Assembly: GCA_913058245.1 (NCBI GenBank)
Contig: CAJXQJ010000002.1
Coordinates: 186,001 to 250,000 of the forward strand
From: an uncultured Colwellia sp.
GTDB taxonomy: Bacteria; Pseudomonadota; Gammaproteobacteria; Enterobacterales; Alteromonadaceae
Direction of reading: 5' to 3'
Length of the DNA stretch: 64,000 nucleotides
Positions 1-64,000 of this stretch are shown here, one piece after another. Made by a program: the position numbers and the translations under genes. Under the pieces are notes generated by a model, which saw nothing but the letters and a program-made list of their open reading frames with translations, did not search any database and was not told the DNA's origin. Positions within the stretch are counted from its first letter, which is position 1. Every line of letters starts with the position of its first letter.

Positions 1-791
1 TAAATATTGCCGTGCGTTCTGCACGTGCTGCGGGCAAAGTAATTGTGCGCGCTTTTGAACAAGTAGATAAGATTGAAATTGAATCTAAGGGTACTAACGA
101 CTTCGTTACTAATGTTGATATAAGTGCTGAACAAGCTATCGTTGAAACGATACAAAAATCTTACCCTAATCACACCATTATCGGTGAAGAGTGTGGTTTA
201 ATCGAAGGCAAAGACAGTGACTACCAATGGATTATTGATCCTCTTGATGGCACTAGTAACTTTGTTAAAGGTATTCCTCATTTTGCAGTTTCTATCGCCT
301 TAAAAGTTAAAGGCAAATTAGATCAATCTGTTATTTTCGATCCAATTCGTGGTGAGTTATTCACGGCGAGTCGTGGTAAAGGCGCACAATTAAACGGCTT
401 TCGTATTCGTGTAAAACAATCAAAAGAACTCAAAGGTGCTATTTTAGCAACTGGCTTCCCTTTCAAGCATAAGCAACATACTAATGCTTACATGGAAATG
501 TTTAAAACCTTATTCGGTAAAACATCAGATATGCGTCGTGCAGGCTCAGCTGCCCTTGATTTAGCTTATGTTGCAGCAGGTCGCGTTGATGGTTACTTTG
601 AAATTGGTTTAAAGCCATGGGATACCGCTGCCGGTGAGCTTATGGTAATTGAAGCTGGTGGCTTGGTAACTGACTTTGTTGGTGGTCATAATCACAGCAA
701 CTCAGGCAACATTGTTGCAAGTAGTCCACGTTTAGCAAAAGAAATTCTAAAAGATATTCGCCCACATTTAGGCGATGCTTTAAGCAAGTAA
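1..791 (+). CDS. suhB: Inositol-1-monophosphatase family protein SuhB (5' end cut by window edge)
   Basis: Mg-dependent inositol monophosphatase family. In E. coli SuhB also joins the Nus-factor antitermination complex on rRNA operons. The family motifs are visible: GEECG (metal-binding Glu), DPLDGTSNFVKG (metal-binding Asp residues) and PWDTAAGELMVIEAGG near the C-terminus. A GTG at 12 could be read as a start, but the frame is open to base 1 and the codons before it give (L)NIAV, matching the E. coli SuhB N-terminus (MHPMLNIAVRAARKAG). The true start is therefore a few codons outside the window and the GTG is an internal Val. A strong terminator follows at 814. Identity is secure; the antitermination role is carried over from E. 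coli. Confidence 0.95.
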   Translation, partial: NIAVRSARAAGKVIVRAFEQVDKIEIESKGTNDFVTNVDISAEQAIVETIQKSYPNHTIIGEECGLIEGKDSDYQWIIDPLDGTSNFVKGIPHFAVSIALKVKGKLDQSVIFDPIRGELFTASRGKGAQLNGFRIRVKQSKELKGAILATGFPFKHKQHTNAYMEMFKTLFGKTSDMRRAGSAALDLAYVAAGRVDGYFEIGLKPWDTAAGELMVIEAGGLVTDFVGGHNHSNSGNIVASSPRLAKEILKDIRPHLGDALSK

Positions 792-813
792 TTACTCTTG
801 CCACAATTAATTT

Positions 814-837
814 AAAGCGCCAGTTGGCGCTTTTTTT
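814..837 (+). terminator. Rho-independent terminator of suhB
   Basis: Perfect 8-bp stem AAAGCGCC/GGCGCTTT around an AGTT loop, followed by a run of T (831-837), 23 bases after the suhB stop codon. Confidence 0.85.
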
Positions 838-876
838 GTGTCTGCAAAGTCCTAGTTTCACCCGAACATATAAGCG

Positions 877-1106
877 CCTTCACATCAATGTAATTGCGAT
901 ATTGCCTGCATGGATGCAGACTTAGGTAATGTCTGGAACTAATAACCTGTGCCTGCATGGATGCAGGTACTTAGGTAATGTCGGGAACCGAAAAATAACC
1001 GTTCGTCTTAAACATATTCACTCTTTCACATCCATGTGATCGCGATATACCGTTCATCGACGGGCATGAATGCACTAATGTCGTGAAGCCATGGATGGCT
1101 AGGAAC
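877..1106. repeat. Palindromic intergenic repeat cluster (CATGGATG core)
   Basis: Most of the gap between suhB and hppD is repeated sequence. Two perfect 14-base palindromes CTGCATGGATGCAG lie at 906-919 and 953-966. Each is followed within a few bases by ACTTAGGTAATGTC and a GGAAC (to 939 and 988). A third, diverged copy at 1087-1100 (AGCCATGGATGGCT) keeps the CATGGATG core and is followed by AGGAAC. A second element, TTCACATC-ATGT-ATxGCGATAT, appears at about 879-903 and again at 1025-1048. No protein is supported here. The pattern looks like a REP/MITE-like intergenic family of marine Gammaproteobacteria, but the family name is not known to me. Confidence 0.7.
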
Positions 1107-1117
1107 GACTTGAAAAT

Positions 1118-1142
1118 AAAAAAGCCAGCATAAGCTGGCTTT
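1118..1142 (-). terminator. Rho-independent terminator of hppD
   Basis: Stem AAAGCCAGC (1121-1129) / GCTGGCTTT (1134-1142) with an ATAA loop. Read on the minus strand it ends in a T run (1118-1126), 28 bases beyond the hppD stop. Confidence 0.85.
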
Positions 1143-1169
1143 ATAAGTATATTCCCAAATCAATAACGT

Positions 1170-2213
1170 TTATAAAACGCCACGTTCCATTTGGTTCAAC
1201 TCTATTGATTTAAATAGCGCAGTAAAGTTACCTTCACCAAAGCCTTTATCGTCAACACGCTGGATCATTTCAATAAAGATCGGACCAAAGATATTTTTCG
1301 TGAATATTTGCAGTAAGTACGAATTTTCTTTTTGGCTATCAACTAATACTTGATGATCGCGAATGCGTTGTGGATCTTCTTTTACCCAAGGAATACGGTC
1401 AAAAACATCATCGTAATACTCAGGAACAATATTTAAAGTATCAATAATGTTTTTATCTAGTTGGTCTAACGAACCAAGTAAATCATCAGAGATAAATGCT
1501 AAATGCTGAACACCTGGGCCATTGTACTCATCTAAATATTCATCAATTTGATTATTCTTCTTACCTTTACCTTCATTGATTGGGATACAGAATGTGCCAC
1601 AAGGAGACTGTAGTGCATAAGAAATTAAAGCAGATTTTTCGCCTTTAATGTCAAAGTAACGAACATCAGTAAAACCAAATACGCCTTTATAAAAGTCTGC
1701 CCAGTGCTCCATTGTGCCTTGGTAAACATTATTGGTTAAATGGTCAACCGCTAAAAAGCCTTTGTCTTTAACAATTACTGGCTCAGCAAGGTCTTCACAG
1801 TCATCTTCATAGATAGAGCCTTTAGTACCGAACTTATCGATGAAATAAATTAAGCTATCACCAATACCAAAAATCGCTGGGTAAGGTAATTTGTTATCTG
1901 CGTCTTGTGCTGATTTAGCACCACGAGCAACAGCTTGTTCAAATGCAAATTCGGCATCTTCAACACGCCAGCCCATTGAACAAATTGCCGGACCGTGACT
2001 TTTCGCAAATTCACGCGAAAAACCCGCTTGCTCGTTGTTTAAGAAAAAATGAATATCATTTTGATTAAAATAATCGATATCACGGCCTTTGAATTTTTTT
2101 GTTTTAGAAAAGCCGAAACCATAGAATGCATTCTCCATAAAGTCAGAATCTGGTGATGCATACTCAATAAATTCAATACCACGTAAATTAAGTGGGTTTG
2201 TTGCTTCTGTCAT
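1170..2213 (-). CDS. hppD: 4-hydroxyphenylpyruvate dioxygenase
   Basis: Fe(II) dioxygenase that turns 4-hydroxyphenylpyruvate into homogentisate in tyrosine catabolism; cytosolic. Two vicinal-oxygen-chelate halves are seen. The metal ligands are the His of FLAVDHLTNN, the His of GPGVQHLAFISDD and the Glu of IFIEMIQR; the C-terminal end FGEGNFTALFKSIELNQ is typical of the family. The frame opens at a GTG (2228), but an ATG at 2213 has GAGAGAG about 7 bases upstream and gives a 347-residue protein starting MTEATNP, so 2213 is chosen. The gene stands alone with its own terminator. A TyrR-like box lies upstream at 2380-2397. No homogentisate dioxygenase gene is in the window. Confidence 0.95.
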   Translation of the reverse strand: MTEATNPLNLRGIEFIEYASPDSDFMENAFYGFGFSKTKKFKGRDIDYFNQNDIHFFLNNEQAGFSREFAKSHGPAICSMGWRVEDAEFAFEQAVARGAKSAQDADNKLPYPAIFGIGDSLIYFIDKFGTKGSIYEDDCEDLAEPVIVKDKGFLAVDHLTNNVYQGTMEHWADFYKGVFGFTDVRYFDIKGEKSALISYALQSPCGTFCIPINEGKGKKNNQIDEYLDEYNGPGVQHLAFISDDLLGSLDQLDKNIIDTLNIVPEYYDDVFDRIPWVKEDPQRIRDHQVLVDSQKENSYLLQIFTKNIFGPIFIEMIQRVDDKGFGEGNFTALFKSIELNQMERGVL

Positions 2214-2379
2214 AATTAACTCTCTCACGCTTGCAATAAAGCGATTATTACTGTGATTGCATGACAGAGGAAGAGATTACAGAAACGGATAATTTTTAAG
2301 GCGTAAAACTATTGTTACGTATAATTCAGATGAATTTTAAGCGACTCTGATCCAGCCTATAGCTCGCTTAGCCCAGAGA

Positions 2380-2397
2380 TGTAACAATAAATTTACA
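2380..2397. promoter_or_regulatory. TyrR/PhhR-type operator upstream of hppD
   Basis: TGTAAC-AATAAA-TTTACA matches the TyrR consensus TGTAAA-N6-TTTACA at 11 of 12 defined positions. It lies about 170-185 bases upstream of the hppD start in the same intergenic gap. TyrR/PhhR control of aromatic amino acid catabolism is known in Gammaproteobacteria; control here is inferred. Confidence 0.6.
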
Positions 2398-2483
2398 GTA
2401 ATTTTCTGGCCTGAATAATCGTTCATATAAGCTCCGAAAAAAGGTAGCTTACAGTTTCATTACATAATCGTTCTACGTGACAA

Positions 2484-2499
2484 TGTGATCTTAAACACA
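2484..2499. promoter_or_regulatory. Possible CRP site upstream of hppD
   Basis: TGTGA-TCTTAA-ACACA matches the CRP half-sites TGTGA-N6-TCACA at 9 of 10 positions. It sits about 270 bases upstream of hppD and just beyond the helicase terminator. Catabolic control of hppD would make sense, but the distance is large and chance matches are common. Confidence 0.3.
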
Positions 2500-2522
2500 A
2501 AGCGTTAAGTTAAAATAGATAT

Positions 2523-2558
2523 AAAAAAAGCGCTGCCTCATGAAGGGGCAGCGCTTTT
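2523..2558 (-). terminator. Rho-independent terminator of the DEAD-box helicase gene
   Basis: Perfect 12-base stem AAAAGCGCTGCC (2526-2537) / GGCAGCGCTTTT (2547-2558) with a 9-base loop. On the minus strand it ends in a run of seven T (2523-2529). Confidence 0.88.
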
Positions 2559-2579
2559 CAAAATATTATAAATATTTGA

Positions 2580-4346
2580 CTAGTTTGTGCGTTGTTCTCT
2601 ACGTGGACGTGGTGAACGTTCAGCTGGAGCCGTTTGGCTATCAGAAACTGTAATATCTAACACTTGACGACGAACACGTACACGCTTCAATTGTTTAAAT
2701 GACTTGTCTGGCATACCTTTAGGTAACTGCACAAAGCTGTGTTTATCATGCAAGTTAATCGCACCGATATAGCTGCTATCTAATGAGATCTCATTGGCAA
2801 TTGCACCAACAATATCACCAGGACGTGCACCATGCTCTTTACCAACTTCAAGACGGTAAGTTTGCCAATCAACATCAGAACGCGCTACTTTTGCTTTACG
2901 CGGTGCACGCTCAGCACGGTTCTCGTTACGACCACGATCATTACGACCACCACGGCTATCATTGCGGCCACGTCCATCGCGATCATTTCTGTCACGTGCT
3001 TCACGACGAGGTTTAGGATCTTCTTTTGGCTGTAATGGTTGCTTCAATTGTTTTTGATACAATAAAGCAGCAGCTAAATCTGTCATTGAAAGCTCTGACT
3101 CATTCGCCATTGCTTCAATAATTTCGCGCATAGCTGTCAATTCTTTATCAGCAACAACGTTAGTTAGTTCATTGCGTGTACGTTCAATACGTGCTTTACC
3201 AATTTCTTGAATGTTTGGTAAGTCATACATTTCAACCTTACCCGAAGTTAAACGCTCATAATGACGTAATGAGTACATTTCACGTGGACGAACAAAAGAG
3301 ATTGACGTTCCGCTACGACCCGCACGACCTGTACGGCCAATACGGTGAACATACGCTTCATTATCGCCTGGTAAATCGTAGTTAATAACGTGCGAAATAC
3401 GTGGAATATCAAGACCACGTGCAACAACATCAGTTGCAACTAATACAGAAGACTGGCCTGATTTGATTTGATCAACCGTACGCTCACGTTGCGATTGGTT
3501 CATATCACCATTAAGCGCAACTGCTGGGTAGCCTGCACGCTCTAATTTTTCTGCAACTTCAATAGTATCATTACGGGTACGAACGAAAATAATCATCGCA
3601 TCGTAATCAACCGTTTCAGCAATACGCTCTAGCGCAGTCATTTTATTAATGCCACTAACTTTCCAAGCAAATTGCGCAATGTTAGCTTTCGCTTTCTTTA
3701 CTGCAGCAATTTTAATGTGCTCAGGCTCTTTCAAGAAGCGATTAGCAACTTTACGTATTTGTGGTGGCATAGTTGCTGAAAATAATGCCATTTGAGTTTC
3801 TTTTGGTAAATGCTCAAGAATCCACTCGATATCTTCCAAGAAGCCCATGTTCAACATTTCATCTGCTTCATCAAGCACACAAAATGATAAGTTATTTAGT
3901 TTTAAACTTTTGCGACGCAAATGGTCCATTAAACGACCCGGCGTACCAACAACCACTTGAGCACCACGTTCTAACTGCTGAAATTGTGGTTGGTAAGATT
4001 GACCACCATATAAAGTAGCAACACGAAGACCTTTCATGTTTTTAGCAAAACTTTCAATTGCCTCGGCTACTTGAATAGCAAGTTCACGCGTTGGTGCTAA
4101 CACCATCAATTGAGGTTTACGAATTGAAACGTCAATTTTCGCCAATGCAGGTAAACCAAAAGCTGCGGTTTTACCCGTACCCGTCTGGGCTTCACCTAAG
4201 ACATCACGGCCTTGCAATAAAGGTGGAATAGTTTGCGCTTGAATTGCAGTTGAAGATTCGAAACCTAGTGCTTTAACAGCAGAAACTAAGTTTTCAGGCA
4301 AACCAAGGGCGTCAAAGCCTATAGAGGCATTGTTAAGATCAGTCAT
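2580..4346 (-). CDS. deaD: DeaD/CsdA-family ATP-dependent DEAD-box RNA helicase
   Basis: 588-residue RNA helicase, probably for ribosome assembly and mRNA unwinding at low temperature, as for E. coli DeaD/CsdA (629 residues). Motifs run in order: Q motif (FDALGLPENL...TAIQAQTIP), Walker A AQTGTGKT, PTRELAIQ, TPGRLMDH, DEAD in VLDEADEML, SAT, and HRIGRTGRAGRSG. After the helicase core comes an Arg/Asp/Asn/Gly-rich stretch (roughly residues 445-490). A DbpA-type RNA-binding domain follows (VDWQTYRLEVGKEHG...IGAINLHDKHSFVQLPKGMP), as in DeaD. The end is basic (RSPRPRREQRTN). A promoter about 215 bases upstream implies a long leader. RhlE/SrmB assignment is disfavoured by the DbpA-like domain. 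Confidence 0.93.
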   Translation of the reverse strand: MTDLNNASIGFDALGLPENLVSAVKALGFESSTAIQAQTIPPLLQGRDVLGEAQTGTGKTAAFGLPALAKIDVSIRKPQLMVLAPTRELAIQVAEAIESFAKNMKGLRVATLYGGQSYQPQFQQLERGAQVVVGTPGRLMDHLRRKSLKLNNLSFCVLDEADEMLNMGFLEDIEWILEHLPKETQMALFSATMPPQIRKVANRFLKEPEHIKIAAVKKAKANIAQFAWKVSGINKMTALERIAETVDYDAMIIFVRTRNDTIEVAEKLERAGYPAVALNGDMNQSQRERTVDQIKSGQSSVLVATDVVARGLDIPRISHVINYDLPGDNEAYVHRIGRTGRAGRSGTSISFVRPREMYSLRHYERLTSGKVEMYDLPNIQEIGKARIERTRNELTNVVADKELTAMREIIEAMANESELSMTDLAAALLYQKQLKQPLQPKEDPKPRREARDRNDRDGRGRNDSRGGRNDRGRNENRAERAPRKAKVARSDVDWQTYRLEVGKEHGARPGDIVGAIANEISLDSSYIGAINLHDKHSFVQLPKGMPDKSFKQLKRVRVRRQVLDITVSDSQTAPAERSPRPRREQRTN

Positions 4347-4729
4347 ATAAATTTTGTCTTCTCATGGTAGAAACTGGCAAAATGCCGAAATTCCTACGTA
4401 CATATACGAGGAAACCACCAGGAAGACTTAAGGCACATTCGGTACGTTAACTTTGAATAGTTAACTGGGCAAGTCTATTGGGCGGATATACCCCACTCAT
4501 TTAAATACTCTGTAATTACGTTTAACAAGATAAATTCCCATCTCAATCACAGAGGCGCGCATTATACAGATGTCTGTTCTTTATACAAGGAATAATGCTA
4601 TTTACATACGATTTAGCAACAAAACAGCCTCATTTTCTTCAAATAAGGTTATTTTGTTGCTAAAAGGTAGCAGCATAAATGACAACCATTTCTGCCGCTA
4701 GAATTTTAAACCACTGCTAATAGTTAACA
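4347..4729. other. Intergenic region: helicase leader and promoter
   Basis: No gene is seen. 4347 to about 4553 is the probable 5' leader of the helicase mRNA and 4561-4588 its promoter. The remaining stretch up to the DUF4097 stop is AT-rich with no clear terminator. Confidence 0.5.
4561..4588 (-). promoter_or_regulatory. Sigma-70 promoter of the DEAD-box helicase gene
   Basis: On the minus strand TTGTAT (4583-4588) and a consensus TATAAT (4561-4566) are 16 bases apart. Transcription would start near 4553, giving an untranslated leader of about 205 bases before the ATG at 4346. Long leaders are a known trait of cold-shock mRNAs such as cspA and csdA. Confidence 0.6.
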
Positions 4730-5551
4730 TTAACTGTCAATTTCAAAACCACCTTTAACTTCTTTTACACGTAGACCACCCGAGCCGCTATCTAGAATTT
4801 TTAAACCGCCCGCTTGTTCAACATCAATATCACCCGAGCCGTCATCAATGGTGATTACACCATCAACTTTTCTCACAGTTAAGTCACCTGAGCCATCCTC
4901 AAATAGCGCGCTACCTGATATTTCTTTTGCATAAATACTGCCTGAGCCATCATCAATATCAACATTGCCGTCAATTTCACTTAATTCCATTGAGCCAGAT
5001 CCGTCAACAATCGTGACATTACCTATAACATTATTGACATATAAGCTTCCTGAACCATCATCCACACTCAAGTTATTTTTAATATTAGTAATAGTAAGCT
5101 CACCCGAGCCATCTTTAACCTCAACTGCGCCATTAATATTACTTATACTTGCCGCACCTGAGCCATCTTCAACAGCTAGCATTAAGTGGCTAGGTACAGT
5201 TACCTTTAGGTTAATATGAGGAGAGTCTCCTTGCCAAAAGCCACTACTACTATTAATTTTTGCCACCAAAAATGCTTTTTTCCCTGAATTAGTTAATTCA
5301 AGTTGGTAGTTATCCGTATTACGCTTATCGGTGTAAATATCAGCAACAACCGTAATATCAGAAACGTTATCAGAGCCTGATATCACCAATGAACCCGCAC
5401 CAGCTTCAACATCAAAAGCAGTTAACGTTGCTGCATCTATAATTAATTCTTTTTGATCATGATGATTTGCATGAGAAGGATTGGCGACGACAATACAGCC
5501 ACTTAGCAATGTTGCACTTGTAACACATAGTAATGATGAAAGTAATTTCAT
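4730..5551 (-). CDS. DUF4097-type repeat lipoprotein (putative adhesin-like beta-solenoid)
   Basis: 273 residues with a lipoprotein signal (lipobox LLSGC, Cys19), so probably anchored in the outer membrane. After about residue 125 it is eight tandem repeats of about 18 residues, each opening with DGSG (last one DSGSG) and then alternating hydrophobic residues, for example KDGSGELTITNIKNNLSV. This is the pattern of a right-handed beta-solenoid as in DUF4097/DUF2807 head-GIN type proteins. Function is unknown. The gene is alone between the helicase and nuoN. Domain assignment is by pattern, not by a profile search. Confidence 0.75.
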   Translation of the reverse strand: MKLLSSLLCVTSATLLSGCIVVANPSHANHHDQKELIIDAATLTAFDVEAGAGSLVISGSDNVSDITVVADIYTDKRNTDNYQLELTNSGKKAFLVAKINSSSGFWQGDSPHINLKVTVPSHLMLAVEDGSGAASISNINGAVEVKDGSGELTITNIKNNLSVDDGSGSLYVNNVIGNVTIVDGSGSMELSEIDGNVDIDDGSGSIYAKEISGSALFEDGSGDLTVRKVDGVITIDDGSGDIDVEQAGGLKILDSGSGGLRVKEVKGGFEIDS

Positions 5552-5740
5552 TGGTATATTCCCTTGTTAAAACATATTTTTTAATTATCTTTCAATAGAT
5601 AATCAATAATCACGCCAATTAGTTAACTCAATTAAAATCAATAAGTTGATGTAAATTGTGAATTATAAAACAAGATAAAAAATACAAGTTTTGGTTAAAA
5701 TCACAATTAATTGGTATTTTAACCAAGTTCATAATTACTT

Positions 5741-7243
5741 TTAAGAAACAATAAATTGGCTAACAACATCAGGGAAAACTCCAAAAACTAAACCGATAAT
5801 AATAAAACTATATACCAGCACTTTTTCAATCACTGCTCGCTCAAGTTTTTTAACCTCATTGCCACCCTCTGGCTCTACTTCAAATAACTTAAAAATAATG
5901 GGTAAGTAATACGCTAAACTAATACCACTGCCAACAATTAAGGTAATAATTAACCACCAAGCATGGGCTATTGTCGCCTGACTTAAAATATAAAACTTAC
6001 CAATAAAGCCCATAGTTAAAGGAATGCCTGCTAAACTTAATATCGCAAGGATAACCAATAAACCGTAACTTGGTGTGCGCCAAAACAAGCCTTGTAAATC
6101 ATTTAATACCGGTTCTTCTTGATAATGTTTAACGACCCTATCTCCTGTTAAACATTGTGTTTGCAGTGAGGCAACAACCAAAAACAATGATATATTGGCA
6201 ACAACATAGGCACTTAAATAAAATAAAACGCTTTGCCAAGTAAAGGCTAAACTTTCTCCCGAAATAACAATGACAACAATTAATAAATACCCCATATGAG
6301 CAATAGAAGAATATGCGATGAGCCGCTTTAAGTTACTTTGTTTTAAAGCCAATACATTACCTATCAACATAGATGCGATAGCCAAAACAATTAACAGCAA
6401 TTGCAAATTACCATGCAACATATATCGTTGCGCAATCACACATTTCACAAGCACCACAAACATAGCAATTTTTGAGACAGTTGCCATCAATGAGGTCACT
6501 GGAGTCGGCGCACCTTGATAAACGTCGGGAGTCCAAAAGTGAAACGGTGCTATTGAAAGCTTGAATGCGATACCCGAAATAAACAGCAAAATACCTAATT
6601 CAAAAAACAATCGTAAATTCTGCTGGTGATATATATCATTTGGTAGATTAGCATCAAAGCTCATAGTGCCAGTGACACTATAAATAAAGGCAATACCAAG
6701 CAACATAAAACTTGAAGCACTGGCGCTAAGTACTAAATATTTAAAGCCACTTTCGACGCTATAATTGCTCTCTCGATGATACCCCACTAGTCCTACTAAG
6801 CTTATGCTCAACAACTCAAAACCTAAAAACAAACTAGCAAAGTGATGACTTGTTACCAGCACACCAGCACCTAACACCAGTAGCATTAACAATAAATAAT
6901 ATTCATCATGTACTTCTATATGATTCTTTAAGAACTGATAACTCATATGCAAAGAAGTTAAAGCCACAACCAGAACTAGGCTAAAAGCAAAAGCGCTGTT
7001 GCTATCGACTTTTAATAACTGGGTTACCACAGTTGGTTGAATTGCAAGCAAATTTACACTGGCGATTAATGCTGTTGTTAATACCCCAGCAGTAAACAGC
7101 ACTATCGTGCGCTGAGAACGACGCCAAGCGACAAGTATCAATGCTAAAGCAATACCAAAAGCGACAATTAATTGTGGTAAAATAGTTTGAATAACATCTA
7201 AACTTAACGAAGCATGGGTATTAGCCGCTGTTACCATCATCAT
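5741..7243 (-). CDS. nuoN: NADH-quinone oxidoreductase subunit N
   Basis: Membrane proton-pumping antiporter-like subunit of complex I, 500 residues, about 14 transmembrane segments. The core carries the family pattern FKLSIAPFHFWTPDVYQGAPTP with the key Lys/His residues and a broken-helix segment, then LKRLIAYSSIAHMGYLL. It is the last gene of the nuo operon. The start ATG at 7243 directly abuts the nuoM stop, with GGAG eight bases upstream. Two further in-frame ATG codons follow at once (MMMV), so the exact start may be 3 or 6 bases later. The C-terminal part is shorter on charge than NuoL or NuoM, as usual. Confidence 0.96.
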   Translation of the reverse strand: MMMVTAANTHASLSLDVIQTILPQLIVAFGIALALILVAWRRSQRTIVLFTAGVLTTALIASVNLLAIQPTVVTQLLKVDSNSAFAFSLVLVVALTSLHMSYQFLKNHIEVHDEYYLLLMLLVLGAGVLVTSHHFASLFLGFELLSISLVGLVGYHRESNYSVESGFKYLVLSASASSFMLLGIAFIYSVTGTMSFDANLPNDIYHQQNLRLFFELGILLFISGIAFKLSIAPFHFWTPDVYQGAPTPVTSLMATVSKIAMFVVLVKCVIAQRYMLHGNLQLLLIVLAIASMLIGNVLALKQSNLKRLIAYSSIAHMGYLLIVVIVISGESLAFTWQSVLFYLSAYVVANISLFLVVASLQTQCLTGDRVVKHYQEEPVLNDLQGLFWRTPSYGLLVILAILSLAGIPLTMGFIGKFYILSQATIAHAWWLIITLIVGSGISLAYYLPIIFKLFEVEPEGGNEVKKLERAVIEKVLVYSFIIIGLVFGVFPDVVSQFIVS

Positions 7244-8674
7244 TTAAGCTCCAAATGAAAATTTAAGTAATAAGCTTGGATATAACCCTATTACTAACAA
7301 CATTAAAAATAGCGTGCTACAAATCATCAACTCGCGTGGAGCGAGATCAATAATTTCTTGCTTCGCCAGCCCTTGAAAGCTTGTTTGAAATAGCACCATG
7401 CCATAAATAGCCGAGCCAATTAGACCAAAGGCGGCAATAACAGCAAATATTGGCAATGTTTGAAATGCGCCAATTAAACTAAAAAACTCGCCAATAAAGT
7501 TTGCCAAGCCGGGCAAGCCAAATGCTGCTCCGGCAAATACCAAAGCAAAGCCCCCCATACGTGGTGCACTTTGCCAAAACCCGCCCATATCGGCTAAGCT
7601 GCGACTGTGTATGCGCTGATAAATCATGCCTGCTAATGAGAATAACGCTGCACTACTTAAACCATGAGCGATCATAGTGACAATAGCGCCTTGAAATGCA
7701 ATATCATTAAAAGCAAATAACGCTAACATCACAAAACCCATATGGCTAATACTGCTATAAGCCACTAAACGTTTAAAGTCATGCTGAGCAAAAGCCATTT
7801 TTGCGCCATAAACAATACTTACTACTGCGAGTGTTGCGGCAATAGGTGCAAACTGAGCACTTGCTTCAGGAAATAAGAAAATAACAAAACGAATGAGACC
7901 ATATGCACCCGTTTTCAATAACACACCTGCTAATAATACGCTGCCCGCTGTTGGTGCTTGCGTATGAGCATCAGGTAACCAACTGTGTACCGGCACTGAG
8001 GGTAACTTAACGGCAAAGGCAATAAAAAAACCGATCATTAAATACTGACTTAATGACAACGGCAGATTTAAACTTAACCAATCGAGGTAGTAAAAACTCA
8101 ACTCGCCAGTTTGTAGTAAATGAAAATATCCGGTGGCGATAATTGCCACTAACATTAATAAACTACTAACCTGAGTGAAGATAAAAAACTTTAAAGCAGC
8201 AAAGTGTCGATTTTCATGACCCCAGATAGCGATAATAGCAGTCATTGGCAACAGCATAACTTCCCAAAAGAAGAAGAATAAAAACATATCAACGGCAACA
8301 AAAACACCAATAATGCCTGCAATTGTTGCCAATAAATTAAAATAATAGAAACCGGCCTTGTGCTTAATTTCCTGCCAAGAAACTAGTACACAGATAATCG
8401 CCAGCAACCAAGTAAGGGCGATTAATACAATACTGAGTTGGTCAAGCCCAATGCTGTACTCGATATTAAAGGTGTCAATCCAACTTACTCGGCTTAATAC
8501 GGTTAAGCTTTCAAAGTTATGATTTGCTGTTACAACAAAAATACAAAATACTGTTGCTAGTAAAGTAAGTACCAGCAAGGCACACCATTTAGCACTACCA
8601 CGCCATCGGTTTTCACAAACCCATGACAATATGCCAGCAATAAATAAAGTGACCATGATAAAAGTTAACGTCAT
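7244..8674 (-). CDS. nuoM: NADH-quinone oxidoreductase subunit M
   Basis: Proton-pumping membrane subunit of complex I; 476 residues from the chosen start. Core motifs are seen: FFFFWEVMLLPMTAIIAIWG (with the conserved Glu), FAVKLPSVPVHSWLPDAHTQAPTAGS and FKRLVAYSSISHMGFVML. The frame is open for 19 more codons, but ATG 8674 overlaps the nuoL stop as ATGA and has AGGAG ten bases upstream. It also starts a normal first helix (MTLTFIMVTLFIAG), so 8674 is preferred over 8731. Followed directly by nuoN. Confidence 0.95.
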   Translation of the reverse strand: MTLTFIMVTLFIAGILSWVCENRWRGSAKWCALLVLTLLATVFCIFVVTANHNFESLTVLSRVSWIDTFNIEYSIGLDQLSIVLIALTWLLAIICVLVSWQEIKHKAGFYYFNLLATIAGIIGVFVAVDMFLFFFFWEVMLLPMTAIIAIWGHENRHFAALKFFIFTQVSSLLMLVAIIATGYFHLLQTGELSFYYLDWLSLNLPLSLSQYLMIGFFIAFAVKLPSVPVHSWLPDAHTQAPTAGSVLLAGVLLKTGAYGLIRFVIFLFPEASAQFAPIAATLAVVSIVYGAKMAFAQHDFKRLVAYSSISHMGFVMLALFAFNDIAFQGAIVTMIAHGLSSAALFSLAGMIYQRIHSRSLADMGGFWQSAPRMGGFALVFAGAAFGLPGLANFIGEFFSLIGAFQTLPIFAVIAAFGLIGSAIYGMVLFQTSFQGLAKQEIIDLAPRELMICSTLFLMLLVIGLYPSLLLKFSFGA

Positions 8675-10554
8675 AGAATAGTCACTCCTACCAGTACCAA
8701 AATCGACAACCCGAACGCCGCTAAATACCAACGCAAGCTACCGTTTTGTATCATTGTCATAACGTCATGCCATAGACCTATATACCAAGCACTCGACATT
8801 AAGGTCTTATCAACAATATCATTCCGATTTAATTTTGCTAACCACGTATAAGGTAAAATGAATAACCGTTTGTATAAACTATCAAACCCCAATCCATTGC
8901 GGCAAAAAACCGCAAAACTATGTGTACTTGCCGATAGCACATAATCATCTTGACCTTTTGTCAGTCGGTAATTTTTAAAGTAATACCAAGCGAATAAAAT
9001 ACCAAAAAACGGCGTAGCAATAGCAACAGAGTGCAACCAACTAGGTTCATTTTCGAATGAAATGCTCGCCCTAGCACTCTGGAATACCTGACTCAAATCG
9101 AGTGAAATTAGCCCTCCAAATAACGACAACATTGCCAATACTACAAGCGCTGAACGCATCAAGTTTGCTTTTTCAACCACTAAACCTGTGCGATAACGCT
9201 TGTTACCTAAGAAAGCTAAAAAGAACAAACGACAACTATAAATACTAGTTATGAAGGCACCAATGATTGCGCACCACCATAACGCTGGACCAGCTGTATT
9301 TGATGACCATAATTGAGCAATTATTGCTTCTTTTGAAAAGAAGCCTGATGTACCCGGCAAAGCCATTAAACAAACGAGACCAACAACAAATAATGCGCTT
9401 TCAACTGGCAACTTCTTCAATAAGCCGCCCATTTTGAAAAGATCTTGCTGGTGGTGTAATGCTAAAATCACCGCGCCTGCAGTTAAGAAAAGCAATGCTT
9501 TAAAAAATGCGTGCGTCATTAAATGAAAAACGCCCGCCGACCATGCGCCAGCGCCTAAGGCTAGCATCATATAGCCAATTTGACTCATGGTTGAATATGC
9601 CAATACTCGCTTAATGTCGGTTTGTGCAAGAGCAGCAAAACCCGCTAACAATAACGTAATAGCTCCTAACCAAGCGACATAAGTCATGACTTCCGGTGAA
9701 AACATGAATAAATGATGCATGCGGGCAATTAAATATACTCCAGCGGTTACCATAGTTGCAGCGTGAATTAAGGCACTTACAGGGGTTGGTCCAGCCATAG
9801 CATCAGGCAACCAAGTTTGCAGAGGTAACTGCGCAGATTTACCAACCGCACCACCTAGTAGCAATAACGCTATCCAATAAATATCATTAAGTTGCTCAGT
9901 GCTAAAGCCTGTACCAGAAGAGCCAATTTGCTGTAATAAAGAACTAAGTGCTTCAATATTAAGTTGTCCAAAACTATTAAATAACAACAGTAGACCTATA
10001 GCCATGGAAGTATCACCAATACGAGTAACAATAAAAGCTTTTCGTGCTGCCAATACATTTGCTTTTTCGTGATACCAAAAACCAATCAGTAAGAAGCTAC
10101 ATAACCCAACCCCTTCCCAACCTAAATAAAGCAATACTAAGTTATCGGCTAGTACTAAAACTAACATGGCCACAATAAACAAATTCATATAAGCCATAAA
10201 ACGAGTAAAGTTAGCATCGTCTTTCATATAGGCAGCAGCAAATAAATGAATAAGAAAACCAATACCTGTTACGACACAGATCATCACGGCAGATAGACCA
10301 TCAAGGTAGAAACTCATATTAACGTCACTACTACCCTGTTTAGTGACTAAATTAAACCAATGCCATAAATTTGCTGTCATGACAGAATCAGGCATTGCCG
10401 ATAACTCAAGTACCAGCCGCATACTCACTAATGCGGCAATAGCCATAGCACCAACACTAATAAAACTTGCCACGTGCCACGACAATCGTTTGGCAAAAAC
10501 AATAAGTAATATAAAACTGATTAAAGGGTAAAAAGGTAAACTGGCCAACAGCAT
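8671..10554 (-). CDS. nuoL: NADH-quinone oxidoreductase subunit L
   Basis: Largest proton-pumping membrane subunit of complex I with the lateral helix at its C-terminus; about 627 residues. It has YLGWEGVGLCSFLLIGFWY (conserved Glu), GKSAQLPLQTWLPDAMAGPTP (pumping Lys), HAATMVTAGVYLIAR and VLAYSTMSQIGYMMLALGAG. A GTG at 10563 overlaps the nuoK stop. The ATG at 10554 is placed about 9 bases after GAAGGGG and starts MLLASLPFYPL, so it is the likelier start. The last four bases overlap nuoM. Confidence 0.95.
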   Translation of the reverse strand: MLLASLPFYPLISFILLIVFAKRLSWHVASFISVGAMAIAALVSMRLVLELSAMPDSVMTANLWHWFNLVTKQGSSDVNMSFYLDGLSAVMICVVTGIGFLIHLFAAAYMKDDANFTRFMAYMNLFIVAMLVLVLADNLVLLYLGWEGVGLCSFLLIGFWYHEKANVLAARKAFIVTRIGDTSMAIGLLLLFNSFGQLNIEALSSLLQQIGSSGTGFSTEQLNDIYWIALLLLGGAVGKSAQLPLQTWLPDAMAGPTPVSALIHAATMVTAGVYLIARMHHLFMFSPEVMTYVAWLGAITLLLAGFAALAQTDIKRVLAYSTMSQIGYMMLALGAGAWSAGVFHLMTHAFFKALLFLTAGAVILALHHQQDLFKMGGLLKKLPVESALFVVGLVCLMALPGTSGFFSKEAIIAQLWSSNTAGPALWWCAIIGAFITSIYSCRLFFLAFLGNKRYRTGLVVEKANLMRSALVVLAMLSLFGGLISLDLSQVFQSARASISFENEPSWLHSVAIATPFFGILFAWYYFKNYRLTKGQDDYVLSASTHSFAVFCRNGLGFDSLYKRLFILPYTWLAKLNRNDIVDKTLMSSAWYIGLWHDVMTMIQNGSLRWYLAAFGLSILVLVGVTIL

Positions 10555-10559
10555 AGTGC

Positions 10560-10868
10560 TCACCCCTTCATCTTATTGAGCAAATCAATATCTAACGAAC
10601 GATATTTCTTTTGCATACGAATTAATAATGCCAGACCTACCGCAACCTCTGCAGCGGCAAGCGTTAAAATAAGAATAAACATCACTTGTCCATCAGCCTG
10701 TTGCCAAGCACTACCGGCACCAATGAAAGCGACACCAACAGCATTCAACATCACTTCTAAGCTCATCAATATAAATAAAGTGTTCTTTCTAGCCACAACA
10801 CCGGTAAAGCCAATAGTAAATAATAAACTCGATAGCACTAGTACATGAAACAAAGGGATAGCTGTCAT
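10560..10868 (-). CDS. nuoK: NADH-quinone oxidoreductase subunit K
   Basis: 102-residue three-helix membrane subunit of complex I, homologous to MrpC and mitochondrial ND4L. It has the conserved Glu residues in helices 2 and 3 (MSLEVMLNAVGVAFI and LTLAAAEVAVGLALLIRM). GGGAG lies six bases before the ATG. It overlaps the end of nuoJ by four bases. Length equals the usual 100-102 residues. Confidence 0.95.
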   Translation of the reverse strand: MTAIPLFHVLVLSSLLFTIGFTGVVARKNTLFILMSLEVMLNAVGVAFIGAGSAWQQADGQVMFILILTLAAAEVAVGLALLIRMQKKYRSLDIDLLNKMKG

Positions 10869-11392
10869 CTTTGGCTCCCTTGGCTTTCTGGTTTCGCATA
10901 ATGATAGCCCGCCAACAACCCCGCTAAGAGCAGAAATGAAGCAATTTCTACGGCTAACAAGTAAGGGCCATATAGCATAATACCGACAGATTTAGAGCTA
11001 ATAACTTTAACTTGTAGAGATTGCTGTATTTGGGCGTTATTGATAATTACTACCAACTCAATCAATAATGCAAAGGCGAGAAACATGGCACCAAACATGT
11101 TCGAAATGCCACTATTTTGCGGGGCATGTTGCGTTTCATCTTTCCCTAAACCAAACATTAATACCGCAAAAACAAACAACACCAATATCGCACCAGCATA
11201 AACAATGACTTCTAAACCAGCGGCAAATGGCGCCCCCATTAAGTAAAAACACACGGCCACTGCTAATAAAGAAACGACTAAATATAACAAGGCATGAACT
11301 GTATTATTACCTGTCACCACTTTTAAGCTTGCAACAACGGCAACAGTAGCCGCCAAGTAAAACAAGCTTTCAATGGATGCAAAATAACTCAT
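10865..11392 (-). CDS. nuoJ: NADH-quinone oxidoreductase subunit J
   Basis: 175-residue membrane subunit of complex I (mitochondrial ND6), five transmembrane helices. Helix 3 has the typical Gly/Ala/Tyr run [21 protein letters not shown], the segment that changes conformation during coupling. It overlaps nuoI and nuoK by four bases on each side, showing translational coupling. Confidence 0.95.
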
Positions 11393-11934
11393 GGCATTAA
11401 CCCCTTCACATCTATTGGTGGCCTTTCTTGCTCAGCCTCACCTTTACCTTTACCTGCAATGGCAATACCTGATTGCTGATAAAAACTATAATCGGGATAT
11501 TTTCCTGGACCATTAATCAGCAGATGCTCTTTCTCATAAACAAGGTTTTGCCGATCATACTCAGCGAGCTCTACATCAGGAGTCAGTTGAATAGCATATG
11601 TAGGGCAAGCTTCTTCACAAAAGCCACATAAAATACAGCGAGAAAAGTTAATGCGGAAAAAGTCTGCGCGTTTTCTGCCATCATCATCAACCACTTGCTG
11701 GAGAGCAATACAATCAACAGGACAAGCAACCGCACACAAATTACAAGCAACACAACGCTCTTCACCACCATGATCTCGGGTTAGCACTATTCGGCCACGA
11801 TAACGAGGAGCTAAATACGGCTTTTGTTCAGGGTATTGCACTGTATCTGCTTTTGTGAAGGTATGCTTTATCACTAACCACATGGTTCTTAATTGACTAA
11901 TGAGTAACGAGTTCTTAAAACTATTTTTGTTCAT
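11389..11934 (-). CDS. nuoI: NADH-quinone oxidoreductase subunit I (two 4Fe-4S clusters)
   Basis: Peripheral-arm iron-sulfur subunit that passes electrons from NuoG to NuoB through clusters N6a and N6b. Two ferredoxin motifs are seen, [15 protein letters not shown] and [15 protein letters not shown], each CxxCxxCxxxCP. 181 residues, the usual length for the gammaproteobacterial form. The start overlaps the nuoH stop by one base, and the end overlaps nuoJ by four. Confidence 0.96.
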
Positions 11935-12905
11935 TACAGTACTCCCGTTAATCTTAGTAAGGCAGTTACTAATAAATTTAATAAGGCAAGCGGTAACATA
12001 ACCATCCAGCCAAACTTCAATAATTGGTCAAATCTCGGTCTTGGTAATGATGTTCTTAACAAAATAAAAAACATTACAAAGCACATTATTTTAATAACAA
12101 ACCAAAGGAGCGGCGGTAACCACGACGCCAGTGGCTCAGGCATTAACCAACCACCAAAAAATAGCACTACTGACATAGCTGAAATTAACGTTACGCCTAA
12201 GTATTCACCGAGAAAAAATAACGCAAACTTTAAACCGGAGTATTCGGTATGAAAGCCAGCAGTAAGTTCAGTTTCAGCCTCAGGTAAGTCAAATGGTAAG
12301 CGATGACTTTCGGCAATACCGGCAATAAGAAAAATAAAAAAACCAACAAATTGGGATTGAATTAACCAACCATCTGTTTGAGCTAAAACGATTTCACGTA
12401 AATTAAAGGTACCGGTAAGTAATACCACCCCCATTACCGACAAACCCATAAAAACTTCATAACTTACTGTTTGCGCTGCTGCTCGCATGCCACCTAACAA
12501 TGCATATTTTGAATTTGATGCCCAGCCAGCCAGTACCACGCTATAAACCGCTAGCGATGCCATAGCTAGGAAAAATAACAAACCAATATTTAAATTTGAA
12601 ACACCAATATCAGGAGAAAATGGTACGACAGCAAAACTCATTAAGACGCAAATTGCGCCAATTATTGGAGCTAAAGTAAAAACAAGCCGGTCACTAAAAG
12701 GCGGTACCCAGTCTTCTTTGCCGAGAATTTTCAGTAGATCAGCAAATGATTGCAAAACACCAAAAGGGCCAACTCGATTCGGGCCATGACGGTCTTGCCA
12801 GATACCAATCAAACGTCTCTCAACCCAAACCAGCATAGCTGCCATAGGAATTAACAATGCGATAATGATGGTAATTTCAAGCAACTTCCATAGCATTTCA
12901 GGCAT
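11934..12905 (-). CDS. nuoH: NADH-quinone oxidoreductase subunit H
   Basis: Membrane subunit at the junction of the two arms of complex I, forming part of the quinone chamber (mitochondrial ND1); 323 residues, eight helices. Conserved segments are [43 protein letters not shown] and [17 protein letters not shown]. It overlaps nuoG by eight bases. Confidence 0.96.
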
Positions 12906-15900
12906 CAGTTAACCCTCCTGAAACTAAACGAATCGGGATTGTTTGATCGTTTTCTTTTAGCCTTGTTAGCAGTGACTCTTTGCTAGCTTTTGCGGTTAAA
13001 ATGTCATCATTATATGAGCTTAAATAATCTGTAACTTCCTGATCATTCGCTAAAGTAATTTTCATTTCAATTTCTTGGCTCAACGACTGACACAAACTAA
13101 AATTTCCAAAGGCAAGAGTTTCAGGCAAATTTGGTAATATCGATATTTGGCTAATAACACTTTGGCTCACCAACTGCATATTTTCACCTGTTGCTGAAAA
13201 TACTAACTTGCACCACTGCTGATTCTTTACTCCGGCTTTTAATGCGGTATTGGCATTGATAAAAATACAATTGCTTTGTTTCAATAACTGAAATTCAGGA
13301 GTCATTGCCGCTTGTTGCTCACTTAAGTAAATATTTTTTTGCTGCACATAATTCAAACAATTTTCATTTTGTTTTGCACTGGAGTTAACTGCGATATCTT
13401 TTGATTCTTGCCAGTTTTCGTTTTCTGCTAAGCTTGTTGAAAATGTTATAAAACTCGCTTTTTGTTGTTGCTGCAACGGGCCATTAATATGCTCCTGATA
13501 CCGCCCTATTGACTGATTTGAATTCCAACCAGGCGCCCATGTAAATGGCATGTCTGAAGTTTGCTTAATAGAGGCACCTTCCATAGAAAAACTAAAACTA
13601 TCATCAAATTTTTGCGTGGTTTTAGCTTCGTGAACCATAATGTTCGCCATTTGTGAGGTTCTGCCACTTGCTCTATGGCTCATTCTTGCAACAGGCTTAG
13701 ACTCTTGCTGTGCTTTAGCTGCAATCAACTGAGGCCAAAGCGCATAGTTATCAGCAAAGAAATGATGTAATTGCGTTAAAGACTGACAAGTCTCTTGCTT
13801 ATTAACATGTTTTATTTGCTTGTTTAGGTTTCTAGGTGTTGATAAATCAACGTTATCAGCAACTTCACTATCTACCTTTATACCTAATGTATCAGCGACC
13901 ATATCAAGCCAACGCCAACTTTCTTGTACAGGTAGAACGGGCGGATGAACTTGATGAAATTTTTGGACACGGCCTTGGTAATTTATGTAATGACCATCAC
14001 CTTCACTTACCGGCGTGCTTGGTAATACAATATCGGCAATTTCGGATAACCGCTGCTTAGTATGGTCAAGCACAATAAGTGTTTTTGCACTTGCTCTTAA
14101 TTGCTGTATTTGGTTATGAGAACAGCGTGCAAGCTCTTGCTCTAAAATAATTACACCTTGATAAACATCCTGTTGTTGATTGTTTTTTTCTGGCAGTTTA
14201 TCCAGCATTTGCTCAACAGATAACGAATGCTTATCCAGCAAAGACAAAACGCCAACACTATTACAATTAGCTGGCACAACAATTAAGTTAGGTGTATTAA
14301 TATCATCGCGCTCTTGAAAGCATTGTACGAGCTCTGCTAAGTCAGCCAGAAGTTCAGCATTAACTAAACTAGTACCGGTAATAATTGTAGTTTTCTTTGC
14401 TCTGCATATCCCTTGATAAAGAGAAGCTACAAAATTTTGCTCTGCAGTATTTAACTGCCGTTGGTGGTTTTGGTGTTGGTAATACTCAGCAAGCTTTTGC
14501 TCTACCTCGATATGACTTAGCTGGCTATTTTTTAGTGATGTTAAAAGATTCGTTAAAGATTGAACACATAATGAAATACGCGCTACCGGTGAAAGTAATG
14601 CTTGTTCAGCAACGTCATCTAATTTCGTGCTGGTGCTATGTAGCGAAAACAGCGGCGAAAGTTTCGTACCGCCAATGGTTCGTACTGCACTATCTTGCCA
14701 AGATGGAATCCCCATTGTAGATGCTTTATCAATTGCCGCATTACGTAAAGCTTGCCTTACCGATAACGCCATGCGTGGAGCGGTTTGTGTAATATCTTCA
14801 CCAACAATAAAAACTAAGTCACTGGTTTCAATATCAGTTAAACTTTCTGGCTTACATTGCTTTAGAATCTTGGAATGTTGCACAGCAACTTGCATTTCAT
14901 CATTATGATAGCCCGCTGAAAAATTATCTTTGCCAACAATATTTTTTAAATAAAAATTACTTTCCAATGACGCTCTTGCAGAGCCTATACCGAGAAAATT
15001 TTTCTTACGGAAATGCGAAAAAGCTTTACTAACATCAAGCGCTGAAAGCTGTAGTGGCGATTGCTGCTCGATCCCCTTCACCTGCTTTATACGTTGTTCG
15101 CTATTCACATAGCCAATGCCAAAACGACCACGATCACAAAGGAAATAACCGTTAATTTCACTGTTGTATCGGTTCATCACCCGTCGCACTGAGCCGTAAC
15201 GTTCACCAATGCTCAAATTACACCCCACCGAACAGTGGCTACATATCGACGGTGCGGATTGTAAGTCCCATTTACGGGTATAGTGTGCAGAAAAAACTTT
15301 GTTGGTAAAAACCCCAGTAGGACAAACTTCTACTAAATTACCACTGAATTCACTTTCTAGGGCTCCGTCAGTTTGCCGACCAAAATACACTTGATTTTTG
15401 GAGCCATAAACACCGAAATCTTTACCGCCTGCGTAATCATTATAGAAACGTGTACAACGGTAGCAGGTTATACATCGATTCATTTCGTGACCAACCAGTT
15501 CACCTAAATATTGATTACTGAAAGTGCGTTTTGTCCCTTGATATTCTCTAGCGCTATGGCCCGTCATTACGGTCATATCTTGTAAGTGACATTCACCACC
15601 TTCGGCACAAACAGGACAATCATGAGGGTGATTTGTCATCATTGCCGAAATAATTTGTTCACGAAACTCACTGGCAGATTCATTTTTAATACTGATCCGC
15701 ATCCCGTCAGTCACGGGTGTAGTACACGCCATCACCAATCGCCCATGTTGATCATTTTCATCCTGAAATTGAGTAACGGCACATTGACGGCAAGCGCCTA
15801 CAGAGCCCATGGATGGATGCCAACAAAAGTAAGGTAGGTTCAATTTTTGTGATAATACACCCGCTAACAAATTATCGGTATTACTGACCTGATAGGGCTC

Positions 15901-15936
15901 ATCATCAATAAAAATAGTGACAGTATTTTCAGTCAT
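12898..15936 (-). CDS. nuoG: NADH-quinone oxidoreductase subunit G, long form
   Basis: Iron-sulfur subunit of the peripheral arm of complex I. The N-terminal ferredoxin domain has the N1b ligands Cys38, Cys49, Cys52 and Cys71. Then come the His/Cys cluster HDCPVCAEGGECHLQD, the 4Fe-4S motif CITCYRCTRFY, and CSHCSVGCN with a later FLCDRGRFG Cys (extra N7-type cluster as in E. coli). A molybdopterin-oxidoreductase-like domain without cofactor follows. At 1012 residues it is about 100 longer than E. coli NuoG (908). The extra length seems to lie in the poorly conserved Gln/Asn/Ser-rich C-terminal half (roughly residues 700-1000). Confidence 0.94.
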   Translation of the reverse strand: MTENTVTIFIDDEPYQVSNTDNLLAGVLSQKLNLPYFCWHPSMGSVGACRQCAVTQFQDENDQHGRLVMACTTPVTDGMRISIKNESASEFREQIISAMMTNHPHDCPVCAEGGECHLQDMTVMTGHSAREYQGTKRTFSNQYLGELVGHEMNRCITCYRCTRFYNDYAGGKDFGVYGSKNQVYFGRQTDGALESEFSGNLVEVCPTGVFTNKVFSAHYTRKWDLQSAPSICSHCSVGCNLSIGERYGSVRRVMNRYNSEINGYFLCDRGRFGIGYVNSEQRIKQVKGIEQQSPLQLSALDVSKAFSHFRKKNFLGIGSARASLESNFYLKNIVGKDNFSAGYHNDEMQVAVQHSKILKQCKPESLTDIETSDLVFIVGEDITQTAPRMALSVRQALRNAAIDKASTMGIPSWQDSAVRTIGGTKLSPLFSLHSTSTKLDDVAEQALLSPVARISLCVQSLTNLLTSLKNSQLSHIEVEQKLAEYYQHQNHQRQLNTAEQNFVASLYQGICRAKKTTIITGTSLVNAELLADLAELVQCFQERDDINTPNLIVVPANCNSVGVLSLLDKHSLSVEQMLDKLPEKNNQQQDVYQGVIILEQELARCSHNQIQQLRASAKTLIVLDHTKQRLSEIADIVLPSTPVSEGDGHYINYQGRVQKFHQVHPPVLPVQESWRWLDMVADTLGIKVDSEVADNVDLSTPRNLNKQIKHVNKQETCQSLTQLHHFFADNYALWPQLIAAKAQQESKPVARMSHRASGRTSQMANIMVHEAKTTQKFDDSFSFSMEGASIKQTSDMPFTWAPGWNSNQSIGRYQEHINGPLQQQQKASFITFSTSLAENENWQESKDIAVNSSAKQNENCLNYVQQKNIYLSEQQAAMTPEFQLLKQSNCIFINANTALKAGVKNQQWCKLVFSATGENMQLVSQSVISQISILPNLPETLAFGNFSLCQSLSQEIEMKITLANDQEVTDYLSSYNDDILTAKASKESLLTRLKENDQTIPIRLVSGGLTDA

Positions 15937-15937
15937 A

Positions 15938-17323
15938 TTATTGCCCTCCTTGCATTGCTCGGCTTTGGCTCTTTAAAGCCGCAGTAGCGACATGAGTACG
16001 CTTGGCCACCGATGTAGGATTATAATGGCAACAACCATGTTCAATATGCTCTAGAAAATCATCATGAAAATATTTCAGCGCGCTGCGCAATGGCTCTACG
16101 GCACCTGGCGCCAAAGCACAGTGAGTTTTTCCTATCCACATAAAGTCACACAGTTTGTTAAGTGAATCTAAATCTTCAACTTTTCCATGACCATTTTCTA
16201 TTCGAGTTAGTATTTCAACAGCCCACGGCGTACCATCTCGACAAGGGGTACACCAACCACACGACTCTTGTGCAAAGAAACGCATTAAATTAAGCACCAT
16301 AGCAACTGGACAGTTTTTATTATCAAGTACAATTAACCCCCCGGTACCTAATCGACTACCGACTTTCGCTATTGAGTCATAATCCATAGGTGTATCTAAG
16401 TGCTCTGCCACTAGAAAATCTGTTGAGGCACCGCCGGGCAATAAACCACGAAATGTTAATCCATCTTGCATACCACCTGCGTGATCGAACAAAACCTCAC
16501 GTAATGTCGCCCCCATTGGCAGTTCCCACAAACCCGGAATTTTTACTCGCCCACAAGCGCCATAAATTTTGCTACCAGCATCACTTTCTGGCGCAATGGC
16601 CTGAAACCAATCAACACCATTTTTTAAAATATGAGGCAAATTACTTAGTGTTTCGACATTGTTGACTATGGTCGGTTTGCCAAAAAGGCCTGCAACTTGC
16701 GGAAATGGTGGCTTAGCTCTAGGGTTGGCGCGCTTACCTTCAAGCGCGTTAATTAACGCTGTTTCTTCCCCGCAAATATAACGGCCAGCACTAGAATGGA
16801 CATATAATTCTAATGAAAATGTACTGCCCTGAATTTTATCTCCTAACCAATTGTGCTGGTAAGCTTCGTTAATTGCTTGTTGCAGTCGCTTTGCCGCTAA
16901 ATGGTATTCGCCACGAAGAAATATATATGCTTTATTCGCTCCAATGGTAAACGCGGCAATAATCATAGCTTCAACCAACTGATGTGGAATACCTTCAAGC
17001 AATAGTCGGTCTTTGAAAGTACCTGGTTCCATTTCATCGGCATTAGCAACCAAATATTTGTTTTCAGGTGCATTGCCATCATTGGCGTCAAACATAGGTA
17101 CAAAACTCCATTTCATACCAGTAGGAAAACCAGCGCCACCCCGCCCTTTTAAGCCTGAATTTTTCACTAACTCTAAAACTTCGTTAGGGCTATGTTCTAA
17201 CAAAGCACTTTTGGCACCTTGATAACCGCCATGTTGGCAGTAACCGTCAAAATCTAGGGGTTGACGAACGTCTGCCCATTGAGTTAACGGGCAGATACTA
17301 CTTGAGACAAAAGCATCATTCAT
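15938..17323 (-). CDS. nuoF: NADH-quinone oxidoreductase subunit F (NADH and FMN binding)
   Basis: Catalytic NADH-oxidising subunit of complex I; 461 residues. It has the FMN/NADH-binding Gly-rich loop GLKGRGGAGFPTGMKWSF and ANADEMEPGTFKDR, plus GRYICGEETALINALEG. The N3 4Fe-4S ligands are in ESCGWCTPCRDGT and KTHCALAPGA. It overlaps nuoE by four bases and is separated from nuoG by one base. Confidence 0.96.
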   Translation of the reverse strand: MNDAFVSSSICPLTQWADVRQPLDFDGYCQHGGYQGAKSALLEHSPNEVLELVKNSGLKGRGGAGFPTGMKWSFVPMFDANDGNAPENKYLVANADEMEPGTFKDRLLLEGIPHQLVEAMIIAAFTIGANKAYIFLRGEYHLAAKRLQQAINEAYQHNWLGDKIQGSTFSLELYVHSSAGRYICGEETALINALEGKRANPRAKPPFPQVAGLFGKPTIVNNVETLSNLPHILKNGVDWFQAIAPESDAGSKIYGACGRVKIPGLWELPMGATLREVLFDHAGGMQDGLTFRGLLPGGASTDFLVAEHLDTPMDYDSIAKVGSRLGTGGLIVLDNKNCPVAMVLNLMRFFAQESCGWCTPCRDGTPWAVEILTRIENGHGKVEDLDSLNKLCDFMWIGKTHCALAPGAVEPLRSALKYFHDDFLEHIEHGCCHYNPTSVAKRTHVATAALKSQSRAMQGGQ

Positions 17324-17841
17324 GATGGTAGCTCCTGATTAGCAAGTTGCTGTAATATTTCAACAGCTCGATCTGGGGTCAATTGTTCGTAATGCATACT
17401 CCCTATCATCATTACCGGGGCTTTATCACAGCCACCTAAACAGGCATTTGAAAGTAAAGTGAATTTGCCATCTTGGGTGGTTTGGCCATAATCAATTTGT
17501 AAATGCTGCTTAATTGCCTCTAATACACCATTCATATCCGTAAGGTGGCAGGCAATACTGTCACAAAGGTGAATGACATGCTCGCCAACAGCCTGTCGAT
17601 AAATTAAGTTATAAAACGTGGCGACACCTTCTAGTTGTGCAACAGGCATCGCCAATAAATCACTAATAGCGTACAAACTGTCGTCACTTACCCAGCCGCG
17701 ATGATTTTGCACAACCTTCAACGCTTCAATCCCTGCCGCTTCGCGTGTTTCCATAATGCTTGCTTCATGCTCAATCGCTGCAATTTCACTGGCAGTTAAA
17801 TAGTGTTGATAATCAATTGTGATGGTGTCGATTGTTTCCAT
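17320..17841 (-). CDS. nuoE: NADH-quinone oxidoreductase subunit E (2Fe-2S)
   Basis: Thioredoxin-fold 2Fe-2S subunit carrying cluster N1a. The ligand Cys residues are in CDSIACHLTD and NACLGGCDKAP. 173 residues, close to the E. coli length of 166. The GAGAAA ahead of ATG 17841 serves as ribosome-binding site. There is a 76-base gap to nuoCD, one of the two largest gaps in this operon. Confidence 0.95.
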   Translation of the reverse strand: METIDTITIDYQHYLTASEIAAIEHEASIMETREAAGIEALKVVQNHRGWVSDDSLYAISDLLAMPVAQLEGVATFYNLIYRQAVGEHVIHLCDSIACHLTDMNGVLEAIKQHLQIDYGQTTQDGKFTLLSNACLGGCDKAPVMMIGSMHYEQLTPDRAVEILQQLANQELPS

Positions 17842-17917
17842 AACTTTCTCTTTAATAACTTATAAAAATCATCATATTTAAAACTCTTACCCTATTTCGT
17901 ATTAGCGCCAACAACAT

Positions 17918-19732
17918 TTATCGGTCAACATCTGCCATGACATAGTCAACGCTACCTAAGGTCGCGATTAGATCCGCCACCATTTGCCCTTTGCTGATCA
18001 AAGGCAACATTTGTAAATGAGCGAAACTTGGGGTTCTAATTCGGGTGCGATAACTCATCGTGCTACCGTCACTGATCAAGTGATATGCCATAATGCCCTT
18101 CGTGGCTTCAACACTCATTGATACTTCGCCAGCAGGGATAACAGGACCCCAAGAAACATTCAGAAAATGTGGTATTAAGGTATCTATGTCACGCATAGTG
18201 CGATCTTTCACTGGCGGTGTTGTTTGAGGATGTTCAGCTTTATAAGGCCCTTCTGGCATGTTGTTTAAACATTGCTCGATAATACGAATACTTTGTCGCA
18301 TTTCCTCTACCCGGACACGACATCGGTCATAGCAGTCACCGTTGTGACCTAGTGGTACTTCAAAATCAAACTGGTCATAACCGCTATAGGGCCTTTGTTT
18401 ACGCAGGTCCCAAGCATAACCAGTAGCCCGTAAGCCTGGGCCCGTAATGCCCCAATCAATTGCTTCTTGACTAGAATATGCGCCAATACCAACAGTACGT
18501 TGTTTTAAAATAGCGTTTTGCATTACCATTTTTTCGTATTCGTCTAGACGCTTAGGAAGGTAGTTAACATAGTCTCGTACTAGGGTATCCCAGCCTTTGG
18601 GCAAGTCTTGAGCAACCCCGCCAATGCGAAACCAGCTTGGATGCATACGAGCGCCAGTGAATGCTTCAATAATGCCAAATAGTTTTTCCCGGTCTATAAA
18701 CATATAAAATATTGGCGACAGAGCACCTATGTCTTGAGCAAACGTGCCATAAAATAATAAATGACTGAGAATTCGAAACATTTCAGCAGTCATAATGCGA
18801 ATTACTTTTGCGCGATCTGGCACGTTAATGCCAGCAAGCTTTTCAACTGCCATCACGTAAGGAAAGTTATTCATTACGCCACCGAGATAGTCAATACGGT
18901 CAGTATATGGAATATAACTATGCCAAGACTGTCGCTCCCCCATTTTCTCAGCACCCCGATGGTGGTAACCAATATCCGGGACACAATCAACTATTTCCTC
19001 GCCTTCCATTTGCAAAACAATTCGAAATGCCCCATGCACACTAGGATGGTTAGGTCCTAAATTTAAGAACATGAAGTCGCTATTCTTACTTTGACGTTTC
19101 ATGCCCCAAGCTTCAGGATCAAATTGCAGTGCAGCTTGTTCAATATCTTGCTGGTAAGGCGGTAAGGTGAAGGGATCCATTTCTGTGGCACGGGCAGGAT
19201 GTGTTTTCAGTAACGGATGCCCCTGCCAAGTGTGAGGCATTAAAATACGGGTTAAATACGGATGGCTATCAAAAATAACGCCAAACATATCCCATACTTC
19301 GCGCTCATACCAATTGGCATTTGGCCAGAGGTGACAAACACTATCTATTGCCGTATCACCTACATTCAGTGCAACTTTAATACGTATATCTTGGTTACGC
19401 TGATATGATCTTAAGTGATAACTAATCGTTATCGCACGGGCGAGTTTGGCTTTATGTTGCTTTTCAGTTTCATCAATTGCCGTAATATCAAAACACATAT
19501 CAAATGGCTTATCTAATTGATGTCTTAATAGCTGCATTAGTTTAAGTAGTTGTTTTTTTTCGAGCCAAAATGATGGGATGTCATCAACAATATTTTCAGC
19601 AGCAGTAACAGCTTGTAAGTCAAGTTCAGGGGCGATAGCAATTATTTCATCATGCAAAGGTACTGCTTGAATCATTTGCCAACTTCTACTCGCTTTAATA
19701 TCGACTTTTGTCACTTCCACATCCTTAATCAC
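17918..19732 (-). CDS. nuoC: NADH-quinone oxidoreductase fused subunit C/D
   Basis: Fused NuoC-NuoD protein of about 600 residues, as in E. coli and other Gammaproteobacteria. The NuoC part includes [22 protein letters not shown] and [22 protein letters not shown]. The NuoD part starts near residue 207 with [20 protein letters not shown] and includes the quinone-site HPSVHGAFR and [19 protein letters not shown]. It ends [18 protein letters not shown]. The frame begins at a GTG (19732) with no good ribosome site. A GTG at 19714 has AAGGA seven bases upstream and may be the real start, giving 598 residues. Confidence 0.95.
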
Positions 19733-19784
19733 AACAAATTTGGCTTAGTTTTTTTTCCACTTAGCGGTTTAACAAACACATGCT

Positions 19785-20423
19785 TTAAACCTGATCAGGG
19801 GAATCTAAATTTTGTACTTGAATACGCTCTTCATGCTTTATATCTCGCAATGACGGCTTAGCTATTTGGCTAGTATTTTGTTCGCCAACAACCCAACTTA
19901 ACGGTCTAGGTTGATGTTCAATATTAGTTTGTAATAATAAAAGAGCTTCCAACAAAGCCTCAGGACGAGGTGGGCAACCGGGCACATAAACATCAACAGG
20001 AATGAATTTATCAACCCCTTGTACTACACTGTAAATGTCGTACATACCGCCGGAGTTAGCACAAGATCCCATAGAAATAATCCAACGTGGTTCAAGTAAC
20101 TGCTCATATAAGTGCTGGATCACCGGTGCCATTTTTCGAAAGCATGTACCAGAAATCACCATAAGGTCTGCTTGTCTTGGCGTAGCACGAATAACTTCGG
20201 CACCAAAACGCGCAATATCATGTCGTGAAGTAAAACTGGTCGCCATTTCGACATAGCAGCAACTTAAGCCAAAGTTAAACGGCCAAATTGAATTTTTACG
20301 GCCCCAATTCACCATGTCATCAAGCTTAGCCATAAAGATATTGCGTTTGAGTTCTTCTTCAGAAACACCTTTTACTTGGCTCATTGCATCATCAAGCTTG
20401 GCTTTAGTAAGTGACCACTCCAT
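19785..20423 (-). CDS. nuoB: NADH-quinone oxidoreductase subunit B (cluster N2)
   Basis: Carries the terminal 4Fe-4S cluster N2 that reduces quinone. Ligands are visible as the tandem Cys pair in [20 protein letters not shown], and [11 protein letters not shown] followed by [16 protein letters not shown]. 212 residues, near the usual 220. The start overlaps the nuoA stop (TAATG). Confidence 0.96.
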
Positions 20424-20905
20424 TACACACGTCCTTTATCTTGTTCGAGTAAATCAGCACCAAGTGCTTGCTGATCAGATAGGTGTTCTGATTGTTGTCT
20501 TTGTAGTTGTCGATGGCGAAATGGTTGGTGATGCTTTTTTAACTCCAAGGCGCCAATACGTATTAAATAAATTAGCGCCGCCAATAAGATGACAATAAAT
20601 ATACTTGCCTCGATAAACCCTGCCCAACCAACGTCATCAAAAGCAATAACCCAAGCGAACAGGTAAATGGTCTCTAAATCGAAAATGACAAAGAAAATAG
20701 CGTATAAAAAGAAGTGATTGGTAAAGCGAGTTTTGTTATTAGAAACAGAAATAATACCCGACTCGTACGGCGTATTTTTTGCGCGTTGTTTACTTCTTGG
20801 ACCAAGAAAGTACGACAACAGCATCATTACAATAAGCATACCTGCCAAAATAAGAAAGTATGCCGCTATTGGCCAAACTTGCGCTATTTGATCTGATGTT
20901 TCCAC
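20423..20905 (-). CDS. nuoA: NADH-quinone oxidoreductase subunit A
   Basis: Three-helix membrane subunit at the arm junction and first gene of the operon. It has [18 protein letters not shown] in the first loop and [18 protein letters not shown] with the conserved Asp/Glu in helix 2. The start is a GTG at 20905 preceded by GTGGGGG. At 160 residues it has a polar Gln/His-rich C-terminal tail slightly longer than the E. coli protein (147). Confidence 0.95.
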
Positions 20906-21448
20906 AACGCCCCCACTTATAGTTAAATAACTACAAACCGACAGACCGCGAACTTATCGAATATTAAAACCATCCAACTCAGGCATAGCCACTAGCAAGA
21001 GGGTTATTTAATGGCGTACTAAATGTGTAGGTTTACTGAAGTTACTCACTACATAGCAATAAAAGTACATGGGAAGTACAGTGTAAAATATCTGTTAGGT
21101 AGGCTAAATTCCTTACCTTATAGGGAGCCAACCATTACTTAGCGTAATATCAGCTCACTGCATTTACTTATTATTGTTATGTCGCTTTCGCCAACTTTCT
21201 CTCTTCATTAACCTTACTGAGATAGCACCTATAATTAGGTATTCATTTTTATTTTCATATCTCACATAAAAATGAATTTACCTGATATAAAAGCAATACT
21301 GCTGTCAACAACCTTTGCGAATATGTATTGCAAAAATGTTTTGATGATAAATATTGCTGATATTTTGAGTATAGAAAAGAATTTAAATAATGCTTATTTT
21401 TTAAGCAATTATTAACAATAATTAAGTTTTACTGGACAAGAAAGCAAT
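20906..21448. other. Long upstream region of the nuo operon
   Basis: No gene is seen in 540 bases. This stretch lies between the Lon-like gene terminator and nuoA, so it should hold the nuo promoter and any control sites. It is AT-rich and holds a 12-base perfect inverted repeat (21241-21277). I could not assign a confident -35/-10 pair, ArcA/Fnr site or small RNA by eye. Confidence 0.5.
21241..21277. repeat. 12-base perfect inverted repeat upstream of nuoA
   Basis: ATTCATTTTTAT (21241-21252) and ATAAAAATGAAT (21266-21277) are exact reverse complements around a 13-base spacer. It has no following T run, so it is not a normal terminator. It lies about 340 bases upstream of nuoA and could be an operator or mRNA hairpin. 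Confidence 0.5.
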
Positions 21449-21478
21449 AAACACGGCGTTTGCCGTGTTTATTTTTTA
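21449..21478. terminator. Terminator after the Lon-like protease gene
   Basis: Stem AAACACGGC (21449-21457) / GCCGTGTTT (21462-21470) with loop GTTT, 44 bases beyond the protease stop on the minus strand. The better T run (ATTTTTTAA) is on the plus-strand side; on the minus strand the tail is the weaker TTTATTGCTTTCTT. Probably serves the minus-strand gene but can act both ways. Confidence 0.6.
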
Positions 21479-21513
21479 ATGATTAAATATTTTAAACAAA
21501 GGTAATTTAGCCC

Positions 21514-23904
21514 CTACTCTTCAGCGCCATTAAGCAAATCAGAAAAAGCAGAAAGTTTATCTAACACTAAGCCATGAATAGACTTTCGAGGGTAACGGCC
21601 TGTTCGGCTTATTTCTCCTGCAGGCTGCGCCATTAATACTTCAATTGCTTGGTCAATATTTTCAACGGCATAAATAGCGAACATGTTATTTTCTACCGCC
21701 TCAATCACATCAGGCGCTAACATCAAGTTAATCATATTCGTTTTAGGGATGATCACCCCTTGCATGCCTGTTAAGCCTTTGTCTTTACATAAACGATAAA
21801 AGCCTTCTATTTTTTCGTTAACGCCGCCAATAGATTGCACCTCACCGTGTTGGTTCATTGAACCTGTAATCGCAATGCCTTGATTAATAGGTAAATTAGC
21901 AATGGCAGATATTAAAGCACAAAGCTCAGCCATTGATGCACTATCCCCATCAATATGACCATACGACTGCTCGATAGCAATATTGGCAGAAATAGTTACA
22001 GGAAAGTTTTGCCCGTATTTGTGGCCTAAATACCCTGTTAAAATCAAAACCCCTTTTGAATGGATAGATTTCCCTAAGTCGACCTCACGTTCAATATCGG
22101 TAACCCCTTGGCTACCAGCATAGACTGTTGCCGTTATTCTCGCTGGCGTACCAAAAACACTGTCGCCTATTTCAAGCACGGTTAGGCCATTAATATTGCC
22201 GACCTTTTCACCTTCAGTATCAATAAGCAGTTGTCGCTCTTTAATTTCTTCTAACCAAGCCTCACTCATGCGCCCGGTGCGTCGCTGCTTAGCCGCTAAC
22301 GCCATGGCAACATGTTTACCACATAAACCATTACTGCTATCGGATAATTTCCAAAGGTAATACGCTTCATCTAGTAAGTCATTTACTTGCACTATATTAG
22401 CGGAAATTTTATGTTGATGTTCCGCACGTCTTAACGCGTATTTAACCAGCTCTAACACAGCTTCATCGGTTACTTCTGGATAATCATTGCGGTAGGCACG
22501 TTGACGAATTAAGTTGGCATAATCGTTAAGGTTGGTTTGGCTTTTATCTAAATGACGGTCAAAGTCAGCAAGCACCCGAAAAAGCTCGGTAAATTCCTGA
22601 TCATAATCTTGTAAAGTATAATAAATTTCAGGATCGCCCAATAAAATCACTTTTACTTTTAGTGGTATTTTTTCTGGCTGCAAGCTAAACGCACCTGGTT
22701 GGCTATATTCTGAATACGGGTTTTCAATAGTAATTTTCTGAGATTTTAACGCTAACTTTAAGCGTGCCCACACTAAAGGTTGGGTTAGTAATTTATCGGC
22801 TTCTAGTAATAAATAACCACCGTTAGCTTTGTGTAACGCACCTGCTTGAATCAAACGATAACTGGTATAACTACTGCCTTGAAAACTGGCAAAATCAACA
22901 TGGCCAAATAAGTTTTGAAAAGTTGGATTTTGCTCATAAATAACTGGTGCACCTTCATCCGCCTTACGTGGTACTAATAAGTTAGGTAAGAAACGCTCAA
23001 CCATTAGCTTTCGCTTATCTTTATCATTATTAGCGTCATTGCTTTCATCAACTAACACTTCTAATACCGCATCAACCACATGCGATTTAACTTTTGAAAG
23101 GTACTTTAAGACACCAATATTACTGGCAAACTCATGTTCAAGTTCCTTTAAAAACGGACGAATACTATTTTCAGCGGTTTCGTGCTTAAGCTTACGCAAT
23201 TTATCTGATGATTTTCGCTTCCACTGTGGCAACTCAATTAACTTCTCTGACAATACGTCTTCTAATTTTGCTAATAAAACATAAAATTCAGCCCGTTTAG
23301 GTTCATTTAAATTAGCAAATTCTTTGTCATTAAGTGGCTTACCATCAACTAATGGTGAAAAGCCAATTTCACCATTATCTTCATATAAGACAACATCATT
23401 TTTTAATGCCGTTTCCTCAACATCAGCAATTGCTTCGTCATAAGTTTGGTTAAACTCTCGATCAATTGCGGCTTTTTGTCGCTGATAACCTGGGTTATCA
23501 AATATTTCAGGAAATAAGTCCATTAACTCGTCAATAAAAGTGTTCATGCGAGTAAGTAATTGCTTACCATCACCCGGGCTAACGTATAATTTATGAGGAG
23601 TATTAGGGTCGTCAAAATTATTAATATAGCACCACTCTTGCGGTGTTGGTTCTTGGCTAGCCGTTGCAGCTAACATTTGCTTGATCAGCGTTTGTCGGCC
23701 AGTTCCATGCTCGCCCATAGCGTAAACATTAAAACCTGGAGCATCCATTGACAAGCCAAAATTTAGTGCTTCTTTAGCACGTTCATGACCAATAAATACT
23801 TGTTCTATTTCTGAGGAGGACGTCTCACTTGCAAACTGTTCTACCGTTAACTCTGCTGTTAATTGGCGTGGGGTTAAGCTTACATTTGTCGACAATTTCG
23901 TCAT
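21514..23904 (-). CDS. Lon-family ATP-dependent protease (AAA_32-type N-terminus)
   Basis: 796-residue soluble AAA+ protease of the group containing E. coli YcbZ and Pseudomonas AsrA. It has a Walker A-like GEHGTGRQTLIKQM near residue 65 and GGYLLLEADKLL as a Walker B-like element. The C-terminal Lon proteolytic domain has the catalytic Ser in HIDGDSASMAELCAL and Lys in GGVNEKIEGFYRLCKDKG, so the dyad looks intact. The middle part is helical and charged. The group is linked to heat-shock and protein quality control in Pseudomonas; the substrate here is unknown. It is the longer form (YcbZ has about 586 residues). Alone in its transcription unit, it is followed by a hairpin at 21449. Confidence 0.88.
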   Translation of the reverse strand: MTKLSTNVSLTPRQLTAELTVEQFASETSSSEIEQVFIGHERAKEALNFGLSMDAPGFNVYAMGEHGTGRQTLIKQMLAATASQEPTPQEWCYINNFDDPNTPHKLYVSPGDGKQLLTRMNTFIDELMDLFPEIFDNPGYQRQKAAIDREFNQTYDEAIADVEETALKNDVVLYEDNGEIGFSPLVDGKPLNDKEFANLNEPKRAEFYVLLAKLEDVLSEKLIELPQWKRKSSDKLRKLKHETAENSIRPFLKELEHEFASNIGVLKYLSKVKSHVVDAVLEVLVDESNDANNDKDKRKLMVERFLPNLLVPRKADEGAPVIYEQNPTFQNLFGHVDFASFQGSSYTSYRLIQAGALHKANGGYLLLEADKLLTQPLVWARLKLALKSQKITIENPYSEYSQPGAFSLQPEKIPLKVKVILLGDPEIYYTLQDYDQEFTELFRVLADFDRHLDKSQTNLNDYANLIRQRAYRNDYPEVTDEAVLELVKYALRRAEHQHKISANIVQVNDLLDEAYYLWKLSDSSNGLCGKHVAMALAAKQRRTGRMSEAWLEEIKERQLLIDTEGEKVGNINGLTVLEIGDSVFGTPARITATVYAGSQGVTDIEREVDLGKSIHSKGVLILTGYLGHKYGQNFPVTISANIAIEQSYGHIDGDSASMAELCALISAIANLPINQGIAITGSMNQHGEVQSIGGVNEKIEGFYRLCKDKGLTGMQGVIIPKTNMINLMLAPDVIEAVENNMFAIYAVENIDQAIEVLMAQPAGEISRTGRYPRKSIHGLVLDKLSAFSDLLNGAEE

Positions 23905-24025
23905 AGAAGATCTCTTTGGAATGCGATGTTAATACCAAGCTGATGCTTAGATACCGAATAATTGAATATAGTGTACCGTGAGTTCAACCCTTGGAGCAAA
24001 AACAATATCAAAAAAAGCTGAGTAA

Positions 24026-24511
24026 TTACGGAGTTAGGCTAACACGTTGAAAACTATTACCACCACACTCTATACAATCAACAATTGTACTGGCATGACT
24101 ATAGGTTATGTTGTGCTGACATTGCTGACATACTAACTGACCAAAACCAACATAATCACCCGACTGATATAGCCCTTGATGCTGAAAATCATCAACTAGC
24201 TCACTCCACTCTACCTGTGATCTATCAGTAATATTAGATAAGGTTGACCAAAGACTTTCGTTTAGGAGCTCTAAATATAATGAATGTTTAATGTCAGACT
24301 GAGATTGCTGATAAAATTCATTCAAATCATAACTTAAATTATCAATAAACTGCTTCACCTGTTGCTCAGGAATTTGCTCAGCAGCAATTAAAATGCTTTT
24401 CGCCTTTGTAATGAAGTCAACAATAGAGCGCACTTCATGTTGATTGGTATCGTCTAGCCAAACTTGTAATTTTCGATAAACATCTTGAAAACGAGATTGT
24501 TGTTGTTTCAT
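24026..24511 (-). CDS. ybeL: YbeL-like zinc-ribbon protein (DUF1451)
   Basis: 161-residue cytosolic protein with a C-terminal zinc ribbon formed by VCQQCQH and DCIECGGNSF (two CxxC pairs). The N-terminal two thirds are helical and polar, typical of DUF1451. E. coli YbeL has nearly the same length (160 residues) and also lies close to leuS, which supports the name. AAGGACGG sits just ahead of the ATG at 24511. It is divergent from leuS. Function is unknown. Confidence 0.8.
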   Translation of the reverse strand: MKQQQSRFQDVYRKLQVWLDDTNQHEVRSIVDFITKAKSILIAAEQIPEQQVKQFIDNLSYDLNEFYQQSQSDIKHSLYLELLNESLWSTLSNITDRSQVEWSELVDDFQHQGLYQSGDYVGFGQLVCQQCQHNITYSHASTIVDCIECGGNSFQRVSLTP

Positions 24512-24799
24512 ATCACCGTCCTTACTAATGCGAGTATAGCTAATAATATACCTGTTAATTATAGTGTAACTTGCTAACCATAGCGGTGCTTTTCAGCGTT
24601 CTTCTGAATTTATTAGTAATTTAATAAAAAACTGACGCTTTATCGCGCTTTAACTTGTCGCTAACGCTTGAGATAAGGTATCCTATCGAGATTATTTTTA
24701 TCACTTCAATTTAGCTGACTAAACAGAAAATTTTCTTATAAAAATTCACTGACAAAAGCGAGTTGAATATCTTATTTTTAGCGTGTTTGAGAAATCTTA

Positions 24800-27391
24800 A
24801 TGGAATCCATTTATAACCCCCAATCAATTGAAGCCGAAGTTCAAAAGTTCTGGACTGACAACAACACTTTCAAAGCTGAAGAGCAACCTGGAAAAGAAAA
24901 ATTTTATTGTTTGGCAATGTTTCCATACCCAAGTGGTCGCCTCCATATGGGTCATGTTCGTAACTACAGCTTAGGTGACGTTATTTCGCGTTACCAGCGT
25001 ATGCAAGGTAAAAACGTGATGCAACCTATGGGTTGGGATGCGTTTGGCTTACCTGCTGAAAATGCTGCAATTAAAAACAACTCAGCACCAGCAAAATGGA
25101 CTTATCAAAATATTGATTATATGCGTAATCAATTAAAGTCATTAGGTTTTGGTTATGACTGGAGCCGTGAACTAGCAACCTGTAAAAAAGATTATTACCG
25201 TTGGGAGCAATGGTTCTTCACACAACTTTATGAAAAAGGTTTAGTGTACAAGAAGAACGCTACAGTAAACTGGGATCCGGTTGATCAAACCGTATTAGCG
25301 AACGAACAAGTTATTGATGGTCGCGGTTGGCGCTCTGGTGCCATTGTTGAACGTAAAGAAATTCCACAGTGGTTTATCAAAATTACTGATTATGCGGAAG
25401 AGTTACTTAACGACTTAGACCAACTTGAAGAGTGGCCTGAACAAGTTAAAACCATGCAACGTAACTGGATTGGCCGTTCTGAAGGTGTAGAGATGACCTT
25501 CCAAGTAGCTGACTCATCAGACAGTTTCGATATTTACACCACTCGTCCAGACACATTAATGGGGGTTACGTATGTTGCACTAGCGGCACAACACCCATTA
25601 GCGCTAGCTGCTGCAGAAAATAATCCAGCACTTGCTGAGTTTATTCAAGAGTGTAAAACCAACAAAGCCACCGAAGCTGATATGGCAACGATGGAGAAAA
25701 AAGGTGTCGACACTGGCCTTAAAGCAATTCACCCAATTAGTGGTGAATTAGTACCGGTATGGGCTGCAAACTTTGTCTTAATGGATTACGGCTCAGGTGC
25801 GGTAATGTCGGTGCCTGGCCACGACCAACGTGATTTCGAGTTTGCTCAAAAGTATGGTTTAGAAATTAAGCAAGTTATTGTTGCTCAAGAAGGCGACGAT
25901 ATTGCCAAAGCAGCCATTGTTGAAAAAGGTGCATTATTAAACTCAGGTGAGTTTGACGGCCTTGAGTTCGACGCTGCGTTCAAAGCGATTTCAGAAAAAT
26001 TAACCAGCGAAAATAAAGGCAAAGTAACGGTTAATTACCGCTTACGTGATTGGGGTGTTTCTCGTCAACGCTACTGGGGTACACCAATTCCAATGGTCAA
26101 CTTAGCTAATGGTGAATCTGTACCTGTACCTGCTGACCAACTACCGGTTGAATTACCTGAAGATGTGGTAATGAATGGTGTTACTTCGCCTATTAAAGAC
26201 AATCCAGAGTGGGCAAAAACAAGCTATAACGGCGAAGAAGCCTTCCGCGAAACTGACACTTTCGATACCTTTATGGAATCATCTTGGTATTACGCGCGTT
26301 ACTGTTCACCAAACGATGACACACAAATGTTAGATCCAGCTAAAGCCAACTACTGGTTACCTGTTGATCAATACATAGGTGGTATTGAGCATGCTATTTT
26401 GCATTTACTTTACTCGCGCTTTTTCCATAAACTTCTACGTGATGTAGGTTTAGTTGAATCAGACGAGCCATTCAAGAAGTTATTGTGTCAAGGTATGGTG
26501 TTAGCCGATACTTATTACCGTGAAGCCGACAACGGCGCACAAGAGTGGATTGCACCATCAGATGTTGATGTAGAGCGAAATGAAAAAGGTCATGTAACTT
26601 CAGCGATAAGCAAAATAGATGGTGAAGCGGTTATTTCAGCGGGCATGAGTAAAATGTCTAAATCGAAAAATAACGGCATTGACCCACAAGAAGTTATTGA
26701 ACAATACGGCGCCGATACTGTACGTTTATTTATTATGTTTACTTCACCACCAGAGCAAACGTTAGAATGGTCAGATTCAGGCGTTGAAGGTGCACATCGT
26801 TTCTTAAAACGTGTATGGAAGTTAGCTTTCGACTTTACCGAAGCCGCAGAAGTATCAACAGCTGCGCCAGATGTTAGCGGTTTAACATTAAACTCAGCGC
26901 AAAAATCGCTACGTCGTGAATTACATAAAACAATTGCTAAAGTAAGTGACGATATTGGTCGTCGTAATACTTTTAACACGGCAATTGCTGCCATCATGGA
27001 ATTAATGAACCACTTAAGCAAAGCAAGCATGGAAACAATAGAAGATCGCGTTGTTATGCATGAAGCTATTCGCGCGGTGGTCTTAATGTTAACACCAATT
27101 GTGCCACATATGAGTCACCATTTATGGAGCATGATTGGTGACGGTGAGTCTGTTGAAGACACACTATGGCCTGTTGTTGATGATAGCGCTTTAGTCGAAG
27201 ATGAAAAGCTGATCATTTTACAGGTTAACGGTAAAGTTCGTGCGAAGGTAACTGTTGCCGCCGATGCAACAAAAGAAACGGTTGAAGCTATTGGTTTTGC
27301 CGATGAAAACGTGACTCGATTCACAGACGGAAAAACCGTACGTAAAGTTATTTACGTACCAGGTAAACTGTTGAACATTGTGGCTAATTAA
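24800..27391 (+). CDS. leuS: Leucyl-tRNA synthetase
   Basis: Class I aminoacyl-tRNA synthetase charging tRNA-Leu, 863 residues, close to E. coli LeuS (860). HIGH motif in [14 protein letters not shown] near residue 45, and KMSKS at residues 618-622. The CP1 editing domain is marked by [21 protein letters not shown] and the later [10 protein letters not shown]. The C-terminal end ([18 protein letters not shown]...[15 protein letters not shown]) is complete. First gene of the plus-strand housekeeping run. Confidence 0.98.
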
Positions 27392-27411
27392 TCAATATTA
27401 GTTGCAAATAA

Positions 27412-27445
27412 GGCGAGTAATACCTTATAAACATTATTACTCGCC
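27412..27445 (+). terminator. Hairpin between leuS and lptE
   Basis: Perfect 11-base stem GGCGAGTAATA (27412-27422) / TATTACTCGCC (27435-27445) around a 12-base loop, 21 bases after the leuS stop. The T tract is short (GTTTAA), so termination may be partial, letting some transcription into lptE. Confidence 0.45.
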
Positions 27446-27521
27446 AGTTTAACGGTATTGGACTGGGCATTAAACCATCATTAAATTTTGCCTACTTTTA
27501 CAAGAAAATAGTGAAGCATGT

Positions 27522-28028
27522 ATGACTCAATTAATAATTCGCCAAATTAGTTTATTTATTTCCATTAGCTTGTTAAGTGCCATTTTAAGCGGCTGTGGTT
27601 TTCAACTACGTGGTAATTATTTATTAGCGCCTGAATTACAAACCATAGAGTTTAGCTCTGTTGATAAATTTGGCGAGTTAACTCGACTCGTTAGACAACA
27701 TTTAAAAATAAATGATGTAAAACTTGTTAAAGCAAGCGATAAAGCCATTCCTCAAATGCGTATTTTGCAAGATAACTTAGACCGCAGAACCTTGTCGGTA
27801 TTTCCTAATGGACAAGTTGCAGAGTATGAATTGATTTACACGGTACGCTATCAAGTACTTATCCCAGGTAAAGATGTTCAAAACTTTAACTTTGAATTGA
27901 ACCGCGACTATCAAGACGATCCTGATATTGCATTAGCAAAAAGTCGTGAACTTTCGCTCATGTTACGAGAAATGCGCCAAGAAGCGGCAACGAAAATTTT
28001 ACGTGATATGGCCAGTATCGAGTTATAA
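27522..28028 (+). CDS. lptE: LPS-assembly lipoprotein LptE
   Basis: Outer-membrane lipoprotein that plugs the LptD barrel and delivers lipopolysaccharide to the cell surface. 168 residues, lipobox AILSGC with Cys25 followed by GFQLRGNY, the typical LptE start (GFxLRG). The body holds RRTLSVFPNGQVAEYELIYTVRY, also typical. Its place between leuS and holA is the canonical one. Confidence 0.93.
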   Translation: MTQLIIRQISLFISISLLSAILSGCGFQLRGNYLLAPELQTIEFSSVDKFGELTRLVRQHLKINDVKLVKASDKAIPQMRILQDNLDRRTLSVFPNGQVAEYELIYTVRYQVLIPGKDVQNFNFELNRDYQDDPDIALAKSRELSLMLREMRQEAATKILRDMASIEL

Positions 28029-28062
28029 ACTCGCTATTTGTCGAGTACGTTAAGCACCTTAT

Positions 28063-29106
28063 ATGCGCATCTACCATAACCAACTCAGCAACACACTTAA
28101 ACAAGGTTTCAAGCCTGTTTGGTTGGTTTTCGGTGATGAACCATGGCAAAAAAATGATGCTTTAAACAACATCAAAACCGCAGCAAAACAGCAAGGGTTT
28201 GACGAACTTGTTCGTTTTAGTGTTGACGACAAATTCAATTGGGACGACCTGTTTCAAGAATATCAATCAATGAGCTTGTTTTCTTCTTTGCGTATTATTG
28301 AAGTTGAATTTGTAAATGGCAAAATTGGCGACGTTGGTGCAAAAGCAATTGCACAGCTTCTCACAGTTTTACACCAAGATGTGCAACTTGTTTTTCATGG
28401 CCCGAAACTTGATGCGGCAACACAAAAACGTAAGTGGTTTAAATCGCTAGAAGCTACTGGCTGCTTTTTGCCTTTATATGATATTGAAGGTAAACAACTT
28501 AAGCAGTGGTTGGCAAACCAAGCCCGTGTATTGCAACTGTCATTACAACCTGACGTTTTCGAACTAATAGCAGAGCTTTTTGAAGGTAATTTACCGGCTC
28601 TTGCTCAAGAGCTGGAAAAACTATCAATATTATTTGGCCTGCAAATGGTCAGCGTAGAAGATGCTGAACAACTGTTGATCAAACAAGCGAAATTCAATCC
28701 ATTTCAATTACTTGATACATTACTGATTGGCGATCTAAAAAAATGCCTCGCTATGTTAGATCAACTACAACATGACGGCAGTGCATTTGGGCAATTAGTC
28801 TGGTTTGTTCACAAAGAAATTAATCAACTACATGCGATGCTTTCTCAATTATCTCAAGGCGCTACTCAAAATGAAATTTTTAAGCAGTACCGCATTTGGG
28901 ATAAAAAGAAACCTTTATACCAGCACGCTTTAAGCCATATTAGTTTAGCAAATACTGAGCAAGCACTGGGGAGATTAGCGCAAGTCGATTTACTCAGTAA
29001 AACCAGCAGTGACTTTAACCCGTTCATTCTCCTTAGTGACATATTTATCTGCTTATATCACAGCGAATTTAGTGAAAAATTCAGCCTAGATTATGAATAC
29101 AACTAA
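28063..29106 (+). CDS. holA: DNA polymerase III subunit delta
   Basis: Clamp-loader delta subunit that opens the beta sliding clamp; 347 residues, similar to the E. coli 343. Features include PVWLVFGDEPWQKNDALNNI at the N-terminus, SMSLFSSLRIIEVEF (the beta-interacting region) and EGNLPALAQELEKLSILFG. The last 14 bases overlap nadD. Confidence 0.95.
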   Translation: MRIYHNQLSNTLKQGFKPVWLVFGDEPWQKNDALNNIKTAAKQQGFDELVRFSVDDKFNWDDLFQEYQSMSLFSSLRIIEVEFVNGKIGDVGAKAIAQLLTVLHQDVQLVFHGPKLDAATQKRKWFKSLEATGCFLPLYDIEGKQLKQWLANQARVLQLSLQPDVFELIAELFEGNLPALAQELEKLSILFGLQMVSVEDAEQLLIKQAKFNPFQLLDTLLIGDLKKCLAMLDQLQHDGSAFGQLVWFVHKEINQLHAMLSQLSQGATQNEIFKQYRIWDKKKPLYQHALSHISLANTEQALGRLAQVDLLSKTSSDFNPFILLSDIFICLYHSEFSEKFSLDYEYN

Positions 29107-29752
29107 ATCTTCTGAACCTGAGTTAATTTTACTACTCGGTGGTACATTCGATCCGATACATAATGGGCATACCCAACCCGCGAAAGAAACCGCGTTATGG
29201 TTAGGAGCAACACAAGTATCATTACTACCCGCGCATATTCCGCCACACAAAAATAGTACTCATGCAACCGCCAGTCACCGTGTTGCAATGGTACGGTTAG
29301 CCTGCTATGAGGAGCCATTATTTCAGCTTGATACGCGAGAATTACAACGAGACAGCCATTCATATACCGTTGATACCTTAATGGAATTAAAAGCAGCCAA
29401 GCCTAATGCACATTTACATTTTATTATGGGTATGGATTCGCTACTTTCATTTACACGTTGGCACCAATGGCAAAAAATTTTGGAATTATCAAATTTAGTG
29501 ATCAATATTCGACCTGGATATTGTCATCAGCAACTTGCCAGCAAACTTCCTCCGGTCTTGTTGCCTCATATTATTGATAATGTTGCGCAATTAAAACTGC
29601 ATACCCATGGCAAAATTATTTTGCACGACTGCACCGCAGTTGATATTTCATCAACACAAATTCGCCATTACATTCACCAAGATATTAATTATGAAGCTCT
29701 TGTTCACCCACGAGTATTTGAATATATAGAACAACAACAACTTTACCGCTAA
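29093..29752 (+). CDS. nadD: Nicotinate-nucleotide adenylyltransferase
   Basis: Adenylates nicotinate mononucleotide to deamido-NAD in NAD synthesis; 219 residues. It has the nucleotidyltransferase motif GGTFDPIHNGHT, the segment LPAHIPPHK, FIMGMDSLLSFTRWHQW and the C-terminal ISSTQIRHYI. The start overlaps holA by 14 bases, as in related species. Confidence 0.96.
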   Translation: MNTTKSSEPELILLLGGTFDPIHNGHTQPAKETALWLGATQVSLLPAHIPPHKNSTHATASHRVAMVRLACYEEPLFQLDTRELQRDSHSYTVDTLMELKAAKPNAHLHFIMGMDSLLSFTRWHQWQKILELSNLVINIRPGYCHQQLASKLPPVLLPHIIDNVAQLKLHTHGKIILHDCTAVDISSTQIRHYIHQDINYEALVHPRVFEYIEQQQLYR

Positions 29753-29897
29753 AACTTTTATTAATAATATTGCCCTATCCTCGTACGAAAAACGCTTTGT
29801 TACTTAAAAAACTCCTCCTTGACAACATTACACGGTTAACTGATAAACAAATTAATGCTATTATCGCCGATTATTGTTCTTAATAGAGATACCCCAC

Positions 29898-30215
29898 TTG
29901 CAAAGCTCAGATCTAATTACGTTTGTTACTGAAAAAATCGAAGATATGAAAGGCCGTGATATTGTCAATTTAGACGTATCTAAAAAGTCGAGCTTCGCCG
30001 ACTGTATGATCATATGTTCTGGTAACTCAAAACGTCATGTAATTTCCATTGCTAAATCATTAACGATCGAATGTCGTGCCGCAGGTGTTGAAGCCTTAGG
30101 TGTAGAAGGCAATGATGTTGGTGAGTGGTCATTAGTAGATTTAGGCGACGTGATAGTTCATATCATGACCGATGAAGTGCGCGACCGTTACCAATTAGAA
30201 CAACTTTGGGAATAG
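29898..30215 (+). CDS. rsfS: Ribosomal silencing factor RsfS
   Basis: Binds ribosomal protein uL14 and blocks subunit joining when nutrients are low. It carries FADCMIICSGNSKRHVISIAKSL and VEGNDVGEWSLVDLGDVIVHIM, the family core. The frame opens at a TTG (29874). A second TTG at 29898, with AGAGAT about 8 bases upstream, gives MQSSDLITFVTEKIEDMKG, which lines up with E. coli RsfS (MQGKALQDFVIDKIDDLKG) and the same 105-residue length. So 29898 is chosen and the start codon is a rare TTG. Confidence 0.93.
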   Translation: MQSSDLITFVTEKIEDMKGRDIVNLDVSKKSSFADCMIICSGNSKRHVISIAKSLTIECRAAGVEALGVEGNDVGEWSLVDLGDVIVHIMTDEVRDRYQLEQLWE

Positions 30216-30226
30216 CATAAACGACA

Positions 30227-30697
30227 ATGCGCATTACCTTATATGCTGTAGGCAATAAAATGCCGGCTTGGGTTAGCCAAGGTTTTAATGAATACTGCCG
30301 ACGCTTTCCACGTGACATGAGCTTTCACCTTGTCGAAATAACGCCAGGTAAACGCGGTAAAAATGCCGATATTGCAAGAATCCTTGAAAAAGAAGGTGAG
30401 CAAATGCTAGCGGCAATACCAAAAGGTAATCGCATTGTTACTTTAGAAGTAGAAGGAAAACCGTGGACAACGCCAGATTTGGCTAAACAACTAGAGCGCT
30501 GGCATGTGGATAGTCGAGACGTTGCCTTGCTAGTTGGCGGCCCTGAAGGTTTAGCGCCTGCTTGTATTCGCGCTTCTGAGCAAAAATGGTCATTGTCACC
30601 CTTAACATTACCACACCCTATGGTGCGTATTGTTGTCGCTGAAAGCCTATATCGAGCTTGGTCAATTAATAATAATCACCCCTATCATCGCGAGTAA
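30227..30697 (+). CDS. rlmH: 23S rRNA pseudouridine-1915 N3-methyltransferase
   Basis: SPOUT-class methyltransferase acting on the 70S ribosome at pseudouridine 1915; 156 residues, one more than E. coli RlmH. The knotted SAM site is seen in [16 protein letters not shown] and the C-terminal [20 protein letters not shown] with HPYHRE. It follows rsfS by 11 bases. Confidence 0.97.
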
Positions 30698-30700
30698 ATC

Positions 30701-32692
30701 ATGGCAGCTAAAAAACGTGTTGCCATAAGAGATCACAGTGCAGAAGCCAACCTTTTCGCACGTCGCACATTTATTACCTTTATTGGCGTATTGGTACTGT
30801 CGTTAATACTTTTTAGTAATGTTTACGATTTAGAGGTTAACTCATATCAAAAGTATCAAACTCGCTCAAATTCAAATCGCATAAAGTTACTTCCAGTCGC
30901 ACCAAATAGAGGCTTAATTTACGATCGCAACGGCGTACTACTTGCTGATAATAAACCGGTTTATAGTTTAGAAGTGATCCCTGAACAAGTAGACGATATC
31001 AAAGCCAGCTTAAAAGAACTCAGCCAGCTACTCGACATTAGTCAGGAAAAACAAAACAAGCTGCTTAAGGCCTTAAAAAGTAAACGACGCTTTAAACCGA
31101 TTGAATTACATTCGCGCTTGAGCGACCAACAAGTATCGCTCTTTTCAGTCAACCAGCATAAATTTCCTGGTTTTTTTATTGATGCACGCTTAAAACGCTA
31201 TTACCCATTTGCCGATTTAACTACACATTCACTAGGTTATGTGGCACGAATTAATCGTCGAGACTCGATTAAATTAGAAGAACAAGGTATTGCCGATAAC
31301 TACGCTGCTACACGTAACATTGGTAAGCTTGGATTAGAACGTTATTATCAAGACATATTACACGGCACTATTGGTCACCAAGAGGTAGAAATTAATAATC
31401 AAGGCCGAGTGATACGTACGTTAGATTTTACCCCACCTGTTCCAGGTAAAGATTTAACCTTAACATTAGATATTGAATTACAAATGATCGCTAAACGTGC
31501 GCTTTCAGGCAAGCGTGGCGCTGTGGTTGCTATTGATCCAAGAGATGGTGGTGTTTTAGCCATGTATTCAAATCCAAGTTTTGACGGCAACCTCTTTGTT
31601 CATGGCATCAGTAGTAAAAAGTATAAAAAGCTATTAGATCCGAAAAGTAATAAACCTTTACTCAATCGTACTGTACAGGGTTACCCACCCGCTTCAACAA
31701 TCAAACCTTTGTTAGCACTAACAGGGTTAAATGAAGGTATTATTACCCCAGAAACAGAAATCTACGATCCTGGTTTTTACCAACTACCAGGTATAGAAAC
31801 CAAGCGACGAGATTGGAAAAAGTGGGGCCATGGCAAAGTTAACTTAACTAAGTCATTAGAGCAGTCGTGTAATGTTTATTATTATGATTTAGCCTATAAG
31901 CTTGGCATTACTCGTATTAGCAAAATGATGGAAAAGTTTGGTTTTGGAGAGCTCACTGGCATAGACATTCATGAAGAAAGTCGCGCCATAATGCCAAGCG
32001 TCGAATGGAAGCGCGGTCGTTATAACCAAAACTGGTATACCGGAGAAACTTTATCAGTCGGTATTGGACAAAGCTTTTGGACAGTCACCCCTTTACAGCT
32101 TTCACAAGCGATTTCTATTTTAGTGAATAAAGGTGAAATTAAGGTTCCACACCTACTCAAAGCAACCACAGAAGTCGTCACCGACACAGCTAATAATAAT
32201 CAGCAAACAACCATAGTGACTGACTATCAAGTTGATGAAAAACCGCCAATTGTATTAAAAGATAAAAATAACTGGGACATAGTTTTAGACGGTTTACACA
32301 ATACAGTACAAAAAGTTGGTGCTACTGGCTACAGCGCTTTTAAAGGCAGCAAATATGATGCAGCCGGTAAAACCGGTTCAGCACAAACGGCAAATTTAGC
32401 GCAAGACGAAAAGTATGATGCAACGAAAGTACAAGAAAACAAACGTGATAATGCCATGTTTATTGCTTTCGCACCATACGAGAGCCCAGAAATCGTTGTT
32501 GCTGTCGCCATTGAAAACGTCGCAAAAGGCGGTGGTGGTGCAAACGCGGCCCCTGTTGCTCGTCAAATAATGGATCAATATTTTGGCGACCGAGAAATTA
32601 TCAGCCAAGACAAGAATAAACACCCATTACACGATAACGTTTATCATCAAGATATTTCGCAAAGCGCCAATAAAAACTCGGGGAACCAATAA
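30701..32692 (+). CDS. mrdA: Penicillin-binding protein 2 (elongasome transpeptidase)
   Basis: Peptidoglycan transpeptidase of the rod-shape elongation complex, partner of RodA. One N-terminal membrane anchor (about residues 25-45), then the dimerisation domain with APNRGLIYDRNGVLLADNKP, then the transpeptidase domain. The active site is Ser332 in PASTIK (SxxK), SCN in LEQSCNVYYYD, and KTGSAQT. 663 residues, slightly longer than E. coli PBP2 (633). It starts four bases after rlmH and overlaps rodA by one base. Confidence 0.96.
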   Translation: MAAKKRVAIRDHSAEANLFARRTFITFIGVLVLSLILFSNVYDLEVNSYQKYQTRSNSNRIKLLPVAPNRGLIYDRNGVLLADNKPVYSLEVIPEQVDDIKASLKELSQLLDISQEKQNKLLKALKSKRRFKPIELHSRLSDQQVSLFSVNQHKFPGFFIDARLKRYYPFADLTTHSLGYVARINRRDSIKLEEQGIADNYAATRNIGKLGLERYYQDILHGTIGHQEVEINNQGRVIRTLDFTPPVPGKDLTLTLDIELQMIAKRALSGKRGAVVAIDPRDGGVLAMYSNPSFDGNLFVHGISSKKYKKLLDPKSNKPLLNRTVQGYPPASTIKPLLALTGLNEGIITPETEIYDPGFYQLPGIETKRRDWKKWGHGKVNLTKSLEQSCNVYYYDLAYKLGITRISKMMEKFGFGELTGIDIHEESRAIMPSVEWKRGRYNQNWYTGETLSVGIGQSFWTVTPLQLSQAISILVNKGEIKVPHLLKATTEVVTDTANNNQQTTIVTDYQVDEKPPIVLKDKNNWDIVLDGLHNTVQKVGATGYSAFKGSKYDAAGKTGSAQTANLAQDEKYDATKVQENKRDNAMFIAFAPYESPEIVVAVAIENVAKGGGGANAAPVARQIMDQYFGDREIISQDKNKHPLHDNVYHQDISQSANKNSGNQ

Positions 32693-33807
32693 TGCGCAGC
32701 ACAGGCCATGATCAACAAAAGCAACGCACATTATGGCAGCGTATGCACATTGACCTACCTCTTTTAGCCGGTATTTTAGTGTTAATGACCTTGGGGCTTT
32801 TTGTCGTATATAGCGCCGGCGGGCAAGAAAGTGCAATGTTAATTCGTCACGCTAAACGTGTCGGTGTTGCACTTTTTGTCATGTTTATTGTTGCGCAAAT
32901 TCCGCCTCTTTCTTATCGAAAATGGGCCGTACCAGTATTTGTCTTAGGGCTACTGCTACTAACGGCGGTATTACTATTTGGCCATGTTGGCAAAGGCGCA
33001 CAGCGGTGGTTAGACTTAGGGTTTACCAAGTTTCAACCGTCTGAAATAATGAAGCTTGTCGTGCCAATCATGATAGCTTGGTATGTTAGCCAATACGACT
33101 TACCAACCAAAATTTCAAAAATTATTATTGCCTTTATTTTAGTGCTGTTACCTACCCTATTAATAGCAAGACAACCTGACTTGGGCACATCGTTACTTAT
33201 CGCAAGCTCTGGTATATTTGTTATATTTCTTGCTGGTGCGAGTTGGAAGTTAATAGGTACATGTGCCGCTTTAGCATCTGCATTCGCGCCAATATTATGG
33301 ATGTTTTTGATGAAACCTTATCAAAAACAGCGGGTATTAACTTTTTTAAACCCTGAACAAGATCCGCTCGGCTCTGGTTACCATATTATTCAATCGAAAA
33401 TCGCAATTGGCTCGGGCGGCATTCAAGGTAAAGGCTGGCTACAAGGTACACAGTCACAATTAGAATTTTTACCAGAGCGCCATACCGACTTTATTTTTGC
33501 GGTGTTTAGTGAAGAATTTGGTTTAGTCGGTGTTGGCTTATTACTTACTGTTTATTTAGCAATTGTCATGCGTGGCTTATGGATTGCGGTTAACGCCCAG
33601 CATGCTTTTACTAAACTACTTGCAGGCAGTTTAACCTTAACTTTTTTTGTTTACGTTTTTGTAAATATCGGCATGGTTTCAGGTTTATTGCCGGTTGTTG
33701 GTGTACCACTACCACTAGTCAGCTATGGTGGAACGTCAATGGTGACATTAATGGCTGGATTTGGCATGCTAATGGCCATTAGTACGCATCGGCGATTTCA
33801 CGCCTAA
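32692..33807 (+). CDS. mrdB: Peptidoglycan glycosyltransferase RodA (SEDS family)
   Basis: Ten-helix SEDS polymerase that builds glycan strands with PBP2. The signature loop GKGWLQGTQSQLEFLPERHTDFIFAVFSEEFG and the C-terminal LPLVSYGGTSMVTLM are present. 371 residues, the same as E. coli RodA within one. The start overlaps the mrdA stop (TAATG). Confidence 0.96.
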   Translation: MRSTGHDQQKQRTLWQRMHIDLPLLAGILVLMTLGLFVVYSAGGQESAMLIRHAKRVGVALFVMFIVAQIPPLSYRKWAVPVFVLGLLLLTAVLLFGHVGKGAQRWLDLGFTKFQPSEIMKLVVPIMIAWYVSQYDLPTKISKIIIAFILVLLPTLLIARQPDLGTSLLIASSGIFVIFLAGASWKLIGTCAALASAFAPILWMFLMKPYQKQRVLTFLNPEQDPLGSGYHIIQSKIAIGSGGIQGKGWLQGTQSQLEFLPERHTDFIFAVFSEEFGLVGVGLLLTVYLAIVMRGLWIAVNAQHAFTKLLAGSLTLTFFVYVFVNIGMVSGLLPVVGVPLPLVSYGGTSMVTLMAGFGMLMAISTHRRFHA

Positions 33808-33829
33808 CTCAATTCAGTAGTGAATATTC

Positions 33830-34801
33830 ATGCTTGATATAGCGAAAAATAAAATAAAAACCTGCGCCATCAATATATTAATTCTTGCTTTGCTTTCAGC
33901 TTGTAGTAGCAATACCGGCCGGTATCAGCAAAAACATGATAGTACGCCGAGCAGGCTACCAAGTAGTAGTGAACTACACGACGCCACGCCACGCGCTGAG
34001 ACCCATAGCCGGGGCGGTAATAAACATTATCAAGTGCGCGGAAAACATTATCAAGTATTAAAATCAGCTGAAGGTTTCACCGAAACAGGCATTGCCTCTT
34101 GGTATGGCAAGAAATTTCATGGTCATCTCACCTCTAATGGTGAAATTTACGATATGTACGCGATGAGCGCCGCTCACAAGAACTTACCTTTACCAACGTA
34201 TTTAAAAGTCGTTAATAACGAAAATGGCTTAAGTGTCATTGTACGAGTAAATGACCGGGGCCCTTTTCATCAAAGCCGCATTATCGATTTATCTTATAGT
34301 GCAGCCTATAAATTAGACATGTTAAAAACGGGCACGGCTAACGTGACTGTTAGTGCCATTACCGACTTTTCAGTGAGTGCTTTACGTTCACTTAAAAATG
34401 AAAACTTTGCCAATGCAAAAGTAACTCCGGTACCAAAAGCAATCTCCCCTCCTCTTGCAGTGCCAACCTCAACCAGTGAAATAAGTTCAGCTGAAACGTC
34501 CTCTAGTAACAAGCTGCCACAAGTTGAACCGCAGGCAGTTACCAATTCAACCATAGCAGTAGCCAATAAGAACAATGCTGAATATATTCAAGTGTTTGCA
34601 AGTAAAAGTGCAGCACAAGCACAGAACTTAGCCAACGCACTTGCAACACTGCATCAAAAAGAAACGCAACTAGAGAAAATAAATGGAATTTTTCGCGTTT
34701 TAGTCGGTCCGATTAAACAGCGTGAGGAACTCGCAAGTTTACTCTTAGCCATTAAAAACAATGGTTATCCGAATGCATTTGTTCGTAGAACAAGTGAATA
34801 A
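33830..34801 (+). CDS. rlpA: Septal ring lytic transglycosylase RlpA family lipoprotein
   Basis: Outer-membrane lipoprotein (lipobox LLSAC, Cys25) with a double-psi beta-barrel domain: GIASWYGKKFHGHLTSNGE to VNDRGPFHQSRIIDLSYSAA. In Pseudomonas RlpA cleaves denuded glycan strands; the catalytic Glu and Asp positions appear kept. A Ser/Thr/Pro-rich linker leads to a C-terminal SPOR domain (YIQVFASKSAAQAQNLANAL) that binds denuded septal peptidoglycan. 323 residues. mltB, often found next to rlpA in relatives, is absent between rodA and rlpA. Confidence 0.92.
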   Translation: MLDIAKNKIKTCAINILILALLSACSSNTGRYQQKHDSTPSRLPSSSELHDATPRAETHSRGGNKHYQVRGKHYQVLKSAEGFTETGIASWYGKKFHGHLTSNGEIYDMYAMSAAHKNLPLPTYLKVVNNENGLSVIVRVNDRGPFHQSRIIDLSYSAAYKLDMLKTGTANVTVSAITDFSVSALRSLKNENFANAKVTPVPKAISPPLAVPTSTSEISSAETSSSNKLPQVEPQAVTNSTIAVANKNNAEYIQVFASKSAAQAQNLANALATLHQKETQLEKINGIFRVLVGPIKQREELASLLLAIKNNGYPNAFVRRTSE

Positions 34802-34942
34802 CCTGAGGTTATTCACGAGTAGACTGTCAGTACTGACACGACATTGCAGGTATGTTTACATTATTGATATTGTTCGCAGTATGAGAAATTCATCAACCGT
34901 AACAAATTGGTGCTCTCGCCTAATAGAAATCAAAATGAAAAC

Positions 34943-34951
34943 TGTTATACT
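34943..34951 (+). promoter_or_regulatory. Extended -10 promoter for dacA
   Basis: TGTTATACT fits an extended -10 (TGnTATAAT-like) 49 bases before the dacA ATG. No good -35 is seen 17 bases upstream, as is usual for extended -10 promoters. Assigned by eye. Confidence 0.35.
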
Positions 34952-34999
34952 GCTTAAAATTTTATAATTTCCATTAAATAATCGCGCTGCAGGACAATT

Positions 35000-36187
35000 A
35001 TGCCCCAAATTCAGGTTAATCGAGCCACTAGAAAACCAACAAAATTAATGACTTTTTTAGGCTCAGTTTTATTAAGTGTTTGTTCCCTTACTCAAGCACA
35101 AACCATTATCCCATCAGCACCTGAAGTTAATGCCAAAGGTCATATTTTAATTGATTACAATACCGGTAAAGTGATTGCCGAAAGTAATGCCGACATTTTG
35201 TTAGCTCCGGCAAGCTTAACCAAAATGATGACAAGTTATATTATAGGTAAAGAGCTTGAAAGCGGTAATATTAGCAACGATGATGCGGTAACAATTAGTG
35301 AAAATGCTTGGGCTAAGAACTTTCCTGACTCATCAAAAATGTTTATCGAAGTTGGCACTGAAGTATCGGTAGACCTGCTAAACCAAGGTATTATTGTTGC
35401 CTCAGGTAACGACGCCTGTGTTGCAATGGCTGAGCATATTGCTGGTAGTGAAGATGCCTTTGCGCAACTAATGAATGCTCACGCTGAACAATTAGGCATG
35501 CACAGTAGCTTTTTCGAAAATAGCCACGGTTTAGACAGCCAAGAGCACAAAACAACGGCACGCGATATGGCAACACTAGCTATTGCTCTTATACGTGACG
35601 TACCAAATGAATATAAGCTTTACAGCCAAAAATCATTTACCTACAACAACATTAAGCAATATAACCGTAATAGTTTATTATGGGATAAAAGCATGAAAGT
35701 TGATGGCTTAAAAACAGGCCATACTTCGCAAGCTGGTTATAGCTTAGTAACTTCTGCAACCAAAGGCGATATGCGCTTAGTTAGTGTTGTAATGGGGACT
35801 GACAGCGAACGCGCTCGTAAAGTTGAAAGCAAAAAACTACTAAACTATGGCTTCCGCTTTTTTGAAACTTACACACCGTATAAAGCAGGCGAAAAATTTG
35901 TCAGCAACCGAGTATGGATGGGGAACCAGAAAGAAGTTGATTTAGGTATTATGGTAGACACTCCAATCACCATTCCTCGCGGCCAACGTAAAAACTTACA
36001 AGCTAATTTTGAGTTAGACCAACAACTAACAGCACCATTACAAAAAGGTGCCGTAGTCGGTAAATTATTTCTACAGTTAGACGGCGAAGATATTGCACAA
36101 TACCCACTTGTTACTCTACAAGCGATTGAAGAAGGTAGCATGTTTACCAAATTGCTAGATTACGTAAAGCTGCAGTTTGCTAATTAA
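35000..36187 (+). CDS. dacA: D-alanyl-D-alanine carboxypeptidase (PBP5/PBP6 family)
   Basis: Removes the terminal D-Ala from peptidoglycan pentapeptides. Signal peptide to about residue 33 (ends LTQAQ). The catalytic Ser72 is in PASLTKMM (SxxK); ASGNDACVA gives SxN and LKTGHTSQAGY gives KTG. A PBP5-type C-terminal domain follows, ending in the amphipathic membrane anchor FTKLLDYVKLQF. 395 residues, near the E. coli 403. A strong terminator follows. Confidence 0.96.
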   Translation: MPQIQVNRATRKPTKLMTFLGSVLLSVCSLTQAQTIIPSAPEVNAKGHILIDYNTGKVIAESNADILLAPASLTKMMTSYIIGKELESGNISNDDAVTISENAWAKNFPDSSKMFIEVGTEVSVDLLNQGIIVASGNDACVAMAEHIAGSEDAFAQLMNAHAEQLGMHSSFFENSHGLDSQEHKTTARDMATLAIALIRDVPNEYKLYSQKSFTYNNIKQYNRNSLLWDKSMKVDGLKTGHTSQAGYSLVTSATKGDMRLVSVVMGTDSERARKVESKKLLNYGFRFFETYTPYKAGEKFVSNRVWMGNQKEVDLGIMVDTPITIPRGQRKNLQANFELDQQLTAPLQKGAVVGKLFLQLDGEDIAQYPLVTLQAIEEGSMFTKLLDYVKLQFAN

Positions 36188-36236
36188 CAAATTGAGTAAT
36201 TTAAATTAAAGCCTCAAATTAGCGGCTAATTGTTAT

Positions 36237-36264
36237 AAAAAACTCAGCTTAGGCTGAGTTTTTT
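36237..36264 (+). terminator. Rho-independent terminator of dacA
   Basis: Perfect stem AAAAAACTCAGC (36237-36248) / GCTGAGTTTTTT (36253-36264) with TTAG loop, about 50 bases after dacA. Confidence 0.88.
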
Positions 36265-36534
36265 GCATTAATGGCTATAGGCAAGTTTTCTCAAATGAGT
36301 ATTTAGTTAAAATAAAGCTAAATAAAACGCCAACTAAACATTGATTTTAGATAATAACCCCTCATTTATTAGCGCATACAAGCTCCAAATTAACGACGAT
36401 TGATCACATTTACGATAAATAGTGTTAAAATATCGCCAACTTAAACAAGCCGTCGTTACGAATATTAACTTAACTTGTTAATTCCATTAAACAACCGGTA
36501 ACGCACTGGTGTTGTACAGCGTAAGAGAAAACAA
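36265..36534. other. Upstream region of ybeD
   Basis: No gene is seen. It follows the dacA terminator and must carry the promoter of ybeD-lipB-lipA. An extended -10 like TGTTAAAAT is at 36423-36431, with TTGATC at 36400 too far upstream (20-base spacing) to be a clean -35. Confidence 0.4.
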
Positions 36535-36798
36535 ATGAAAACTAAGTTTGATGAACTATTAGAATTTCCAACCGTATTAAACTTTAAAGTGATGGGTATC
36601 GCCTGTGACGAATTGCCGGATCTAGTTGTTGGCGAGTTGCAAAAGCATACGCCTGGTGATTACGCACCAAAAATTAAGCCAAGCTCAAAAGGTAATTACC
36701 ACTCTATATCAGTTGCCGTAACTGTAACGAGTAAAGAGCACATCGAAAAAATATATAAAACCTTAAATGCTATCGAACAAGTTCGCTACGTTCTTTAA
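36535..36798 (+). CDS. ybeD: YbeD family protein (DUF493)
   Basis: 87-residue protein with the DUF493 ACT-like fold: [20 protein letters not shown], then [33 protein letters not shown]. Same length as E. coli YbeD and in its usual place between dacA and lipB. It is thought to act as a small regulatory protein linked to lipoate; the function is not firmly known. Confidence 0.93.
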
Positions 36799-36873
36799 CC
36801 CTACTTTTAACAGGGTGTATTCCAGTTATTATTTGGATATAATGATTTAATCAAAATTTTATAGAGATATATT

Positions 36874-37533
36874 TTGAAAAACACATTGATTATTCGGCAG
36901 CTAAACAATACTGACTATGTAGATGTTTGGCATGCTATGCAAAATTTTACCGATAATCGAGACGAGAATACCGCTGACGAACTTTGGTTAGTTGAACACC
37001 CTCCGGTATTTACCCAGGGACAGGCAGGTAAAGACGAACACTTATTAATGCCAGGCGATATTCCGGTAGTTAAAGTTGACCGTGGCGGCCAAGTAACTTA
37101 TCACGGCCCAGGTCAGCAGGTGATTTACTTTATGATCAACCTCCGTCGTCGAAAAATGGGCGTACGAGAATTAGTAACCCTCATTGAAAATGGTATTGTT
37201 GCTTCCATGGCTGATTTTGGCATTGAAGCCCATGCAAAACCAGATGCTCCTGGCGTTTACGTTGATGACAAGAAAATAGCTTCATTAGGGCTTCGTGTAC
37301 GTAAAGGCTGTTCGTTTCACGGCTTAGCATTGAATGTCAATATGGATTTATCACCGTTTCAACGTATTAACCCGTGCGGATATCAAGGGTTAGAAATGGT
37401 ACAAACTATCGATCTACAGGGCCCAAATTCTGTAGAACAAGCAGGAAATTCACTAGTGAAGCACTTAAGTGAATTATTGCATACCGAAAATTTATCTTAT
37501 CAAACGGGGTTGGAAACAATACATGACCACTAA
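36874..37533 (+). CDS. lipB: Octanoyl-[acyl-carrier-protein]:protein N-octanoyltransferase
   Basis: First step of lipoate synthesis, moving octanoate from acyl carrier protein to lipoyl domains. It has [32 protein letters not shown], the catalytic Lys/Cys region [21 protein letters not shown] and [10 protein letters not shown]. 219 residues. The start is TTG at 36874, with AGAGATAT just upstream; no ATG lies before the conserved LIIRQL segment, so the rare start is well supported. It overlaps lipA by 11 bases. Confidence 0.95.
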
Positions 37534-38491
37534 ATCATCACGCATTACTCCAGGTACTAAATTACGTGACGCCGAAAAAATGGCGCATATTCCAATCAAG
37601 GTTGTCACCTCTGAACGAGAAACAATGCTAAGAAAGCCTGAGTGGTTACGCATTAAATTACCAAAAAGCTCAGAACGTATTGATGGCATAAAGGCGGCAT
37701 TACGCAAGCATGATCTGCACTCGGTATGTGAGGAAGCATCATGCCCTAACTTATCAGAATGTTTTAATCACGGTACTGCAACATTTATGATCTTAGGTGA
37801 TATATGTACTCGTCGCTGCCCATTTTGTGATGTTGGTCATGGTCGCCCACTAGCGGCAGATCAAGAAGAGCCTCGTAAGCTTGCATTAACACTAAAAGAC
37901 ATGAAGCTTAAGTATGTAGTTATTACTTCAGTAGATCGTGACGATTTACGTGATGGCGGCGCTCAACAGTTTGCTGATTGTATTACAGAAATCGCTGAGC
38001 ATTCACCACATACCAAAGTTGAAATCCTTGTGCCAGATTTTCGCGGCCGCATGGATCGTGCATTAGAAATTCTCAATAAAAACCCTCCTGGTGTTTTTAA
38101 CCATAACCTTGAAACAGCGCCACGTTTATATACCAAAGCGCGTCCAGGTGCTAACTATCAATGGTCTTTAGATCTATTGAAGAAATTTGGTGAAGCAAAC
38201 CCAGGCGTGCCAACGAAGTCTGGCATTATGGTAGGTTTAGGCGAAACTAACGAAGAAATTTTGCAAGTGATGCGCGACTTACGTGCCCATGGCGTGACTA
38301 TGTTAACAATTGGTCAGTACTTACAACCAAGTAAGCATCACTTACCGGTTGAACGTTACGTTCACCCCGACGATTTTGACATGTTTAAACGTGAAGCGGA
38401 TAAAATGGGCTTTGATCATGCTGCATGTGGTCCATTGGTACGCTCAAGCTACCATGCTGATAAGCAAGCTGCTGGTGAAGAAGTAAAGTAA
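37523..38491 (+). CDS. lipA: Lipoyl synthase
   Basis: Radical-SAM enzyme that inserts two sulfurs into octanoyl groups. The auxiliary cluster ligands are in [13 protein letters not shown], the radical-SAM CxxxCxxC in [13 protein letters not shown], and the C-terminal RSSYHAD Ser ligand is present. The frame is open 54 bases further up inside lipB. The ATG at 37523 with GGAA upstream gives 322 residues, matching E. coli LipA (321) from the start, so it is preferred over 37469. Confidence 0.96.
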
Positions 38492-38514
38492 TACTTGTCA
38501 ACACAGCTCAAGCT

Positions 38515-38554
38515 AAATAAAAAAAGCTAGAAGATCACCTTCTAGCTTTTTTCG
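38515..38554. terminator. Bidirectional terminator between lipA and the AgmX-like gene
   Basis: Perfect 13-base stem AAAAAGCTAGAAG (38521-38533) / CTTCTAGCTTTTT (38539-38551). T runs follow on both strands, so it can end lipA on plus and the long 54.8-38.6 kb operon on minus. Confidence 0.88.
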
Positions 38555-38601
38555 TTTTACAGCAAAATTTAAGCACTAATATTCTTCGATATAAGTACAA
38601 C

Positions 38602-39591
38602 TTAACGTGGCAAAAACTCTATCGCCCATACAGTTGTCATTAACTCAACATCTTCAGCACCAAAGCCTATCGAGCGTAAAATAATTAATAACTGCCTTTC
38701 TAGTTTGGCATTATCTAATTCACTCGACTCAATAAACACTTCACTGATAGCACCACTAGGTTGAATTTCTATGTTAAAGACTACCTTTCCTTTTAGTAAC
38801 GGGTCTTTACGTAGTGCTCGGTTATATAAAGCATAAAGCCTTGCCTTACTTGCTTCTAAGGTTTGTCTTAACTTCATTTCAGAACGAACATTTGCTAAGC
38901 CTTGGCTATCTGCGTATTGCTCTTCCCCTTCACCGCTGGCAATAACTTCTTCATCAGATAACCTGATAGTTTGCGTGTTATGTGTACTTAACTCATCACT
39001 GGCAACCGTTTGACTAACCTTTGCATTCGCCAAAGCACTGCTTTGCTGATTAACCTTAGCAGCCAGCAGTTTACGCTGTACTTGAGTTTGTTTAGCAGTA
39101 TTTTTTTGTAGCTGTTTACCAGCATTAGGCTTTATTTCTAGTACCTCTCGCATTGCCAATAACTCGTCTTTCATCGCTGCTAAACCTGAAGATTGCGCTT
39201 TTTGCTTTGCCGCCTGACGTTTATTTATAGGTTTTATTTCAGGCTCTTTTTTAAGTACTGGTTTAGGCTCTTTCTTGATTGGCTTTGGTGGCTCGATTAC
39301 TTTCTCTTCTGGTGGTTTCAGCTTTACAGGCGGTGGCAATTGTTTCTTCTCTATAACAACTCGAGTTAATTGAGCGGGTACTTGCTCTTTTATCTCCCGT
39401 GGTACTTCAATACGCTCAATAAAAGGTACAACAATCGCAATAACAAAATACAATGCTATAAGTACCAATAGAATATTATGGAACTTTTTATCTTGTCGAG
39501 TATTAGTCAGAAACTCTAAAGAGAAACTCTGTACTGTCCCTTGCCCAGTGCCTGCTGTTGCCGGTGTCATGGTTAAATGATTGTAAGTCAC
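38602..39591 (-). CDS. AgmX/PglI-type TonB-like energy transducer
   Basis: 329 residues. The N-terminal cytoplasmic part is followed by one membrane helix (about residues 38-58, KFHNILLVLIALYFVIAIVV). A long Pro/Lys/Glu-rich periplasmic linker comes next (KPPEEKVIEPPKPIKKEPKP). The C-terminal domain from about residue 225 (GKVVFNIEIQPSGAISEVFIES) looks like the TonB-like domain of Myxococcus AgmX/GltJ and PglI. It should convert ExbB/ExbD motor motion into force on envelope partners. Last gene of the operon, three bases after ExbD-1. The fold is assigned by pattern; the partners are inferred. Confidence 0.75.
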   Translation of the reverse strand: MTYNHLTMTPATAGTGQGTVQSFSLEFLTNTRQDKKFHNILLVLIALYFVIAIVVPFIERIEVPREIKEQVPAQLTRVVIEKKQLPPPVKLKPPEEKVIEPPKPIKKEPKPVLKKEPEIKPINKRQAAKQKAQSSGLAAMKDELLAMREVLEIKPNAGKQLQKNTAKQTQVQRKLLAAKVNQQSSALANAKVSQTVASDELSTHNTQTIRLSDEEVIASGEGEEQYADSQGLANVRSEMKLRQTLEASKARLYALYNRALRKDPLLKGKVVFNIEIQPSGAISEVFIESSELDNAKLERQLLIILRSIGFGAEDVELMTTVWAIEFLPR

Positions 39592-39594
39592 AAC

Positions 39595-40149
39595 TTAGCC
39601 CCCACCCATACTTGCTGCAGTCACAGCTTGATTAGCTGCAACTTGTTCAACAGCCAGCGACATATTACGAAAGTTCGCTTCGGCACACACTGTCATAATT
39701 TGTTTAAGAATTTGATATTCAATGTTGGCATCACCTAATATGGTTACAGCTCGGCCGTTTTCCTGCTCTAATTCTGAAAGTTCTGGGCGCTTTGTTGCTT
39801 GATAATTTAATTCCGTTTTCAGCGCACGCATCAAAGCATCAATATCTTCCGCGGTTAGTGCGTTATCACTTTTGCTGGTCTCTTTTTGCCAAATAGCGCG
39901 TTCCTGTACAACGACACGATTATCAAAAACAGCCACAACAATATTTTCACTAGGCAACTGCTCCGCTATTGAAACAGGTAAATTAAGCTTTTCAGAATTT
40001 TGAAGTACTCTAACTTCCGACTGATTAACAATTAAGAAAAACACTAAAATAGTAAAAATATCCATCAAAGAAACTAGATTCAACTTGCTAGCAGCCCCTA
40101 AGCGTTTATGGTGACGTGCTAAGCGTTTTGCTCGTAAAGATTGTTTCAT
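39595..40149 (-). CDS. ExbD/TolR-family stator protein 1 (has the TM Asp)
   Basis: 184-residue inner-membrane protein with one helix and a periplasmic domain. The helix begins KLNLVSLMDIFTILVFFLIV, with Asp30 at the position of the proton-carrying Asp25 of E. coli ExbD. The N-terminus is strongly basic (KQSLRAKRLARHHKRLG), cytoplasmic. The periplasmic part includes AVTILGDANIEYQILKQIM, like other ExbD/TolR domains. It sits two bases after ExbD-2 and three before the AgmX-like gene. It should form a proton-driven complex with the ExbB-like protein. Confidence 0.88.
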   Translation of the reverse strand: MKQSLRAKRLARHHKRLGAASKLNLVSLMDIFTILVFFLIVNQSEVRVLQNSEKLNLPVSIAEQLPSENIVVAVFDNRVVVQERAIWQKETSKSDNALTAEDIDALMRALKTELNYQATKRPELSELEQENGRAVTILGDANIEYQILKQIMTVCAEANFRNMSLAVEQVAANQAVTAASMGGG

Positions 40150-40151
40150 AC

Positions 40152-40703
40152 TTACAGTTCCCCTTCTTGTGGCATGCCACTTGGGGCATCACCTAAAGAA
40201 ATATCCGGAAAAAGCTCGGCATCAACAACACTTGCCGCGACCACAGTTTTATACGAACGTACGGTATCCATGGCAGAAACAATGGTTTGATAATCAGTTT
40301 CTTGACTCAACAAAATAACGATATCTTTTTTCTCAATACTTTTTTGTTGAAAGGTTAACTTTAGGTCCTGCAAATACAATGACAGTGCCTTAAAATCATA
40401 TATGGCACTAACATTCTCATCAGTGTTCTTTGCAATATCATGGGGAAAACTTTTTAACAAAATACCACTAGGATAGTTAAGCAGCATACCTTGACTATCT
40501 ATCACTAACTCCAAGCGTTTTGGCTTTTCATCTTGATTTATGGCATCACTTTCAGCATTTATCGGTAACTGTAAATTTAATATTCTTACTTGCGAGAACA
40601 CTAAACTCAGCAATAACACCGGCACTAGCACTATCATTAAATTCATAAATGATGTGATATCAAGCTCAGCTTCTTGTTGGGGTGGGCGACGAAGGCGTCT
40701 CAT
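40152..40703 (-). CDS. ExbD/TolR-family stator protein 2 (Asn in place of the TM Asp)
   Basis: Inner-membrane ExbD-like protein; 183 residues from ATG 40703, which has GAGGG seven bases upstream and follows the ExbB-like stop by four bases. The frame runs back to 40793 inside the previous gene, but that start is not credible. The helix reads ELDITSFMNLMIVLVPVLLL. Aligned with E. coli ExbD INVTPFIDVMLVLL, Asn21 (codon AAT) takes the place of the essential Asp. The periplasmic end includes IVILLSQETDYQTIVSAMDTV. Together with ExbD-1 it may form a mixed dimer with a single proton-active subunit. Confidence 0.86.
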   Translation of the reverse strand: MRRLRRPPQQEAELDITSFMNLMIVLVPVLLLSLVFSQVRILNLQLPINAESDAINQDEKPKRLELVIDSQGMLLNYPSGILLKSFPHDIAKNTDENVSAIYDFKALSLYLQDLKLTFQQKSIEKKDIVILLSQETDYQTIVSAMDTVRSYKTVVAASVVDAELFPDISLGDAPSGMPQEGEL

Positions 40704-40707
40704 TACC

Positions 40708-41397
40708 TTACCCTCTATTATTCGCTGTTGGTTGTTGTTGAGCTGAATTAGTATCGGCTGTAATTTGGTTTGTAGCTTGGCTTGCCAAAGCATTCAATAA
40801 CTTACGACCTGACATTTCCAAAGAGTCAATAATCGACATGGTTTTACTTTGTAGACCGGTATGAAATAAAATCAAAGGAATTGCGGTGATCAAACCAAAC
40901 GCCGTGGTATTCATGGCAACCGAAATACTGGCGGATAATAGATTGGCTTTTTCAGCAGGATCAGCACTGGCAACAGCAGAGAACGCCGCAATCAAGCCCA
41001 TAATAGTTCCTAATAAGCCGAGTAAAGTGGCAATATTAGCCAAGGTTGCTAAAAATGGCGTACGCTTTTCCAGACCTAGCATATGTTCCATAAGCGTTTC
41101 TTCCATGGCATATTCAACATCTTCACGACGTCTTGTTTGCGAAACACGATTAATACCTGCTTGCAACACTTGTAATACTGGCGCGTTATTTTTGTCTGCC
41201 GCTTCACTAATTTTGTGTAGCTGACCTGACTTCAGTGCAGGCTGTATAGCTAACAAAGCTTTCTTATTGGCGTTTAAAGTTTTTGTTAAAAATAACCAGC
41301 GCTCAATAGTGATAGCTAAACCAATCACTAACACTAATGCAATTGGGAATATAAATGCCCCACCGTCTTGTAGAAAACCAATGATGATATCAAACAT
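40708..41397 (-). CDS. ExbB/TolQ/MotA-family proton channel protein
   Basis: 229-residue inner-membrane protein with three helices: FIFPIALVLVIGLAITIERW, then TPFLATLANIATLLGLLGTIMGLIAAF, then SISVAMNTTAFGLITAIPLILF. These last two line the proton path in ExbB/TolQ. The cytoplasmic loop carries RRREDVEYAMEETLMEHMLGLEKR. It is followed four bases later by ExbD-2. As the only ExbB in this operon it should serve both ExbD proteins, as AglR serves AglQ and AglS in Myxococcus. Confidence 0.9.
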   Translation of the reverse strand: MFDIIIGFLQDGGAFIFPIALVLVIGLAITIERWLFLTKTLNANKKALLAIQPALKSGQLHKISEAADKNNAPVLQVLQAGINRVSQTRRREDVEYAMEETLMEHMLGLEKRTPFLATLANIATLLGLLGTIMGLIAAFSAVASADPAEKANLLSASISVAMNTTAFGLITAIPLILFHTGLQSKTMSIIDSLEMSGRKLLNALASQATNQITADTNSAQQQPTANNRG

Positions 41398-41491
41398 GTT
41401 GTAAATCCTTACTCTATTACTGCTAAAGCAAACAAAATGTTTACTTATTAAGTGGGTTTCTGTTGTTATTTATTTCTTTTGTGACTAATTT

Positions 41492-41812
41492 TTATTGCTG
41501 TTTTTTTTGCTGCTGATAATAACTATTCACACTGTCTTTAAATACTTTCGGGTTAACCGGTGCTAACGCTGGTAGTCGAATACGTAATTCATGTTCTTCA
41601 ATGCTCAAGCTCGAATTCAACTCCTGCCACGGGGTTATATAAATAACTTTCGGTTGCTCTTGCGAGCCTTGCACTTGAGTTTCTATAACATAAGAAGCGG
41701 AAGTATTTTCATTTGTCGACTCCTTAACTTGTTGCGCCTGTACAACCTGCAAGGGCAAAATTAGTGACACCACAGTGGGTACGAATAATTGATAAATTAT
41801 ATTAATTCTCAC
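41492..41812 (-). CDS. Small secreted protein of unknown function
   Basis: 106 residues with a signal peptide (about residues 1-26, cut near VVQAQ). The mature part has YVIETQVQGSQEQPKVIYITPWQ and a C-terminal Gln/Lys-rich end (YYQQQKKQQ). It starts at GTG 41812, with AGGAG six to seven bases upstream formed by the end of the TPR lipoprotein gene. No known family recognised. Position between the TPR lipoprotein and the ExbB-like gene suggests a periplasmic accessory part of the same complex. Confidence 0.65.
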   Translation of the reverse strand: MRINIIYQLFVPTVVSLILPLQVVQAQQVKESTNENTSASYVIETQVQGSQEQPKVIYITPWQELNSSLSIEEHELRIRLPALAPVNPKVFKDSVNSYYQQQKKQQ

Positions 41813-41813
41813 C

Positions 41814-42617
41814 TTATTCTCCTGAACTTGTTTGCGCTAATTTTAATGATAAGCCCGCTAACCAACGCTGAACTTGCTTGTCATCTTGATGAATTAACAA
41901 GTAGGCTTGATAATGCTGTTGTGCTAAGGCGAACCTACCTTGATATAGCTCAGCTAAAATAGCTAAATTAAGGTGGGCATCAGCGTAATCAGGCAAACTA
42001 TTAAGGGCTTGTAAATAACTTTGCTCTGCCAGCGAAAAGTCACCTCGCGCCCGTGCCATAACTCCATTAAGGTTATGAGCATATGGGTTAAGCGGGCTAA
42101 CCTTGAGCGCCCGATTAATTTTTTCTTGTGCTAACGCTGGTTGTTGGGTTTTCTGAGCAATTATCGCTTGGTTTATGTAACTACCTGCTAGCTCTGGACT
42201 AATTGCAATAACTTGCGATAACAGCTTATTAGCCTGCTGCCAATTTTGCTCAGCCAATTCGGTAAGTGCTTGCTGATATAGCTCTTTAACTTGTGAAGGG
42301 GTCGTTTGTTGTGCTTGTTGCTGTTGGCGTGCATATTCAATACTCTGCGCTGTTGCTTGAAATTCAGCTACTAACTTAGTGCTATTAACCTCAGAACTAG
42401 CAGCAAAGATATCTGGAGAAGCTTGCAAATGAGTCTCATCAACAAGGGCTTTTGCAATTGCTTTTAATTCAGCTTGTTGCTCAGCACTATTTTCTGGCTT
42501 TTCAGTGTTATTATACGTTGCATTGTCTAGTACTGAACAACCAGAGAGCATCAATGCAAACATCGCCCCCCCTAAGCAGATTTTATCGCCTACTAAGCTG
42601 CAATTAAAATAGCGCAT
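41814..42617 (-). CDS. TPR lipoprotein
   Basis: 267 residues, lipobox LMLSGC with Cys27. After a Gln-rich linker there are about four TPR units from residue 110 on, for example LYQQALTELAEQNWQQANKL, then AYINQAIIAQKTQQPALAQ-like and YADAHLNLAILAELYQGRFA. Similar in build to pilotin-type TPR lipoproteins such as PilF, and to the Glt TPR proteins of Myxococcus. It overlaps the preceding large TPR gene by 14 bases, showing coupling. Confidence 0.78.
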   Translation of the reverse strand: MRYFNCSLVGDKICLGGAMFALMLSGCSVLDNATYNNTEKPENSAEQQAELKAIAKALVDETHLQASPDIFAASSEVNSTKLVAEFQATAQSIEYARQQQQAQQTTPSQVKELYQQALTELAEQNWQQANKLLSQVIAISPELAGSYINQAIIAQKTQQPALAQEKINRALKVSPLNPYAHNLNGVMARARGDFSLAEQSYLQALNSLPDYADAHLNLAILAELYQGRFALAQQHYQAYLLIHQDDKQVQRWLAGLSLKLAQTSSGE

Positions 42618-45600
42618 AAATCACCTCAGGTTGTTTTTCTGATTTATCAAACTTTGCAGGCTCTAATATCGCCAATGCGGCAAAACTTTTCTTTATCCAT
42701 TGATCATACAAGCCTTGCCATGCTCGTTCGGTGTTATTGCTGAATAACTCAATGGCTTTTTCTTCAAAAGGGTAAGCTAACTCTTCCAGTAAAATGTTGT
42801 ACTCTTCTGCCGCTAATTCATCTAGGTCTTTTGGTAATTGCGACGCCATAACATCAGCAGCCAACATTTGATACATTTTGGCTAGTTGATAGTTTGCCTT
42901 AGGGACAAAATCAGCCAAGCCAAAGCCAAATACTTGTTGATAATAGCTTACTGCTTGCTTTAATGACTTTTGCTTACGCTTCAAACTTTTATTCAATGGC
43001 AAAGTGAGTTTAGTACTGCTAAAACTTTGCTGATGAGCTTGACCAAGTTCGTATGCCGATAGCGATGCTAAGTAATTTGAACGTTGCTGTACTTCCAGCT
43101 CCTGCTTAGATACATTGGTTTTATGAGCCGATAGTATTTTACGGTACCAAAAATATCGCTTGTTAGGTTCTTGGGTTTGACGATAGAACTCCGACATTTT
43201 ATAGCGTACTTCTTGAGCAAGACTAAATGGCTTCGGATAACTATGCGCATAAGTGCGGAAATGGATAATAGCTTGTTTTAGGCTGTCCGCTTTCAAATAG
43301 TTTTCGGCAATACTATATTGCAATTCGCGCTTTAACTCGCTTGAATCTGCACTTTTTTGCATAATAATCAGTTGTTCTGCAGCACTTTCATACTGGGCTA
43401 AATGCTGATAACTATCGGCTAGTTTTGCTGGAATGCTGGCACTGTATTGGTGTTTTGGAAAGCTTTGTTGAAAAGCCAATAATACGGAAATCGCCTGCTG
43501 CCACTGCTTATTTTTCAATAACAAGTTTGCCGCATCAAACTCAGCATTAACTCGGAAGCTTGCCTGTGGGGTAACTTTACCTAGTCGTAACCAATGTGCG
43601 ATTGCAGCTTTAGGTTGGCTCTCTTTTATCGCCAGCCCTTGCTGATAAATACTGTTAGCGATCAGTTCATTAAATTCTTTAACTTTACTTTTGCCTAGCG
43701 TTTTATCAACGAAGTTTAATGCCAGTAAATAGCTTTGTTCCGCCATTGCATACTGGTGCTGCTGATAAAAGCTATCTGCTTTTAGCTGACTCGCAATTTG
43801 TACTTGTTTAAATGCTGTTGCATCTAGCGCCGAAATTTTCGCATGAATTTGCTCGCGGCTTGCTGTTGCAATACCATAGTTTTTTAAAATAAAGTCACTA
43901 TAAAAATAGACGCTATCGTAATCAGCATTAGCAAAAGAGTATTGGGCAGCCTGGCTTGCTAGTACCTTAGCGCGCTCATCATTAGGATAGTGAACAATAT
44001 AAGCCTTATCTAGCTTAGTGCGTTTTTGTAGTAAAGTCGTTTGCTGATTAGCTGGTGCGACGCTTAGCAATTTTCGCACGGTTAGTGTACTTGCATACGC
44101 TGCTACCCGCTTGATTTCATCATGTTTTTCACTTAGCTCTTTATCTAAGGTTTCACTTGTTGTTACTTTTAGCTTGTCATTGTCAGTACCATACGCGAGA
44201 TTTTGGTAACTGATTAATGCTTGTTGATAATTTTGTGCTTGAAAGCTAGCGTCAGCAAACAGCGATAGTTCTGCAATAACGTCAATTCTTTCTGCCGCCA
44301 GTAACTGAGGGTATTCACTATTGGTAAAGTTAATAACACTCAGATATTGACCTAACCAGTTTGCGGCATCAGCAAAGGCAATAACTTGCTGCTCTGGCGA
44401 GCTAACATCTTGAGCATAAGCGTATAAGCGCCGACTTCGTTGCTGACTAAAAGCCAACAGCGAAGGAATAACTTCTTGCTGTTGATCAATACTTGCTTGC
44501 TGCCAGAAATTACTTTTTAGACCATAATGCTCAACATAATTTTGCTGTAAAGTTCTCACTTCTGGATGAGTACCTCGTTTAGTTGCCATGGCAATTAATG
44601 CCAAACTAAAACGGGTTGACCAAATACTGTTTGGTTTACGTTCAATATAAGCTTGGTAGGTCAATTCAGCATCGTGTTCAAGTTTCTTCTCAATTAAAAA
44701 TGAAGCAAGCTCTTGAAATAAAACATGCTCAAGGGCTGTTATATATTGCTTGTCTTTATCTAACAATTGAAAACGATCCATCAAAGCTAGCAAGCTTTGT
44801 ACTTGTTGCTGCTGGCTCAACGAGATAGTTAAAATTCTAAGCGTGTCGGTAACTAAACTTTGCTTTGATTTTGTTAGTTTGTCGAAATCATGCTGATTTT
44901 CATTTTCACTAACGTTAGGCGCTTGAAACTTGCTAACAAAACGCTGTTGTGAAGCAGAAATTGCTTGTTGCTCTTGCATCAACTCCGCCAATACCGCCAT
45001 AAATTTTTCATCCGCAAGTGCTAACTCATTCGCTTTAAAAAGCGACCAACCTGACATATAAAGACTATTTAAACGATATTTTTCATTATCTTTTGCTGTT
45101 AATACCTGTTGATATGCAGTTAAAGAATTTCGGTAATCTTGTTGGCTATAATAAATTTCAGCTTGACGAAACAAGAGTTCCGCTAAGTATTGTGTTTGCG
45201 GATATAAAGCAATAATTTGCTCAATAGTCGCTAAACTCTTTAGCAATTCACCTTGTAGGTCATATGCTTTCGCCAATTGATAATAGAGGTTTTCATTTTC
45301 AGCTCGGTTAGGGTAACGGGCTAGTAAAGCTTGGTGATCATCAACCAATTTAGTTAACAGTAACTTAGATTGTTTATCATCAAGTTCTGTCAAGCCAACT
45401 TCTTGAAAATATTCAGTATCAAGCTCTAGCAATCGATAGTTAATTTGCGCACGGACATTAGCATCAGGCTCTAATAACACCATTGATTGATAAATTTCAG
45501 CCAACTTATTACTACGCTCTTGCTTCGTTTGCAAAGCTCGAGCATTCGCAAGCTCAGCCCTTTTATCTTCATTAGCTTGTTGCAGAGACTTTGCCAAATC

Positions 45601-45792
45601 AGCTAAATTTGCCCGCCTGAACTGCTTTTCAGTAGTAGCTGATTTTTCGCCCACAAGTTTATTTGGCATTAGCTGACATGCTGCTAATGAAAATGCTAAA
45701 CAGTATATGCAGCCAGCTTTAGCTAACTTTACTTTACTAATATTTAGCTTTCTTGCAGTGGCTGACTGCCAGTATTGTGCAAACCTAGCCAT
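42604..45792 (-). CDS. Large TPR lipoprotein (1062 residues)
   Basis: Exported protein with a probable lipobox SLAAC (Cys39) after a basic N-terminus and hydrophobic stretch. The rest is almost all helical TPR-like repeats, for example NLYYQLAKAYDLQGELLKSL, LLFRQAEIYYSQQDYRNSLTAYQQVL and QYSIAENYLKADSLKQAIIHFRTYA. No enzyme motif is seen. It is rich in Gln and Ala. Likely a periplasmic scaffold bridging inner and outer membrane parts, as large TPR proteins do in the Glt machine. The start is joined to the upstream stop as TAATG. Exact repeat count was not determined. Confidence 0.8.
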   Translation of the reverse strand: MARFAQYWQSATARKLNISKVKLAKAGCIYCLAFSLAACQLMPNKLVGEKSATTEKQFRRANLADLAKSLQQANEDKRAELANARALQTKQERSNKLAEIYQSMVLLEPDANVRAQINYRLLELDTEYFQEVGLTELDDKQSKLLLTKLVDDHQALLARYPNRAENENLYYQLAKAYDLQGELLKSLATIEQIIALYPQTQYLAELLFRQAEIYYSQQDYRNSLTAYQQVLTAKDNEKYRLNSLYMSGWSLFKANELALADEKFMAVLAELMQEQQAISASQQRFVSKFQAPNVSENENQHDFDKLTKSKQSLVTDTLRILTISLSQQQQVQSLLALMDRFQLLDKDKQYITALEHVLFQELASFLIEKKLEHDAELTYQAYIERKPNSIWSTRFSLALIAMATKRGTHPEVRTLQQNYVEHYGLKSNFWQQASIDQQQEVIPSLLAFSQQRSRRLYAYAQDVSSPEQQVIAFADAANWLGQYLSVINFTNSEYPQLLAAERIDVIAELSLFADASFQAQNYQQALISYQNLAYGTDNDKLKVTTSETLDKELSEKHDEIKRVAAYASTLTVRKLLSVAPANQQTTLLQKRTKLDKAYIVHYPNDERAKVLASQAAQYSFANADYDSVYFYSDFILKNYGIATASREQIHAKISALDATAFKQVQIASQLKADSFYQQHQYAMAEQSYLLALNFVDKTLGKSKVKEFNELIANSIYQQGLAIKESQPKAAIAHWLRLGKVTPQASFRVNAEFDAANLLLKNKQWQQAISVLLAFQQSFPKHQYSASIPAKLADSYQHLAQYESAAEQLIIMQKSADSSELKRELQYSIAENYLKADSLKQAIIHFRTYAHSYPKPFSLAQEVRYKMSEFYRQTQEPNKRYFWYRKILSAHKTNVSKQELEVQQRSNYLASLSAYELGQAHQQSFSSTKLTLPLNKSLKRKQKSLKQAVSYYQQVFGFGLADFVPKANYQLAKMYQMLAADVMASQLPKDLDELAAEEYNILLEELAYPFEEKAIELFSNNTERAWQGLYDQWIKKSFAALAILEPAKFDKSEKQPEVIYALF

Positions 45793-48044
45793 TAACCTTC
45801 TGCTCCTACGCTCGCATTTTTTGACGGCGCTATATTATCGGTATTATCAACCTTTCGCTGCTCTTCTAAAATTTTAGCCATAGCACGTCGACTATGGTGT
45901 AAATAATAATTTAGGCTCTGGCGTTGCTCTGTAATAAAAGCCAATAACTGCGCTTGAATATTGTTATCTGTTGTTTTATCTAGCTCAGTCGTCGCTTGTA
46001 CTAAGCGATTATGTTGTTGCACAAGCCTGTGCTGCTTTTGCTTCAGCTGAGGTAAGTCTAAGCCCGCATTGCCAAATAAACTCCTTTGGGCTTGGCTGTT
46101 ACTATTTAAAATATCATCAGAGGAATAACCCGTGTTGTGCTTTGCGAGTGCTTGAATATTATTTACTTGCCGCATTTGTTGCTGTAGCTTCACCAGTGAT
46201 TTATCCAGCTGTTGTAACTGTTGCCGATGTCGCCATAACCGCTGTGGAAACTCTTGTTGTAATTGCCACGCTAAAACGCCTTCAACACGCTTTAAGCGTT
46301 GCTGATATTGACTAATTTTTTTTTGATATGACTGATAATTTTCCATCTTATCAATGATTTTTTGGCTTTTCGAAATCCGTTGTAACCACTGAGTTTGTTT
46401 ACCTGAAGCAAACTTCTCACCATCATTATGCTCTACTACTGCCAACAAAATATGGCTAAGTTGATCTCGACGGACCTGCAGTCGTTTAATACTAGCCTGA
46501 TAGTTTTTTGCTTGCTGCTGAGCAATAATGCTCTGTTGTCGTTGTTCATTAATGGTAATAGCATAATTTAGCCATTGCACTTGCTGCTGCTGTTTAGCTA
46601 ATTTTTGTTTAAGTTGACTAAGTTCATTGGCATATTCAATGTGTCCGGTTAACTTAATGCTCTCTTGCGCTTTTTGCCACCAAGTTGAGTCAAGCTCAAC
46701 GGTACCTACCGTAATCTTGCGATTGAACTGTGCAGAGCCTGAAATAACTTGTTGTTCAAACTGTGCCAAACTCGCCAATTGCTGTTGATACTTGGACTCC
46801 AGTTGTAAATAAGATGATAGTGCAGTATCAAGCTCCCTTTGTGCTAAGTATTGACGCGCTAGCAAAATATCAGCTTGCCAACCTAAGTAATTTGCTGGGT
46901 AACGTGCTGAGACTAAGTTAAATATCGCTTCTGATTCTTCATAGTGCTGTGTTTTTAGGCTAGCGTAAGCAAATAAAAATAAAGCTTGTTCAGTAAATGG
47001 ACTATTTTGAGGAAAGTGAGCAAGTTCTTTGTATGCTAATGAAAACTGCTGCTGTTCAATATAAAGCTGTGCCAGTAGTAAACTGGCATAATCTTTCAAA
47101 GACTGTTGTTCATATTCAGAGCTACTTACTGTTACCGCAGTATTTTCACTACTGAATAACTGTTGCCAAAAGCTTTTTTCAGCTGCTTGCCAAGTTATTT
47201 GCTTTAATTTAATTAAATCTTTCTCGGCATTTTCAAAGGCTCTTTGCTCAAGGTGCAACAGGGCCGTATTCAGCAAAATATAGGCTTGTGCTTGTTTATG
47301 CGCGATTGTTTGAGCTACCGTGTTTTTTTTCGCTTGCAGATGCAGTTGTGGAGGTTGCGGCCAAAATGCTAACTGACTCAATACGTGATATTGCTGGTAA
47401 TAGCCTTCGGGTAAATGGCTAAGCTTTGCCAAGGTTTGTTTTGCTTTAGCCTGCTGCTGTTGATTAATTTGTTGCTCAGCCAATTGTAAAAGAGCCACGG
47501 CCAGCAAATCTTTAGAGGCAAAACAATCAATGCGCTTATTGTCACTGCTAGAAAACCACGCTTGTTCAGCTGACGATAATTGCTCCGAGCTAGCTGCTAG
47601 CTTATCAGTTAGTGCCGTTAAGTTTTCTTCAGCTTGGCGATATAACCCTAGCGACACTTGCAATCCTGCTTCAAACAATAAAGCATTATCATCAACAGTT
47701 TTTAATCTCGCCTTGTTGTAAGTCAGTTGCTGTAAAGCTAACTCTTCTTGTCCTTGGAAATAGTAAAATAACGCTTTTCGATACAATTTTTTCGCGAGTT
47801 TTTCTGGCTGTGCGATTGGGAATGGGTATTCGTCATTTTTTCTCGGCAACTCCTTTGACGACTCATTAGCAATAACCACAGGATTTTGTTGTAATTCTTT
47901 ATCTTGCGTTGGTAGCGAATTAGCCAAACAGCTACTGCTAATCAATGCCATAGCCAACAAGCTTTTTAGGTTTTTAAAACTGCATTTAACGTCAACTAAA
48001 CTTGTTATCGCCATGACTTTTTTATATTCCAACATGTGTATCAT
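45792..48044 (-). CDS. Secreted TPR and coiled-coil protein
   Basis: About 750 residues with a signal peptide (LLAMALISSSCLANS). The first 400 residues are TPR-like (KLYRKALFYYFQGQEELALQ, QALFLFAYASLKTQHYEESE). The second half is a long Gln-rich coiled coil (for example QKLAKQQQQVQWLNYAITIN, QQLQQLDKSLVKLQQQMRQ). The frame is open to 48092, overlapping the upstream gene. ATG codons at 48044, 48035 and 48014 are all possible and no ribosome site decides between them; 48044 is given. The stop overlaps the next start as TAATG. Probably a periplasmic scaffold. Confidence 0.75.
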   Translation of the reverse strand: MIHMLEYKKVMAITSLVDVKCSFKNLKSLLAMALISSSCLANSLPTQDKELQQNPVVIANESSKELPRKNDEYPFPIAQPEKLAKKLYRKALFYYFQGQEELALQQLTYNKARLKTVDDNALLFEAGLQVSLGLYRQAEENLTALTDKLAASSEQLSSAEQAWFSSSDNKRIDCFASKDLLAVALLQLAEQQINQQQQAKAKQTLAKLSHLPEGYYQQYHVLSQLAFWPQPPQLHLQAKKNTVAQTIAHKQAQAYILLNTALLHLEQRAFENAEKDLIKLKQITWQAAEKSFWQQLFSSENTAVTVSSSEYEQQSLKDYASLLLAQLYIEQQQFSLAYKELAHFPQNSPFTEQALFLFAYASLKTQHYEESEAIFNLVSARYPANYLGWQADILLARQYLAQRELDTALSSYLQLESKYQQQLASLAQFEQQVISGSAQFNRKITVGTVELDSTWWQKAQESIKLTGHIEYANELSQLKQKLAKQQQQVQWLNYAITINEQRQQSIIAQQQAKNYQASIKRLQVRRDQLSHILLAVVEHNDGEKFASGKQTQWLQRISKSQKIIDKMENYQSYQKKISQYQQRLKRVEGVLAWQLQQEFPQRLWRHRQQLQQLDKSLVKLQQQMRQVNNIQALAKHNTGYSSDDILNSNSQAQRSLFGNAGLDLPQLKQKQHRLVQQHNRLVQATTELDKTTDNNIQAQLLAFITEQRQSLNYYLHHSRRAMAKILEEQRKVDNTDNIAPSKNASVGAEG

Positions 48045-48069
48045 CGATTTAATGCTGTTAGCCCTCGCC

Positions 48070-48630
48070 TTACAGCAACCACTCCTCAACAATCACTTTG
48101 GCTCGGTAGTCTTGAGTTTGATCTTCAATTTTAAGTTCGAGCATAATGGCATCGTCTTCTTTTACAAATTGATACGTTGTTGCCCGTTTAACCGATCTTT
48201 GTTCATTGTCATAGCCAATAAAAATCGCTGTTAGCTGATGTGAACCTTTTTTTAAGTTACCTTGATACAGTCCTTGAATACCCCCTTCTTCCAAAGCTTT
48301 TCGTTGTCTTTCTGTATAAAGAAAGCCGGCAACATCTTGATCATCAATTTTTAGTTCAACACTATCTAAAGTAAAAAATTTACCAATATCAACAGAAACA
48401 AATACCGCAATTTGCGTGCTTGCTGGAAACAATAGATCTTCTTCTAAAATGAATAATTCTCGATTAAGCTGTAATACTTGTTGTTTAATCTCTTCAAGTT
48501 CATTGCTTATTTCACTGTTGGCATTATCAGCTGCCGAGCTTTCTTGCTGAGCATAGCTATCGTCAGCGAAAGAAACAGCTAATAGAAAAAGTACTAAAAC
48601 ACTGTGCATGAGTGAGAATTCTTTATGCAT
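48070..48630 (-). CDS. Secreted coiled-coil/Ig-like protein, unknown function
   Basis: 186 residues with a signal peptide (about residues 1-27, FADDSYAQQ). A short coiled coil follows (NSEISNELEEIKQQVLQLNR). After it comes a beta-rich region: TLDSVELKIDDQDVAGFLYT, GIQGLYQGNLKKGSHQLTAI, VKEDDAIMLELKIED. This last part looks like a small Ig-like domain. No enzyme motif is seen. It lies between the DUF3570 barrel and the TPR genes. I recall similar proteins in Deltaproteobacteria carrying unreliable dihydrolipoamide acetyltransferase names; nothing in the sequence supports such an activity. Confidence 0.68.
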   Translation of the reverse strand: MHKEFSLMHSVLVLFLLAVSFADDSYAQQESSAADNANSEISNELEEIKQQVLQLNRELFILEEDLLFPASTQIAVFVSVDIGKFFTLDSVELKIDDQDVAGFLYTERQRKALEEGGIQGLYQGNLKKGSHQLTAIFIGYDNEQRSVKRATTYQFVKEDDAIMLELKIEDQTQDYRAKVIVEEWLL

Positions 48631-48692
48631 TGTAGCTCCTAAAATATCGCCAAAAACTAACGGATAGCTTGTACTTTAACGTGTATGAAAGA

Positions 48693-49829
48693 CTAAAAAT
48701 AAACACTGAGAAAAGCTCGTACTACATTGGCAGAAAACGCATAGAATGGCTCAGCACCAACTCCACCTTCAGCATTGGGATTACGAAAATCATTGTAAGT
48801 AAAACGTAAATGATCCCACTGTAAACTTACCTCAGATTGCCAATTGTCCGGAGAAAAATTGTTGGGTAGCACATAGGTAACACCTATACCCAAAGTTAAG
48901 TCATTAAAATCACTTAATTCTTTATCTCGTGCTAAATAGTTTTGTGCATCACGGTGCGGGAATAAATCACTGTAAAAGCTAGCTGCGTTTTGTTGGTAAT
49001 AGCGCGCCTTCAGCTCTAACTCGATACTGTCACCAAACGGATGACGATATAAAAGCTCAAAGTCTTGCGAATTAATATCCCAACTGTCAGTAAAATATCT
49101 ATAGTGTGCAAACAATGCTGCTCGATAAGGCAGGTAGTAACTTGATGAAAGCCTCACTGCAAAGGAGTTTCGAGTTTCGGGATAAATCTCAGACTGATAA
49201 CTGACTCCAGCTGGATTGCTAGCATCAACAAATCTCACTGTACGATAAGGATTGTTTAAATATCCTTCATCAGCAACTGCTTCAATATTAATACCTGCCG
49301 TTAAATTGCGCGTTAATATTTGGTTTATGCCAGCACGAATACGGTATTGTTCACTATTTTCTAAAAAATTTTCATCACCGTTGCGCTTAATTTCATTGTC
49401 ACCAACAACAACACCAAAACTTACCGTCGTTAAGTCGCCGAAAGTATCATGAGAAATATTTAACGCCACAGACTTCGCTAAATAATCACTTTCATCACTT
49501 TGCCCGACAGTAACCGCCATTATGGTTTTATCATGTAAATATTCAGCGCCAAGTTGGAACTCTTTACGCTCTTCTGAATAAGGGCTAGCGGTACTCATTA
49601 CATCAACCGATGCAGAAGAAATAGTATCAACATAGTAATACGCTGATACTGCTATGGATTCACTGGCTTTTTTACGCACTAATACCGATGGGCCATCAAT
49701 TGACATACCGCCACCTTGATAGCTGTGATACAGCACATCTGCTTGATCTTTTTCCAACACCGCCGCAGATAGGTTCAAAGAAAACAAAGATATAAAAATA
49801 AGGATAAAGCATTTATTAATTACAGCCAC
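48693..49829 (-). CDS. DUF3570 outer-membrane beta-barrel protein
   Basis: 378 residues from GTG 49829, with signal peptide AVINKCFILIFISLFSLNLSA. The mature protein has alternating aromatic strands, such as SESIAVSAYYYVDTISSASVDVMS and YLPYRAALFAHYRYFTDSWDI, and ends in an aromatic residue (VVRAFLSVYF), the usual signal for barrel insertion. The frame is open to 49958, but GTG 49829 lies five bases after a perfect GGAGG that is part of the Gly/Cys tail codons of the DUF4266 gene, so the two genes are tightly coupled. DUF3570 and DUF4266 genes are usual neighbours; the function is unknown. Confidence 0.82.
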   Translation of the reverse strand: MAVINKCFILIFISLFSLNLSAAVLEKDQADVLYHSYQGGGMSIDGPSVLVRKKASESIAVSAYYYVDTISSASVDVMSTASPYSEERKEFQLGAEYLHDKTIMAVTVGQSDESDYLAKSVALNISHDTFGDLTTVSFGVVVGDNEIKRNGDENFLENSEQYRIRAGINQILTRNLTAGINIEAVADEGYLNNPYRTVRFVDASNPAGVSYQSEIYPETRNSFAVRLSSSYYLPYRAALFAHYRYFTDSWDINSQDFELLYRHPFGDSIELELKARYYQQNAASFYSDLFPHRDAQNYLARDKELSDFNDLTLGIGVTYVLPNNFSPDNWQSEVSLQWDHLRFTYNDFRNPNAEGGVGAEPFYAFSANVVRAFLSVYF

Positions 49830-50121
49830 AGCCACCTCCGCCAGTACCCTCTGCACCTCGGCCTGATTCACGTGCTTCATAAACATGTGCCACATGCCGA
49901 TTGGCAATACCATGGCGATTTGCCGACATAATTGGGTCAGCCAAATTTTGTCGCTCATATGGCTTAACCCAAGGCTTCACACCCATTTGCGCGCAACCAC
50001 TAAGCATTAAGCAGCCAAACCCAAAAGCACAGTAAAAAATAGCTTTCGATATTTTACTTAAGCAATTAATTAGCAAGTTATTTAGTGAGGAAGCTTTTAA
50101 GTGCTCAGATATTGTCATCAT
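49816..50121 (-). CDS. DUF4266 lipoprotein with Gly/Cys C-terminal tail
   Basis: 101 residues; lipobox LMLSGC puts the lipid on Cys43, leaving a mature peptide of only 59 residues. The core VKPWVKPYERQNLADPIM and HVAHVYEARESGRGAEG is the DUF4266 signature. It ends GTGGGGCGCN, with two Cys set in a Gly run. It starts at the TlpA stop (TAATG) and its last codons hold the ribosome site of the DUF3570 gene. The tail could bind metal or be modified; no modification enzyme other than the nearby TlpA and ApbE was recognised. Confidence 0.82.
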   Translation of the reverse strand: MMTISEHLKASSLNNLLINCLSKISKAIFYCAFGFGCLMLSGCAQMGVKPWVKPYERQNLADPIMSANRHGIANRHVAHVYEARESGRGAEGTGGGGCGCN

Positions 50122-50657
50122 TATTCTCTGATCAACTGTTTAATCACTTTCGCGTATTTCTTTTCGTAACCTTTTTGATAACCACGAAAAACAGAGCGCA
50201 CTTTACCATTACGATCGATAATAACGGTGGTAGGCATGGCCTCAACATTGTATGCGGCAGATATAGTATTACTGGCATCAAAGAAAATTGGAAAATCAAC
50301 GCCAAGCTCCTGAATATAATCAAGCCCAGCTTGATTTTGTTGCTCAACATTCACTCCCCACACAGCGACACCTAAGTCTTGATATTGGTTGTGAAACTCT
50401 TGCAATATTGGCATTTCTGTTCGACAAGGGCCGCACCATGACGCCCAAAAATTAATAACAATAATATTACCGCGTTGCTCAGCAAGGTTAAGATTCTCAC
50501 CCGTCATACTTTTTAAAGTAAAGTCGGGCGCACTTTCACCCAAACTTAATGCTAGGCTTGTACCGCTGAAAAAAGCTGCTATTGAAAATATTGCAGCAAG
50601 AAAAACATTCTTGTGGCCAATGTGCCTATATGTTGCTCGTTTAACCTTGAATATCAT
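50121..50657 (-). CDS. TlpA-family periplasmic thiol-disulfide oxidoreductase
   Basis: 178 residues with a signal or anchor sequence (NVFLAAIFSIAAFFSGTSLA). Thioredoxin-like fold with active site WASWCGPCRTEMP. The family start ESAPDFTLKSMTGENLNLA and the cis-Pro region VEAMPTTVIIDRNGKV are present. Such proteins reduce Cys residues of apocytochromes or other exported proteins. The clients here may be the CxxCH proteins of this locus or the Cys tail of the DUF4266 lipoprotein that starts at its stop codon. The client is inferred. Confidence 0.9.
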   Translation of the reverse strand: MIFKVKRATYRHIGHKNVFLAAIFSIAAFFSGTSLALSLGESAPDFTLKSMTGENLNLAEQRGNIIVINFWASWCGPCRTEMPILQEFHNQYQDLGVAVWGVNVEQQNQAGLDYIQELGVDFPIFFDASNTISAAYNVEAMPTTVIIDRNGKVRSVFRGYQKGYEKKYAKVIKQLIRE

Positions 50658-50705
50658 GCGATTACCCTATTGTTTTGCATCAATACTTAATATCGAAAAA
50701 GTGGC

Positions 50706-51347
50706 TTAAAAGTAAAATGAAACACCCGTAGTAAAACTTAAATTGTGTGTGGTTTTTGCTTCGCCGGTAACACGGGTGTCGAAAATATGATCACTAATAC
50801 CAATATCCCAAGCAATCCAATCATTAGCAAACACACGAAAATTAGTGGCAAAATTAACGGTGAATTGATCATCTCCAGCAAACTCTGTACTACCGGCACC
50901 AAGCTCCACTGAGAAAACGCTATTAAAGGCCCAGTTATCACTAAGAAAGATTTCACCAGGAAACAAGTTATAGCCTATATTTAAGCCGTAATAACTTAAC
51001 TCACGCTCATCATCTGTTAATAGTGGCGATGTATTCGATAATTTTTCAAAGCTAGTTTGTCCGGCATCTGCTTGGGCATATTCAGCTTTAAAATAAAAAT
51101 CTTCACTGATGTGATAGCCAATATGTCCTGACACTAAGGTACTGGTTTCAAAATCTTCTATGCTGATTAAGCCAACTTTTACACCTACTTCAAAGTTTTC
51201 ACTGTCGAGTAAGTCTTCTAAAACTTCACGTCGTTCAACACTAGGCCTAATGTCAGACTCAGCTGCAAAAGCAGCATGTGCAGGAGCTAGCAACAGAAAA
51301 GTCAGAATAAATAACCGCATACTCGGCCATTGCTTTTGTTGAGTCAT
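50706..51347 (-). CDS. Small outer-membrane beta-barrel protein
   Basis: 213 residues from ATG 51347, which overlaps the stop of the previous gene (TAATG); the frame runs back to 51377 but that start is unlikely. Signal peptide (RLFILTFLLLAPAHAAFA). The mature protein opens with VERREVLEDLLDSENFEVGV and then has amphipathic strands such as LISIEDFETSTLVSGHIGYH and ELSYYGLNIGYNLFPGE, ending LSFTTGVSFYF with a terminal Phe. It resembles the outer-membrane barrel family shared by myxobacteria and some Gammaproteobacteria (GltA/GltB type), judged by eye. Confidence 0.75.
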   Translation of the reverse strand: MTQQKQWPSMRLFILTFLLLAPAHAAFAAESDIRPSVERREVLEDLLDSENFEVGVKVGLISIEDFETSTLVSGHIGYHISEDFYFKAEYAQADAGQTSFEKLSNTSPLLTDDERELSYYGLNIGYNLFPGEIFLSDNWAFNSVFSVELGAGSTEFAGDDQFTVNFATNFRVFANDWIAWDIGISDHIFDTRVTGEAKTTHNLSFTTGVSFYF

Positions 51348-52126
51348 TATAGAAATACGCTGAAACCTAGTGTCCATGTTCGAACCCCTTCATTATCATC
51401 TCGATCAGTTAACACTAATGAGTATTTATATTCAGCCCGTAATAAAAAATTACGAGCCAGGTAATATTTAAGCCCGATGGCGCCGCTGATCAGGGTATTG
51501 TTTCTATCTTGAGCATCAGCCAGAACACTATGCGGTGTCGTTCTAATAGCACCTGCTCCAACACCAAAATAAGGAATAACACTAAGCTCAGGGAAAGGTT
51601 GTGCTAGTAGCATTAACTCAGCAATTTCATTATCAGAAACACTACCTATCGCTTTACCCACTTGCAGCTCTGTACTTATGACCGAGCTAAAAGCATAAGA
51701 TAAACTTAAGCGATAGAAGTCAGCTTGCTCAAACTCACCATAACCAACACCGATTTCCCATACTCTCGATAAGTAATCTTCTTGCCTGTTTTGCTCAGAA
51801 ATAACCGGCTGTTGTTTAAAGCTAAAACTTAGTAATTTGTCTTGATGGAACCAACCTTGATTACCACGCTTATCTTGCACTTTGAACCAAGCAGTACGTT
51901 TCACTAGTACCCAAACACTTTCACCTTTTTCGACAACTTGCGTGATTGGGTAGCCGCGCCCAGGCCCTGAGCGTAGTTCAATATAGGGTACTTCAATTTC
52001 TATGCTCGGACTTAAGGGGATATCTTGCTCATTGTTGCTTATTTGCGCATTAGCAAAACCGCTAAGACAAATCAGCACTACTGCCAGTTGTTTGAAACCC
52101 CGTAGGTTGCGACTAATGAACCTCAT
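51347..52126 (-). CDS. SH3b-domain outer-membrane beta-barrel protein
   Basis: 259 residues from ATG 52126, which overlaps the stop of the upstream diheme gene (TAATG). The signal peptide is followed by an SH3b domain (YIELRSGPGRGYPITQVVEK to GWFHQDKLL, about residues 40-95), likely binding peptidoglycan or a partner. The C-terminal half has barrel strands (VWEIGVGYGEFEQADFYRLS, YFGVGAGAIRTTPHSVL, FLLRAEYKYSLVLTDRD) ending in TWTLGFSVFL. It pairs with the next gene, which has the same kind of barrel without SH3b. The domain split is clear; the role is inferred. Confidence 0.78.
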   Translation of the reverse strand: MRFISRNLRGFKQLAVVLICLSGFANAQISNNEQDIPLSPSIEIEVPYIELRSGPGRGYPITQVVEKGESVWVLVKRTAWFKVQDKRGNQGWFHQDKLLSFSFKQQPVISEQNRQEDYLSRVWEIGVGYGEFEQADFYRLSLSYAFSSVISTELQVGKAIGSVSDNEIAELMLLAQPFPELSVIPYFGVGAGAIRTTPHSVLADAQDRNNTLISGAIGLKYYLARNFLLRAEYKYSLVLTDRDDNEGVRTWTLGFSVFL

Positions 52127-54816
52127 TAGGGTGACACCTGATAAAAAGGTGTATTGTAATATTGAGCGCCAATATCTAACCACTCTCTAAGCAGTCGTTG
52201 CTCATCAAGTGTTAAGCTATTTATATGGCTGTCATTATTCATTACCTGAAAAAAGCGACTACTTGCTTGCGCACTATTGGTTGACAGAATATTTGCAACA
52301 TCAACAGTAGTCATAACAGGGATCGGTTGGCCATTTTCATCTAGTACTAAATTGCCTTCAGCATCTCGTACATAAACAGGATCACCATTAGCATCTAATA
52401 ATGGAATTTGCCTATCCACTAAAATTCCGCCAATTAATTCTTGTTCGAAATCAGAAAAAAATAACTCTCTATAGCTAGTTAAATGTGCAGGTTCATCCGT
52501 TGAAGCATTTGCAGTTAAATCAAGCTGTCCCGCGGGTACCTGTGCTATATTATCGGCGTCTAAACTGCTGTGGCAGCTAGTACAGGTATTATCTTGAATT
52601 TGCTCGTTGGTCAGTTCATCGAAAACCAAACGAGACTTAGACCATAATGGCTGTATATGCTCAGAGTAATTAATTTGAATTCGACAATATGCAGTCCAAT
52701 TTGTAAAACATTCACTACCGTTTGGCTTTGTTGTGGTAATAGTTTGATAACTTAGGTTAAGCGCAGGGTTTAGACTAGAAGTTGCAGGATCACTCCAAAT
52801 ATCCTGATACACAAGATCAGTAGCTAGCGTTGGTAATCCCAGAATCTTTTCAACCGTTTCAGCCATGGTATATGAAAATTCCGGCAACATCTGTGGATTA
52901 GTACCAGGAAATACTGCATCGGTGGCTTCAGCTCCTAAGTTGATACTCGCCGCTTGCGCAGTAATTCGACCATGAGGCAATTCACTGTCACCGGTATGAC
53001 AGCCGTGACATTCTATTGTTTCGCCGGGCTTTACTGATAACCACTGGCGGTGTCTGCCACCAATGCGCTGACCATTTTGATCAAGGATACTTAACGCAAA
53101 AGGGATATTTGCGGGTACTTTAACCTTAACCGAGCCATCAGGTTGAATTGCGCTATAGCCAAGGATTTCACGCATTAATTGGCCACGACTACGACCAAAA
53201 TCAGTGTTATCTAAATCTTTTACCTCTTCTGGCGGCATAGGCACACCACGTACTAACCGAATAAACCGCGCTGGTCTTTGTACAGCCGAAGTTTGTGTTG
53301 GGTTCATGGTTTGCGCTAAACCTTGTGGACTTAAATCAGTACCATCTAAATCATAAACACTACGAATATGAATCGCCCCAGTTTGTTCATTGGCTAAGTC
53401 TATATCAAGCTCAGCACCAATCACTTTATCAGCAATAAACTCCGGCTTTTGCTCCGCCGTTTGCATAACAATAGCTTCTGTTAGAATGTTGCCTTGTGTT
53501 GTTGTCGCAACCAGTTGCTGCGTGTTGTCAGCTTGGTTAAACAACCATAGTTCATAAAGATCTGTCGCTTGTTCAATATTTTCTTGTGCTAGCTGCTCAC
53601 TCGTTAATTGGCCACAAGCACGAGTCTCTTGTTCGATAATCACTCGACATAAATCCCAAGTCACTAAATAGCGCTGGCTGCTATCAGGAAGCGCAAACAA
53701 GTGACTTATTCTTCCTGCCAAAGATATGTCAGATGAAAAATTGTAGTTAGTAACACTAGGATCAAATAGAGCAGATACCGCGTTATCTGTAACAGGGTTA
53801 TTAGCAGCTATTGGTTGGAACTGATCAGTAAAATCATTGAGGTTAATGAGAATCGGACGTTTCTGGAATTGTGTTTCTTCATCACCATTTAGCAAAAGTA
53901 AAATACGACCATCAGGTAGTTGTTGTGGTTTTACAAATTCTATATTGGCATTGCCATCATCAATCACCAATTGATGTGAATGCCAGCCATACATTAGCTG
54001 ATTTTCAGTACCATCAGGACGCATACGGTATAAATTTATTTGATTATTACTGCCCATGGCATCCCAACGACTGTACAAAATATGGCCATCTTGTAAAACC
54101 AAAGGATAAAAGTCATGGCTTAAATTAAAGCTCAGTTGTTCAATATTAGCGCCATCAGCTTGCATAATATGAATATTAAATGTAGCAATATCGGAACGTT
54201 CATTTAGCGCTGTATATTGTGGCTTTCCTTCATCGAGCAAAATCGCACGAGCGGTTTGCTGACGATTCGAAGCAAAAATAATTCGCCCATCTGGTAAGAA
54301 CGATGCCATTAAGTCATCACCTTGTTCGGCAATAACATCGTTACTAATAATTCGCGTTAATTGTTTAGTAGTTTGTTGATAATGCCAGATATTCCACTTA
54401 GGCTGCTGATTTTCATCCACTGAGTCAATTTCGGGGGCACGTATCGACACTAAAAATTCTTGACCGTCAGCAGATACCGACAAGTCACGAATATCAATGG
54501 CTTGTTCAGCATTTTCGTCGCCATCATTAGTAAAAAGGTTAGCCGTTAAGTCAACAGCTATGGCTTCAGGCGTAGCATTAGCTTTTACAATTAGCTTGGC
54601 ACCAGGGTTAAATCGTGTTGGTTCAATAAGCGAGAAACGCAACGGCTGATTAACTTCTTCCGAAGAGTCGGTATCTAAGCTGCGCTCGATATAGACAACA
54701 GGATACTCCTCTAGCACAGGATCGGTATTTTCTTCGCTGGGCGAACTGTCTGAATTGCAACCTGCCATTAGGAAGACAACAAAAGCAAGTCCGCTAAAAC
54801 TTTTCTTCGGATTCAT
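52126..54816 (-). CDS. Diheme PD40-propeller lipoprotein resembling hydrazine synthase alpha
   Basis: 896 residues with lipobox FLMAGC (Cys20). The N-terminal part is a beta-propeller of PD40 type (LPDGRIIFASNRQQTARAIL, HILYSRWDAMGSNNQINLYR, LPDGRILLLLNGDEE). The C-terminal part has two heme-binding motifs, CHGCH at residues 603-607 and CTSCH at 745-749. Propeller plus cytochrome regions resemble the HzsA-related family named after the alpha subunit of anammox hydrazine synthase; hydrazine synthesis is not implied. It begins the long minus-strand operon. It faces the divergent monoheme gene across a 400-base control region. Confidence 0.78.
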   Translation of the reverse strand: MNPKKSFSGLAFVVFLMAGCNSDSSPSEENTDPVLEEYPVVYIERSLDTDSSEEVNQPLRFSLIEPTRFNPGAKLIVKANATPEAIAVDLTANLFTNDGDENAEQAIDIRDLSVSADGQEFLVSIRAPEIDSVDENQQPKWNIWHYQQTTKQLTRIISNDVIAEQGDDLMASFLPDGRIIFASNRQQTARAILLDEGKPQYTALNERSDIATFNIHIMQADGANIEQLSFNLSHDFYPLVLQDGHILYSRWDAMGSNNQINLYRMRPDGTENQLMYGWHSHQLVIDDGNANIEFVKPQQLPDGRILLLLNGDEETQFQKRPILINLNDFTDQFQPIAANNPVTDNAVSALFDPSVTNYNFSSDISLAGRISHLFALPDSSQRYLVTWDLCRVIIEQETRACGQLTSEQLAQENIEQATDLYELWLFNQADNTQQLVATTTQGNILTEAIVMQTAEQKPEFIADKVIGAELDIDLANEQTGAIHIRSVYDLDGTDLSPQGLAQTMNPTQTSAVQRPARFIRLVRGVPMPPEEVKDLDNTDFGRSRGQLMREILGYSAIQPDGSVKVKVPANIPFALSILDQNGQRIGGRHRQWLSVKPGETIECHGCHTGDSELPHGRITAQAASINLGAEATDAVFPGTNPQMLPEFSYTMAETVEKILGLPTLATDLVYQDIWSDPATSSLNPALNLSYQTITTTKPNGSECFTNWTAYCRIQINYSEHIQPLWSKSRLVFDELTNEQIQDNTCTSCHSSLDADNIAQVPAGQLDLTANASTDEPAHLTSYRELFFSDFEQELIGGILVDRQIPLLDANGDPVYVRDAEGNLVLDENGQPIPVMTTVDVANILSTNSAQASSRFFQVMNNDSHINSLTLDEQRLLREWLDIGAQYYNTPFYQVSP

Positions 54817-54979
54817 GCTACTTTCCCGATTAATTTCTCGCCAATAACAATAATTTTAATTAACTCAGTAAATATGTAATTACGAGACATAGCCGCTAAA
54901 AAATGTGATTTAAAGCACTTTTTAAAGCAAGTAAGTCAATTAAAACAACAAGCTAACCCTGTACAAAATTCAAACAAAT

Positions 54980-54993
54980 AGTGGTTAACCACT
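54980..54993. promoter_or_regulatory. 14-base perfect palindrome, candidate operator
   Basis: AGTGGTTAACCACT is fully self-complementary and sits near the middle of the divergent region, about 165 bases from the minus-strand start and 225 from the plus-strand start. No regulator gene is adjacent. Confidence 0.4.
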
Positions 54994-55205
54994 GTCAGTA
55001 TTTTTTACATAATTACATTTCGGATACAAAGTACTACATCCTTAGTACTAAATACAACATTTATTTTTTATTAAATAAAACGGTATATTTTTATAAAAAA
55101 ATAACGTATACCTAAAAAAGAGCATCTTTATTTGTATAAAAAACATACAAAAAAAAGGAAGCGACACGTTAATATTTTCGAATATTTTTTTTACTCAACA
55201 TCTTC

Positions 55206-55212
55206 AAGGAGG
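55206..55212 (+). promoter_or_regulatory. Strong ribosome binding site fixing the start at 55217
   Basis: A full AAGGAGG lies four bases before ATG 55217. It supports the first ATG although an ATG nearer the signal peptide exists downstream, and so supports an unusually long N-terminal region. Confidence 0.75.
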
Positions 55213-55216
55213 CTGT

Positions 55217-56521
55217 ATGAAGGTGTTACTTTGTAACGTCAAAGCAACGATCGCCAAGCAAGAGAAAACAAGTTTCAGGGGCCGATTGTCTAACTCGCAC
55301 TCAGACAAAATAATGCTATTGTTATCAATTGTTTATTTTGTATTTTTATTCACTTTATTATTCACTTCACAAACCGCTTTTGCTGGCACATTAGAGCAAG
55401 CAAAACGACTTCATGATCGCCTTACTGGTGTACCAGCGAGTTCTGAAACTTTAACCAGAATGGAAACATTATTAAATGATGGAAAAAATATCGAAGCGGC
55501 TTACGTCGCGATGGAGTCAAAACACTTTTACAACACTACGTTAAAACTATTTTCAACACCTTGGTCCAATAAAGAGCAAGATATATTTGCTCCACTTAAT
55601 GATTACAGCGCGACTGTCATCGGCATGGTTCGAGATGATGTTGATTTTCGGCAAATCTTACAAGCAGATGTGACATATGTCGGTAAAAGTGACTTAGGCT
55701 TACCTGAATACAGTAATAACAATAATAGCCACTATCTTGCAATTGAAGAACGAGCAATAGATTTATCAAGCGATTTAGTACAAGTTCCGCAGTCCAGCCT
55801 TAATGGTCTACCGACATCTGCAACCGCCGGTGTATTAACCAGTCGAGCAGCCGCTAAAGCATTTTTTTACTTAGGTACCAATCGCGCCATGCTCAGGTTT
55901 ACCTTAATGAATCACTTGTGTACTGATCTTGAGCCAATAAAAGATAACACTTTATCACCTGATAGAATTCGTCAAGACGTTAGTCGCAGCCCGGGTGGTG
56001 ATAGCCGATTATTTTTAAACAATTGTTTGGCCTGTCACAGTGGCATGGATCCACTTGCTCAAGCCTTCGCCTATTATGACTACGATTTTAACATTGATAC
56101 TGATCCTGCTGCTGAAGTAGGCAATATTGCTTACAACCAAGATGGCACAACCGATGTTACTACTGGTACACGGGTGCAAGCCAAATACTTTAATAACAAC
56201 ACCACCTTTCCATTCGGCTTTGAAACCCCTAACGATCAATGGATCAATTATTGGCGGCATGGAAACAACCGTCGCTTAGGGTGGGATCCAGCCCTTAGTG
56301 GTCAAGGCAGTGGTATGAAATCATTAGGAGAAGAGTTAGCCAATAGCCAGGCCTTTGCTCAATGTCAGGTTAAAAAAGTCTTTAAAAACGTTTGTTTACG
56401 AGAAGCTGAAAGTAGCGCCGATATAACGCAAATCGCAACAACGACTAACTCATTTCAAGAAAATGGCTACCAATTAAAACAAGTTTTTGCTGAAGTCGGC
56501 AATTACTGTATGGGAGAATAA
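55217..56521 (+). CDS. Secreted monoheme c-type protein, DUF1588/DUF1585-like
   Basis: 434 residues. A long polar N-region of about 32 residues precedes the hydrophobic signal (IMLLLSIVYFVFLFTLLF, cut near AFAG); the AAGGAGG at 55206 supports this start. One CxxCH at residues 270-274 in NNCLACHSGMDPLAQAFAYY. The pattern CxxCHxxxDPLxxAxxxYD matches the C-terminal domains of planctomycete-type PSD1 cytochromes (DUF1588/DUF1585), here without their usual N-terminal cytochrome part. RLHDRLTGVPASSETL near the N-terminus resembles the DUF1592/DUF1549 region. First of three genes, with two bases before the next. Confidence 0.72.
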   Translation: MKVLLCNVKATIAKQEKTSFRGRLSNSHSDKIMLLLSIVYFVFLFTLLFTSQTAFAGTLEQAKRLHDRLTGVPASSETLTRMETLLNDGKNIEAAYVAMESKHFYNTTLKLFSTPWSNKEQDIFAPLNDYSATVIGMVRDDVDFRQILQADVTYVGKSDLGLPEYSNNNNSHYLAIEERAIDLSSDLVQVPQSSLNGLPTSATAGVLTSRAAAKAFFYLGTNRAMLRFTLMNHLCTDLEPIKDNTLSPDRIRQDVSRSPGGDSRLFLNNCLACHSGMDPLAQAFAYYDYDFNIDTDPAAEVGNIAYNQDGTTDVTTGTRVQAKYFNNNTTFPFGFETPNDQWINYWRHGNNRRLGWDPALSGQGSGMKSLGEELANSQAFAQCQVKKVFKNVCLREAESSADITQIATTTNSFQENGYQLKQVFAEVGNYCMGE

Positions 56522-56523
56522 TT

Positions 56524-58956
56524 ATGATTAAACTGAAATTATTTTCTTGTTTATTGATACTAAACTTTCTCGCTGCCTGTGGTGACAGTGAAGTAGAAAC
56601 AAATCCGCCAGTACAAGTCGATACACCGAACAACACCTATTCAGGGCCTGCACCACAAACTGAAGATATTCAAAAATATAAAACAGCGTTATTTGACAAT
56701 ATTGCCACCAGCGATCGTTGTGGTGCTTGTCATAAAGTGGACGAGCAAGCACCTTACTTTGCTCGTTTTGACGATGTTAACTTAGCCTACGCAGCAACAA
56801 CGTCACTCGTTGAATTAACAACACCAGCACAATCTCGCTTAGTAACTAAAGTCGCAAGTGGCCACAACTGTTGGTTAGACAGTGCCCAAGCCTGTGCCGA
56901 TACTATGACCCAATGGATCAAGCTTTGGTCTGATGATCGCGTCAGTACAGCTACAACGATTGAATTAACAGCACCGGTTATTCGAGAGCCGGGTACGAGT
57001 AAAAACTTTCCTGAAAGTAATGCACTGTTTAGCAGCCACGTCTACCCAATTGTCAGCCAATATTGTTCATCGTGTCATAGTGAAACTTCGAGTACCGCGC
57101 AGTCACCATTTTTCGCCAGCGATGACATCGATATTGCCTACCAAGCTGCACAAGGTGTCATTAACCTAGACCAAGAAGAGTTATCACGACTAGTGGTGCG
57201 TTTGGGCAGTGAATTTCACAACTGTTGGGGAGACTGTCAAGCCAATAGCAATACCATGCTCGCTGGCATTCAAGCCTTTAGTGAACAAATACCAGTCAAC
57301 CAAGTTGATGACGCTATGGTGATCTCCAAAGCCTTGAAATTAACCGATGGTATCGTCGCCTCAAATGGAGGCCGGTTTGAAAGCGATATTATTGCACTTT
57401 ATCAATTTAAAACCGGAGACGGCAATATTGCCTACGACACCTCAGGTATCAGTCCCGCAGCAAACTTAACGCTAACAGGCGATACTGAATGGCTAGGCAG
57501 TGGCGGCTTAATTTTTAATAATGGCAAAGCACAAGCCAGTACCGCTAGCAGTAAGAAGCTGCATGACTTAATTACCGCTACCGGCGAATTTACCGTAGAA
57601 GCTTGGTTGACTCCAGCGAATGTAATTCAAGAAGGTCCAGCTCGCATTGTTAGTTACTCTGCTGGCGATAATGAGCGAAACTTTACCTTAGGGCAAAGCC
57701 AATATAATTATGATTTTATGTTGCGTAACCAAGCAACCTCCCTCAATGGCGAACCTGCCTTAAGTACACCTGATGCCGATGAGATTTTACAAGCAACGCT
57801 ACAGCATGTGGTACTAACTTATAACGCCACTGAAGGTAGAAAACTTTATGTAAACGGTAAGCTTATTGAGGCTGTTGATGAAGAAGTTGCCCCGCTTGCC
57901 TCTTGGGATAGCAGCTTTGCCCTTATTCTTGGTAGAGAAGCGTCAAACAATCATGTTTGGCAAGGTAATATCCGTTTGCTTGCGATATTTAACCAAGCAA
58001 TGACCGCTGAGCAAATACAACAGAATTTTGACGTTGGCGTTGGCGAACGCTATTACTTACTGTTTTCAATTGGCGATTTAATTGATTTACCTAACACCTA
58101 TGTCATGCTTGAAATCAGTGAGTTTGACAATTATAGCTACTTATTTAGCCAACCATCATTAGTCAATCTAGACCAACAAAAGTTGCCAACAGCTATCGCC
58201 ATTGAAGGACTTAATATTGGCATCAATGGTAAAGAAAGCAGCCAAAGTCAGGTGTATGCCAACCTTGCCCGTACCATAACGACTGTAGACACAATCGAAG
58301 CGCCATTATTATTATCAGAGTTAGGTACAATTATTGCGATTGAAAAAGGCGCTGAGCAAGATGAGTTTTTCTTATCATTCGAGCGTTTAGGTGAGCACAC
58401 AAATATCAAAGTTGAAGGTGAATTAGTGGTAAGTGAAGAGTTACCTGCTGACACTGACAGTGCAGATATCGGCATACGAAATTTCAATGAAATTAACGCC
58501 AGTATGAGCCAACTAACCGGAGTCTCACAGGCGCAAAGTAAAGTACTGAATGTTTACCAGCTAGTGCAACGGCAACTGCCCAGTATCACAAATATTGAAA
58601 CCTTTATCTCTGCCCAGCAAATGGCAATTACGCAACTGGCCATTGCCTACTGCGATAGCGCAATTGAAGACAATACAATCCGTGACAATTGGTTTCCTAA
58701 TATCGATTTTACACAGGCACCAAGTTTAGCACTGTCGGCAAATCAACGTGTACACTTTATCGATCCCTTACTCGCACAATTAATGCCACTAGACATTGCT
58801 AGTCAACCAGCAAAAACAGCCGTTAGTAATGAACTAAACAATTTAATTGACCGTTTAGCTATTTGTGACAGCAACTGTAATGCCGAACGCACTCGTACTA
58901 TTACAAAATCAAGTTGTGCTGCCGTGCTAGCCAGCGCTGTCACTTTGCTGCAATAA
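56524..58956 (+). CDS. Diheme LamG-domain lipoprotein
   Basis: 810 residues with lipobox FLAAC (Cys19). Two related cytochrome domains in tandem: CGACH at 66-70 and CSSCH at 181-185. Each is followed by an aromatic/AY-rich helix, an SRLV segment and HNCW, then a Cys and a TM that could give a distal Met ligand. Residues of about 280-500 form a LamG/concanavalin-like domain (GEFTVEAWLTPANVIQEG, LYVNGKLIEAVDEE, LILGREASNNHVWQGNIR). The rest is of unknown fold. Likely a cell-surface or periplasmic electron-transfer protein binding a polymer or partner; the function is inferred. Confidence 0.75.
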   Translation: MIKLKLFSCLLILNFLAACGDSEVETNPPVQVDTPNNTYSGPAPQTEDIQKYKTALFDNIATSDRCGACHKVDEQAPYFARFDDVNLAYAATTSLVELTTPAQSRLVTKVASGHNCWLDSAQACADTMTQWIKLWSDDRVSTATTIELTAPVIREPGTSKNFPESNALFSSHVYPIVSQYCSSCHSETSSTAQSPFFASDDIDIAYQAAQGVINLDQEELSRLVVRLGSEFHNCWGDCQANSNTMLAGIQAFSEQIPVNQVDDAMVISKALKLTDGIVASNGGRFESDIIALYQFKTGDGNIAYDTSGISPAANLTLTGDTEWLGSGGLIFNNGKAQASTASSKKLHDLITATGEFTVEAWLTPANVIQEGPARIVSYSAGDNERNFTLGQSQYNYDFMLRNQATSLNGEPALSTPDADEILQATLQHVVLTYNATEGRKLYVNGKLIEAVDEEVAPLASWDSSFALILGREASNNHVWQGNIRLLAIFNQAMTAEQIQQNFDVGVGERYYLLFSIGDLIDLPNTYVMLEISEFDNYSYLFSQPSLVNLDQQKLPTAIAIEGLNIGINGKESSQSQVYANLARTITTVDTIEAPLLLSELGTIIAIEKGAEQDEFFLSFERLGEHTNIKVEGELVVSEELPADTDSADIGIRNFNEINASMSQLTGVSQAQSKVLNVYQLVQRQLPSITNIETFISAQQMAITQLAIAYCDSAIEDNTIRDNWFPNIDFTQAPSLALSANQRVHFIDPLLAQLMPLDIASQPAKTAVSNELNNLIDRLAICDSNCNAERTRTITKSSCAAVLASAVTLLQ

Positions 58957-58971
58957 GCCTAGGAATATATT

Positions 58972-60570
58972 ATGAAAAAAGCTAAACATTTCCACCCTGA
59001 CGCGGCATTACTATTTGCCGATCATAGTCGACCAGTTAGCCGACGCGACTTTATTTCTTCAGGCTTACGTAAGGGTGCTGGCGTTGTTGCGGGTGCTTCA
59101 TTATTCAGTATGTTTGCTAATCCTAATAAAGCGCATGCAACATTATCGCCTGATCTTGAAGCGCTACGAGCGTCATGTGGTATTAATGTCCAAGGAGCCG
59201 GCAAAATTCCTTTTATCTCATTTGACTTAGCCGGTGGTGCCAATATTGCTGGCTCGAATGTCTTAGTAGGCGGGGCTGGTGGTCAATTAGATTTCTTATC
59301 TACAGGTGGCTATAACAAACTGGGCTTACCAGGTGACATGGCACCTTCTATCGCCAACCCTACTGTCGGACAATCTGATTTTATTAATACCGAGTTGGGT
59401 CTAGCCTTTCATTCTGATTCCGCATTTTTGCGCGGTATTTTAGAGAAAACCTCTGCAGATACGCGCAGCCGAATTAATGGTGCGGTTATACCCAGCCGAT
59501 CTGATAACGACACTAGCAATAATCCACATAACCCAATGTATGCCATTGCTGCGGCAGGCGCCGATGGCTCACTTATGCCCTTATCAGGTTCTAGAAATAC
59601 AGAGTCTGGCGGCAATTCCATGGCCCCTAATCGCTTTATTGATTTAAGTAAACGACCGACAAAAATTGATCGGCCAACTGATGTCACAGGCCTTGTCGAT
59701 GTCGGAGACCTATTCAGTTTACTATCGCAAAGTGACGCTGTAGCCGTAATGGAAAGCATTCAACGCGTTAGTTCACAAAAATTAGCAAGCGTAAATACTC
59801 AAGTTACTCGTGATGATGTAATAAAAGATCTCGTCAACTGTGGCTATGTAAAAAGCGCCGATTTAGCCGACCGTTTTGGCGACCCAAGTACACTTAATCC
59901 ATTACTCGATCCTGATATTGTTGGCCCGGCAGGTATATTCACACTAGCGGAATTTGATGGTGAAAGTGAATTTAGTAAAACCTCATCTATCATGAAGCTT
60001 GTGGTGAATGGTTTTTCCGGCGCAGGCACTGTCACTATGGGCGGCTTTGATTACCACACTGGCGAACGTGCAACGGGCGAACTTAGAGATTTACGTGCTG
60101 GCCGTTGCATGGGTGCCTGCCTTGAATATGCCGCAAGGCGCAACAAACCATTAATGATGTATGTTTTCAGTGATGGTTCTGTTGCCAGTAATGGCCGCAT
60201 CGACGACTCAGTAGAAGGTCGAGGCAAAGGTGAATGGACTGGAGATAACTCATCAACCGGAGCATCATTCTTTTTAGTCTATAACCCAAATGGACGCCCC
60301 CAACTTAATGGTGGTAATGACAGCCAAATGGCAGCACATCAACAAATTGGCTTTATGCGACCTGACGCTTCTGTAGATACTAGCTCAGCGCCATCAGCCA
60401 ACAATGTTAATTTGCTGGTTGAAACCGTATTACTAAACTACTTAGCATTACATGGCGAACAAGGTAGTTTTAACGGTTTGGTACCTGGACAAGGACTCGG
60501 CAACAATACCTTACTCGACAGTTTAACGGCATTTCAGCCAATTATAACCAACACCATTAATCAGGTTTAA
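58972..60570 (+). CDS. Tat-exported DUF1501-like protein
   Basis: 532 residues with a twin-arginine signal (SRRDFISSGLRKGAGVVAGA, cut near KAHA), so it is exported folded. The body resembles DUF1501: PFISFDLAGGANIAGSNVLV near the start, GGFDYHTGERATGELRDL and LMMYVFSDGSVASNGRIDD later, which match the GFDTH and SEFGR-type regions of sulfatase-like DUF1501 proteins. Metal-binding residues are plausible but not proven. DUF1501 genes usually pair with PSD1 cytochromes, as here. AGGA lies ahead of the ATG. Ends with a strong terminator. Confidence 0.75.
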   Translation: MKKAKHFHPDAALLFADHSRPVSRRDFISSGLRKGAGVVAGASLFSMFANPNKAHATLSPDLEALRASCGINVQGAGKIPFISFDLAGGANIAGSNVLVGGAGGQLDFLSTGGYNKLGLPGDMAPSIANPTVGQSDFINTELGLAFHSDSAFLRGILEKTSADTRSRINGAVIPSRSDNDTSNNPHNPMYAIAAAGADGSLMPLSGSRNTESGGNSMAPNRFIDLSKRPTKIDRPTDVTGLVDVGDLFSLLSQSDAVAVMESIQRVSSQKLASVNTQVTRDDVIKDLVNCGYVKSADLADRFGDPSTLNPLLDPDIVGPAGIFTLAEFDGESEFSKTSSIMKLVVNGFSGAGTVTMGGFDYHTGERATGELRDLRAGRCMGACLEYAARRNKPLMMYVFSDGSVASNGRIDDSVEGRGKGEWTGDNSSTGASFFLVYNPNGRPQLNGGNDSQMAAHQQIGFMRPDASVDTSSAPSANNVNLLVETVLLNYLALHGEQGSFNGLVPGQGLGNNTLLDSLTAFQPIITNTINQV

Positions 60571-60605
60571 TAAAACTGCCTAGGTAGTAAATCTAGCCTG
60601 ATAAT

Positions 60606-60632
60606 AAAAAAGCACCTGTTAGGTGCTTTTTT
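60606..60632. terminator. Terminator after the DUF1501-like gene
   Basis: Perfect 12-base stem AAAAAAGCACCT (60606-60617) / AGGTGCTTTTTT (60621-60632) with a GTT loop; T runs on both strands, so it can also end apbE from the other side. Confidence 0.88.
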
Positions 60633-60670
60633 ATTATCTTCAATTTGCGACCTAAAATTGGAGAGTAAGA

Positions 60671-61681
60671 TTAATTGTTTTGCTGCAGGCCAAGCGAAAA
60701 GTGAAGCTTTTGTTGACTATCAATAATAATAGCTTCGTAACCCGCTAAACTATCGATATAAGCCATACCGTCATGTAGCCCTAAAACAAATAAAGTAGTT
60801 GATAATGCATCAACTAAGGTTGGATCTTTACCAATCACTGAAACACTCACTACTTGTTGAGCCGACTTACCCGTTTTAGGGTTAATAATATGATGGTATC
60901 GAACGTCATTTTCAATAAAGTAACGTTCATAATCACCGGATGTTGAAATGGCTTCATCACTCAAAGGTAAATGAACCGCGGTTTTATCATTTGCTCTAGG
61001 GTGTTTAATTCCGACAAACCATGGACGTCCTTTGCGGTCACCCAGTAACCCAGTGTCACCACCCGCGCTGACTAAACCATGCTCAATATCGAATTTTCGT
61101 AAAATATTTAAGCAATTTTTAACAGCGTATCCCTTTGCTATTCCCCCTAAATCAATTTTAATTTTAGGGTGTTTAAAAAAAATACTCCGCTCATTTTTAT
61201 CAAGCACGATACCTGTATAATCAATGGCCGCAAGCGATTGTTTAATAGTTTGTTGATCAGGCTTTTGTCGTAAGCGGTAATCATAACGGTAGCCAACCGA
61301 AGCATAGGTAAGATCAAAAGCGCCATGGCTTTGCTGAGATATTTTTTCTGCTTTAGTAACTAAAGCAAATAATTCAGATGATATTTTAACAGGACCTTTT
61401 GCCGCTAAACGATTAACCTTAGATAGCTCACTTTCAGGTTTATAAGGGCTCATTTCTCGATCAATACGGCGCATTTCATTCTCAACTGCACGGGAAATTC
61501 TATCGGCTTGAGTTAGCTTTTTCTCGTCTTCTGCACTATGTATAGCACCCGAATCTGGCAACCAAAACTCAACATGAGCCTGTGTCCCCATAACTTGAAA
61601 GCTGTGTTGGTGCCACTTCGCTGCGACACTAGGTAAATAAGCATAAAAAGAAATAACTAGAATTCGAACCAATACTCGCAT
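60671..61681 (-). CDS. apbE: FAD:protein FMN transferase (ApbE)
   Basis: Periplasmic enzyme that attaches FMN from FAD to a Thr or Ser of target proteins. 336 residues with a signal peptide (RVLVRILVISFYAYLPSVAA). Family motifs: FQVMGTQAHVEFW, KIDLGGIAKGYAVKNCL, GLVSAGGDTGLLGD, STSGDYERYF, HHIINPKTGKSAQQ and the Mg-binding DALSTTLFVLG. AAGGGGAAG precedes the ATG. It is convergent to the DUF1501-like gene. ApbE genes often neighbour DUF3570/DUF4266 genes, so its target may be in this locus; usual targets NqrC and RnfG are not in the window. Confidence 0.93.
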   Translation of the reverse strand: MRVLVRILVISFYAYLPSVAAKWHQHSFQVMGTQAHVEFWLPDSGAIHSAEDEKKLTQADRISRAVENEMRRIDREMSPYKPESELSKVNRLAAKGPVKISSELFALVTKAEKISQQSHGAFDLTYASVGYRYDYRLRQKPDQQTIKQSLAAIDYTGIVLDKNERSIFFKHPKIKIDLGGIAKGYAVKNCLNILRKFDIEHGLVSAGGDTGLLGDRKGRPWFVGIKHPRANDKTAVHLPLSDEAISTSGDYERYFIENDVRYHHIINPKTGKSAQQVVSVSVIGKDPTLVDALSTTLFVLGLHDGMAYIDSLAGYEAIIIDSQQKLHFSLGLQQNN

Positions 61682-61718
61682 ATTTACTTCCCCTTAAAAG
61701 CATTCACCTTGTAATATT

Positions 61719-62888
61719 TTAATCTATTTGGCGACTATTATCTTCACAGTGATTTTTCATCATTAATGCTAAAGCACCACCAATCAAGGCTGATATTGCG
61801 GCAAAATCAAAAGTCGTCATAGCACCTTCCCCATTTAACCATAAAACACCAGCAATATAAGCACCTATAGCACCACCAACACCATAAACGCCACCAATAT
61901 AAATGGCTTGTCCACGACTTTGCTGATTAGCATTAAAGTGCTGCTGAATAAAGGCAATACTTGCACTATGATACAAACCAAAACTCAACGCATGAATGAG
62001 TTGCGACATTGCCAAAGCAATATCACTTTCAGGGAAGTGACCAACCATATACCAGCGTACCGCGGTCAGTAAAATGCTCACACTGATCAATGTTTTTAAT
62101 GAGAAGCTCTTAAAAAACAGTCCGGCGAAAATAAATATTCCCACTTCTGCAATCACGCCAATGGCGATAAAAATACCGATAAGAAAGCCACTGTAGTCAA
62201 GATTCTGTAGATATAATGCGAAAAAAACATAATAAGGGCCGAAGCTCATTTGTAGCATTAAGCCAGCAAAAAAGAACAGCAAAAAATTACCGTTAAAAAC
62301 TTTCTTTTTGATAGAAATATTATTGCGTAGTGATGCATTTGTAATGCGTGGTTGTTGACTATTTAATGTTGAAATAAACAAGCCAGCTAAAATAAAAATG
62401 CCAATATAGCTGAATGCTTCAGGCGAATAGCGCTCGATTAATTCGCCTGAAAGTATCGCCGCAACAATAAAGCCAATGCTACCCCATAAACGAATGCGTG
62501 CGTATATTTTCGCGCTTTTGCGAATAGAGGTTAATGTCATAACCTCTAATTGCGGTAATATCGCCGTCCAAAACAAGCTAAACAATGCCAAACTAAACAT
62601 CAGCGGCCAGTAGTTAACTGTCCAAATAATAAAGCTAAAACTCAATAACGATAAAAAAGCACCCATTTTAACTATGGTTAACTGCTTACCAGACTTATCG
62701 GCAAGCTGTGCCCAGAGTGTCGGTGCGACAATTTTAGTGGCAGTAATTACGGCAAGAATTTCACCTATTTCTAGTGAATTGAAACCTCTTGCGTCTAAGA
62801 ACATAGATAAAAATGGGACTACTAGCCCCATTATGCCAAAGTACCAAAAATAGTTTGATGATAAACGAGCGAATTGTTTTGAAGCCAC
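61719..62888 (-). CDS. MFS transporter of the MFS_1-like/PPP type
   Basis: 389 residues, about 12 transmembrane helices. It has the first-loop family pattern (LSMFLDARGFNSLEIGEIL) and QLADKSGKQLTIVKMG as the A-motif-like loop, RIRLWGSIGFIVAAILSGEL in helix 5 and FIQQHFNANQQSRGQAIYIG late. This matches the 3-phenylpropionate-transporter-like (HcaT/PPP) group. Substrate unknown. It lies 23 bases after aroC on the same strand and may be co-transcribed. Confidence 0.82.
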   Translation of the reverse strand: MASKQFARLSSNYFWYFGIMGLVVPFLSMFLDARGFNSLEIGEILAVITATKIVAPTLWAQLADKSGKQLTIVKMGAFLSLLSFSFIIWTVNYWPLMFSLALFSLFWTAILPQLEVMTLTSIRKSAKIYARIRLWGSIGFIVAAILSGELIERYSPEAFSYIGIFILAGLFISTLNSQQPRITNASLRNNISIKKKVFNGNFLLFFFAGLMLQMSFGPYYVFFALYLQNLDYSGFLIGIFIAIGVIAEVGIFIFAGLFFKSFSLKTLISVSILLTAVRWYMVGHFPESDIALAMSQLIHALSFGLYHSASIAFIQQHFNANQQSRGQAIYIGGVYGVGGAIGAYIAGVLWLNGEGAMTTFDFAAISALIGGALALMMKNHCEDNSRQID

Positions 62889-62911
62889 GCCTTTATACTT
62901 CCAACACTAAC

Positions 62912-64000
62912 TTACTGTTCAATATCTGGTGTCTCACATTGCACATCGGCATTTTGCGCACGATGTCTTAAGTAGTGATCCATTAAGGTTAACGCCAGCA
63001 TGGCTTCGGCAATTGGCACGGCACGAATACCAACACATGGGTCATGACGCCCCTTAGTAATAATATCAGCAGACTGGCCAGCCAAATCAACAGTTTTACC
63101 ACTAACGCCAATGCTTGAGGTTGGCTTTAATGCAATTGAGGCAACAATAGGCTGGCCTGAAGATATACCGCCTAAAACACCACCAGCATGATTTGAAGCG
63201 AATCCTTCAGGAGTTAACTCATCGCGATGTTCAGAGCCTTTTTGATTAACAACAGCAAAACCATCGCCAACTTCAACCGCTTTAACGGCATTAATGCCCA
63301 TCAAAGCATGGGCAATATCCGCATCTAAACGATCAAAAATGGGCTCACCAAGGCCAACAGGGACATTATTGGCAACAACCATCAATTTAGCACCGATAGA
63401 GTCTTTTTCACGCATAATCGAACGTAGTAATTCATCTAATTGTTCAAGTTTATTGGCATCGGGAAAGAAGAATGGATTATCTTCAACTATGTTCCAATCA
63501 ACGTTCCCTGCACGCACTTCACCAATTTGAGTTACACATGCTTGAATAGTAATGCCGAACTTTTGTTGCAGGTACTTTTTAGCAACGGCACCAGCGGCAA
63601 CACGCATGGCAGTTTCACGCGCTGATGAGCGACCGCCGCCACGATAATCGCGAATACCGTACTTTTGCCAATATGTGTAATCTGCATGTCCGGGGCGAAA
63701 TGTTTTCGCAATATCACCATAATCTTGTGAGCGTTGATCGGTATTTTCAATTAAAAGACCAATGGGAGTGCCGGTTGTTTTCCCTTCAAATACACCTGAC
63801 ATAATTTTAACTTCATCAGCTTCACGACGCGCAGTAGTAAAGCGAGACGTACCGGGCCTACGACGATCTAAATCATGCTGCAAATCTGCTTCAGATAGTT
63901 CGATGCCCGGCGGGCAACCGTCAATAATTGCGCCTAAGCCTAAGCCATGGCTCTCGCCAAATGAAGTAACTGTGAATAACTTACCAAATGTATTGCCTGA
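62912..64000 (-). CDS. aroC: Chorismate synthase (start codon outside window)
   Basis: Last shikimate-pathway step, using reduced FMN to turn EPSP into chorismate. The frame is open to base 64000, and the last visible codons read [19 protein letters not shown], matching E. coli AroC ([20 protein letters not shown]). So only the initiator codon, or at most a codon or two, is outside the window. Signatures: [65 protein letters not shown] and [20 protein letters not shown]. 362 residues are visible, like the E. coli 361. The DNA stretch near the edge is complete in sense. Confidence 0.97.

Follow-up and report, generated by a model that had tools for sequence, protein, structure and literature searches.

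An ExbB/ExbD-type motor and a set of flavin and heme envelope proteins share one locus in an uncultured Colwellia sp., and we put at slightly better than even (about 55%) the probability that, judging from the genes, this locus encodes a single trans-envelope machine, its proton-driven motor acting on a flavin/heme complex at the outer membrane. The genes of both halves are present, their cofactor motifs are conserved and the halves are inherited jointly. Their travelling together in many, mostly marine bacteria suggests that they form one machine. The window analysed here is a 64,000-nucleotide stretch of contig CAJXQJ010000002.1, and the features of the locus within it are compiled in Table 1.

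Table 1 Features of the motor and redox locus, in window positions
Feature	Position	Strand	Evidence
HZS-alpha-like diheme lipoprotein, first gene of the run	52126..54816	-	Pfam HZS_alpha E 1.3e-15
SH3 domain plus outer-membrane beta-barrel	51347..52183	-	Pfam SH3_4, SH3_3, OMP_b-brl, all above cut-offs
Outer-membrane beta-barrel, NCBIfam TIGR04565 (OMP_myx_plus)	50706..51377	-	161.5 bits, cut-off 60
TlpA-type periplasmic thioredoxin, CGPC	50121..50657	-	AhpC-TSA/Redoxin match
DUF4266, small lipoprotein-like, C-terminal CxC	49816..50121	-	Pfam DUF4266 E 1.7e-19
DUF3570, predicted ApbE substrate, two [ST]xAS sites	48693..49958	-	Pfam DUF3570 E 8.4e-44
186-aa exported protein opening the motor part, no confident family	48070..48630	-	same place conserved in other loci
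766-aa TPR/coiled-coil exported protein	45792..48092	-	ORF, weak TPR match
1062-aa GltD-like TPR lipoprotein	42604..45792	-	TPR matches; alignment
267-aa TPR lipoprotein, GltE-like	41814..42617	-	TPR above cut-off; weak GltE match
Small exported protein at the place of GltC	41492..41812	-	position; matches no family
ExbB/TolQ/AglR-type putative proton channel	40708..41397	-	Pfam MotA_ExbB E 6.5e-28
ExbD/TolR-type protein 1	40152..40793	-	Pfam ExbD E 9.1e-11
ExbD/TolR-type protein 2	39595..40149	-	Pfam ExbD E 1.2e-13
AgmX/PglI C-terminal (GltG/TonB-like) putative force transducer, last gene of the run	38602..39591	-	NCBIfam myxo_SS_tail 49.5 bits, cut-off 40
Terminator-like stem, 16 pairs, beyond agmX	38553-38519	-	stem scan
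AT-rich intergenic region between the divergent operons	54817..55216	.	sequence
Monoheme PSD2/PSCyt3-like exported protein	55217..56521	+	PSD2 in 17/18 family members
Diheme LamG lipoprotein	56524..58956	+	Pfam Laminin_G_3 E 5.5e-22
Tat-type protein (DUF1501L), predicted remote alkaline-phosphatase-superfamily fold	58972..60570	+	RR at N terminus; predicted fold; no Pfam match
Terminator-like stem, 18 pairs, in the DUF1501L/apbE gap	60600-60638	+	stem scan
ApbE flavin transferase	60671..61681	-	Pfam ApbE E 5.9e-79

The minus-strand run comprises 15 genes, from 54816 down to 38602, with the HZS-alpha-like gene first and agmX last; neighbouring genes are separated by gaps of at most 94 bp, and many overlap. 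Genes, strands and motifs thus confirmed the proposal of the initial annotation that the operon with the ExbB, ExbD and TPR genes starts at a diheme HzsA-like lipoprotein. The range it had given, 45792-60570, misses AgmX, both ExbD proteins and ExbB (38602-41397) as well as apbE (60671-61681), and two of the genes near TlpA encode DUF4266, a small CxC protein and no barrel, and DUF3570. The real start of DUF3570 probably lies downstream of the listed one. Terminator-like stems are results of a scan and no proof of function, and promoter-like sites were uninformative because their counts fell below expectation in both regions scanned (40 against 48.9 expected, and 6 against 13.8).

The motor is of the Agl/Glt type and corresponds to the published "core complex". 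The MotA/TolQ/ExbB-type protein and both ExbD/TolR-type proteins scored above the Pfam cut-offs. The window's AgmX fell far under the cut-off of the GltG equivalog model, and its AgmX/PglI C-terminal domain lay above its own. TPR proteins occupy the places of GltD and GltE, with a GltE model match at E 9.3e-5, under the cut-off, and no GltD model matched; at the place of GltC, the small exported protein matched no family. The identity of this complex had been overlooked in the first reading of the sequence, as had the flavinylation unit, which is part of the chemistry.

DUF3570, DUF4266, the thioredoxin-like protein and ApbE, all four above their Pfam cut-offs, make up a published flavinylation system, with apbE located 10.7 kb from DUF3570, beyond the heme/Tat trio. 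The C-terminal end GGGCGCN of DUF4266 occurs in 19/19 homologues. In the window, the two DUF3570 sites read SSAS and STAS; the A-S of both is present in all 20 sequences that reach them, the divergent L127 aside, and the residue that opens site 2 can be S, T or A.

Five CxxCH motifs, distributed over three genes (two, one and two), lie inside 6.8 kb, in agreement with the earlier count of at least five in exported proteins over about 6 kb, and the window's 57 ORFs of at least 100 aa (20,492 residues) contain no further one. Among homologues of the same order, both motifs of the HZS-alpha-like protein are kept in 19/19 (two of them partial), the single motif of the PSD-like protein in 17/17, and both motifs of the LamG protein in 17/18, the exception being a 142-aa fragment at a contig end. 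A chance origin of the motifs was ruled out because they are conserved in this way. The trio opposite the run had been described as a PSD1-like monoheme protein, a LamG diheme protein and a Tat-exported DUF1501-like protein; its genes and motifs are present, but the PSD1 label was not supported, nor, by sequence, was the DUF1501 label. The monoheme family instead resembles PSD2/DUF1585, whose profile matched 17 of its 18 members (best E 7.4e-6; the window's own protein E 0.0028, under the Pfam cut-off). PSCyt3 was also matched, weakly, and PSD1 (DUF1553) was listed for none of the 18 in the Pfam search.

The Tat protein, here called DUF1501L, carries RR at the N terminus in 17/18 homologues, the remaining one being an N-truncated fragment. 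None of 17 family members matched Pfam DUF1501 at E up to 1. Aligning it to just one DUF1501 sequence was uninformative, and hhalign against 12 DUF1501 proteins returned a weak match (E 0.0012, probability 19%) that placed GGFDYH on the GxDTH motif. A plain DUF1501 protein was therefore set aside, being Pfam-negative and weak, though motif-consistent, in the 12-sequence comparison. A predicted model with a mean pLDDT of 53 matched alkaline-phosphatase-type folds at Z about 10, sulfatases and phosphoethanolamine transferases being among the closest; on this model, "DUF1501-like" is merely a remote fold match. A sequence search for relatives of solved structure yielded none at E up to 1. A search with PF07586 (DUF1552/HXXSHH) matched 0/46 genomes and says nothing, because no control matched either.

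Next to the locus itself, the distribution of its parts carries the argument. With the GltD-like TPR lipoprotein as survey marker for the motor, 197 genomes of the order were found to include 28 with the marker and 20 with the HZS-alpha-like protein, all 20 among the 28. DUF1501L occurred in 19 genomes, all inside these 20, and DUF4266 in 48, again including all 20. Across 274 genomes of the class, where counts within families are non-independent, the motor was present in 38/39 genomes with the HZS-alpha-like protein (p 1.5e-28; 28 within 30 kb) and in 33/35 with the Tat protein, and it occurred together with DUF4266 in 49 genomes (p 6.5e-27; 28 within 30 kb). In a set of one genome per family (156 genomes, assuming that unlisted genomes are coded by family in the same way as the listed ones), the HZS-alpha-like protein was accompanied by the motor in 20/21 and the motor/DUF4266 pairing was seen in 27/35. 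The claim that motor and heme/Tat genes belong together thus stood. Independent occurrence of the halves in most genomes had been named as its refutation. The HZS-alpha-like protein is nearly always accompanied by the motor, whereas the reverse holds only in part: 23 of 63 motor genomes of the class lack both it and DUF1501L (five marginal matches of 40-46 bits, G209, G265, G295, G330 and G404, were left out, reducing the motor set from 68 to 63). Separation takes other forms as well. In G014, G059 and G173 over 1 Mb separates motor and module. G230 lacks both motor and DUF4266 but retains the trio intact; of its HZS-alpha-like gene only two N-terminal fragments are left, neither with a CxxCH motif.

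The halves remain joined across several differing gene orders. In Rheinheimera sp. UJ63 a single 18-gene run holds both; in 15 Rheinheimera/Arsukibacterium loci agmX is directly followed by the PSD2-like gene; and in Sedimenticola and Microbulbifer the Tat gene is followed by the motor. Where the motor stands outside the module's run (8 module genomes), apbE lies directly behind agmX in 7, against 0/15 control motors (no-module genomes or second motors, 14 of them with enough flanking sequence to judge; p 3e-5), a comparison that omits L126, L128, L133 and L139 (cut before agmX, or motor absent), in which L132 offers just 482 bp behind agmX, and which has few families behind its count. In G029 an incomplete apbE follows agmX, and a second match lies close to the trio. 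On a quick motor tree of 74 of 82 motor places, in which the window's own branch is long, linkage to the module is clustered (12 changes against a shuffled mean of 23.1), and at least five changes are forced by well-supported branches, which rules out the linked motors as one dedicated clade. These patterns bear on the possibility that two unrelated systems merely share an island or a regulator. Such neighbourhood would fit the patchy occurrence (20/197 genomes of the order) and the existence of the motor alone and of the flavin unit alone; we nevertheless judge it very unlikely, given that linkage persists in differing gene orders, that the one-per-family association has p 7e-15, and that apbE stays attached to the motor where the remaining module is far away. 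A plasmid origin was likewise set aside, as no plasmid record matched the HZS-alpha-like protein at E 1e-20, a result that also counts against mere neighbourhood.

If the locus encodes one machine, it would work after the pattern of the Agl/Glt/Nfs family: ExbB and the two ExbD proteins would be powered by the proton gradient, while AgmX/GltG, together with the TPR proteins GltD/GltE, would transmit force through the periplasm. This force may be received by an outer-membrane complex of DUF3570 and two barrels, one of them the SH3 barrel. The two [ST]xAS sites of DUF3570 would obtain FMN from ApbE, and electrons could be exchanged among TlpA, the C-terminal CxC of DUF4266, flavinylated DUF3570 and the hemes carried by the HZS-alpha-like, PSD2-like and LamG proteins. 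Outside the cell, the Tat protein together with the heme proteins may handle a substrate; our first guesses are iron/mineral or else a polymer or matrix at the cell surface. Because the motor occurs without the heme genes (23/63 genomes), it looks like a general chassis with the redox genes as its cargo; the redox set might then add a third output to the gliding and spore-coat assembly already attributed to this family of motors. That force and electron flow are themselves joined, the Agl/Exb-type motor being mechanically coupled to the outer-membrane flavin/heme complex as a new functional class of envelope machine, is a tentative and on balance doubtful proposal. If true, such coupling would also be what the Agl/Glt core complex does in those Gammaproteobacteria that carry the redox set.

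The motor could instead only build or surface-place the redox proteins, as an export or sorting machine outside their working cycle. Agl-Nfs moves surface cargo, according to the available text of Wartel et al. (PMC3858216). Three of the redox proteins are lipoprotein-like, the lipobox cysteine being invariant in the HZS-alpha-like protein (C20) and in the LamG diheme protein (C19), and the motor is the wider-spread part. Lol and Bam, however, are the usual routes by which lipoproteins and barrels reach the outer membrane, and 17/66 DUF4266 genomes of the class have no motor; therefore, the flavin unit is not always motor-dependent. We regard this alternative as unlikely.

In a further reading, the flavin/heme set may send electrons out to ferric iron or another insoluble acceptor, with the Exb-type motor driving uptake or contact. 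The available text of PMC8238504 ties some DUF3570 clusters (25) to VIT1 iron transporters, and flavinylation to iron assimilation, but neither a TonB-dependent receptor nor an iron transporter was recognised among the unit's genes, and there are only five hemes and no multiheme nanowire protein, so that iron or mineral reduction appears improbable. Alternatively, the motor might carry a secreted glycan round the cell while the flavin, heme and Tat proteins cross-link or trim it, much as Agl-Nfs wraps the spore coat polymer (PMC3858216, available text). The LamG domain might bind sugars, and the sulfatase- and phosphoethanolamine transferase-like folds of the Tat protein would suit matrix or coat deposition. 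We consider it unlikely: none of the unit's genes was recognised as encoding a glycosyltransferase or as serving polymer export, and the fold match depends on the low-pLDDT model.

Across many families of one class, two published systems, the Agl/Glt core complex of Gammaproteobacteria and the DUF3570/DUF4266/ApbE unit, thus occur as partners, joined by an HZS-alpha-like heme protein and by a Tat protein outside every Pfam family. Our survey of the open-licence literature found no paper joining motor and redox module. Each system gains a testable context, in that motor mutants would be expected to show redox phenotypes and flavin mutants motor phenotypes, and a likely redox-related output joins the gliding and spore-coat building for which the motor family is known.

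In Planctomycetes and Verrucomicrobia, PSD/DUF1501-type pairs place a PSD-type heme protein beside a Tat protein of alkaline-phosphatase-like fold. The window likewise has a PSD-type heme protein and a Tat protein with a remote predicted match to that fold, but its heme protein is PSD2-like only and short (434 aa), a LamG diheme lipoprotein stands in between, and its Tat protein escapes Pfam DUF1501. The HZS-alpha-like protein comprises a TolB-type propeller, an HZS_alpha middle domain and a second heme at the C terminus. Its predicted model aligned with the hydrazine synthase alpha subunit (5c2v_A) at Z 29.4 across 584 residues, and would thus have the full-length fold (propeller, middle domain, two heme-c sites) in common with it; set against that subunit, the window's protein is a lipoprotein. 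In hydrazine synthase alpha, Tyr591, four residues behind the histidine of the first CxxCH, is a heme iron ligand (Hagglund et al. 2025, PMC12758564, available text). Here it is replaced by Ser611, nearly invariant in 18 sequences, and no genes for the beta or gamma subunits were found among the proteins scanned between 38.6 and 62.9 kb. Hydrazine synthase identity was ruled out because the tyrosine ligand is missing and no beta/gamma genes were found nearby. As far as the available text of PMC12758564 goes, the named non-anammox homologues belong to Planctomycetota and Desulfobacterota, and its main text has no mention of Gammaproteobacteria, Shewanella or Colwellia. The flavinylation clusters of Meheust et al. 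(2021, PMC8238504) share with the window the four protein types, the [ST]xAS sites and the C-terminal CxC of DUF4266, and 316 published clusters are, like the window's unit, without adjacent DsbD; the available text describes neither a motor nor an HZS-alpha-like/Tat partner, unlike what is seen here. The Agl/Glt core complex, finally, has been found in many Gammaproteobacteria, where its function was called unknown (Luciano et al. 2011, PMC3169522; Wartel et al. 2013, PMC3858216). There as here, ExbB, two ExbD-type, TonB/GltG-like and GltD/GltE-like TPR proteins stand in one run. The available text of both papers mentions no redox genes, whereas the run in the window continues past the motor into the barrels, TlpA, DUF4266, DUF3570 and the HZS-alpha-like lipoprotein.

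The locus consists of a minus-strand run of 15 genes (54816 to 38602, intergenic gaps of at most 94 bp), with a terminator-like stem 3' of agmX, its last gene, and of a plus-strand trio that is separated from the run by an AT-rich gap of 400 bp. Beyond the trio, another terminator-like stem is followed by the convergent gene apbE. The initial annotation was correct for the genes that it read; DUF3570, DUF4266 and ApbE had gone unrecognised. We put the probability that the motor genes and the redox genes form one joint machine at slightly above one half (about 0.55).

Genes of the locus with their positions in the window
Gene	Product	Position	Strand	Remark
Run 1	HZS-alpha-like diheme lipoprotein		-	
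Run 2	SH3-barrel protein		-	
Run 3	Second barrel	50706-51377	-	clear OMP_myx_plus member (NCBIfam TIGR04565, 161.5 bits, cut-off 60)
Run 4-6	TlpA, DUF4266, DUF3570		-	
Run 7	186-aa exported protein		-	
Run 8-10	Three TPR-type proteins		-	
Run 11	Small exported protein		-	
Run 12-14	ExbB, two ExbD		-	
Run 15	AgmX/PglI-type protein	38602-39591	-	
Trio 1	PSD2-like monoheme protein		+	
Trio 2	Diheme LamG lipoprotein		+	
Trio 3	Tat protein DUF1501L	58972-60570	+	conserved twin-arginine start
apbE	ApbE	60671-61681	-	

On the other side, convergent with the last motor gene and 110 bp from it, putative cell-wall elongation and lipoate genes (29874-38491; RlmH, PBP2, RodA, RlpA, DacA, LipB and LipA when read by eye) are probably unrelated to the motor.

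The five CxxCH motifs noted earlier were borne out, with no others among the window's 57 ORFs of at least 100 aa, and they are kept in 19/19 HZS-alpha-like, 17/17 PSD2-like and 17/18 LamG homologues. GGGCGCN forms the C-terminal end of DUF4266 in 19/19 homologues, and both A-S sites of DUF3570 are kept in 20/20 sequences reaching them, the divergent L127 excepted. Conservation is highest in the Tat protein, with a mean column identity of 71% (17 sequences); the values are 60% for the PSD2-like, 58% for the LamG, 49% for the HZS-alpha-like and 33% for the GltD-like TPR protein.

The model of the HZS-alpha-like protein (mean pLDDT 76.6) matched hydrazine synthase alpha over its full length (Foldseek E 2.2e-23; Z 29.4, rmsd 4.3, 584 residues, 18% identity). 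According to PMC12758564, a tyrosine is a heme ligand in hydrazine synthase alpha, whereas the window's protein has a serine there, and an identity as hydrazine synthase was rejected because of this replacement. The Tat protein model was poor (mean pLDDT 53.4) and gave no Foldseek match at E 0.001. A second structure look at a model of this quality yielded Z of about 10, and 50 of the 50 fold matches listed were sulfatases, nucleotide pyrophosphatases/autotaxins, phosphoethanolamine transferases or phosphonate hydrolase, which we take to be the alkaline phosphatase superfamily. The protein is at best remotely DUF1501-like, and the initial label of that name holds only to this extent. The genome of the window also encodes an ordinary DUF1501 protein, over the Pfam cut-off and away from this locus (L001, G000:C3:74719-75912), with its partner gene upstream in the usual tandem.

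Within the order, one set of 197 genomes was scored for all markers: 20 genomes had the HZS-alpha-like gene, and all of these but G017 also had DUF1501L (19); the GltD-like motor marker occurred in 28 and DUF4266 in 48, and these two were both present in 20/20 module genomes. Seventeen of the 19 other module genomes share with the window the order and orientation of nine genes (DUF3570-DUF4266-TlpA-barrel-SH3 barrel-HZS-alpha-like and PSD2-like-LamG-DUF1501L), including one with DUF1501L split in two frames and one where it ends at a contig edge; the exceptions are G058, broken over contigs, and G017, partial and with one barrel placed differently. Across 274 genomes of the class, a motor (strong GltD-like match) was found in 63, DUF4266 in 66, DUF1501L in 35 and the HZS-alpha-like gene in 39. 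The motor accompanied DUF1501L in 33/35 genomes and occurred together with DUF4266 in 49, at most 30 kb apart in 28. With one genome per family (156), the motor was present in 35, the HZS-alpha-like gene in 21 and both in 20 (p 7e-15), and 27 of 35 DUF4266 genomes had a motor (p 2.4e-16); these presence counts are profile matches in sampled genome sets, and families inside one class are partly non-independent. The link drawn initially between the two halves held from the redox side, with a motor in 38 of the 39 HZS-alpha-like genomes of the class (p 1.5e-28; at most 30 kb apart in 28/38), and less so from the motor side, with 11 genomes carrying the motor only; a further 12 had motor and DUF4266, and 17 DUF4266 only. 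The reverse dependence is weaker in these counts: the redox genes depend on the motor more than the motor on them.

A pattern scan of genome contigs confirmed at least 546 relatives of the Tat protein, and the best 80 come from Shewanella, Colwellia, Thalassotalea, Ferrimonas, Alteromonas, Paraglaciecola, Rheinheimera, Arsukibacterium, Catenovulum, Microbulbifer, Sedimenticola, Chromatiaceae and others. Among these best 80, 56 loci have the window's nine-gene order (50 without deviation, 6 with additional or split hits), and the remaining 24 show other orders, single missed genes or contig-end cuts. At 15 Rheinheimera/Arsukibacterium loci the PSD2-like gene directly follows agmX on the same strand (gaps -28 to 22 bp); in Rheinheimera sp. 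UJ63, the one fully read, 18 co-directional genes form a single run from the HZS-alpha-like gene to DUF1501L. The Tat gene precedes the motor in Sedimenticola, Microbulbifer, G324 and G458, in some with apbE between. G352, G322 and G240 have a single run that comprises apbE, the HZS-alpha-like gene, the DUF3570 unit and the motor but lacks the trio. The HZS-alpha-like gene was present in 15/15 named genomes checked. In G023 and G213 the motor adjoins SH3 barrel, barrel, TlpA and DUF3570, heme genes being absent; in G213 (L356, G213:C12) these genes are divergent from the motor run, and DUF4266 was not detected in that genome. At L128 (G056) and L133 (G194:C2), putative type VI secretion genes adjoin TPR genes of GltD/GltE-like type and a gene for a small protein, with no ExbB/ExbD matches within the stretch fetched. 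These TPR proteins may have a second use.

More than 1 Mb separates motor and module in G014, G059 and G173, each with apbE directly behind agmX. Overall, apbE takes this place in 7/8 module genomes whose motor lies outside DUF3570's run and in 0/15 second motors and motors of module-less genomes (one with too little sequence behind agmX), although it weighs less than p 3e-5 suggests because the seven cases represent four families. In the single-contig genome G230 (L343, G230:C1:1990000-2009999), motor and DUF4266 are absent, the trio is intact, and all that is left of the HZS-alpha-like gene is two N-terminal pieces that lack CxxCH. It looks as if this redox gene decays once the motor is missing, and the trio seems able to outlast both. 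On a quick motor tree (74 of 82 motor places), module linkage required 12 changes compared to a shuffled mean of 23.1, at least five of them forced by well-supported branches, so that the linkage is neither random nor of single origin.

How a joint machine would work we infer from these genes, motifs and linkages. ExbB/ExbD/AgmX would generate a proton-driven force, which the TPR proteins would relay to a complex in the outer membrane that comprises the barrels and FMN-carrying DUF3570. The electron-exchange partners of this complex may be TlpA and DUF4266 on one side and the five hemes on the other, and the Tat protein and the heme proteins would act together on a substrate, for which any single candidate is unlikely.

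Two published systems meet at this locus, and we found no paper joining them in the open-licence literature. Meheust et al. 2021 (PMC8238504) demonstrated flavinylation of DUF3570 by ApbE at two sites; the DUF3570/DUF4266/thioredoxin/ApbE clusters that they described, of which 316 have no adjacent DsbD, are of a function that the authors rate as uncertain. In Luciano et al. 2011 (PMC3169522), the Agl/Glt core complex, from which gliding and the Nfs sporulation machine arose, is given as of unknown function in Gammaproteobacteria; according to Wartel et al. 2013 (PMC3858216), Agl-Nfs carries coat polymer around the spore, and the core system is a possible basal transport machinery.
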